Shown here one piece after another: positions 1 to 22,637 of a stretch of 22,637 nucleotides of DNA. The notes under the pieces were generated by a model. It worked only from the letters and a program-made list of their open reading frames with translations, was not told where the DNA came from and searched no databases. Positions within the stretch are counted from its first letter, which is position 1. Every line of letters starts with the position of its first letter. A program made the translations under genes and the position numbers. The stretch is from a virus: the IMG/VR virus record IMGVR_UViG_3300025769_000918, positions 1-22,637 of that record, one strand, 5' to 3'.

Positions 1-154
1 GGTAACCGGTGTTGCTCATGATCTGCTTTACCGCGTCCATGCTGATCTCACTTGACTCATCCCGCTCGTCCGCGTCGCCCTTCATGTTCATGAGGACGTT
101 GATGATCGCTGACTCCAGGTCAGTGTCGCTCTTGTTGAATTCGAAAAATCTCAC
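1..154 (-). CDS. Partial phage protein of unknown function (N-terminus only)
   Basis: The first 51 codons of a gene that runs off the left edge. It opens with GTG at 154, four bases after the TAG stop of the upstream gene (159-1025), so the two are probably co-transcribed and may be translationally coupled. The visible part begins (M)RFFEFNKSDTDLE and is rich in Asp, Glu, Ser and Met. No ATG lies nearer the upstream stop in this frame, which is why GTG is chosen. I do not recognise the family and too little is visible to assign a role. Confidence 0.6.
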   Translation of the reverse strand, partial: MRFFEFNKSDTDLESAIINVLMNMKGDADERDESSEISMDAVKQIMSNTGY

Positions 155-158
155 GGGA

Positions 159-1025
159 CTACTTCCCGGCTAGTTTGGAGTAGAGTCTATTAGAAGCCTC
201 GAAAACTTCTCGTGATTCTCTCTGCTCACGGCCTTCTGGTTCCGTGCCACCCGCTTCTGCGTCAGAGGCCCCAAACTCGTCTGTCTCTTCTCCACCCTCG
301 GAGTCCAGTGAGTCTAGGTCTGTGTCCATGTCCGTTGCCATCGTGTCATCTGCGCCCATAGGGTCTGAAACCTCTTCTTCTCCGGTCAATATTCTTACAC
401 CGTTGTCTAGCTCTTGTCGAGTAGTCGTCAAAGTGGCCTCCGCCTGTTCAATCGCTGGTTGGATCTTCTGTAGAAATGCGTCCGCCTTGTCGGCGCCCAT
501 CTCGTCTCTGATTCTGTCCGCCAACTCCAGCATGCCTTCCGTCTTCATGGATGCTAGGTCTTCCAGGAACGATGTTACCTTGTCCATCATGTCCTTCGCG
601 GCCAATATTAATTCTGATTGCTCTTCAACACCTTCTTTGGTCATTATCTTGCTGACTATCTTCTTCTCTTCTTGATCCAGCGCCTGACCTTTGTCCAGTT
701 TGGATTTGGCTGATAGTGTTGTTGTGGCCACCTTGGTCATTGGGTCGTTCATGTTGCCACCATACTCGGCCAGTTTGCGTTCATTGATGGCCTGGTTGAT
801 GATGTCCAGCATCATCTGGTTCTTCTGGTACTTGTCGTCTTTCAGTTCTCTGCCGAAATGCGTGTTCTGTGTGATCTCGTGTATCTTGGTCCTCACGTGG
901 TTCGCGTAGTCCTCCAGTTCCTCCTTGGTGAACTGTGAGAGATCCATGGTCTGGTTGAATCTTGATTCGAATTCTTTAAGCAGTGATTCTGTTGTTATGG
1001 GTTTTGTAAGTTCTAAGCTCTTCAT
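159..1025 (-). CDS. Conserved-looking phage protein with helical body and acidic tail, function unknown
   Basis: 288 residues. The N-terminal two thirds look mainly helical, with many charged residues and heptad-like stretches (around residues 30-75 and 100-210). The segment from about 220 to 265 is strongly acidic (runs of Asp, Glu, Gly, Ser), followed by a short basic end. I do not recognise the family. An acidic low-complexity tail on a helical body is seen in some phage scaffold or assembly proteins, but that is only a shape argument. A late-type box (AATAAATA, 1033-1040) lies 7 nt before the ATG and there is no clear Shine-Dalgarno. The partial gene downstream starts four bases after this stop. 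Confidence 0.85.
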   Translation of the reverse strand: MKSLELTKPITTESLLKEFESRFNQTMDLSQFTKEELEDYANHVRTKIHEITQNTHFGRELKDDKYQKNQMMLDIINQAINERKLAEYGGNMNDPMTKVATTTLSAKSKLDKGQALDQEEKKIVSKIMTKEGVEEQSELILAAKDMMDKVTSFLEDLASMKTEGMLELADRIRDEMGADKADAFLQKIQPAIEQAEATLTTTRQELDNGVRILTGEEEVSDPMGADDTMATDMDTDLDSLDSEGGEETDEFGASDAEAGGTEPEGREQRESREVFEASNRLYSKLAGK

Positions 1026-1032
1026 ACGTGTT

Positions 1033-1040
1033 TATTTATT
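1033..1040 (-). promoter_or_regulatory. T4-type late promoter box AATAAATA
   Basis: The minus strand reads AATAAATA, one mismatch from the T4 late consensus TATAAATA, and ends 7 nt before the ATG at 1025. It lies in the 17-nt gap after the stop of 1043-1546. The expected start site, about 6 nt past the box, would leave a 5' leader of only about 2 nt. Confidence 0.6.
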
Positions 1041-1042
1041 AT

Positions 1043-1546
1043 CTATGCGCCGAACGTGTCATTGAAAATCATCTGTATCCTCGACTTACACTCGTCCGCT
1101 AGGCGGTTTGCGACGTCCAATCTGTCCCAGTAGATGTCCTCCATCGCCTCGTCCTTGTTCTTCTGTGCTTCCTTGATCATCCTCTTGGCGTTCTGTATGT
1201 CGAACAGTTGGCTCGCGAACTTGGTGTCCAGTTCCATGAGGTTGGTGGGCACGTTCTTGCCGTCCGCCAGGTGGTGTGCCACCAGTATCGCGGTCTGTTT
1301 GAGATTGATGTCCTCGTGTATGATGCTGGCCTCCAGCATGTCCGCTATCACGTAGGCGTATCGGGTGCCGGTCAACTTCTTGGGCACGATGGCTATGTTG
1401 CCGATCAGGATGCCCTTGCTGAACTGCTTGGGCAGGTGTCGGAACGGTCTCCGTGCCTCTTCCCGTCGTGCGAGCTCTGCCAACTTGTTCTTGAGGCCGT
1501 ATGCCTCTATCTGTTTTACCAGTTCTGATCTATTTTTTTGTGTCAT
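1043..1546 (-). CDS. Phage protein of unknown function
   Basis: 167 residues, starting MTQKNRSELVKQ. Basic N-terminus (about residues 1-45 with RREEARR), a hydrophobic beta-like stretch (about 45-60, ILIGNIAIVPKK), then a helical, charged C-terminal half. No membrane segment and no known motif. The gene overlaps the end of 1530-1763 by 17 nt, typical of a tight phage operon. An AGGATC sequence 9-14 nt before the ATG could act as a ribosome binding site, and a late-like box (TTTAAATA) lies 21 nt upstream inside the neighbour. Function unknown. Confidence 0.82.
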   Translation of the reverse strand: MTQKNRSELVKQIEAYGLKNKLAELARREEARRPFRHLPKQFSKGILIGNIAIVPKKLTGTRYAYVIADMLEASIIHEDINLKQTAILVAHHLADGKNVPTNLMELDTKFASQLFDIQNAKRMIKEAQKNKDEAMEDIYWDRLDVANRLADECKSRIQMIFNDTFGA

Positions 1547-1763
1547 TCCGAACGATCCTAATCTGTCTATTTAAAGCGTATTGGACGTCGGTGTCAAGTT
1601 TCTTCCTGACGAATATGGCCTTGTCGGCCAGGCGCTTGGCCCTGTCTTGTTGTTCCGGTGGTAACTCACTGCCTCGAAATGATTCCGATCGGTGTTGCAT
1701 TATGAATGACATGTCTTCCTCTGTCACGAAGACCTTTACCCGGGGTGCTATCTGTATGAACAT
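1530..1763 (-). CDS. Small phage protein of unknown function
   Basis: 77 residues, beginning MFIQIAPRVKVFVTEED and ending in a basic tail. A short beta-rich start is followed by a charged helix containing a Pro-Pro-Glu-Gln-Gln stretch. It sits 22 nt after 1786-2100 and overlaps 1043-1546 by 17 nt, so it reads as the middle gene of a minus-strand operon. It has no promoter of its own that I can see. No recognisable family. Confidence 0.7.
   Translation of the reverse strand: MFIQIAPRVKVFVTEEDMSFIMQHRSESFRGSELPPEQQDRAKRLADKAIFVRKKLDTDVQYALNRQIRIVRNDTKK
1568..1575 (-). promoter_or_regulatory. Possible late promoter box TTTAAATA inside the upstream gene
   Basis: TTTAAATA on the minus strand, 21 nt before the ATG at 1546 and inside the 3' end of 1530-1763. 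It matches the last six bases of the T4 late box. The start site it predicts would give a leader of roughly 16 nt containing the AGGATC ribosome binding site. It could be chance, because it lies in coding sequence. Confidence 0.35.
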
Positions 1764-1785
1764 GTGTGTTTGCTGGATATGGCTG

Positions 1786-2100
1786 TTAGCCTGGCATCTT
1801 CATCAGGATCACCACCACTGTTGATAGTAGTCCCGCCACCACTGTGCCCGCTGTTGCTATGATGGTCTTGGTCTGTGACTTGTGACTGGTCGACATATCG
1901 TCATTCATCTTGGCCAGTCTCAGTTCGATCGCACTCAGCCTGTCGTGTAGGCCCTTGTACCTCTCCGAACAGAGGTCCACGTGTGCTTCTAGGTTTGTCT
2001 TTTCTAAATCTGTTGTACTCATTAATCTTATATACTCTCTCAACTCCTGTTTGATCTCTCTGATCTCCGCTCCTAAAGCCTGGAATTGTGCCTGTGTCAT
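1786..2100 (-). CDS. Coiled-coil protein with C-terminal membrane anchor
   Basis: 104 residues. Residues about 5-75 form a charged, heptad-like helical region (EIREIKQELREYIR, then LHDRLSAIELRLAKMNDDM). Residues about 79-100 are a hydrophobic segment (ATAGTVVAGLLSTVVVILMK) ending in a short tail. The layout of a long coiled coil with one C-terminal transmembrane helix suits an inner-membrane-anchored phage protein. Holin or lysis accessory, membrane-bound assembly factor and superinfection-related protein are all possible, and none is supported by a specific motif. Its leader has a late box (GATAAATA, 2151-2158) about 50 nt upstream. The next gene follows after 22 nt. Confidence 0.75.
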   Translation of the reverse strand: MTQAQFQALGAEIREIKQELREYIRLMSTTDLEKTNLEAHVDLCSERYKGLHDRLSAIELRLAKMNDDMSTSHKSQTKTIIATAGTVVAGLLSTVVVILMKMPG

Positions 2101-2149
2101 CGCCTGTGCTAGCCTTAATAAGTTTTGTAGTGTGTGCCTTAATCAAGTA

Positions 2150-2623
2150 TTATTTATCTATGGGACCAGCGTATGAAAAGTAGGTGTTTTTACTGACAGG
2201 CATCATGGTGTCGAAAGTGCTCAGGGGGAATGTGACAGTCTCCTTGCAGAAGGAGAGTATGGGCACCTGGTGGAAGTCCTCCACTAGTTGTGCCACGGGA
2301 TCCGTGTCGTCACCGTACACACCGGTCTGTTCCGTGAAGAACTGGAAGTGCCACGTGGTCTGCCGGCCCTCGTAGAACGATCCGAATATGTGGTTCTTGA
2401 GGCTCTGTATCTCGATCCGCTGTGGTGGCAGTTCCCAAGTGATGTTGCCCCTCATCTGTAGGAGTTGTAGCATAGTGTTGAAGTTCGAGTTCTGGTTGCG
2501 GGCTATGGCCAACGAGTGCTTGTCGTGTATGACCTCCCCGGCTTTAGTCTTGAACGGGAACGCCTGCTTCAGGTTGCCGTTGTCTGTTATGTCCACCAAG
2601 GTGTGAATCCTGTACTCGTGCAT
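2150..2623 (-). CDS. Phage protein of unknown function
   Basis: 157 residues from the ATG at 2623 (MHEYRIHTLVDITDNG). A longer reading from a TTG at 2659 would run through the terminator hairpin and the late promoter, so the internal ATG is preferred. The protein looks like a compact alpha/beta fold with many aromatic residues (WELPP, WHFQFF). It resembles to my eye a conserved T4-like marine phage protein, but I cannot name a family or function. The late box CTTAAATA ends 5 nt before the ATG with no Shine-Dalgarno between, so the message may be leaderless. Confidence 0.82.
   Translation of the reverse strand: MHEYRIHTLVDITDNGNLKQAFPFKTKAGEVIHDKHSLAIARNQNSNFNTMLQLLQMRGNITWELPPQRIEIQSLKNHIFGSFYEGRQTTWHFQFFTEQTGVYGDDTDPVAQLVEDFHQVPILSFCKETVTFPLSTFDTMMPVSKNTYFSYAGPIDK
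2151..2158 (-). promoter_or_regulatory. T4-type late promoter box GATAAATA
   Basis: The minus strand reads GATAAATA across the stop codon of the upstream gene (2150-2623). It would give the membrane-anchored protein at 1786-2100 its own late transcript with a leader of about 45 nt. One mismatch from TATAAATA. Confidence 0.55.
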
Positions 2624-2628
2624 AGCGA

Positions 2629-2636
2629 TATTTAAG
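2629..2636 (-). promoter_or_regulatory. T4-type late promoter box CTTAAATA, 5 nt before ATG
   Basis: The minus strand reads CTTAAATA then TCGCT then the ATG at 2623. By T4 spacing (box about -13 to -6) the transcription start would be the A of the ATG. It sits directly downstream of the terminator of the previous unit, so it opens a new transcription unit. Confidence 0.6.
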
Positions 2637-2640
2637 TCAT

Positions 2641-2677
2641 AAAAAAAGGGCGGAGCCAATTAAGGACCCGCCCTTTT
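2641..2677 (-). terminator. Rho-independent terminator
   Basis: The 10-bp arms AAAAGGGCGG (2644-2653) and CCGCCCTTTT (2668-2677) flank a 14-base loop. On the minus strand the hairpin is followed by a run of seven T, so it ends the transcript of 3261-3698 and 2709-3233. The A/T tracts on both sides could also stop plus-strand transcription weakly. Confidence 0.85.
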
Positions 2678-2708
2678 GTTGATCCAGTCTGTTGACTAGT
2701 GGTTATGC

Positions 2709-3233
2709 TTACGCATCACCCCTTTGGTCGAACATTCCGTAGATGGCATCATCACCTGTTGAGCCTACGCCCTCTGGTAATAATGTTCTGATTTTAACGT
2801 GAACGTTACCTGCTGAGTCACTAACCGCTAGGCTGGCTAGGATGTCAGACTCAAGGTCAGCTTCAGCGTCCGCTATCACCGTCGTGTCAACATCCATGTT
2901 GATGTCGCCGGCTGAGTCCGCGTTGTTGAATTGACCCGGTGTGCCTTCAACGATGAACTGGTATGAGTCGATTGAATCATCCGCGTCTATCGCCGCCACT
3001 TCAGCCGCATCGTTGTCAGTGGCTTTCGCCGCTGTTCTGTATGATGCCGCAAGTAGTGTACCGTTCTTGTTCACGACCTTGGCTGTCTTGTCAAACACAG
3101 AGTCAAGTGACTCAAGGTTTGTGGCAGAAGCCGTGATCGCGTCATCGAAGATGACTTCAATGAAAGTTAAACCCTTACCATTGAACGCCTGTCTTCTTGT
3201 TAGATCAGTTGATCTGTTTTGTGTTATTGGCAT
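2709..3233 (-). CDS. Asp/Ala-rich protein, probably abundant, possibly structural
   Basis: 174 residues with a low-Cys, Ala/Asp/Ser/Thr-rich composition and beta-prone segments (LTFIEVIFDDAIT near residue 22, YQFIVEG near 91, VHVKIRTLLPEG near 145). It has a strong Shine-Dalgarno (AAAGGAG, 7 nt before the ATG at 3233), follows 3261-3698 after 27 nt, and is closed by a strong terminator at 2641-2677. Both the signals and the composition suit a highly made virion protein such as a capsid or tail decoration protein, but no family is recognised. This is an inference from expression signals only. Confidence 0.85.
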   Translation of the reverse strand: MPITQNRSTDLTRRQAFNGKGLTFIEVIFDDAITASATNLESLDSVFDKTAKVVNKNGTLLAASYRTAAKATDNDAAEVAAIDADDSIDSYQFIVEGTPGQFNNADSAGDINMDVDTTVIADAEADLESDILASLAVSDSAGNVHVKIRTLLPEGVGSTGDDAIYGMFDQRGDA

Positions 3234-3260
3234 TGTGTTTCTCCTTTTATGCTATTGCGA

Positions 3261-3698
3261 TTACGCTAGTACCATTTCAGAAGCCGCAACAGTTGAAAGA
3301 CTCACATCGTAAGTCGTGTCATCTGAAGTTGCTGTTCTAGTACCTCTGGCCGCTAGTGCTGTACCTAAACTTCTGATGTAGGTCTGCATGTTGGCCGCCG
3401 CTGTCGCTGTTGGAGAAGCAACGTTACCGTCTGAGTCACCCCAAGTGTCTTCACCCTCAACACCCACAGTGATAACACCGTTGGTTGTTGTTACGTTGAA
3501 GTACTTGATTGTTCCTCTGGTTTGGATCGCTTGCATGATCTTGTCCACGATTCCACCGTTGTGTGTTAATCCATCGATGTCAAGAGCAGTGTTAGTTGCA
3601 TCCTTCACTGTTACCGTGAAAAATTCAATGTCCTTACCTGAACCGATTGATACTTTGTCTGCTGTGTAGAAAGCAGTACTGTTTGAGTTAATTGCCAT
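3261..3698 (-). CDS. Thr/Ala-rich protein, probably abundant, possibly structural
   Basis: 145 residues, Thr/Ala/Asp/Gly-rich with alternating beta-prone segments (IEFFTVTVKDATN near 24-36, IKYFNVTTTNGVITVGV near 64-80) and no Cys. It has a near-perfect Shine-Dalgarno AAAGGAGG 7 nt before the ATG. The leader is about 60 nt, starts from a late box at 3762-3769 and holds a hairpin at 3735-3751. It is the first gene of a two-gene unit with 2709-3233, ended by the terminator at 2641-2677. Likely a virion component, but no homologue is recognised. Confidence 0.85.
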   Translation of the reverse strand: MAINSNSTAFYTADKVSIGSGKDIEFFTVTVKDATNTALDIDGLTHNGGIVDKIMQAIQTRGTIKYFNVTTTNGVITVGVEGEDTWGDSDGNVASPTATAAANMQTYIRSLGTALAARGTRTATSDDTTYDVSLSTVAASEMVLA

Positions 3699-3734
3699 TG
3701 TTAATCCTCCTTTTTATCTGATTTAAATGACTAT

Positions 3735-3751
3735 GATGCCGCTCAGGCATC
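3735..3751 (-). promoter_or_regulatory. Hairpin in the 5' leader of 3261-3698
   Basis: The minus strand reads GATGCC-TGAGC-GGCATC, a 6-bp perfect stem (7 with the flanking A-T pair) and 5-base loop. It lies about 10 nt downstream of the late box and about 35 nt upstream of the start codon. There is no T run, so it is unlikely to be a terminator. A 5' stabilising hairpin or processing site would fit the strong expression signals of the gene. Confidence 0.5.
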
Positions 3752-3761
3752 AAGTTAAATG

Positions 3762-3769
3762 TATTTATG
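3762..3769 (-). promoter_or_regulatory. T4-type late promoter box CATAAATA
   Basis: The minus strand reads CATAAATA, one mismatch from TATAAATA. It is the only promoter-like signal between the stop of 3798-4397 and the ATG at 3698, and it gives a leader of about 58 nt that carries the hairpin and a strong Shine-Dalgarno. Confidence 0.65.
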
Positions 3770-3797
3770 GGTGTGTTTGGTAAATTATGCTGTATTA

Positions 3798-4397
3798 TTA
3801 CGTTTTCAGCCAGACTTCGTCACTTTTGGTGCGTTTTTCATATCTGTAGCCCAGATCTCGCAATATGTCCTCGGCACGTTTCACTGTGTCTGCCCTCTTG
3901 TCACGCTTCATCTCGATGTTGATCACGGCGTTGTTCTTGGTCAGTGTGTCGCGGGCTCCCTCCAGCAGGGGCACCTCGAATCCGTCCACGTCTATCTTGA
4001 CGAAGTCCACGTTGGTCAGTCCAAAACTGTCCAAGGTCCTGCACTGGATGTCACCTGCACCCTCGTTCAAGATCGTCGAGTTGAAATCCTGTTGGGCCTG
4101 GTGTTCCTTGTTGGATAAACCATAGGGCCATAGTACCACGTTGGTTTCCGCGATGTTCTTCTTGAAGCACTGCCTAAAGTTGGGATTGGGCTCGAAGCAT
4201 ATCACACTGTGGAATCTTTTTGCCAGTGGTCTGGTCCACTGACCTACGTTGCTACCTATGTCCAGGCACACGCGCCATTGGTTCACGTAACCCAGTGCGG
4301 CGTCCCTCTGTGGCTGTTGGCCATGTCCGGCGTCCTCCAGGTATGTGGGTTCGGTGTGCTGTCCATACAGCACCCAGAAACTATTCTCGCTTGGCAT
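3798..4397 (-). CDS. FkbM-family SAM-dependent methyltransferase
   Basis: 199 residues from the ATG at 4397. The frame stays open upstream to 4481, but that part overlaps a more convincing Cys-rich gene, so the shorter start (AAGAG a few bases ahead) is chosen. The SAM-binding motif I is VCLDIGSNVGQW (residues 43-54). The acidic motif after strand 2 is CFEPNP (67-72). The FkbM hallmark KIDVDGFE is at 134-141, followed by LLEGA. Members usually O-methylate sugars or polyketides; the substrate here is unknown. It is the last gene of a minus operon and overlaps the Cys-rich gene by 17 nt. It fits with the glycosyltransferase-like neighbours as part of a glycan-modifying set (inference). Confidence 0.88.
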   Translation of the reverse strand: MPSENSFWVLYGQHTEPTYLEDAGHGQQPQRDAALGYVNQWRVCLDIGSNVGQWTRPLAKRFHSVICFEPNPNFRQCFKKNIAETNVVLWPYGLSNKEHQAQQDFNSTILNEGAGDIQCRTLDSFGLTNVDFVKIDVDGFEVPLLEGARDTLTKNNAVINIEMKRDKRADTVKRAEDILRDLGYRYEKRTKSDEVWLKT

Positions 4398-4497
4398 CAC
4401 ACTCTTGACAGCCGCAGTCCGGACAGTCAAGACACTCGGTGCATGATTTACCACAGTGCTGTTCACAGCCACACCGCTCACAGATGTACTTGATCAT
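4381..4497 (-). CDS. 38-residue Cys-rich, probably metal-binding mini-protein
   Basis: An ATG at 4497 overlaps the TGA stop of the upstream gene by one base (TGATG), and the frame runs to TAG at 4381. The product has 10 Cys in 38 residues, at positions 6, 9, 11, 15, 19, 22, 25, 28, 30 and 33, with a His at 14. The spacing gives repeated CxxC and CxC pairs, as in zinc-ribbon or metallothionein-like proteins. Such a pattern would be very unlikely by chance. The gene also overlaps the FkbM start by 17 nt. Two zinc sites or a small metal cluster are plausible. The role is unknown. Confidence 0.72.
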   Translation of the reverse strand: MIKYICERCGCEQHCGKSCTECLDCPDCGCQECDAKRE

Positions 4498-5060
4498 CAC
4501 ACGGCCCCCTTCATGGCCCTGTGTAGGTCCGTGCCCGCCAGTTTGGCGGCTAGATGCTGGAGCAGTTTCTTCCTTGTGACCTGCTTGTTCTTGTCATCCA
4601 ACCCATTGTAGTTGGCGATATTTCTTCTGAGGTTCTTGTAGTTGGCGTCAGTTATGTTGAGAGCCCTCTCCAGTTGCGTCAGATTCCGGTAGTGGTCTTC
4701 CCAGGTCCTTAGGTATCTCCTCACGGCCATCACGGGCACCGGTTGCCTCTGCCTCATGGCCTGTGCTTGGTTCTTGTTCTTTAATTTTTTTGTTATCTCC
4801 GGATCACCGGTCACTATGGCCAGCATGTTGGCTAGATCATTGTTGATCATCCTGACCTGGTCAAACGTGCCCTTGGCCATGGTCTGGTCTGCGTATGATT
4901 TAGCAAAGTCCCTCATCTCCCTGATCTGGCTGAACAATGAAAGCGCGAGGAAACTGAGGTATATCCTCTCGGTGACTTCTGGAAACGTGTATCTCTGCAA
5001 GTCACTCTGTCGCCTTATGACCTTGCCCTCAGATACATACTTTAAGAATGGTGTAAGCAT
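4497..5060 (-). CDS. Helical phage protein of unknown function
   Basis: 187 residues from the ATG at 5060 (MLTPFLKYVSEGK). A second ATG at 5066 in the same frame overlaps the last base of the late box, so it would probably not be transcribed. The protein is almost wholly helical and basic, with heptad-like charged segments (about residues 45-70 and 115-165) and no Cys or membrane segment. The perfect late box TATAAATA ends 5 nt before the ATG. The Cys-rich and FkbM genes follow with one-base and 17-nt overlaps. No family recognised. Confidence 0.8.
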   Translation of the reverse strand: MLTPFLKYVSEGKVIRRQSDLQRYTFPEVTERIYLSFLALSLFSQIREMRDFAKSYADQTMAKGTFDQVRMINNDLANMLAIVTGDPEITKKLKNKNQAQAMRQRQPVPVMAVRRYLRTWEDHYRNLTQLERALNITDANYKNLRRNIANYNGLDDKNKQVTRKKLLQHLAAKLAGTDLHRAMKGAV

Positions 5061-5065
5061 ACCCA

Positions 5066-5073
5066 TATTTATA
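5066..5073 (-). promoter_or_regulatory. Perfect T4-type late promoter box TATAAATA, 5 nt before ATG
   Basis: The minus strand reads TATAAATA, TGGGT, ATG. This is an exact match to the T4 late consensus with the start codon at the predicted +1. It lies in the gap between two divergent genes whose start codons (5060 minus, 5080 plus) are only 19 bp apart. Confidence 0.75.
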
Positions 5074-5079
5074 GATACT

Positions 5080-6096
5080 ATGCAACGTAATTTTATATTG
5101 ACCGACGTGATGAAGACCGGCAACCACCTAGAGCTGGAGGACTACATCAACATGAATTCCATGCCGCACCAGGATTTCCACATGACCGGGGAGTACTACA
5201 CACTGCATGACTACAACCTCGACGCCTATGATCGGAGGTTCGCCATGATAGACACCCGTGTGGAAAATCAACGGTTGAAAGACAATCCAGAGTTCATGGC
5301 AGAGATAGATCGCAGGATACAGCTCTTGAAGAGCCAGAACTTCGTGTTCATAAAAACCACGCCATGGGAGAGTCCCTCCACGCTGGAATCAGAGGACACA
5401 TGGCCCATGGTGGACGTGCCGCACGTCAGGTGGACCGGCGACACCAGCTGGTTTTGGTGGCTGATGTACAAAAAGTACAAAGATCATGATTTGGAATTCA
5501 AACACACAGAGAAGAAGTTTGACTTCCTTTACCTCAACAAGACACCAAAAAAGCACAGGAAGAAATTATACGATCAACTGCACACCGACATCAACACGGG
5601 TAGTCTGGTGTCATATTGGCCTACCCTTAAGCTAGCGCCGGAATATGAAATTGTGCATCCTTATCCAGAACGGGGGTTGGACCAAACGATCATGCCCAGG
5701 CAGTATGAAGACACCAAGTACTCCCTGCTGTCCGAATCTACGGACGTCAACACAGAAGTTTTCATGACCGAACGCATCTGGAAATCTATAATCGCTGAGC
5801 ACGTGTTCGTCGTCCATGGCAACTACCTTTACCTGCAGAAACTCAGGGAGATGGGTTTCAAGACATTTTCGAAGTATTTTGATGAGGGCTATGACCTTGC
5901 GCGAGATCAAAACGAACGGGCGGAAAAGATAGCCAACACCTGTAGGGATCTACTCACCAAGAACTGGCAAGACATTTACCTGCAAACGAAATATTTAAGA
6001 CAGCACAATAAGAATAACTTCTTTGATGAGGGCAGACTAAGTGCTGAGATCAATAAACAGTTATCAATTTTTCTTGAATTTGCTGATCGCAGTTAG
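5080..6096 (+). CDS. Glycosyltransferase-like protein, paralogue 1 of 3
   Basis: 338 residues from the ATG at 5080. The frame stays open for another 300 nt upstream, but that part is antisense to 4497-5060. The C-terminal half carries a block shared with 13232-14245 and 17527-18663: TERIWKSIIAEHVFVVHGN, then YLQKLREMGFKTFSKYFDEGYD (about residues 229-271) and a final RQHNKNNFF. The EK/ER..KP..PF..G pattern followed by LR..GF.TF...DE.YD resembles the C-terminal nucleotide-sugar half of GT-B enzymes such as GT10 fucosyltransferases. That link is from memory and unproven. The N-terminal half is specific to this copy. The 3' end overlaps the convergent gene by 33 bp. No clear promoter is seen. 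Confidence 0.82.
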   Translation: MQRNFILTDVMKTGNHLELEDYINMNSMPHQDFHMTGEYYTLHDYNLDAYDRRFAMIDTRVENQRLKDNPEFMAEIDRRIQLLKSQNFVFIKTTPWESPSTLESEDTWPMVDVPHVRWTGDTSWFWWLMYKKYKDHDLEFKHTEKKFDFLYLNKTPKKHRKKLYDQLHTDINTGSLVSYWPTLKLAPEYEIVHPYPERGLDQTIMPRQYEDTKYSLLSESTDVNTEVFMTERIWKSIIAEHVFVVHGNYLYLQKLREMGFKTFSKYFDEGYDLARDQNERAEKIANTCRDLLTKNWQDIYLQTKYLRQHNKNNFFDEGRLSAEINKQLSIFLEFADRS

Positions 6097-7281
6097 ATTC
6101 CTCCTGGAGAATCCCAACCTATCAACCAATTTGACCGCACTGCCCGACCGGTCCACTGCCACGAAACCCTCTGGCTCAGTGACCTCCAAGCCACTGTCGG
6201 TTTGCTGGAATGAACCTATGGCCTGGGCCTGGTTCATCTTCTTCAGCACGAACGCCTTCATGGTCTGTACAGCACGATAGAAAGTCAGCATGGCCTGTAA
6301 TGGCTTCTTGGCCCTGTTGAGGAAGATGGGCATCTGTTTTATCTTCTCTTGTCTTAAGTTGAGAGCCTTCTGTGCTTTCAGGCCTGACATCTGCTGTGTC
6401 ATCCTGTCGTTGTAGAACCTCTTGAATCCCAGTAGGAACCGGTTGGCATCGTTTGGAAGTTTGCCTTCCCTGACCATGGCGTTGATGTACATCTGGAACA
6501 TGGGCACGAAGTCCTGATTCTGTCCCAACACGCTGGCGAGGTTCCTCGGCACGTTGTTTAACAATGATTCCAGTTTCTCGATACCATTGTAGAACTGTTT
6601 TGTTTCCACGTCTGTGAACTTGGCCGACCCTGACACGTCTTTATATGTTGCGTTGTCAAAGAACACGTCTGGTGACTGGGTAAACGCATCAACATCCGCT
6701 CCCGCCTGGGCGTTCATGTCCGCCAGTGAGTCCCCCACGTATGTGGTGTGGAATATGATGCCCACCTTGGCCCTGTCAATCCGCCGTCCTAGGTCTGACT
6801 GTTCTGGCACAGCATAGGTGATGGTGTTGGGTGTGAACGTGAGGTTGGGCTTGCCGTCGATGTTCTTACGAGTTATGTCCTCGTCGGTGAACAACAGGTC
6901 ACCCTGGTACACTCCAGTCATGTCCAGTTTCTTGAGATGCACAAGACACTTGAGTAATTTCTGTCCCAGGTCGTCCGTGCCATGGTTGTTTGCTATATCT
7001 CGCTTGGTGTAATTTACTTTTGCCGCCTTGGCGAAAACTGACTTGGTGCCCACGAAGAACCGGCCGTTGTCGGGGTTGATCCCACACACCACCGCGGGTG
7101 CGCCATCCCATTTAACTGACACCTTCACGGCCTCTGAGCTAGTTCCTTTCAGTGTTAGTAGCAGGCCCCTGAAATAATCCAATACGGCCCGACCACCCTC
7201 GTAGCCGTCGGTGATCACGATGTCCTCGATGTGCTCCAGGTGTGTCCTCTTGAATTCTGTAAGGACGTCTTCTATCAGCAT
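6064..7281 (-). CDS. DUF6267-like phage protein with nucleotidyltransferase (ligase-like) motifs
   Basis: 405 residues. It resembles a conserved T4-like marine phage protein annotated as DUF6267 (from memory). In order I see VKWDGAPAVVCG (56-67), with K57 in a KxDG motif as in motif I of ATP-dependent DNA/RNA ligases; GVYQGDLLF (123-131), motif-III-like; KVGIIFHTTY (172-181), like motif IIIa; and, after a helical insert (about 225-350), EGFVAV (371-376) and VKLVDR (383-388), like motifs IV and V. If real, K57 would be the adenylylated lysine. The order is right but the III-IV distance is long. It starts 4 nt after 7286-7585 (AAGAGGA ahead) and overlaps the convergent paralogue by 33 bp. Confidence 0.85.
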   Translation of the reverse strand: MLIEDVLTEFKRTHLEHIEDIVITDGYEGGRAVLDYFRGLLLTLKGTSSEAVKVSVKWDGAPAVVCGINPDNGRFFVGTKSVFAKAAKVNYTKRDIANNHGTDDLGQKLLKCLVHLKKLDMTGVYQGDLLFTDEDITRKNIDGKPNLTFTPNTITYAVPEQSDLGRRIDRAKVGIIFHTTYVGDSLADMNAQAGADVDAFTQSPDVFFDNATYKDVSGSAKFTDVETKQFYNGIEKLESLLNNVPRNLASVLGQNQDFVPMFQMYINAMVREGKLPNDANRFLLGFKRFYNDRMTQQMSGLKAQKALNLRQEKIKQMPIFLNRAKKPLQAMLTFYRAVQTMKAFVLKKMNQAQAIGSFQQTDSGLEVTEPEGFVAVDRSGSAVKLVDRLGFSRRNLTAISKFKKN

Positions 7282-7285
7282 GTGA

Positions 7286-7585
7286 TTAGTCCTCTTGGTA
7301 GTCGCCGTCTATGGTCTTCAGCACGTTCTGTTTGATGTCTCTGTTTTCTTTTATCCTAGCAACGCCTTTGCTGAACTTGGATGCATCCATGTTCTTAAGT
7401 GCTGAGTTGAATTTCTTTTCAAGTTTGTATGCGGTGTCCTGGTCGAAGTTCTCCCTGATGTAGTGCATCAGTCTTATCGCACTTTCCAGGATGTGTGATG
7501 CCCTGCTCTCGACCACCTCCTCCTTGTCCCTTTTCAGGGGCATTGAGCTGAGTTCTTCCAGTAGACTTCGCGTGTGTTTTTGCAT
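7286..7585 (-). CDS. Small helical phage protein of unknown function
   Basis: 99 residues, MQKHTRSLLEELSSMP at the start, with long charged helices, ESRASHILESAIRLMHYIRENF in the middle (about 26-47) and an acidic end. It resembles a small protein I associate with T4-like marine phages, next to the DUF6267-like gene, but no function is known to me. A late box (AGTAAATA, 7594-7601) lies 8 nt upstream of the ATG. The stop is 4 nt before the next ATG, so the two genes form an operon. Confidence 0.82.
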   Translation of the reverse strand: MQKHTRSLLEELSSMPLKRDKEEVVESRASHILESAIRLMHYIRENFDQDTAYKLEKKFNSALKNMDASKFSKGVARIKENRDIKQNVLKTIDGDYQED

Positions 7586-7593
7586 ATCTAAGG

Positions 7594-7601
7594 TATTTAC
7601 T
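7594..7601 (-). promoter_or_regulatory. T4-type late promoter box AGTAAATA
   Basis: The minus strand reads AGTAAATA, 8 nt before the ATG at 7585. It differs from TATAAATA at the first three positions but keeps the conserved TAAATA core minus one base. The predicted leader is about 3 nt. Confidence 0.5.
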
Positions 7602-7630
7602 CTTTATTGTAGCATAATAAAAGCAAAAGT

Positions 7631-8323
7631 CTACTTCAAATGTTGTCGTAGATAGTTCGAAAGGTAGTTTTCCAGCGTTCTGTACTGTGCGGGAGCGTGA
7701 TGTATGTTATAATCTGTATGGTCATTGTCTGGCATGTTCTGCCACATGTATTGGTTACCACAAAACGAAAACAGATCTATAATATTTTTGTTTGACTCTA
7801 TAAGATCAGTTTTAGTAAATCCTTTGTAACCTTTGATGTGTTTCCTGTCAAACTTGTTGCACATGTCAAACATGATATGATTTATATTCCTGCTTTCCAA
7901 GAAGGCAGACAGTAAAACCACTTCTGTAAAGACCTTGTCCCAGTAAGTCTTTATGTTTGGTATATTACCATAATACAGATCTATCATTAATGCCAACTTT
8001 TTCTTGTCCACCTCCGTGGCCAGCGTGTGTCTAGTGGAATCCAAAAGCTCTTTTCTCTGTAGGGGGAACCATGCTCCGTCGATGGGATCTTCGTTTTGTG
8101 CGATGGCTAACTCCCATCTGTGAGCGAAGGTGATCGGTATGATGACAAAGTGCGGATTACCATTCTGTGCTATCCATTCAACTGTTGTCCTACAGGTCCG
8201 TTGGAAACTGGTCGCCGCTTTTGATATGTTCTCCACGCTATCGCACCCAAGAGCCGAAACAAATTGGTTAGATGGGTTCCAACACTCCCCAAAACTACAA
8301 CCATTTATTAATAAAGTGTTCAT
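7631..8323 (-). CDS. SGNH/GDSL hydrolase-like protein
   Basis: 230 residues. The N-terminus LLINGCSFGECW (4-15) matches block I of the SGNH fold with GCS in place of GDS, placing the nucleophile at S10. A strand PHFVIIPITFAHRWE (about 57-71) follows, where block III would lie. Near the C-terminus, DHTDYNIHHAPAQY (about 201-214) provides the D..H-like block V, with H208 or H209 as the candidate catalytic base. SGNH enzymes are esterases, lipases or carbohydrate acetyl-esterases. Residue matches are partial, so activity is not certain. A second protein of the same type lies at 19267-19887. The coding region is more AT-rich than its neighbours. No clear late box or Shine-Dalgarno precedes the ATG. 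Confidence 0.75.
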   Translation of the reverse strand: MNTLLINGCSFGECWNPSNQFVSALGCDSVENISKAATSFQRTCRTTVEWIAQNGNPHFVIIPITFAHRWELAIAQNEDPIDGAWFPLQRKELLDSTRHTLATEVDKKKLALMIDLYYGNIPNIKTYWDKVFTEVVLLSAFLESRNINHIMFDMCNKFDRKHIKGYKGFTKTDLIESNKNIIDLFSFCGNQYMWQNMPDNDHTDYNIHHAPAQYRTLENYLSNYLRQHLK

Positions 8324-8372
8324 TTATTGTTTTTAATTAGTGCTCTTGAGCAAATCAACATATATATTTTAC

Positions 8373-8816
8373 ATGAGAATGAATCCACAACAGTTGCGCA
8401 GAATGTACTCTCACCCGGATCCGGACCTCGATCTAGAGGACGAGTTCTGGCCCTTGATGGGTGTGTTCGTCACCATACTGTTGGGTTGGACAGGACTTAT
8501 ACATCTGATCGACTGGCTGACCTTTAATGCCATACCGCTCTGGATGGAACCATTCACCATCACACCCTTGATATTCCTCGTGGTCATGAAGGAGCGATAC
8601 GATAGCATCAATCCCTTACACTGGTGGCCCATGTTCTGGGGTTACCGTTGTCCATTGCCGGAGGAGGATCACATAACCATAAGGCCACTGGAAGCCGAGG
8701 ATGTGTTGAAGAAATACGGTGGCAGGATGAATGTGTTCATCGTGGATCACGAGCACATCAAGTTCCGCAAGCGGAAGGATGCCGTGATGTTTGGATTGAC
8801 TAACCTTATTTCCTAG
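8373..8816 (+). CDS. Small membrane protein with two hydrophobic segments
   Basis: 147 residues from the ATG at 8373; an in-frame ATG two codons later is also possible. Two hydrophobic stretches lie at about residues 26-46 (LMGVFVTILLGWTGLIHLIDW) and 51-71 (NAIPLWMEPFTITPLIFLVVM). The first 25 residues hold Asp/Glu (DPDLDLEDEF), and the cytoplasmic-type tail of about 75 residues is rich in Trp, Arg and Lys. This suggests a two-pass inner-membrane protein. No family or lysis function can be named. The upstream sequence has TATATATT but no good late box. Its 3' end overlaps the convergent coiled-coil gene by 11 bp. Confidence 0.72.
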   Translation: MRMNPQQLRRMYSHPDPDLDLEDEFWPLMGVFVTILLGWTGLIHLIDWLTFNAIPLWMEPFTITPLIFLVVMKERYDSINPLHWWPMFWGYRCPLPEEDHITIRPLEAEDVLKKYGGRMNVFIVDHEHIKFRKRKDAVMFGLTNLIS

Positions 8817-8982
8817 CGGGTCGGAACACTGAGCCGTTGATCTCTTCGTACAGTCGCAACTTGTCAGACAGCTCTTTGATTATCTGTTGGTAGTCCGCTA
8901 TCTGCACCTCGAGGTTGCCCAGTTGCAGTCTCAAGATCCTTATCTCGTCTTGTAGGTCTACCTTATTTTCCTTGTCCTGCAT
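8806..8982 (-). CDS. 58-residue coiled-coil protein
   Basis: An ATG at 8982 lies inside the end of the basic mini-gene (20-nt overlap), and the frame runs to TAA at 8806. The product is one amphipathic coiled coil: residues 10-48 have regular hydrophobic positions (QDEIRILRLQLGNLEVQIAD, then YQQIIKELSDKLRLYEEI), followed by GSVFRPARK. It looks like SlyX-type short coiled coils in size and shape only. AAGGCG lies close upstream of the ATG. It ends 11 bp into the convergent membrane-protein gene. The regular heptads support a real protein. Confidence 0.7.
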   Translation of the reverse strand: MQDKENKVDLQDEIRILRLQLGNLEVQIADYQQIIKELSDKLRLYEEINGSVFRPARK

Positions 8983-9106
8983 ACGCCTTGTAACTTCTCT
9001 TCTTGTGCTTGTTCATGGAGCTCTTCTTGATCCTGCTCTTGTTCCTGCCTTGAGAGGTCTTCTTGGCCGCGCCTGGTGTGTATCCTGATGTGTTGTGTAA
9101 TGCCAT
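8963..9106 (-). CDS. 47-residue very basic phage protein
   Basis: ATG at 9106 to TAA at 8963. The product, MALHNTSGYTPGAAKKTSQG followed by a Lys/Arg-rich body (RIKKSSMNKHKKRSYKAY) and GQGK, resembles short basic proteins I associate with T4-like marine phages. It probably binds nucleic acid, judged from charge alone. A near-consensus sigma-70 promoter on the minus strand (TTGACT, 17 bp, TATAAT) ends 6 nt before the ATG, so the transcript would begin at or next to the start codon. The coiled-coil gene is nested in its 3' end. Confidence 0.78.
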   Translation of the reverse strand: MALHNTSGYTPGAAKKTSQGRNKSRIKKSSMNKHKKRSYKAYAGQGK

Positions 9107-9112
9107 GTCTCG

Positions 9113-9141
9113 ATTATATAGTAGACACGATCTCAAGTCAA
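9113..9141 (-). promoter_or_regulatory. Sigma-70 promoter for the basic mini-gene
   Basis: The minus strand has -35 TTGACT (9136-9141), a 17-bp spacer and a perfect -10 TATAAT (9113-9118). Only CGAGAC (6 nt) separates the -10 from the ATG at 9106, so transcription should start at the A of the ATG or within a base or two. It overlaps the divergent promoter at 9122-9150. Confidence 0.75.
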
Positions 9142-9150
9142 GTATATAAT
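9122..9150 (+). promoter_or_regulatory. Sigma-70 promoter for the DUF1178 gene, overlapping the minus promoter
   Basis: -35 TAGACA (9122-9127, one mismatch), a 17-bp spacer and a perfect -10 TATAAT (9145-9150). The start site would be near 9157, with the ATG at 9163. The two divergent promoters share 20 bp, so only one polymerase could bind at a time. Confidence 0.65.
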
Positions 9151-9157
9151 GTAAATA
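9150..9157 (+). promoter_or_regulatory. Late-type box TGTAAATA, 5 nt before ATG
   Basis: TGTAAATA then GTTTT then ATG at 9163. It overlaps the last base of the sigma-70 -10 element. The same TGTAAATA plus five bases precedes the radical SAM gene at 11946. The gene may therefore be served by both early and late polymerase. Confidence 0.5.
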
Positions 9158-9162
9158 GTTTT

Positions 9163-9603
9163 ATGATAAAGTTCTCCCTAAAGTGTGAGTGTTCGGCCAA
9201 GTTCGAGGGCTGGTTCCCCAGCAACGAGGACTACGAGAACCAACTGGCACAGGGACAGTTATTGTGTCCAATGTGTGACAGCACACAGGTCAGGAAGGAC
9301 ATCATGGCACCAGCGGTGCCAAAGAAGAGCAACGCTCGGAAGCGTGGTAAGGCGAAAGTCAAAGAGATGGCGGGTGACCAGATGGTGATGGGTGGACAGG
9401 CCCGAACACTGTTGAAGCAGATACAGAACCACGTGGAACAGAACTTCGAGAACGTGGGCAAGAACTTCGCTCGAGAGGCCAGGAAGGCACACCGGGGCAA
9501 GAGAGATCTGGAGTTCTATGGAAATCCCTCCAAGAAACAGGTGGATGATCTCATCAAGGACGGCATAGACCTGTTCCAGGTGCCCAAGGTAAAGGACAAC
9601 TAA
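9163..9603 (+). CDS. DUF1178 zinc-ribbon protein
   Basis: 146 residues from the ATG at 9163. The open frame extends upstream only through promoter DNA. It begins MIKFSLKCECSAKFEGWFPS and continues with LLCPMCDSTQVRKDIMAPAV, matching the DUF1178 layout (C..H/C.FEGWF, then CP.C.S..V.K..MAP.V). Candidate zinc ligands are C8, C10, C35 and C38. The middle is basic (KKSNARKRGKAKVKEM). The C-terminal block with ENVGKNFAREARKAHRGKRD and a DGIDLFQVP ending also fits the family. DUF1178 proteins are known mainly from proteobacterial chromosomes, and their function is unknown. The next gene starts with GTG directly at this stop. Confidence 0.88.
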   Translation: MIKFSLKCECSAKFEGWFPSNEDYENQLAQGQLLCPMCDSTQVRKDIMAPAVPKKSNARKRGKAKVKEMAGDQMVMGGQARTLLKQIQNHVEQNFENVGKNFAREARKAHRGKRDLEFYGNPSKKQVDDLIKDGIDLFQVPKVKDN

Positions 9604-10257
9604 GTGAAGATACAAAATAGAGGGGAAATCATAGAATGGTTGAAACTTCTATATGCCGCCGGCAAATGCATCAAACGTTTCAACGACTTTCCGTTGTCGG
9701 AAGTGAAACAGATCGATATTGACCAGGAACTTTCCACACTATACTCGAAGTTCAAGAATGATCCAAATGATCACAACTCTTATATGTTCCATAAGACGAG
9801 ACACCTCATAAAGAACCTTGGACGAAACAAAATGCTGTGTCCCATGGTCTCAATCGTTGAGAATGACAGAGTTGATACTCCCCATCCTGGATTCAGTAGA
9901 ATGTTGGCGTGTCAGTTCCTTGAGATGTCACACGCCCCTGTTGATATTATATGTGATAAAAGTTTTGTGGTTCATGATAAATTGGAACACGTCATAGTCG
10001 ACGACATAGTAAAATTTGAATCCGCCTTTGAAGTAATAGACACCACCGCCTACGTCCAGACCTGTTTCGATGCCCCACCTTACGTGTTATGCACCAGAAG
10101 TCCGTATTGGAAGGGTGAATGGTGGTACATGGTAAACATGGAAAACCCAACGTTTTGGTTTGAAGATGACTCTGAGGAATGGGAATCTATGTTTGGTCAC
10201 CGAACATTTGAAGATGTCAGAGACTACTACCAAGTGACCGAGGTCAAGGACAACTAA
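9604..10257 (+). CDS. Phage protein of unknown function, GTG start
   Basis: 217 residues, starting with GTG immediately after the TAA of the DUF1178 gene, so the two are co-transcribed and likely coupled. It is a soluble protein with a helical first third (EIIEWLKLLYAAGKCIKRF) and a mixed alpha/beta remainder rich in aromatics (YWKGEWWYMVNMENPTFWF near 168-186). It ends in VKDN, as does the DUF1178 protein; the two gene ends share the 11-base AAGGACAACTA stretch. I do not recognise the family. The gene is more AT-rich than its upstream neighbour. Confidence 0.8.
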   Translation: MKIQNRGEIIEWLKLLYAAGKCIKRFNDFPLSEVKQIDIDQELSTLYSKFKNDPNDHNSYMFHKTRHLIKNLGRNKMLCPMVSIVENDRVDTPHPGFSRMLACQFLEMSHAPVDIICDKSFVVHDKLEHVIVDDIVKFESAFEVIDTTAYVQTCFDAPPYVLCTRSPYWKGEWWYMVNMENPTFWFEDDSEEWESMFGHRTFEDVRDYYQVTEVKDN

Positions 10258-10285
10258 TCGCATAGATACTGACTTTTCTCACCGG

Positions 10286-10314
10286 TTGACCTTTCACTCG
10301 TCTTAGTATATAAT
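10286..10314 (+). promoter_or_regulatory. Near-consensus sigma-70 promoter
   Basis: TTGACC (10286-10291), a 17-bp spacer and TATAAT (10309-10314). This is the strongest host-type promoter in the window. The start near 10321 gives a leader of about 70 nt ahead of 10392-10760. It implies early or constitutive transcription of this gene and, by read-through, of the cold-shock gene. Confidence 0.85.
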
Positions 10315-10391
10315 AGTTGTTGATGCGTAGGATAACAGAGATTGAAACTCCGGCGAATCGTAAATTAACAAACTAAGGAAAAGGAAACAAT

Positions 10392-10760
10392 ATGCTAACA
10401 GGTATGTTTAATACACTTTTTCCATCTACTAAAAAGGAAAAGACCATGGCAAACTCAACACAATACGTTGTATACACTAGAAACTTCAAATCAAGAGCGA
10501 AACAGATCGGTGTATTTGCGGAACCGGCTTCTTCATACAAAGTGAATGGTGAAGTACACGGTGGTAAAATCAAGTTCAAAAACATGGCAGTGAAAAACAC
10601 TGCTAGAAAAACAGCGACTAACAAGTTGTTATCTAAAGGTATTGATTTTACAGTTGAAGTGTTAGGTACAGCACCTAAGGCTTCTGCTTTGACAATGAAA
10701 GCAAACATCATTTCATTATTAAAGAAATCAGGCAGAAAAGTAATCAACTACTCTGCTTAA
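10392..10760 (+). CDS. Small basic protein, AT-rich gene with two in-frame starts
   Basis: 122 residues from the ATG at 10392, or 104 from the ATG at 10446. Both starts have A/G-rich ribosome binding sites (AAGGAAAAGG and AAAAAGGAAAAG). The shorter form, MANSTQYVVYTRNFKSRAKQ, looks like the core protein. The extra 18 residues (MLTGMFNTLFPSTKKEKT) could be an alternative N-terminus. The protein is basic (many Lys), ends VINYSA and has no recognisable family. Codon choice (AAA, ACA, TTA) is much more AT-rich than in most of the window. It lies between a strong sigma-70 promoter and a strong terminator, so it is probably made early and in quantity. Confidence 0.85.
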   Translation: MLTGMFNTLFPSTKKEKTMANSTQYVVYTRNFKSRAKQIGVFAEPASSYKVNGEVHGGKIKFKNMAVKNTARKTATNKLLSKGIDFTVEVLGTAPKASALTMKANIISLLKKSGRKVINYSA

Positions 10761-10780
10761 TTCCCAATAGTTAAGTTGTT

Positions 10781-10813
10781 AAAGGGGCGGGAGGCGACTA
10801 TCGCCCCTTTTTT
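10781..10813 (+). terminator. Rho-independent terminator
   Basis: Stem AAAGGGGCG / CGCCCCTTT with a 12-base loop followed by a T run. It ends the transcript of 10392-10760. Bases 10785-10794 in the 5' arm and loop are an exact reverse complement of 10871-10880 in the next leader. Confidence 0.9.
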
Positions 10814-10870
10814 AAGTATAAGTAAAGATGAGACAAGAGTAACAAGACAAGACGCAGAAGACATAACAAA

Positions 10871-10880
10871 CCTCCCGCCC
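10871..10880 (+). promoter_or_regulatory. C-rich element in the cold-shock gene leader, complementary to the upstream terminator
   Basis: CCTCCCGCCC is the exact reverse complement of 10785-10794 (GGGCGGGAGG) and also contains a CCTCC anti-Shine-Dalgarno-like core. In a read-through RNA it could pair with the terminator's 5' arm. The rest of the 119-nt leader (10814-10932) is A/G-rich and shows no clear promoter of its own. Confidence 0.4.
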
Positions 10881-10932
10881 TATTTTAGATACAGACTACC
10901 TCACAAAAATAACCAATAAAGAAAGAACAAAC

Positions 10933-11133
10933 ATGAGCAATCAAGGAACAGTTAAATGGTTCAACGCCTCTAAGGGTTTTGGATTCATCGCCAGCGAAGA
11001 CAAGGACGTTTTCGTACACATCTCAGCAGTGGAGGCCGCAGGCCTGACTTCGTTGAATGAAGGCGACACGGTATCGTTTGAAACACAGGATGGTCCCAAG
11101 GGTCCAAGTGCTGTGAATCTATCAGTAGCGTAG
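10933..11133 (+). CDS. Cold-shock protein (CspA family)
   Basis: 66 residues, a complete single cold-shock domain. RNP1 is KGFGFI (residues 14-19) and RNP2 is VFVHIS (26-31), preceded by the GTVKWFN start typical of the family. Such proteins bind single-stranded RNA or DNA and act as RNA chaperones. The gene has a weak purine-rich ribosome binding site (AAAGAAAGAA) and its own strong terminator at 11146-11176. No promoter is evident in the 119-nt leader, so expression may depend on read-through from 10286-10314. A cspA-like name is avoided because the exact paralogue cannot be told. Confidence 0.96.
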
Positions 11134-11145
11134 TATAAGATAAAG

Positions 11146-11176
11146 AAAGGGCGTTAGAAATATCGCCCTTTTTTTT
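11146..11176. terminator. Bidirectional rho-independent terminator
   Basis: Perfect 8-bp arms AAAGGGCG (11146-11153) and CGCCCTTT (11164-11171) with a 10-base loop. A run of T follows on the plus strand, ending the cold-shock transcript. The opposite strand also carries T-rich sequence after the hairpin, and the TAA stop of the convergent gene 11175-11519 lies in the T run, so one hairpin can serve both genes. Confidence 0.9.
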
Positions 11177-11519
11177 ACTCGAAAGTTTCTGTTTTTGCCA
11201 CAGTGGTTCCGTCCGGACCTATCCACTCCAGTTTGAACCATTCGATGTCTCCAGCACGCCATGCCGTAGAACTGTCAGAGAGGTTGGTAACTGCTGTTTT
11301 CCATGATGCTTGATCAATGCCAGACGCAAATTCAAATGTTACCACCAGAGTTTGATTTGAATCTGCTAGAGCATAGGTGATAGTTGGGTTGGAATTTGTA
11401 AGGAAGGTGCTGTGGAAGGCACATTTGGTCTGTGCATCCGAAACACTAGAAAAAGTATCAATTGAATTGTCGTCTAGTCGTCTTCTGAAATATTCCTTGT
11501 GTCTTAACTCTATTGCCAT
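11175..11519 (-). CDS. Small conserved paralogue family protein, copy 1 of 3
   Basis: 114 residues. It shares the layout of 11548-11898 and 12843-13202: an N-terminal E.RHKEYFRRR, then TFSSVSDAQTKCAFH, a Thr/Pro segment, ADSNQTLVVTFEFAS and a DQASWKTAV helix. The body is beta-rich, with no signal peptide and no membrane segment. It looks like a small domain used in a phage particle or regulatory complex, but no function is known. The C-terminus (EWFKLEWIGPDGT) is close to copy 2 (EHFRTEWLLPDGS). It lies 28 nt after copy 2 in one operon and shares the terminator with the cold-shock gene. Confidence 0.85.
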   Translation of the reverse strand: MAIELRHKEYFRRRLDDNSIDTFSSVSDAQTKCAFHSTFLTNSNPTITYALADSNQTLVVTFEFASGIDQASWKTAVTNLSDSSTAWRAGDIEWFKLEWIGPDGTTVAKTETFE

Positions 11520-11547
11520 TTTTTAATACTTTTTTGTGACTGCTGTA

Positions 11548-11898
11548 TTAAAGATTAACTGTATCACCAACCGAACCGTCTGGTAATAACCATTCCGTCC
11601 TGAAGTGCTCCACCGTGTCCGTGGCATCTACTGGACTGAAAGGCGTTGAACTGTCACTCCAAGCGCCGTCGATAGCGTTCTGGAATGCTGTCTGGTCGGC
11701 ATCTGATTCAAACTCATAGGTAACAACCAACGTCTGTCCACCGTCCTCAAGTGCCTCTGTCTTTGTGGGTGTCGAGGTATCGTAAACAGATGTGAACCCG
11801 ATCTTGGTGTTGGCATCTGCTGTCGATGAGAAAGTCTTAAGGGTGCTATCTGCTCCTCTGATTCTGAAATATTTCTTGTGTCTGTATTCTGCCGCCAT
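11548..11898 (-). CDS. Small conserved paralogue family protein, copy 2 of 3
   Basis: 116 residues. It is related to copies 1 and 3 through EYRHKKYFRIR at the start, TFSSTADANTKIGF, EDGGQTLVVTYEFES and a following DQTAFQNAI helix. Its middle region differs from copies 1 and 3, which are closer to each other there (both have KCAFH.T.LT). The ATG has AGGAGA 8 nt upstream. A perfect TATAAATA box (11924-11931) gives a leader of about 20 nt. It is the first gene of a two-gene unit ended at 11146-11176. Function unknown. Confidence 0.85.
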   Translation of the reverse strand: MAAEYRHKKYFRIRGADSTLKTFSSTADANTKIGFTSVYDTSTPTKTEALEDGGQTLVVTYEFESDADQTAFQNAIDGAWSDSSTPFSPVDATDTVEHFRTEWLLPDGSVGDTVNL

Positions 11899-11923
11899 TT
11901 TTGAATCTCCTAGTTAGCAAACG

Positions 11924-11931
11924 TATTTATA
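11924..11931 (-). promoter_or_regulatory. Perfect T4-type late promoter box TATAAATA
   Basis: The minus strand reads TATAAATA, 25 nt upstream of the ATG at 11898, with AGGAGA between. Only one base separates it from a plus-strand box (11933-11940), forming a back-to-back pair of late boxes. Confidence 0.75.
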
Positions 11932-11932
11932 C

Positions 11933-11940
11933 TGTAAATA
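11933..11940 (+). promoter_or_regulatory. Late-type box TGTAAATA, 5 nt before ATG
   Basis: TGTAAATA then CCTTT then the ATG at 11946, the same geometry and box as before the DUF1178 gene. No Shine-Dalgarno fits in the gap. Confidence 0.55.
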
Positions 11941-11945
11941 CCTTT

Positions 11946-12836
11946 ATGCGCGTAAAACACCTACACATCGAGGCATCCAGCCACTGCAACGCCCGTTGTC
12001 CAGGGTGTCCTCGTAACGGATATGGTTTTCCGCTAGAAGGGTTTTTCAAAGCAACTAATCTTGCTACCGACCAGCTACGAGAGATCCTCAAGCGATTCCC
12101 AGAGGTAACCAGCATCAATTACTGTGGTAACCACGGTGATCCTATGATGAATCCTGAGATTGCCGAGATGTGTGATCTGAAAGGTGTAAATTGCTCCATA
12201 GCCACCAACGGCAGTATTGGCAAAATCTCCACCTACGAAAAGATCGCTCAAACGGGAACCAAGATCACGTTTGGCATAGACGGTTTGAGCGATACAAATC
12301 ATCTTTACCGACAAGGAGTTGTATGGGACAATTTGATGCTCCGTGCCCGGGCGTTCATTGAAGCGGGAGGCCAAGCTACCTGGCAATTTATAATGTTCCA
12401 ACACAACATGCACCAAGTCCAACAAGCCAAGAGGATGAGTGAGATAATGGGATTCAAAAAATTTTTCACTTTGGATGTGGGCAGGAATAACATGCCGGCA
12501 ATTCAACCCGATAAAACAGTAAGCCACTGGATTTTGCCTCCGGACATGAATGCGAGGCCCACGGAGTTTGATGTTGATGCATACCTTAAAATGAGGTACG
12601 ATCCAGTGGACTTTACAAGCTCCACACAAGAAAGCATCAAAATATCATGCGAGCATCTAGATGGCAGTGTATATGTCAACAGTGAGGGAGAGTTTTTTCC
12701 CTGTTGTTATCATGGTTTTGGACACGTAGATCGACCAAAGGTGTATCTCGAGGAATTTGAACAGGTCAAGTCAACTTGGGAAACAAAAAATTGTAATCAG
12801 GTCTGTGCTGAATCTTGTGGTTTAGTTAGAAAATAA
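11946..12836 (+). CDS. Radical SAM protein with SPASM-like C-terminal cysteines
   Basis: 296 residues from the ATG at 11946. The [4Fe-4S] motif is C14-x3-C18-x2-C21 (HCNARCPGC). GNHGDPMMNP (61-70) matches the SAM-binding GGEP-type motif, and FGIDGLSD (109-116) fits a core strand. A C-terminal set, C235, C253, C254, C283, C287 and C291 (SVYVNSEGEFFPCCY, then CNQVCAESC), resembles the SPASM/Twitch auxiliary cluster of enzymes that modify peptides or proteins. The substrate is unknown. It is inserted on the opposite strand between copies 2 and 3 of a small protein family, which makes those proteins candidate substrates (inference). It ends 6 nt from the convergent gene. Confidence 0.9.
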   Translation: MRVKHLHIEASSHCNARCPGCPRNGYGFPLEGFFKATNLATDQLREILKRFPEVTSINYCGNHGDPMMNPEIAEMCDLKGVNCSIATNGSIGKISTYEKIAQTGTKITFGIDGLSDTNHLYRQGVVWDNLMLRARAFIEAGGQATWQFIMFQHNMHQVQQAKRMSEIMGFKKFFTLDVGRNNMPAIQPDKTVSHWILPPDMNARPTEFDVDAYLKMRYDPVDFTSSTQESIKISCEHLDGSVYVNSEGEFFPCCYHGFGHVDRPKVYLEEFEQVKSTWETKNCNQVCAESCGLVRK

Positions 12837-12842
12837 AATATT

Positions 12843-13202
12843 TCAACCAACAAAGCCTCCATTGCCAGGCACGTGATTTCTCACAAAGACCTGCAGTGTT
12901 TCTGGCTTCTCGGCACCTTGCCATTTGATATCATTGGCGCAGTATCTTATGCCATTTTTGTTGAGGTTGGAGACATTGATCCACCATGCCTGCTGGGCAT
13001 CACTGCTGGTAAACTCCAATGTGACCTTTAGGGTTTCCCCCGAATCCTCTAAATCATAGGTCACAACGGGACTGTTACTGGTGAGATATGTGTTGTGGAA
13101 CGCACATTTCTCCTGTGCGTCTGTGATGCTCGTGAACTGGTAAAATGAGCCGTCGGGCAATTTCCGCTTGAAACGTTCGTGATGTGTGAACTCTGATGAC
13201 AT
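12843..13202 (-). CDS. Small conserved paralogue family protein, copy 3 of 3
   Basis: 119 residues. It matches copy 1 closely through the core: FTSITDAQEKCAFHNTYLT, VVTYDLEDSGETLKVTLEF and an AWW.NVSNL helix. The C-terminus differs, ending Gly-rich (HVPGNGGFVG). It is separated from copies 1 and 2 by the radical SAM gene. A CATAAATA box (13227-13234) lies 24 nt upstream of the ATG. No clear Shine-Dalgarno is seen (CAATAAAAC). Function unknown. Confidence 0.85.
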   Translation of the reverse strand: MSSEFTHHERFKRKLPDGSFYQFTSITDAQEKCAFHNTYLTSNSPVVTYDLEDSGETLKVTLEFTSSDAQQAWWINVSNLNKNGIRYCANDIKWQGAEKPETLQVFVRNHVPGNGGFVG

Positions 13203-13226
13203 GTTTTATTGGTAGATAAGTACCTG

Positions 13227-13234
13227 TATTTATG
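13227..13234 (-). promoter_or_regulatory. Late promoter box CATAAATA overlapping the start codon of the divergent gene
   Basis: The minus strand reads CATAAATA, and the same bases contain the ATG (13232-13234) of the plus-strand gene 13232-14245. Late polymerase bound here would cover the 5' end of that gene. Confidence 0.6.
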
Positions 13235-14245
13235 TTGGACAAATTAAGTAAAAAAAGGAAGACCCATATTCCGGTGTTCCAAACCGAACTCTTTATGACA
13301 GTCATGCAGACATCTGAAAACATCAAAAGCAGTCTCAATGATCTGGAATCTAAAATTAAGCACTGCGAAAATTTAGTGGTGGTTCATAACGAAAACATGA
13401 ACTTTCATCGTTTCTTTGATGAGCGGTTCGTTGAGTTGGTAAAAAATAACATGGACAAGTTTATTGTATTGGTTGAGGGGGAGGATAAAAATTTTCCTTT
13501 TCCTTACCAACAACACAATAACTTCTGCCTAGAAATACAACACAACAACCAGGGTTTGCCTAAAATAAATCATGACACCAAGACAAAAGATTTTTTAGTG
13601 TTAGTAGGGAGGCCGGACAAAAAAAGGGTAGAACTGGTCAAGGCCATGGAGACACTTGATCTTCTGAAGAACAGTTATGTCAGTTGCAAGGCTGTTGAGT
13701 CTGGGTGTGTGTATCACCTTGAAGAAGACATCGAGGGATTTCGTGAGGACCCATACACGCTTTGCCAAATACCTTTCATCCCGCACTTCCAAAACTCCAA
13801 ACTCAGCGTCGTCCTGGAGACGGAGATGGAGAGGCCCTCATACCAATTGAGTGAAAAAATCTACAAACCCTTGATGACTGAACATCCTTTCGTGGTGTTG
13901 GCTCCCGCTGGATATCTCAAGTACCTTCGATCACAGGGCTATCAGACTTTTGGCAAATGGATGGATGAGAGTTATGATCTTGAACCGGACATCAACAAAA
14001 GGATAGAAATGATAGCCAAGGTCTGTAAAGACTTTGTTGACTCTGATGTCACCCTCTTTTATCAACAGACGGAGAGTGTGAGACAACACAATAGGAATAA
14101 ATTCTTTTCCGTTAAACCCCGTGGTCTAGATATTACACTTTCACTTTCATCACTTTGGTTAATGGGTATGCGTAATATTACAGTTGAATCTGAACTTGAT
14201 TTGGCCCCTTATAATCCTCAGTTGTCACATGATGGACATAAGTGA
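13232..14245 (+). CDS. Glycosyltransferase-like protein, paralogue 2 of 3
   Basis: 337 residues. The C-terminal half holds the shared block: LSEKIYKPLMTEHPFVVLAP, then YLKYLRSQGYQTFGKWMDES, and RQHNRNKFF, in the same order as in 5080-6096 and 17527-18663. The family affinity (GT-B fold, fucosyltransferase-like C-terminal half) is suggested by the SEK..KP..PF.V pattern and not proved. The N-terminal half (about 1-170) differs from the other copies and includes VVVHNENMNFHRFFDE. No signal peptide. A later start (Met 22 or 25) is possible, because the first ATG lies inside a minus-strand promoter box and no plus-strand promoter is visible. The coding region is more AT-rich than the left part of the window. 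Confidence 0.8.
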   Translation: MLDKLSKKRKTHIPVFQTELFMTVMQTSENIKSSLNDLESKIKHCENLVVVHNENMNFHRFFDERFVELVKNNMDKFIVLVEGEDKNFPFPYQQHNNFCLEIQHNNQGLPKINHDTKTKDFLVLVGRPDKKRVELVKAMETLDLLKNSYVSCKAVESGCVYHLEEDIEGFREDPYTLCQIPFIPHFQNSKLSVVLETEMERPSYQLSEKIYKPLMTEHPFVVLAPAGYLKYLRSQGYQTFGKWMDESYDLEPDINKRIEMIAKVCKDFVDSDVTLFYQQTESVRQHNRNKFFSVKPRGLDITLSLSSLWLMGMRNITVESELDLAPYNPQLSHDGHK

Positions 14246-14270
14246 TCAAAGCAGTCTATTTCGTGGTCCA

Positions 14271-14290
14271 TACATCATTTTACATCATTT
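14271..14290. repeat. 10-bp perfect tandem repeat at a convergent gene junction
   Basis: TACATCATTT occurs twice in a row. The second copy contains the TGA stop of the minus gene 14285-15475. It looks like a recent slip duplication. The 39-bp gap between the convergent genes holds no clear hairpin. Confidence 0.8.
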
Positions 14291-15475
14291 AGTGTAATAA
14301 CCGTAGTAGACCACATTGTCGGCCTTGGGATAACTTCTCCACGGATCAAATATGATTGTTTTGGTGTCTGTTGTTATTTGATCTGATTCATGCACCCTTA
14401 CTATGACTTCAACGGGGTCATCGATACCGTCCACAATCATTCCGCCATGCTTTTTGACGTAGTGTTGCACTAACAATGAGTAAGATCCATCCACTAGAGC
14501 TGTGCCTGGCTTGTAGGAGTCAGAAGTGAAGAACACGTTCTTGCCGTGTTTAAGGATAGCCACGGCCATGTGTTCTGCCTGTTGTTCTCTGGCCGTCATT
14601 ATGCTCTCAAACAGATCGTAACCCAGACCTAATTCTTTGGCCAGCCATCTCAGCGCGATATTGTCTCTGGGGTGGCAGGCACCGCCATCGCCCATGCCCG
14701 CTTTCATGTAGGCCGGACTCACTATTCTCTTGGTGGACCTAGACAAGGCCTGTGTGACTCTGTCAACGTTCATGTGCCCTATATTCTGTGCGACGTCCTG
14801 GATCATGTTGACCAACGCTATCTTGTTGCTGATGAATGTGTTGTAGAATATCTTCATTGACTCCACTTCCTCCCAAGTGCCGGTCTCCACGCGTGGATAG
14901 TTGTCACAGACGACGTTGTAGAAACTTTCTAGAAGTTCAGTCCTCTGTTTACATAACTTCCCTTTGGTCCCCCATTCTGTTCCTATCATGATCATCTCTG
15001 GGTTCACCATGTCATCAGCGACGGTGCCCATTGCTATCAGATAGGGATTATAGACGAGTCCGGTTTTGGTCATTATAGGCGCAAGTTCTCTCCTGACTGT
15101 GCCTGGAAGCACAGTTGATATCAGCACAATGGTCTGTTGTTCTGTGCATATGTCGTTGATTCTTGAGAGTGTCTCCTTGACCGTGTCGTAGTTGAAATCC
15201 TTGACTTCTTTGTCGCTAGTTGGTTCTCTGCCGTCATATCCTGGCTCGTGTGGTGTAGGCACCGCTATGAATACTATATCTCGGTCTGTGACTGTTTCTT
15301 TTAGGTCTGGATGCACATTGATCAAATTACTTGTCTTGGTCACGGTGTCAAACCCTGCCACGTCGAATCCTTTCCTGGCGATGGCTTCCGCACAGGGCAT
15401 GCCAAGTTTGCCCAGTCCAACGAAGGCAATTTTCTGCTGGTATAAAATTTTATTTGTTCTAAAAAAATCCATCAT
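14285..15475 (-). CDS. NDP-sugar (UDP-glucose/GDP-mannose type) dehydrogenase
   Basis: 396 residues from the ATG at 15475, which shares its A with the TAA of the upstream gene (TAATG). The NAD-binding motif is G20-L-G22-x2-G25 (IAFVGLGKLGMP). VPTPHEPGYDG (72-82) and STVLPGTVRRE (120-130) are core motifs. K208 and N212 lie in the central helix. GDGGACHPRD (262-271) supplies the catalytic C267, usually found as GG(S/A)C(F/H)P(K/R)D. Such enzymes oxidise the C6 alcohol of a nucleotide sugar to a uronic acid in two NAD-dependent steps. At 396 residues, somewhat below the usual 400-450, its C-terminal domain looks short. It closes an operon with two amidinotransferases. Confidence 0.92.
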   Translation of the reverse strand: MMDFFRTNKILYQQKIAFVGLGKLGMPCAEAIARKGFDVAGFDTVTKTSNLINVHPDLKETVTDRDIVFIAVPTPHEPGYDGREPTSDKEVKDFNYDTVKETLSRINDICTEQQTIVLISTVLPGTVRRELAPIMTKTGLVYNPYLIAMGTVADDMVNPEMIMIGTEWGTKGKLCKQRTELLESFYNVVCDNYPRVETGTWEEVESMKIFYNTFISNKIALVNMIQDVAQNIGHMNVDRVTQALSRSTKRIVSPAYMKAGMGDGGACHPRDNIALRWLAKELGLGYDLFESIMTAREQQAEHMAVAILKHGKNVFFTSDSYKPGTALVDGSYSLLVQHYVKKHGGMIVDGIDDPVEVIVRVHESDQITTDTKTIIFDPWRSYPKADNVVYYGYYTK

Positions 15476-16572
15476 TAATCTCTGTCCAGGTCCTGTGTGA
15501 GACAATGTATGCCCGTGTCCCAGAACCATCTATGCCTGAAGGGAGTCACGTGAAGCTCTATGCCATGCCTCTTCATGGCCTGCCTCACCTGCTTGTTTTC
15601 CGTGCTACACAGGGCATTCTTCTTGTCCAGCATCAGAATGTTTACCATGAAGGCAGTCTCGTTCACATTACCTATCCAACTGTTGAAGTAGTAATCCACC
15701 ATTTCGACTAGGTCTTTGTTTTGCTCCATGCCTTCTATGAACCATTTGTGTTCTGCTGTCATCATCTGCTGTTTGAATTTATCATCCTTTAACGTGATCT
15801 CTGCAGGAACTGACACCACTTCGGCATCTGGGAAGATACGGTTGTAATCTATGGTGTCATATGCCGATATGATCAGTGTTTCCGACACCGGAGCAAAGCA
15901 CCCATCAGAATGTCCTTCGCTAGAAGCCACGTGTATTTCCTTAGATGGAAACATCTTCGAAAATCTTTGCTTGATGCTGTCGTGATCATCATGATAGTTT
16001 TGTGTTCCCACTATCATCCTATCCCCCAATCTCGTGATAAATGACGAGTTCATGTAATCTATGGGACTGGCCACAACTTCGTTTCCTTGTTGGAGAGCGA
16101 GGGTGAAAATGTCTTTGTAGAAACTGACCTTCTGGTCGAATACATATTTGTCCTGCTTCTGGAAATCTATCCATTGTTGGTGCAACTGTTCGTCCTGCAA
16201 AGCATCTCGTGTATCGATCTGTTTAAGACCAGCGAACTCCATCCACGCGTGATTCAAATTGGGCAATCCGGGATAGTAAAGTTCATCATCAATCATGGCC
16301 ATGAAGTCTCTAGCGGCAATTGGCGGTGCGATATATCCGTTTGATATCTTGAATTGATCAAAATTCTCCGGCATGGTTGGCCTTATCACGTTGATATCAA
16401 ATGATTCAAGGAAAGTGACAAGTTTTTTTATGTCTTCCTCTGTTTCTATGGCTAGCGTTTCGAAAGTCTTCCGGAGAGCCGGATCTTTGATGAAATCAAA
16501 CAGCTCGGGAGGATAGGCACTGCCCACCACACATGTCTTGAGTTTGTTCCACTGGTGGGTGACCTTGAACAT
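15475..16572 (-). CDS. Divergent amidinotransferase-family protein (second of the pair)
   Basis: 365 residues. The Cys-ending block IHCLTQDLDRD (355-365, C357) and GHSDGCFAPVSE (220-231, H221) match the catalytic Cys and His regions of the arginine amidinotransferase superfamily. AARD (86-89) matches the substrate-binding loop. In the block where the catalytic Asp belongs, alignment to the upstream gene gives MNSSFI, so N175 replaces it. The function may therefore differ (another acceptor, another guanidine-like donor, hydrolysis, or loss of activity). A roughly 45-residue stretch after AARD (YYPGLPNLNHAW onward) is absent from the first copy. Start and stop both overlap the neighbours by one base (TAATG). 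Confidence 0.88.
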   Translation of the reverse strand: MFKVTHQWNKLKTCVVGSAYPPELFDFIKDPALRKTFETLAIETEEDIKKLVTFLESFDINVIRPTMPENFDQFKISNGYIAPPIAARDFMAMIDDELYYPGLPNLNHAWMEFAGLKQIDTRDALQDEQLHQQWIDFQKQDKYVFDQKVSFYKDIFTLALQQGNEVVASPIDYMNSSFITRLGDRMIVGTQNYHDDHDSIKQRFSKMFPSKEIHVASSEGHSDGCFAPVSETLIISAYDTIDYNRIFPDAEVVSVPAEITLKDDKFKQQMMTAEHKWFIEGMEQNKDLVEMVDYYFNSWIGNVNETAFMVNILMLDKKNALCSTENKQVRQAMKRHGIELHVTPFRHRWFWDTGIHCLTQDLDRD

Positions 16573-17486
16573 TATTCCCTCTCCAGGTCGCAGGTCACAC
16601 AGTGAAAACCACCACCTAGCGTCCTTGATTGTCTCATTGATGTAGTAATTACCTTGAATCCGCAGTCCTCTAATTTCTTAATCAAACCCTCCTGTATCTC
16701 GTCAACGACGACAGTCTCTGGATCCAAGGAAAGCACATTCATTCCTATCCATTTGGATGCGTACGGGAAGTGGTGGAAATTGCTAGGAGTGACATCATCT
16801 ACCCATATCTTTTTGTAATCCCGCATGAAATCTGGAAGCTGGTCTTCCTTGACCCTGGAGGCGTTTACCAACACAGTGTCCTTGTCCAACGCCAGCAGTG
16901 TGGAGTCGATGTGTGTTATGTCATGATCTACCACTCGCCACTTGACCACTTCGAACTCTGTTCCCACTTGTTGTTGTAACCAATCGGCACCGGCTTCGTT
17001 TGCCGAGTGAGAAAGGGAATAAAGTAGCCTGTCGTCCATCTTCAACACATTTGCCGCATCAAATATGGGATCTTGTTGTGTCTTAGGCCTGGGGGCCTTG
17101 ATTATTTCGCATTCTGCCTCTGTAAGGAAAGGGTACAATTCCAATTCGTTGGCTCGACTGGAGAATGGAGTTGGACACTGGATAACTTTGTTCCCCACAG
17201 TGAGTATTATGTCTCTGGCCGAATAGGACCAGTGTGTTCCGGTGACCTTGGGTCGATACACTTCGATACCACGGTCTTCCATGATCGCTGACAGTCGCTC
17301 TAGGTCAATGCTGGCTTCATCCATCACATGTGAAGCTGGTTTGCCTGCTTTGAGAGTTTCATGGTACGTTGATCGAGCTATTCCTTCGTCAAATTCTTTG
17401 TCGTTGTCCGGCCATTGAAAATTTTCCACACTGCCCACGATGGCAGATCGTAACTTGCCATACTCGTTTTTGGTAGATATCTTCAT
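16572..17486 (-). CDS. Arginine:glycine amidinotransferase-like enzyme
   Basis: 304 residues. It matches my recollection of human AGAT over the catalytic core: FDAANVL (142-148) for FDAADFI, HIDST (192-196) for HIDAT, KWIGMNVLSLD (245-255) and LGGGFHCVTCD (290-300). The triad would be D143, H192 and C296, with D-H and H-C spacings of 49 and 104, as I recall for the human enzyme. AGAT moves the amidino group of arginine to an amine such as glycine. The acceptor here is unknown. The protein lacks the long N-terminal part of the animal enzyme. It is the first gene of the operon, 5 nt after a late box that sits in a palindrome. Confidence 0.93.
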   Translation of the reverse strand: MKISTKNEYGKLRSAIVGSVENFQWPDNDKEFDEGIARSTYHETLKAGKPASHVMDEASIDLERLSAIMEDRGIEVYRPKVTGTHWSYSARDIILTVGNKVIQCPTPFSSRANELELYPFLTEAECEIIKAPRPKTQQDPIFDAANVLKMDDRLLYSLSHSANEAGADWLQQQVGTEFEVVKWRVVDHDITHIDSTLLALDKDTVLVNASRVKEDQLPDFMRDYKKIWVDDVTPSNFHHFPYASKWIGMNVLSLDPETVVVDEIQEGLIKKLEDCGFKVITTSMRQSRTLGGGFHCVTCDLERE

Positions 17487-17502
17487 GCACTTATTTAAGT
17501 GC
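17487..17502. repeat. Palindrome holding a late promoter box
   Basis: GCACTT-ATTT-AAGTGC: perfect 6-bp arms and a 4-base centre. The late box CTTAAATA (17492-17499, minus) lies inside it, so the box is embedded in a potential protein-binding or cruciform site directly against the ATG at 17486. Confidence 0.7.
17492..17499 (-). promoter_or_regulatory. Late promoter box CTTAAATA, 5 nt before ATG
   Basis: The minus strand reads CTTAAATA, AGTGC, ATG (17486). It drives the amidinotransferase/dehydrogenase operon, with predicted +1 at the start codon. The same eight bases occur before the ATG at 2623. Confidence 0.6.
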
Positions 17503-17526
17503 TATTATAATGGTAAGTAAACAAAA

Positions 17527-18663
17527 ATGAAGTTGGCCAGATACATCGACAGAGAATGGCACCACTACTGTGTGCGTGACAATAATGTGATAGACACACT
17601 GTTCTTTGACTTCAACGAGTTCAAAAAATCGGATGCACAAAAAAAATTTTCATACCTGCAGGACTTTGACGCCACTTTTGACTCACTAAAATCACTGGAA
17701 GAAAAGATACGCCAACACATTCCTGTATCGGACCATGTGTACGTTGGGCTGGGGGAGCCGTTGGTGCAGTACAAAGACGCATCCAAACACGGTTGGGACA
17801 CAGAAAACAACATCGCAGAGGGACCTTACTATTACACGGACGATTTTATCAACAGGTTCTCAAAATCAGATCCAGTGACCTTTTTTGCCAATCTTGTTTC
17901 TCATGTGCCGTTGAACCGCCCAATATATTACCTTAATGACATGTTCTTTCAAGACAATAAAATTTACAGGAACTACAAGATATGCAGAAATCTATTAGGC
18001 AAACTCTCTAGAACATTTGACAAACGGTACCATTGGGAAATAATGTGCAGTCATAATGTTAAGTTGTACCAAGCACTCAAACGGCACGTTGTAAACTCTA
18101 AAACTTTCTCTACCTGTCACGCACTGGGAATCACTCACTGGGGACAGGATGTCATTGTGCCCTCAGACAAAAAATCTGGCGCAGAATCAATAGATCCAGG
18201 AAATCACAACATTAGATGCAGTGATTTGATAGATCCCAGCATTTACAATCAATCACACTATTCATGTGTTGTTGAAACTGTCATACCATCAGACAATAGG
18301 ATGTCCATGTTCAGTGAGAAGGAGGCCAAACCCATAGTGGCCAAGAGACCATTCATAATTGTTGGCACAATGGATCATCTCAAGGCATTCCGGAGCCTGG
18401 GATTCAAAACATTCTCGCCTGTGATTGATGAATCGTACGACGACGAACCAGATTTTGATAAAAGGGTAGAAATGATACTCGATGCCATGGAAGCGTTGTC
18501 ACAAAAAGATCCCATGGAAGTTTATAGAAAATTAGCGGGCGTCTTGGAGCACAATCACTATCATTTCTATAACAACAAATGGAACAAGAAACTATTGGAG
18601 GAATGGTATCAAGGCGAGATTCTGTTCAAAACACAAACAGAAACGATCATAAAACCAAGGTAA
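17527..18663 (+). CDS. Glycosyltransferase-like protein, paralogue 3 of 3
   Basis: 378 residues, the longest copy. The shared C-terminal block reads MFSEKEAKPIVAKRPFIIVG, then HLKAFRSLGFKTFSPVIDES and YDDEPDFDKRVEMI, followed by LEHNHYHFYNNKW where the other copies have RQHN.N.FF. The N-terminal half is unique, soluble and rich in aromatic and charged residues. A TATAAT (17506-17511) lies 15 nt before the ATG but has no good -35. The gene is divergent from the amidinotransferase operon and ends in a hairpin shared with the convergent oxygenase gene. The glycosyltransferase call is tentative. Confidence 0.8.
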   Translation: MKLARYIDREWHHYCVRDNNVIDTLFFDFNEFKKSDAQKKFSYLQDFDATFDSLKSLEEKIRQHIPVSDHVYVGLGEPLVQYKDASKHGWDTENNIAEGPYYYTDDFINRFSKSDPVTFFANLVSHVPLNRPIYYLNDMFFQDNKIYRNYKICRNLLGKLSRTFDKRYHWEIMCSHNVKLYQALKRHVVNSKTFSTCHALGITHWGQDVIVPSDKKSGAESIDPGNHNIRCSDLIDPSIYNQSHYSCVVETVIPSDNRMSMFSEKEAKPIVAKRPFIIVGTMDHLKAFRSLGFKTFSPVIDESYDDEPDFDKRVEMILDAMEALSQKDPMEVYRKLAGVLEHNHYHFYNNKWNKKLLEEWYQGEILFKTQTETIIKPR

Positions 18664-18691
18664 ATCTATAAGAGTTAAAACCTTTTAGATT
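18663..18691. terminator. Possible shared hairpin terminator between convergent genes
   Basis: AATCTATAAG (18663-18672) and CTTTTAGATT (18682-18691) pair over 10 bp with one mismatch around a 9-base loop. The arms include parts of both stop codons. No long T run follows on either strand, so it may be a weak terminator or an RNA-end stabiliser. Confidence 0.45.
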
Positions 18692-19241
18692 ATTGATTGC
18701 TCTTTCCTGTGATCTGTATCACATAACGATCTGTTTCGCCTAGATTGGCCGCCATGTGTTTGGTGGAGCCCTGCCAACTGAACCAAGTGCCAGCCGGTCC
18801 AGTGCAGTATCTATCCTCTATCCAGAGCTGATGTCCCGGGGCCGGGTCGTGCAGGAATACCATTATGCGCACTATCTCATCAACAGTGGCCTTCTTGTTG
18901 CGGGAGTATGTGGGGTAGTTGTCTTTGTGCCAGGGCAGGATCAGTCCAGGTGTGTACTTGGCGAACGCATACACAGAATCCTCGAGATCAAAATGTTCTA
19001 ATACATGACCAAAAATCTCATCCACTTCTTTGGGGATGAACACACCCTTGCCCACTTGCTCGAACTTGGGTATAAGGCATCCTATCCGGTCCTTGTATAT
19101 GCCATAGTTGTGTTCTGGTGTGCTGAAGCCCTGTCTCTTGTCGGGATTCTCGAACCAAGGCAATGATTCGTAGTCTGTGGATTGCCAACGCACTGGTATG
19201 GTGCCTTGTCGTTGGTTCCAATCATTAAATCTGTAAGACAT
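18690..19241 (-). CDS. 2-oxoglutarate/Fe(II)-dependent oxygenase-like protein
   Basis: 183 residues. LPWHKDNYPTYSR (102-114) supplies the H105-x-D107 iron ligands. GSTKHMAANLG (158-168) supplies the distal H162, and R172 (TDRYVIQITG) would bind 2-oxoglutarate. Between them VRIMVFLHDP and GTWFSWQGS form the expected jelly-roll strands. The arrangement is like the aspartyl/asparaginyl hydroxylase and prolyl-hydroxylase-type enzymes. The substrate could be a protein, a sugar or a small molecule. It is transcribed divergently from the SGNH gene across a 25-bp gap. No late box or Shine-Dalgarno is obvious. Confidence 0.82.
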   Translation of the reverse strand: MSYRFNDWNQRQGTIPVRWQSTDYESLPWFENPDKRQGFSTPEHNYGIYKDRIGCLIPKFEQVGKGVFIPKEVDEIFGHVLEHFDLEDSVYAFAKYTPGLILPWHKDNYPTYSRNKKATVDEIVRIMVFLHDPAPGHQLWIEDRYCTGPAGTWFSWQGSTKHMAANLGETDRYVIQITGKSNQ

Positions 19242-19251
19242 AATATGTGTA

Positions 19252-19261
19252 GATAATTATC
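19252..19261. repeat. 10-bp palindrome in a divergent intergenic gap
   Basis: GATAATTATC is a perfect palindrome in the 25-bp gap between the oxygenase and SGNH genes. It could be an operator or simply AT-rich promoter DNA. No other signal is seen in the gap. Confidence 0.5.
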
Positions 19262-19266
19262 AATGT

Positions 19267-19887
19267 ATGAAGAAGTTGGGATTTTTTGGTGACAGTTTCT
19301 GTGAAAGCCGTGAATCACACAGTTGGTGTGTGTTGTTGGCAGAGAAGTTGGCACACCAAGTTACACACTGGGGCAGGGGCGGAGCATCCGTATGGAACAC
19401 TTTCATGGAATTTGAGGCTTTGCTGGAACAGGAACAATTACCAGATACCATGGTGTTCTGTTGGACAGAACCCTACCGTCTCTATCATCCTTCGGTGCCA
19501 TTGGCCAAGGGTGCGGTGCCTTATCCAGGGCCCGACCAGAACTTATTCAAGGCCGCGGACATGTATTACGTGTATCTGCAGGACTACAGGAAGGACGAGC
19601 TGGCCTACAGGTACGCCCTACAGTGGTTCGACCAAGAGGTGCTCTCAAAGGTAACCGATAAGAAAATCATACAGACGTGGAGCATGCGACCTTTCGAACT
19701 GTCTGGTGTGGAATGCGACTTGAAACTTAACACCGGAACGTTCATCAACGAGAGCATGTTGGAGTTCGCATGGAGAGGGCAGAAACCTAGCCCTGATTTC
19801 AAGTTTGACATCACACTGGCAAATCACATGACCAAACAACAGAACCAACAGTGGGCGGATAAAGTATATGACTTTATCTGTAGATAA
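19267..19887 (+). CDS. SGNH/GDSL hydrolase-like protein
   Basis: 206 residues. LGFFGDSFCES (4-14) is block I with the nucleophile S10. WGRGGASVWNTF (35-46) fits block II (Gly), and TMVFCWTEPYRLY (61-73) lies where block III (usually GxND) should be, with Thr in place of Asn. LANHMTKQQNQQWAD (184-198) carries H187 in the block V region. Typical members deacylate sugars or lipids. The missing block III Asn makes activity uncertain. The other SGNH protein at 7631-8323 is only distantly alike. A short tandem repeat follows the gene. Confidence 0.78.
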   Translation: MKKLGFFGDSFCESRESHSWCVLLAEKLAHQVTHWGRGGASVWNTFMEFEALLEQEQLPDTMVFCWTEPYRLYHPSVPLAKGAVPYPGPDQNLFKAADMYYVYLQDYRKDELAYRYALQWFDQEVLSKVTDKKIIQTWSMRPFELSGVECDLKLNTGTFINESMLEFAWRGQKPSPDFKFDITLANHMTKQQNQQWADKVYDFICR

Positions 19888-19903
19888 GTTTGAAAAAACA
19901 CAC

Positions 19904-19925
19904 TGGCTCGCTATTGGCTCGCTAT
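19904..19925. repeat. 11-bp perfect tandem repeat between convergent genes
   Basis: TGGCTCGCTAT occurs twice in a row in the 59-bp gap between 19887 and 19947. No hairpin with a T run is present. It looks like a recent slip duplication. Confidence 0.8.
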
Positions 19926-19946
19926 TAGTTCTTTTATATTCTGTGA

Positions 19947-20183
19947 TTATGCGGAGTAGTCTGGCAGTGGTCCACCGTACTTGCGACCCTTGATACGTTT
20001 GCCCGCCACCTTCTGTGTCTTGCCACCTATCTTCTGCTTACGATCTCCGGTACGTTTCATACGTCCCTTGGATTTACAGCTCGAGATCCAAGATGCCGGC
20101 AGTTTTGACTTGGGTCGACTACACACGCCCGCTGGTGCTGGTCCTATGTTCTCGTCTGTGTTGTAGACTTCGTAGATCTTCAT
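19947..20183 (-). CDS. Basic phage protein of unknown function
   Basis: 78 residues from the ATG at 20183 (MKIYEVYNTDENIGPAPAGV). A longer frame to 20201 reads through the promoter box and is not used. The C-terminal half is strongly basic (KGRMKRTGDRKQKIGGKTQK) and ends RKYGGPLPDYSA. It contains two Cys (about positions 21 and 36). It resembles a small T4-like phage protein of unknown role. The MKI.EV start is shared with 20354-20866, which also has a basic Cys-containing C-terminal part, so the two may be distant relatives. A GTTAAATA box lies 8 nt upstream. Confidence 0.78.
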   Translation of the reverse strand: MKIYEVYNTDENIGPAPAGVCSRPKSKLPASWISSCKSKGRMKRTGDRKQKIGGKTQKVAGKRIKGRKYGGPLPDYSA

Positions 20184-20191
20184 CGCACGTG

Positions 20192-20199
20192 TATTTAAC
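20192..20199 (-). promoter_or_regulatory. Late-type box GTTAAATA
   Basis: The minus strand reads GTTAAATA, 8 nt before the ATG at 20183. It keeps the TAAATA core and predicts a leader of about 3 nt. Confidence 0.5.
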
Positions 20200-20264
20200 A
20201 CATCCGTCCACCCAAAGTTGATCTTGTGCAGAACAACGCACCTGTTATTTCTAGCATCAGTTCA

Positions 20265-20331
20265 AGCATTAGGTTAAGCATAAGGTTAACCATAAGCACT
20301 AGGTTAAGCATTCAGCATTAAGGTTAAGCAC
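20265..20331 (+). repeat. Short direct-repeat cluster (AGGTTAAGCA) upstream of a late promoter
   Basis: AGGTTAAGCA occurs exactly at 20271-20280, 20301-20310 and 20321-20330, with a variant AGGTTAACCA at 20283-20292. Larger units AGCATT/AGCACT plus AGGTTAAGCA recur, so the repeat is partly nested. It ends 10 bp before the late box at 20341-20348. The 152-bp region between the divergent starts at 20183 and 20354 has no gene. Confidence 0.85.
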
Positions 20332-20340
20332 GGTAAGGTC

Positions 20341-20348
20341 AATAAATA
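20341..20348 (+). promoter_or_regulatory. T4-type late promoter box AATAAATA, 5 nt before ATG
   Basis: AATAAATA then CCCGT then the ATG at 20354. One mismatch from TATAAATA. The repeat cluster lies directly upstream. Confidence 0.65.
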
Positions 20349-20353
20349 CCCGT

Positions 20354-20866
20354 ATGAAGATCACTGAAGTAATCCTAGCGCCAACCAAACAGGAACACAC
20401 TAGATCTAGTGCCACACGATCCAGTGCCATTGCGGATGACAAGACACAAGATCCAGTGCCACAGGACCTAGTGCCTGTTATGGTCAATGGTGAGATCGAA
20501 TCACATCCAGACCATTCCGCCATAGCGGAGGGTGTCAGTCAGATCCTGAGGCGTACCAAGGGCAAGGCACCCAAGCAGGGTTTCAGGTGCTCGTCAGGAC
20601 CAAGGAAGGGCAGGATAGTGGCCAAGCCATCGACCTGTTTCATGAAGACTGACCCGCAGAAGTCAGCCAAGATCCGGAAGAAGCGACAGATCAAGGCCAC
20701 CCAGGCAGGCAAGAAACTGGCCCAGACCAAGCGATCAGGGGCGGGCTCACTGAGATTGAAGGGTGCCCAGATCAAACAGGCCAAGCAGAAGGGACCGAGC
20801 TTCCGAGGCAAGACGAAAGGCCGTTCACCCGTCAAATCCAAGATAGTGAGACCAAAGAAAAGGTAA
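20354..20866 (+). CDS. Basic phage protein with repeat-expanded N-terminal region
   Basis: 170 residues. The N-terminal 50 contain RSSATRSSA and QDPVPQDLVP, both encoded by the same DNA repeat read in different frames (20403-20475). Residues about 70-170 are strongly basic, with Lys/Arg-rich segments (KKRQIKATQAGKKLAQTKRS and others) and two Cys (79 and 95). The protein probably binds nucleic acid or is a packaged basic protein, judged from composition. It shares MKI.EV at the start with 19947-20183. The last residues are KIVRPKKR. No known domain. Confidence 0.82.
   Translation: MKITEVILAPTKQEHTRSSATRSSAIADDKTQDPVPQDLVPVMVNGEIESHPDHSAIAEGVSQILRRTKGKAPKQGFRCSSGPRKGRIVAKPSTCFMKTDPQKSAKIRKKRQIKATQAGKKLAQTKRSGAGSLRLKGAQIKQAKQKGPSFRGKTKGRSPVKSKIVRPKKR
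20403..20475 (+). repeat. GATC(C/T)AGTGCC repeats within a coding region
   Basis: GATCTAGTGCC (20403-20413), GATCCAGTGCC (20418-20428 and 20450-20460) and GACCTAGTGCC (20465-20475). The spacings are 15, 32 and 15 nt, so the first and second pairs are read in different frames. Confidence 0.85.
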
Positions 20867-20893
20867 AGTTGGCTCCTTTGGTGATTTTGATTA

Positions 20894-20966
20894 CCACTTT
20901 ATATTGTAGTTGATCTTGCCTTTATCCACAAGATCCAGTCACTCCTCACCCCAGCCACTTTATATT
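20894..20966 (+). repeat. Pair of 12-bp direct repeats in the leader region
   Basis: CCACTTTATATT occurs at 20894-20905 and 20955-20966 in the 178-bp intergenic stretch before 21045. The second copy runs into TATATAAT (20966-20973), which looks like a -10 but has no good -35. Apart from these and the promoter at 20983-21010, I see nothing else in the stretch. Confidence 0.7.
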
Positions 20967-20982
20967 ATATAATCTTACCAGG

Positions 20983-21010
20983 TTGACCCGATCCGTTTCC
21001 GTGCTATACT
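20983..21010 (+). promoter_or_regulatory. Sigma-70 promoter of the small-protein/methyltransferase operon
   Basis: TTGACC (20983-20988), a 16-bp spacer and TATACT (21005-21010). A start near 21017 gives a 28-nt leader with AAAGGAG 6 nt before the ATG at 21045. The same TTGACC -35 is found at 10286. Confidence 0.75.
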
Positions 21011-21044
21011 GAAGGATGATCACAAATTTTACAAAGGAGTTGAC

Positions 21045-21302
21045 ATGATAGAAGGACTACAGACCAAGAGCATAGAAGACATCTTCGAGGAGATGACGGA
21101 AACATACACCAAGGGCGACTACCTCGAGGGCATGACCAGGGACGGCGATGACGCCCTGATGACACCACAGACATTCGCGGACAGGTTCCAATCCGTGTGC
21201 ATGGGGTTCGGATACCGTGAGGCGGAGATAATCCCGGCCAAGATGGAGATATTCGACTGGTGCCGTGACTACCTACAGAACCTGGAGAACAAGTTCAGAT
21301 GA
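21045..21302 (+). CDS. Small acidic phage protein of unknown function
   Basis: 85 residues, acidic and helical (SIEDIFEEMTETYTKGDYLE at the start; IPAKMEIFDWCRDYLQNLEN at the end). First gene of the operon behind the sigma-70 promoter, with a strong Shine-Dalgarno (AAAGGAG). Its stop overlaps the next start (ATGA). No family recognised. Small acidic early proteins in phages often act on host factors, but nothing here shows that. Confidence 0.8.
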   Translation: MIEGLQTKSIEDIFEEMTETYTKGDYLEGMTRDGDDALMTPQTFADRFQSVCMGFGYREAEIIPAKMEIFDWCRDYLQNLENKFR

Positions 21303-21502
21303 TCAGTTCAATATTCGCAGGCATACTTTCGATCTTCACTGCCAGTGAAACCGTTGATGTGGGACACAAGATCATATCGGGTCTCAACACAACTGCCAAG
21401 ATCATAGAGAAGACCGAGAAGAACGAATGGAAGTCCAGCCTACACGAAGAGGGCTACCAGATAACCAAGGATTCAATCTTAAAAATGGGAGGACTAAAAT
21501 GA
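21299..21502 (+). CDS. Small phage protein with hydrophobic N-terminus
   Basis: 67 residues. The N-terminal 15 (MISSIFAGILSIFTA) are hydrophobic and could be a short membrane helix or part of an amphipathic region. The remainder is charged and helical (TTAKIIEKTEKNEWKSSLHE). It overlaps the previous stop by 4 nt and the next start by 4 nt (ATGA at both ends), so it is tightly coupled within the operon. Function unknown. Confidence 0.68.
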   Translation: MISSIFAGILSIFTASETVDVGHKIISGLNTTAKIIEKTEKNEWKSSLHEEGYQITKDSILKMGGLK

Positions 21503-21735
21503 CGATATCAGAAACTCATAGACACCATTTCCGGGTGGCCGACATAGGTGCCTGGGACTTGGACCAGGACAGGAGCATCGTGCCCGAGATCCACAATGTG
21601 TTGAAGCACACCGGGATCACGGCAGTGGTGGAGGGCGACGAGATGAACCAGGCCGCGTTCACGGTGTGGACCTACTCACCCAGAGAAGCGGTGGAGCAGG
21701 TGTTGAAAGAGCAAGGCATAGAACTGGAGGACTAG
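21499..21735 (+). CDS. Small acidic phage protein of unknown function
   Basis: 78 residues from the ATG at 21499. The frame is open further upstream, but that part overlaps 21299-21502 fully, and GGGAGGAC lies 5 nt before this ATG. It is compact and acidic, with HHFRVADIGAWDLDQDRSI near the N-terminus and a C-terminal helix EAVEQVLKEQGIELED. It ends one base before the TTG start of the methyltransferase. No family recognised. Confidence 0.78.
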   Translation: MTISETHRHHFRVADIGAWDLDQDRSIVPEIHNVLKHTGITAVVEGDEMNQAAFTVWTYSPREAVEQVLKEQGIELED

Positions 21736-21736
21736 A

Positions 21737-22621
21737 TTGTCCCACCAGATACACACGGGCGATAATCGAGACATACTGAAGACCTTTGACGAGAACAGCC
21801 TCGACGGTTGCGTCACAGACCCACCCTATGGGATGGCGATGGAGGATTGGGATGGTTCAGTGCCAACCACAGAGACCTGGCAGGAAGTGTTAAGGGTGCT
21901 CAAACCAGGAGCATTCTGTCTCAGTTTCTGTTCACCAGAACTTTATCACAGGATGGCCTCCAATGTGGAACGGGCGGGTTTCAGGATACTCGATATGATC
22001 AACTGGATAGTGACAACCAAGATGGCCAAGACCAACAGGCTGAAGCCAGCACACGAGCCCATCGTGGTGGCACAGAAGCCATTCACGGGCACCATAAAAC
22101 AGAATTCGGACGAGTGGGGTGTTGGAACTATCAACATCGATGGAGCCAGGGTTCCGTGGGAGGGCAGGCCACCCACAGGATGGACACGAGGTGGACACCA
22201 ACGGAGGGTGTTCGGCAAGTCAGAGACCCAATCAGACAGGGCCAAGGACGGCACGGTGGACGCCAACCCCGACGGCAGGTATCCCAGTGACGTGATGGGA
22301 CACTTCGATCAACCAGACATACAGAAATATTTCTATGCCCCCAGGGTCACTAGAAAAGAGAAGGGCGAATACAACGACCATCCCACGGTCAAACCCATAA
22401 ACCTTATGAGATACCTTGTGAGGATCTACACACCCGCAAAGGGCACGGTGCTGGATCCGTTCAATGGCACGGGCACCACAGGCATAGCATCGATCCAGGA
22501 GGGCAGGTCATATGTGGGCATCGAACTCAGTGAACACTATCGGGAGATATCGGAACAGAGGATCCAGGATCACTGTTCAGATCCCGCCAATTTCGAGCGA
22601 TTGTTCGACTACGAGCGGTAG
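21737..22621 (+). CDS. Beta-class DNA amino-methyltransferase (N6-adenine or N4-cytosine), orphan
   Basis: 294 residues from a TTG start, supported by GGAGGA 6 nt ahead and one base after the previous stop. The catalytic motif IV DPPYGM (28-33) comes before the SAM-binding motif I DPFNGTGTTG (240-249), so it is a beta-class enzyme. HPTVKP (the segment before motif I) is typical. The variable region between them (about 100-215) should hold the target-recognition part. DPPY suits N6-adenine methylation but does not exclude N4-cytosine. No restriction endonuclease gene is next to it in the window, so protection of phage DNA or epigenetic control is more likely. It ends 16 nt before the window edge. 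Confidence 0.93.
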   Translation: MSHQIHTGDNRDILKTFDENSLDGCVTDPPYGMAMEDWDGSVPTTETWQEVLRVLKPGAFCLSFCSPELYHRMASNVERAGFRILDMINWIVTTKMAKTNRLKPAHEPIVVAQKPFTGTIKQNSDEWGVGTINIDGARVPWEGRPPTGWTRGGHQRRVFGKSETQSDRAKDGTVDANPDGRYPSDVMGHFDQPDIQKYFYAPRVTRKEKGEYNDHPTVKPINLMRYLVRIYTPAKGTVLDPFNGTGTTGIASIQEGRSYVGIELSEHYREISEQRIQDHCSDPANFERLFDYER

Positions 22622-22637
22622 AAAAGTCGCATAGAAT

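Follow-up and report, generated by a model that had tools for sequence, protein, structure and literature searches.

The mRNAs known in bacteria as leaderless begin with a 5'-terminal AUG and carry no Shine-Dalgarno sequence. Late promoters of phage T4 consist of an octamer, TATAAATA, at -13 to -6 without a -35 element, and T4 late units are found on both strands (PMC2988020). For the cyanomyoviruses S-PM2 and Syn9, the available text of PMC2984593 describes NATAAATA late promoters. The T4-type late promoter and the leaderless mRNA are each known already; no paper joining the two was found in the open-access literature.

The window analyzed here is a stretch of 22,637 nucleotides (positions 1 to 22,637 of IMG/VR record IMGVR_UViG_3300025769_000918) from an uncultured marine phage. 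Scanning of both strands located 15 TAAATA sites, six of which are followed by an ATG after exactly five bases (spacing N5, other spacings being named likewise; binomial P = 2.3e-7 at a background ATG rate of 0.0194 per position). When window hexamers with 10-40 occurrences were ranked at spacings of 0-30, TAAATA/N5 was the best of 66,619 hexamer/spacing combinations, the runner-up having a P of 1.0e-5. An earlier sequence-only reading had listed these six ATGs (2623, 5060, 9163, 11946, 17486 and 20354), which open ORFs of 146-304 codons, together with three genes at gaps of 7-8 nt, and every site proved exact (N7 at 1025; N8 at 7585 and 20183). The same reading described the five gap bases as unrelated; the length of five stands, but there is some regularity among the bases, the last (-1) being a pyrimidine in 6/6. 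The full TATAAATA octamer is present in 2/15 window boxes, the TAAATA core being common to all by selection. Five boxes lie at a longer distance from a gene, at N21 (1546), N24 (13202), N25 (11898), N50 (2100) and N63 (3698), and the box at 5997 (-) is alone among the 15 in having no gene assigned. The predicted late features discussed below are as follows.

2621..2636, - strand: late box CTTAAATA, gap TCGCT, ATG of gene 2150-2623 (N5)
5058..5073, - strand: late box TATAAATA, gap TGGGT, ATG of gene 4497-5060 (N5)
9150..9165, + strand: late box TGTAAATA, gap GTTTT, ATG of gene 9163-9603 (N5)
11933..11948, + strand: late box TGTAAATA, gap CCTTT, ATG of radical-SAM-like gene 11946-12836 (N5)
17484..17499, - strand: late box CTTAAATA, gap AGTGC, ATG of gene 16572-17486 (N5)
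20341..20356, + strand: late box AATAAATA, gap CCCGT, ATG of basic protein gene 20354-20866 (N5)
1023..1040, - strand: short-leader class; box, 7-nt gap, ATG of virion structural gene 159-1025
7583..7601, - strand: short-leader class; box, 8-nt gap, ATG of virion structural gene 7286-7585
20181..20199, - strand: short-leader class; box, 8-nt gap, ATG of basic protein gene 19947-20183
1544..1575, - strand: leadered late unit; box, 21-nt gap, ATG of gene 1043-1546
3696..3769, - strand: leadered late unit (box link tentative); box, 63-nt gap with Shine-Dalgarno, ATG of gene 3261-3698
11896..11931, - strand: leadered late unit; TATAAATA box, 25-nt gap with Shine-Dalgarno, ATG of gene 11548-11898

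Only one base separates the box of 11946 (+) from that of 11898 on the other strand.

Orthologues were picked by protein alone, and counts refer to unique upstream contexts. The N5 spacing is kept in 57/57 contexts of gene 4497-5060, with the full TATAAATA in 52/57, and in 18 of the 19 contexts of gene 9163-9603. Gene 2150-2623 is more varied (n=47), with 22 contexts at N5, 23 boxless, one at N17 and one with a one-mismatch box at N9. N5 was found in 2/4 contexts of gene 11946-12836, in 1/2 of gene 16572-17486 and in the single context of gene 20354-20866 (1/1). In the short-leader class, contexts of gene 159-1025 (n=32) divide into N8 (21), N7 (10) and N30 (1), those of gene 7286-7585 (n=54) into N6 (38), N8 (14), N7 (1) and N5 (1), and gene 19947-20183 has N8 in 2/2. 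As to the leadered units, N21 is retained in 31/32 contexts of gene 1043-1546, the four contexts of gene 11548-11898 have N24 (3) or N20 (1), and the link of a box to gene 3261-3698 is tentative because a box is missing from the nearest 50 nt in 11/11 orthologue contexts.

Enrichment of N5 in related genomes, the check fixed beforehand as a refutation test of the claim, was found: in 80 related IMG/VR loci an ATG stands at N5 after 195/574 TAAATA boxes, and after the same boxes at N0-N4 together in 8 cases, at N6 in 62, at N7 in 24 and at N8 in 53. Triplets at N5, taken with no ORF filter, were ATG 195 times, GTG twice and TTG once. Control hexamers also peak at single spacings in these redundant loci (TAAATT at N0, 72/616; TACATA at N8, 77/463), and therefore the count per family matters; TAAATA itself has a further peak at N27 (78). 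Collapsing the 418 box-led starts in relatives to 48 protein families left 21 families at N5, none at N4, and 5, 5 and 8 at N6, N7 and N8, respectively. IMG/VR-wide N5/N4 scans were dropped as evidence, as they discriminate poorly among the matches listed, where TATAAATA-N5-ATGAAA opens an ORF of at least 50 codons in 91/121 versus 64/119 for the N4 control.

The claimed absence of Shine-Dalgarno sites at N5 starts was borne out, a strong site being present in 3/120 N5 upstreams, much as in shuffled sequence (14/600). Strong sites precede 21/47 leadered starts and 108/238 operon starts (shuffled, 48/238). Gene 6064-7281 shows both states, with a strong site in 49/49 contexts without box-N5 and in 0/5 with it. 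In the window, the Shine-Dalgarno leaders ascribed to 3698 and 11898 were seen by eye, and the proposed coexistence of two late-unit classes holds, one with box-N5 starts and no Shine-Dalgarno, the other with leadered or operon starts that often have one.

The placement of the T4 box at about -13 to -6, on which the sequence-only reading relied, agrees with the published box start at -13 (PMC2988020), and by this geometry +1 would coincide with the A of the ATG when the gap is five bases. Both the N4/N5 cut-off and a purine at position 6 after the box would fit a predicted start six bases downstream of it. The purine is found in 91% of 42 leadered boxes, a set dominated by one family, and at the predicted +1 of 18/23 of T4's own boxes; at N6 sites it is only weakly preferred (57% of 14). 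The base at -1 is a pyrimidine in 21/21 N5 families (one site each) and in 76/79 distinct gaps, and in 48% of the 42 leadered boxes, where the preference is thus not seen. Were the box to function at the RNA level, offering an A/U-rich binding site for the ribosome or S1 just before the start codon, with transcription beginning further upstream, this pyrimidine, restricted to N5 sites, would be accommodated, as would the missing Shine-Dalgarno sequences, since A/U-rich stretches near start codons can aid initiation that lacks them. Such a role is nevertheless improbable: the box also stands at least 18 nt upstream of other starts, many of them Shine-Dalgarno-led, where it would have no such function, and an RNA element predicts neither the near-empty N0-N4 range nor the position-6 purine where no ATG stands.

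It is very improbable that the true starts lie elsewhere, whether at a GTG/TTG further upstream or at an ATG further downstream, and that the N5 spacing is a coincidence. In-frame GTG/TTG codons do occur upstream in 4/6 window N5 ORFs, and in 4/7 families the box is preceded by 16 nt whose conservation equals or exceeds that of the coding start. The remaining three families (4497-5060, 9163-9603 and 6064-7281), however, show a rise in conservation at the ATG, in the first from 0.65-0.71 upstream to 0.94/0.99/0.88 at the codon positions downstream; third codon positions after the ATG are the least conserved in 6/7 families and tied in one; orthologues align to the N5 Met of the window genes; and 12/14 N5 sites of phage HTVC008M, several of them at virion genes, were independently annotated as CDS starts. 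No in-frame upstream ATG, GTG or TTG is present at 109/198 N5 starts.

On sequence grounds the window phage is a relative of PA5oct-type jumbo phages and is not canonically T4-like. Virion proteins of the window have homologues in PA5oct-like jumbo phages (Arenbergviridae), one of them matching at 48% over 75 aa, and the window clade has in common with them a ClpX/bS21/Hsp20/ClpS gene block (ClpX and ClpS of contig G002 were recognized by eye). A canonical T4-like identity was not borne out by a search of 26 T4-type profiles against 88 clade loci, the window and contig G015 (fragments), which gave no credible match and only two weak ones, gp45 in L065 (E 0.0024) and gp44 in G015 (E 0.005). A Pelagibacter host, suggested by a 95% identical TctA in a MAG, was rejected, as the 2.8 kb in question matches clade contig G003 at 100% identity and is therefore a phage contig placed in a Pelagibacter bin.

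Homologues of gp55 are present in PA5oct (1.4e-13) and SCTP-2 (2.4e-15; 130 kb examined), and none was found in the window lineage contigs (fragments: 88 clade loci, the window, G015, G002 and G003) or in the 130 kb of 2.275.O examined. A candidate in the cousin contig G019 (E 5.5e-4) was rejected because the protein matches another conserved jumbo-phage protein and phrog_11058. With gp55 not seen in the clade contigs examined, the box could be read as a host sigma70-type -10 element in place of a gp55-class promoter, the mRNAs still being leaderless; TATAAATA holds the near -10 hexamer TATAAA, and the start would again be expected near the ATG. This seems unlikely, given that a -35 element is no better matched than in shuffled sequence (mean best match 2.74 observed vs 2.94 shuffled, 21 families), that the TA needed for TATAAA stands in only 2/15 window boxes, which is also a departure from the full T4 octamer, and that PA5oct and SCTP-2 do carry gp55 homologues.

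Among named phages, an N5 excess like that of the window clade was found in the Pelagibacter phages HTVC008M (P 1.4e-11) and Mosig (2.7e-4) and the Methylophilales phage Melnitz (0.015), which differ in having a full T4-type core, not found in the window-clade contigs examined. Around HTVC008M-like capsid genes, N5 starts (74) are fewer than N15-N40 starts (224, background included). No N5 excess was found in T4, RB49, KVP40, Syn9, S-PM2, S-CAM9, phiM12, Cr30, phiM9 or AG-345-P14, Cr30 and phiM9 having only 27 and 14 TAAATA sites. T4 shares with the window the TATAAATA box and with the clade the purine at the predicted +1, but an ORF-opening ATG stands at N5 in 0/32 of its TATAAATA boxes, with a peak at N28 (6), whereas the window clade is N5-dominated. 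Likewise, the cyanomyoviruses S-PM2 and Syn9 have the box as in the window but not the excess. PA5oct differs in that N5 is only marginally above chance (5/611, P 0.04). Host class as the cause of N5 was rejected, since the alphaproteobacterial phages phiM12, Cr30 and phiM9 have no N5 start. Bacterial leaderless mRNAs have the type of start predicted for the N5 genes, the predicted mRNAs of the window clade being set apart by their tie to a phage late promoter whose geometry is fixed.

Leaderless late genes might also be an adaptation to phage-encoded bS21, by which host ribosomes would be diverted from Shine-Dalgarno pairing at late times of infection. N5-showing HTVC008M, Mosig, Melnitz and contigs G002, G003, G009 and G015 carry bS21 (PF01165), which was not found in the N5-less phages listed above, from T4 to AG-345-P14. 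According to the available text of PMC6375957, translation of a GFP template by ribosomes carrying HTVC008M bS21 reached about 5% of the wild-type level, which its authors put down to missing factors or E. coli ribosome incompatibility. This causal role is doubtful and is kept as a low-confidence rival only; it is weakened by bS21 carriers with little or no N5 excess (PA5oct, P as above; SCTP-2, 0.03; 2.275.O, 0.23; G019, 0.12) and by G014 and G016, where N5 is present and bS21 was not found (G014 is a fragment), and the carriers are partly related by descent.

Leaderless late mRNAs, or mRNAs with leaders of 1-3 nt, transcribed from gp55-class late promoters are very probably the best reading of the boxes, and the original proposal of leaderless late mRNAs draws support from the N5 enrichment with its sharp N4 cut-off and from the missing Shine-Dalgarno sites. 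The boxes would be T4-type (gp55-class) late promoters, and many operon-first late genes would be fitted to them so that +1 is the A of the ATG, with +1 landing 1-3 nt before the ATG at N6-N8 genes. The resulting mRNAs, leaderless or nearly so, would be translated from a 5'-terminal AUG without Shine-Dalgarno pairing, and a second set of late units would keep longer leaders, often with a Shine-Dalgarno, like many operon-internal genes. We infer the reading of the boxes by a gp55-class polymerase in the window phage, the position of +1 and the recognition of the 5'-AUG.

If this is true, abundant ocean phages start many late proteins by a mechanism unlike that of T4, box-N5-ATG could be used by annotators to fix gene starts, and the cultured HTVC008M gives a direct test. 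A leaderless late mRNA is also a suggested substrate for asking why phage-bS21 ribosomes translated the reporter poorly, as given in the available text of PMC6375957. Tentatively, late promoters may set the start codon in at least two marine T4-superfamily lineages, PA5oct-type jumbo phages and pelagiphage-type myoviruses, and in late infection some of the virion proteins would possibly pass from Shine-Dalgarno-led to leaderless initiation, escaping the usual translation rules of the host, perhaps helped by bS21 (and by an annotated IF-3 in a relative).

TAAATA boxes, the putative late promoters, occurred 15 times in the window, counting both strands, and ATG followed after exactly five bases (N5; other gaps are written likewise) at six of them (chance P = 2.3e-7); TAAATA/N5/ATG ranked first among 66,619 hexamer/spacing combinations of the window. 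All six sites named in the sequence-only reading were exact, and its three further gaps of 7 or 8 bases before ATG were also found. Five of the remaining six boxes lay upstream of genes at N21, N24, N25, N50 and N63, and the sixth was without an assigned gene. The description of the five gap bases as unrelated failed for the last base, a pyrimidine before ATG in 6/6. Two late boxes stand back to back at window 11924-11940 with 1 base between them: TATAAATA, on one strand, precedes 11898, and TGTAAATA, on the other, precedes 11946, and one leadered and one predicted leaderless unit diverge from this point.

Relatives were collected as 80 IMG/VR loci (904 kb) retrieved with the protein of 6064-7281. 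Enrichment of the five-base spacing in relatives, put forward as a check by the sequence-only reading, was borne out: of 574 TAAATA, 195 had ATG at N5, 62 at N6, 24 at N7 and 53 at N8, versus 8 at N0-N4 combined. These loci are redundant, and control hexamers counted without an ORF filter peaked too (TAAATT at N0, 72/616; TACATA at N8, 77/463). TAAATA also peaked at N27 (78 in the 80 loci), where 0/79 including the window opened an ORF of 50 codons; the same filter kept 190/201 N5 sites when the window was counted with the 80 loci, and the first 8 residues of their proteins came in 50 distinct versions. In order to take out shared ancestry, the first ORF-opening ATG within 40 nt after each box was taken from the 80 loci, seven more contig pieces and the window, and the proteins of these box-led starts were grouped by blastp. 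The 418 starts fell into 48 families, some small ones of which may be fragments or false ORFs; 21/48 had an N5 member, none N4, one each N2 and N3, and five, five and eight N6, N7 and N8.

Shine-Dalgarno sites were scored as strong at a duplex energy with the 16S tail of -4.5 or lower. The proposed coexistence of two classes of late unit held: strong sites preceded 21/47 starts with the box at least 18 nt off versus 3/120 N5 starts (shuffled, 14/600), with 4/42 at N6-N8 and 108/238 at operon-internal genes without a box (shuffled, 48/238). Three families provide a natural experiment, with strong sites in unique upstreams lacking versus carrying box-N5 at 49/49 versus 0/5 (6064-7281), 10/24 versus 0/21 (2150-2623) and 1/1 versus 0/17 (9163-9603). 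The small families 11946 (two N5 contexts) and 16572 (one) added no support to this contrast, and one of their N5 contexts, in the 159 kb cousin contig G015, scored as strong. Late units of the window phage are of two classes as read from sequence, one leadered and often with a Shine-Dalgarno site, the other promoter-abutting, with the start codon at most 3 bases from the predicted 5' end.

Whether the N5 ATGs are true starts was assessed by conservation in the seven N5 families with at least five contexts, box and ATG being fixed there by selection. After the ATG, third codon positions were least conserved in 6/7 families and tied in 1/7. Conservation was clearly lower upstream than downstream in 3/7 (4497-5060, 9163-9603 and 6064-7281) and equal or higher upstream in the other 4/7. 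No in-frame ATG, GTG or TTG lay upstream of 109/198 N5 starts; 4/6 window N5 genes do have one.

Orthologues were also chosen by protein alone, by searching window proteins against 88 clade loci, G015 and a second cousin contig, G019, with the box not a selection criterion. Unique contexts were read where the start aligned within 6 residues of the query start, leaving out contig-edge starts and those without a nearby ATG. The leadered unit 1043-1546 is equally stable, because its N21 is kept in 31/32.

Box spacing in unique orthologue contexts
4497-5060: N5 in 57/57
9163-9603: N5 in 18/19
2150-2623: N5 in 22/47; box absent in 23
11946-12836: N5 in 2/4
16572-17486: N5 in 1/2
20354-20866: N5 in 1/1
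159-1025, virion gene: N7/N8 kept in 31/32
7286-7585, virion gene: N6/N8 kept in 52/54
1043-1546, leadered: N21 kept in 31/32
3261-3698: box absent from 50 nt upstream in 11/11
10392-10760: box absent from 50 nt upstream in 17/17

N5 counts were compared with expectation, with the ORF filter, in each genome. Contigs found via an N5 match have at least one site each by selection. In P-SSM2, N5 pattern matches numbered 6 and the reversed control also 6.

N5 enrichment by genome or contig (uncorrected P)
Window: 1.7e-10
G002: 1.4e-7
G003: 4.2e-7
G015: 1.6e-12 (found via N5 match)
HTVC008M, pelagiphage: 1.4e-11
Mosig, pelagiphage: 2.7e-4
Melnitz, Methylophilales phage: 0.015
G009: 1.1e-3
G014: 1.1e-19 (found via N5 match)
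G016: 6.3e-4 (found via N5 match)
G019: 0.12 (found via N5 match)
PA5oct, jumbo phage: 0.041
SCTP-2, jumbo phage: 0.032 (130 of 440 kb)
2.275.O, Vibrio phage: 0.23 (130 of 349 kb)
LR756508: 0.097 (50 of 484 kb)
T4: 0.06
KVP40: 0.34
S-PM2: 0.44
S-CAM9: 0.36
RB49, Syn9, phiM12, Cr30, phiM9, AG-345-P14: 1.0 each
Phosso: 1.0 (50 of 469 kb)

Relatives of G014 are HTVC008M, Mosig and Melnitz, as its baseplate protein shows (37-39%). In 80 loci around HTVC008M-like major capsid genes, N5 starts numbered 74 over 54 loci, N4 3 and N6 0, the 74 being a raw count with families uncollapsed and many of them sharing the N-terminus of a single gene, of tail completion type. Annotated CDS start at 12/14 N5 sites of HTVC008M, including DNA end protector, head closure, baseplate, tape measure and tail completion genes. 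In both Melnitz and Mosig gp2 is N5, while the gene for the major capsid protein lacks an N5 box and is preceded by a Shine-Dalgarno site (by eye).

PMC2988020 places the first base of the T4 late octamer at -13, written A(-13), and T4 late promoters lack a -35 element. By this geometry the box would end at -6 and +1 would be the sixth base after it, which for N5 sites is the A of the start codon. N0-N4 are nearly empty of ATG, and +1 at the sixth base would drop the start codon from such mRNAs. Among 42 unique contexts with leaders of at least 18 nt, one family dominating, 91% had a purine as the sixth base; the share was 90% of 10 at N7, 75% of 16 at N8 and only 57% of 14 at N6. At leadered TATAAATA boxes of other phages this base was a purine in 18/23 (T4), 9/13 (RB49), 8/10 (KVP40), 3/5 (HTVC008M), 11/14 (Mosig) and 17/20 (G009). 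A pyrimidine directly preceded the N5 ATG in 21/21 families (one site each) and 76/79 distinct gaps; it may have another cause, since leadered boxes, unlike N5 sites, have a pyrimidine at this position in only 48%. No -35 element was seen upstream of N5 boxes. Just before these boxes, positions -29 to -18 are C-rich, then T-rich when each family contributes one site, a composition suggestive of an intrinsic terminator of the preceding unit adjoining the promoter.

Cyanophage nucleotide matches covered only ~150 nt of the first 8 kb of the window, and its top family match, phrog_455, is common to cyanophages and HTVC008M (41%). Jumbo phages, PA5oct-like ones among them, are matched by the virion proteins 159-1025 and 7286-7585, and G002, like PA5oct, carries ClpX, bS21, Hsp20 and ClpS together (G002 ClpX and ClpS assigned by eye). 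A search of the 88 clade loci, the window and G015 with 26 T4-type profiles gave only two weak, unconvincing matches, as would fit pieces of a large genome. Homologues of gp55, the T4 late sigma-class factor, occur in PA5oct and SCTP-2, and PA5oct also has those of gp23, gp20 and gp17; in another jumbo phage, CBB, a TATAAATA-like motif is reported at 35 places, with a late-expression role expected by its authors (PMC5259590). A T4-type late system is thus likely in the window's own lineage.

Several further features were recorded. Small, very basic proteins at window 19947-20183 (-) and 20354-20866 (+) begin MKIYEVY and MKITEVI, reminiscent of the N-termini that target T4 proteins to the capsid and carry a gp21-type cleavage motif; similar starts (MKxxxxxLxE) occurred in several box-N5 and box-N4 matches from IMG/VR scans. 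By eye, the ORFs 11175-11519, 11548-11898 and 12843-13202 seem to be three paralogues, and proteins 13232-14245, 17527-18663 and 4756-6096 have a C-terminal stretch PF.V......LK.LR..GF.TF in common. In G019 (L578, 5406-11288), DNA polymerase families are matched by two separate ORFs, the larger matching annotated DnaE-type polymerases of other phages. In Vibrio phage 2.275.O (L584:31702-32479), annotated translation initiation factor IF-3 adjoins a ribosomal protein S21 gene, with an L7/L12/ClpS-like protein as neighbour. A 2.8 kb stretch of a Candidatus Pelagibacter MAG (L606) shares 100% identity with G003, itself of phage origin; a phage contig was therefore binned with the bacterium.

The promoter-abutting class would, with strong sequence support, yield leaderless mRNAs.

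Follow-up and report, generated by a model that had tools for sequence, protein, structure and literature searches.

Amidinotransferase genes linked to a divergent sugar-dehydrogenase-like gene in phages: a candidate guanidino-sugar cassette

Three overlapping genes on a viral fragment

Why would a phage couple two amidinotransferase-like genes to a gene for a sugar-dehydrogenase-like protein? The 22.6-kb viral fragment analysed here (the window) carries such a trio on its minus strand: AT-A (16572–17486), AT-B (15475–16572) and UG (14285–15475). The AT-A/AT-B and AT-B/UG joints are TAATG one-base overlaps, with shared bases at 16572 and 15475; the longest ORF of UG opens at 15529, and 15475 is the start that gives the overlap. 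The coordinates, strand and both overlaps of the original prediction are borne out in the sequence. It had proposed looking for the trio elsewhere, and the same genes were found in the same order in two further IMG/VR contigs, with protein identities of 74–85%, a recurrence beyond what chance would give. The exact order was seen only in these two contigs besides the window. AT-A has a dN/dS of about 0.05 against its relatives in the recurring trio; for AT-B and UG, dS is saturated and yields no ratio.

AT-A encodes a StrB1-like protein of 304 aa (phrog_25854) that matches PF02274 with 28.7 bits (cut-off 22.8). Its best match among solved structures is StrB1 (1bwd, E = 1.4e-43), followed by HsvA (3.1e-35) and AGAT (7.8e-25), with ADI reaching just 0.15. 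D143, H192 and C296, predicted as the full triad of an AGAT-like enzyme, are all present and align with StrB1, and Asp-His-Cys is invariant across 14 AT-A/AT-C sequences. By its sequence, AT-A is a pentein-family homologue nearest to amidinotransferases. The kept triad and the similarity to StrB1 suggest that it would transfer the amidino group from arginine to an amine. HsvA, its second-best solved relative, is a polyamine amidinotransferase, which counts against a sugar reading.

The 365-aa product of AT-B is predicted to have the amidinotransferase fold. Its model (pLDDT 81) matches AGAT, StrB1, SxtG and HsvA best (Foldseek E 3e-16), with HsvA as the top Foldseek match. Superposition gave Z 26.7 to human AGAT (rmsd 2.9, 274 aligned) and Z 23.1 to arginine deiminase. 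C357, H221, D223 and R88-D89 are kept. AT-B does not have the complete Asp-His-Cys triad: His221 and Cys357 are present and the Asp is replaced by Asn175, a position at which the nearest relatives carry Asn or Ser. AT-B is thus a divergent second amidinotransferase, as had been proposed, in its predicted fold, but the residues do not support an ordinary one. A dead duplicate is disfavoured, since AT-B retains the Cys, the His and the two Asp residues on the substrate side, and its protein identity to relatives is 84–85% despite saturated dS. The lack of the triad Asp counts against the guanidino-sugar reading.

UG encodes a UDPG/GDP-mannose-dehydrogenase-like protein of 396 aa (phrog_9148) with NAD-binding and central domains (PF03721, 68.2 bits; PF00984, 61.9 bits). 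The catalytic residues C267, K208, N212 and D271 occur in 181/181 sequences. The Glu of the PEFL.EG motif is absent: UG reads NPYLIAMG, with Tyr145 and Met149 in all 181 relatives, whereas classical relatives read NPEF. The UDP-binding C-terminal domain PF03720 gave no match in UG and a weak one (20 bits) in a fused relative. By sequence, we assign UG to a divergent subfamily (Tyr145/CHPRDN) of UDPG/GDP-mannose dehydrogenase relatives. The original prediction of a nucleotide-sugar 6-dehydrogenase is right as to this relationship, but the score against TIGR03026, the NCBIfam nucleotide-sugar-dehydrogenase model (143.8 bits), lies below the cut-off of 189.8. The change of the catalytic Glu to Tyr in 181/181 relatives speaks against an ordinary uronic-acid-forming enzyme. 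With neither the usual Glu nor a recognisable UDP-binding domain at its C terminus, UG may not use a nucleotide sugar, a further point against the guanidino-sugar reading.

Linkage across viral loci

Viral loci were retrieved with the amidinotransferase (AT) alone or with UG alone. Among the 77 AT-retrieved loci, UG is present in 71 and a 2OG-Fe(II) oxygenase (2OG) in 73, mostly in the order UG-2OG-AT. The UG-retrieved loci form 48 dereplicated groups, 19 with AT. Both the DegT family (11/19 AT groups vs 1/29 AT-free groups, p = 3e-5) and the 2OG family (14/19 vs 2/29, p = 2e-6) track AT; the 2OG statistics refer to the short form only, the pooled cluster c7 also holding a longer core-type gene. 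DegT lies within 10 kb in 11/77 AT-retrieved loci, and most large-phage UG-2OG-AT loci have no DegT that near. Rather than the trio itself, what is conserved is a UG-2OG-AT module, which may or may not include DegT. Its AT-UG linkage spans three viral AT clades and both marine and freshwater contigs. Glycosyltransferases flank the AT module in relatives, phages may hold two or three ATs, and the island is hypervariable from one close relative to the next. A single pathway, first proposed from the tight coupling of the trio, is supported by the linkage of amidinotransferase and UG in many unrelated viral contigs; a check for unlinked genes in relatives, named at the outset as evidence against it, found AT-UG linkage to be widespread. 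Radical SAM as a specific AT partner was rejected: it occurs in 11/19 AT groups and 26/29 AT-free groups, and is thus commoner without AT.

Other genes of the island are present in the window. A 2OG-Fe(II) oxygenase-like gene (18690–19241, minus strand), whose family is strongly AT-linked, has a weak Asp/Arg-hydroxylase match with HxD...H...R kept. On the plus strand, a family (c2) is found in three copies, at 17527–18663, 13232–14245 and 4885–6096 (the last with an uncertain start, its ORF opening at 4756). The first copy is a probable GT-B glycosyltransferase with a GT10-like fold (a modest Z of 9.3 to 2nzw). Pfam, PHROGs and PDB gave no sequence match to the family and Foldseek none under E 0.001; the GT10-like assignment is tentative and draws on a VIA Z of about 9 to GT-B enzymes. 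The same strand carries a radical SAM gene of the same island type (11901–12836) and an SGNH-hydrolase-like gene (19267–19887; family c35), named by eye from a GDSF motif, which adjoins the 2OG gene in relatives. No DegT, tail-fibre or neck gene was found within the 22.6-kb window.

The DegT proteins of the relatives are small, 195–242 aa against about 360 aa for the full two-domain form. They match PF01041 with 57.6 bits, the match stopping near profile position 242 of 360. Motif residues are kept, and Lys110 and Asp86 (the PLP lysine and PLP-binding Asp) are invariant in 17 sequences. The matches of this mini-DegT are to sugar aminotransferases, scyllo-inositol transaminase and WbpE among them. 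One contig (L226) carries rSAM-GT-UG-2OG-DegT-AT-carbamoyltransferase in direct succession (rSAM, radical SAM; GT, glycosyltransferase), and S-SCSM2R, a cultured Synechococcus phage, has a single run of GTs-DegT-rSAM-GT-2OG-AT-GT. In a further locus (L076), the cassette has a tail-fibre gene on one side and head-tail connector genes on the other.

Among 80 cellular AT loci, just two (L101 and L102) have viral-type neighbours, and the flanks of L101 match the window; both are probably misbinned phage contigs. A host origin of the whole module was rejected on these grounds. Seven genomes of cellular AT loci, searched for UG, held solely distant UG relatives, located elsewhere.

A possible pathway and its alternatives

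On balance, we regard the trio as one form of a cassette with which phages would tailor glycans by making a guanidino (amidino) sugar. The original suggestion of a guanidino- or amidino-modified sugar is supported indirectly, because relatives link a DegT/StrS-type aminotransferase, glycosyltransferases, a carbamoyltransferase and the 2OG oxygenase. From the gene identities, active-site residues and conserved linkage, we infer the substrates, reaction order, glycan location and benefit as follows. UG would oxidise a sugar via Cys267, the substrate probably being a nucleotide sugar and the site its C6, and in relatives the mini DegT/StrS-type aminotransferase would place an amine on a keto-sugar. 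AT-A would load arginine's amidino group on Cys296 and pass it to the amine, with release of ornithine. AT-B might, like StrB2 beside StrB1, add a second amidino group, or it might have an altered activity. The 2OG oxygenase would act on the sugar or its neighbour by hydroxylation or oxidation. Attachment of the sugar to a virion or host-surface glycan would fall to GT10-like/GT25-type transferases. The benefit would most likely be changed receptor properties that exclude co-infecting phages. Bearing a guanidino group from arginine, the sugar may mask the phage or the surface of its host. The absence of DegT from the window, and from the 10 kb around most large-phage UG-2OG-AT loci, counts against this scheme.

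An alternative that we judge unlikely is that the amidinotransferases use a free amine (for instance a polyamine or an amino acid) and yield a soluble guanidino compound, with UG and 2OG tailoring a small molecule and no glycan being involved. Glycine is an acceptor for AGAT-type enzymes, a SpeD gene occurs in S-SCSM2R, and the polyamine enzyme HsvA matches AT-A at 3.1e-35 and tops the Foldseek matches of AT-B. However, AT-A scores better with StrB1 than with HsvA or AGAT, and the AT neighbours are glycosyltransferases, a sugar aminotransferase and a sugar dehydrogenase, not polyamine genes.

A cassette that modifies a protein or peptide, for example tail fibres by means of a 2OG hydroxylase, radical SAM and Lys amidination, with the sugar genes as mere neighbours, seems to us quite improbable. 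The weak resemblance of the 2OG family to Asp/Arg hydroxylases, the abundance of radical SAM/SPASM proteins nearby and the tail-fibre genes adjoining the L076 cassette would fit it. But the DegT and UG families are small-molecule enzymes tied to AT more tightly than radical SAM, which is rarer in AT groups than in AT-free ones.

We give even less weight to AT as an ordinary auxiliary metabolic gene that supplies ornithine or recycles arginine nitrogen independently of UG. Ornithine is released in every amidinotransferase reaction and guanidinoacetate methyltransferase genes occur in ocean viruses (PMC11360552), but so strong and directional a linkage to UG, 2OG and DegT is unexpected for a stand-alone arginine enzyme and weakens this explanation. 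That chance brought the trio together in an island hypervariable among close relatives, its exact order found in just two more contigs, is hardly credible, given that AT-UG linkage recurs over three viral AT clades, marine and freshwater, and that the counts in UG-retrieved groups and AT-retrieved loci already disfavour it.

Relation to known systems

The guanidino-sugar cassette resembles the streptomycin and bluensomycin clusters, which combine DegT proteins (StsC/StsA) with StrB1/StrB2 and, in bluensomycin, a carbamoyltransferase. StrB1 is the nearest match of AT-A, the phage AT is accompanied by DegT and sometimes by a carbamoyltransferase, and multiple ATs are possible. Streptomyces AT loci, including those of S. 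griseus and S. bluensis, carry DegT relatives, and that of S. bluensis also a carbamoyltransferase. Unlike the streptomycin clusters, phages add UG, the 2OG oxygenase and glycosyltransferases, their ATs fall into clades separate from Streptomyces, their DegT of about 200 aa lacks the C-terminal part, and the phage cassette shows no sign of an inositol-based product.

The WbpA/B/E/D/G-type amidino/diacetamido uronic acid pathways of P. aeruginosa join a 6-dehydrogenase, a DegT aminotransferase and an amidine-forming step. The phage loci are analogous in these three elements, and the mini-DegT matches WbpE. In P. aeruginosa, the acetamidino group comes from the amidotransferase WbpG and not from arginine via an amidinotransferase; a WbpB- or WbpD-like gene was not identified in the phage loci.

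Among phages, the Campylobacter phage CP220/CPt10 cassette combines a putative glycine amidinotransferase with radical SAM genes (PMC2853527). It shares a phage AT with the present cassette, and CP220 also has nucleotide-diphospho-sugar transferase-like proteins, but the AT is only about 25% identical and UG, 2OG and mini-DegT were not found there. The host-recognition-cluster island of pelagimyophages and cyanomyophages, which are T4-like marine phages, is hypervariable and carries genes for glycosyltransferases, UDP-glucose 6-dehydrogenase and radical SAM proteins (PMC7029224). The position of the L076 cassette between tail fibre and neck genes is like that of this glycan-rich island, of which the cassette is probably a part. 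The passages of that work covered here mention no amidinotransferase, and the UG of the present cassette belongs to the Tyr145/CHPRDN subfamily, not to classical UGDH. As far as these sources go, phage amidinotransferases (PMC2853527) and phage sugar islands (PMC7029224) were previously known, but separately. Searches of the non-subscription literature on phage amidinotransferases, guanidino sugars and S-SCSM2R gave no description of the UG-2OG-AT module.

Phage surface-sugar genes are known, but what they make in aquatic phages is mostly guesswork. Whatever the physiological pH, a guanidino sugar would carry a positive charge, which could alter adsorption, superinfection exclusion and the way in which competing phages recognise the surface. 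AT relatives are encoded in at least 580 viral stretches, so this chemistry would be widespread among aquatic phages. More tentatively, and with somewhat less than even confidence, we propose a very common aquatic-phage pathway to a guanidinylated sugar on virion or host-surface glycans, a viral counterpart of streptomycin-type guanidino chemistry in which a new subfamily of UG, a minimal DegT of one domain and 2OG would be fixed partners. The idea is directly testable, because the cultured S-SCSM2R, which grows on Synechococcus WH7803, carries DegT, 2OG and AT. A second AT of this phage adjoins KdsA/KdsB and 2OG genes.

The minus-strand trio

Three minus-strand open reading frames, encoding the amidinotransferase-like AT-A (16572-17486) and AT-B (15475-16572) and the UDPG/GDP-mannose-dehydrogenase-like UG (14285-15475), were confirmed with the predicted coordinates, strand and one-base TAATG overlaps at both junctions (AT-A/AT-B and AT-B/UG). 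AT-A scores above the cut-off of the arginine deiminase/amidinotransferase family, and the full triad predicted for it was found (D143, H192, C296). Its top solved relative is the inosamine-phosphate amidinotransferase StrB1 (1.4e-43), followed by HsvA, SxtG and AGAT.

AT-B had been described as a divergent second amidinotransferase. Its sequence similarity is barely detectable (HsvA at 5e-4; a PHROG common to AT-A and AT-B, 1.5e-7). The predicted model (pLDDT 81) most resembles human AGAT (Z 26.7), StrB1 (26.5) and SxtG (26.1), with arginine deiminase scoring lower (Z 23.1). Cys357, His221, Asp223 and Arg88-Asp89 are retained, but the triad Asp is replaced by Asn175, and the nearest relatives carry Asn or Ser at this site. 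The predicted fold agrees with the description; judged from sequence and model, AT-B should be called an amidinotransferase-fold protein and not an ordinary amidinotransferase.

UG, originally predicted to be a nucleotide-sugar 6-dehydrogenase, has a clear match to both the NAD-binding domain and the central domain. Without exception, its 181 viral relatives keep the mechanism residues Cys267, Lys208, Asn212 and Asp271. Equally invariant among them are two unusual motifs, NPYLIAMG for NPEFL.EG and GDGG.CHPRDN for GFGGSCFPKD, and UG scores below the curated nucleotide-sugar-dehydrogenase cut-off. Both motifs also occur in Synechococcus phage Bellamy, and Pelagibacter phage HTVC008M comes close with NPYLIAQG; the UGDH of the cultured Synechococcus phage S-SCSM2R has the classical NPEF. 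We infer a 6-dehydrogenase acting on one specific substrate. In two relatives UG is fused to a methyltransferase domain (L261:4562-7681, L275:1871-3802), and a third is a long protein with an extension (L288:4743-7073).

Linkage and ancestry

To count linkage, relatives were retrieved separately with each gene as query. The amidinotransferase-UG linkage recurs in other genomes, but the exact AT-A/AT-B/UG order was seen only in the window and two contigs (L001 = L006; L003 = L181). Amidinotransferase-fetched loci contain UG in 71/77 and a short 2OG-Fe(II) oxygenase-like gene (2OG) in 73/77; for plus-strand amidinotransferases, UG lies within 2.5 kb on the same strand in 72/85 and 2OG in 73/85. 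The 80 UG-fetched loci were dereplicated to 48 groups, 19 of which hold an amidinotransferase, frequently overlapping UG or at most 66 bases away. Both a DegT-type aminotransferase (11/19 with vs 1/29 without, p=3e-5) and 2OG (14/19 vs 2/29, p=2e-6) accompany the amidinotransferase in these groups. Loci fetched with the short DegT contain amidinotransferase in 49/79, 2OG in 49/79, UG in 41/79 and all four in 25/79. One locus, L226, reads radical SAM, c2 family, UG, 2OG, DegT, amidinotransferase, carbamoyltransferase; S-SCSM2R has a consecutive run of glycosyltransferase genes, DegT, radical SAM, glycosyltransferase, 2OG, amidinotransferase, glycosyltransferase.

In a quick tree of 191 amidinotransferases, with some long branches, viral and cellular sequences hardly mix (3 changes vs 47 expected by shuffling). 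The viral sequences form three main sets: AT-A (mostly UG-2OG-amidinotransferase), DegT-associated and AT-B. Only 2/80 cellular loci have viral-type UG or 2OG neighbours. Both are short contigs from Verrucomicrobia (TMED56) and Bacteroidetes MAGs (L101, L102) that look like phage, and the window has flanking genes in common with L101.

A probable glycan cassette

Phage amidinotransferases (PMC2853527) and phage glycan islands (PMC7029224) are each known; no description of the two joined in one module was found in the open-access literature. In PMC7029224, a hypervariable island for host recognition carries radical SAM cassettes as well as glycosyltransferases and UDP-glucose 6-dehydrogenase; the paper suggests that the O-chain is modified to counter co-infection. 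The cassette position in L076, between a tail-fibre gene and head-tail connector genes, matches that island. The window comes from a related lineage. There, content between the c24/c19 and c36 family genes varies contig by contig; the window itself has no recognised tail-fibre or neck gene.

We consider it somewhat probable that the trio is part of a glycan cassette whose product is a guanidino sugar, one of the products originally suggested. The data establish the gene identities, the residues, the linkage and the viral ancestry; the sugar substrate, step order, target glycan and benefit are inferred. Streptomyces offers chemical precedent, with DegT beside the amidinotransferase in S. griseus and S. 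bluensis, and a carbamoyltransferase also in the latter. Weak points are the altered UG pocket, the altered AT-B triad and the aminotransferase missing from most UG-2OG-amidinotransferase loci and from the window, a 22,637-base IMG/VR fragment in which a missing gene tells little about the whole phage. The main rival product, a guanidino-polyamine or another soluble guanidino compound, appears unlikely.

Partner enzymes and neighbours

The 2OG family (c7) conserves HxD...H...R with a weak Pfam match (E 0.003-0.14), and the S-SCSM2R copy is publicly annotated as 2OG-Fe(II) oxygenase. In L261 the 2OG protein reaches ~600 aa, and Pfam shows no additional domain in it. The c59 family is GT25-type. 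Three divergent c2 paralogues (4885-6096, 13232-14245, 17527-18663) are not recognised by sequence libraries; the family's fold resembles GT-B glycosyltransferases, with GT10 among the best structural matches (Z 9.3), a likeness that is suggestive only. The c2 family is probably of GT-B type. Three tandem c36 paralogues of 114-119 aa (11175-11519, 11548-11898, 12843-13202) adjoin the cassette. A minus-strand FkbM-type methyltransferase (3798-4481) is likely another sugar-tailoring gene, and a DNA methyltransferase (21737-22621; phrog_67) lies at the fragment end.

Besides a NadE-like gene, the 642-kb phage of L100 (LR756502.1 448000-472000) carries a UG of the CHPRDN type and a short DegT near glycosyltransferase-like genes; no amidinotransferase was found in that stretch. 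The DegT/DnrJ/EryC1/StrS protein (c10, 195-242 aa) keeps the PLP lysine and Asp and lacks the C-terminal domain. Such minimal ~200-aa aminotransferases occur in at least 595 viral stretches, among them L083:2900-3502, L226:9306-10004 and L091:7863-8450.
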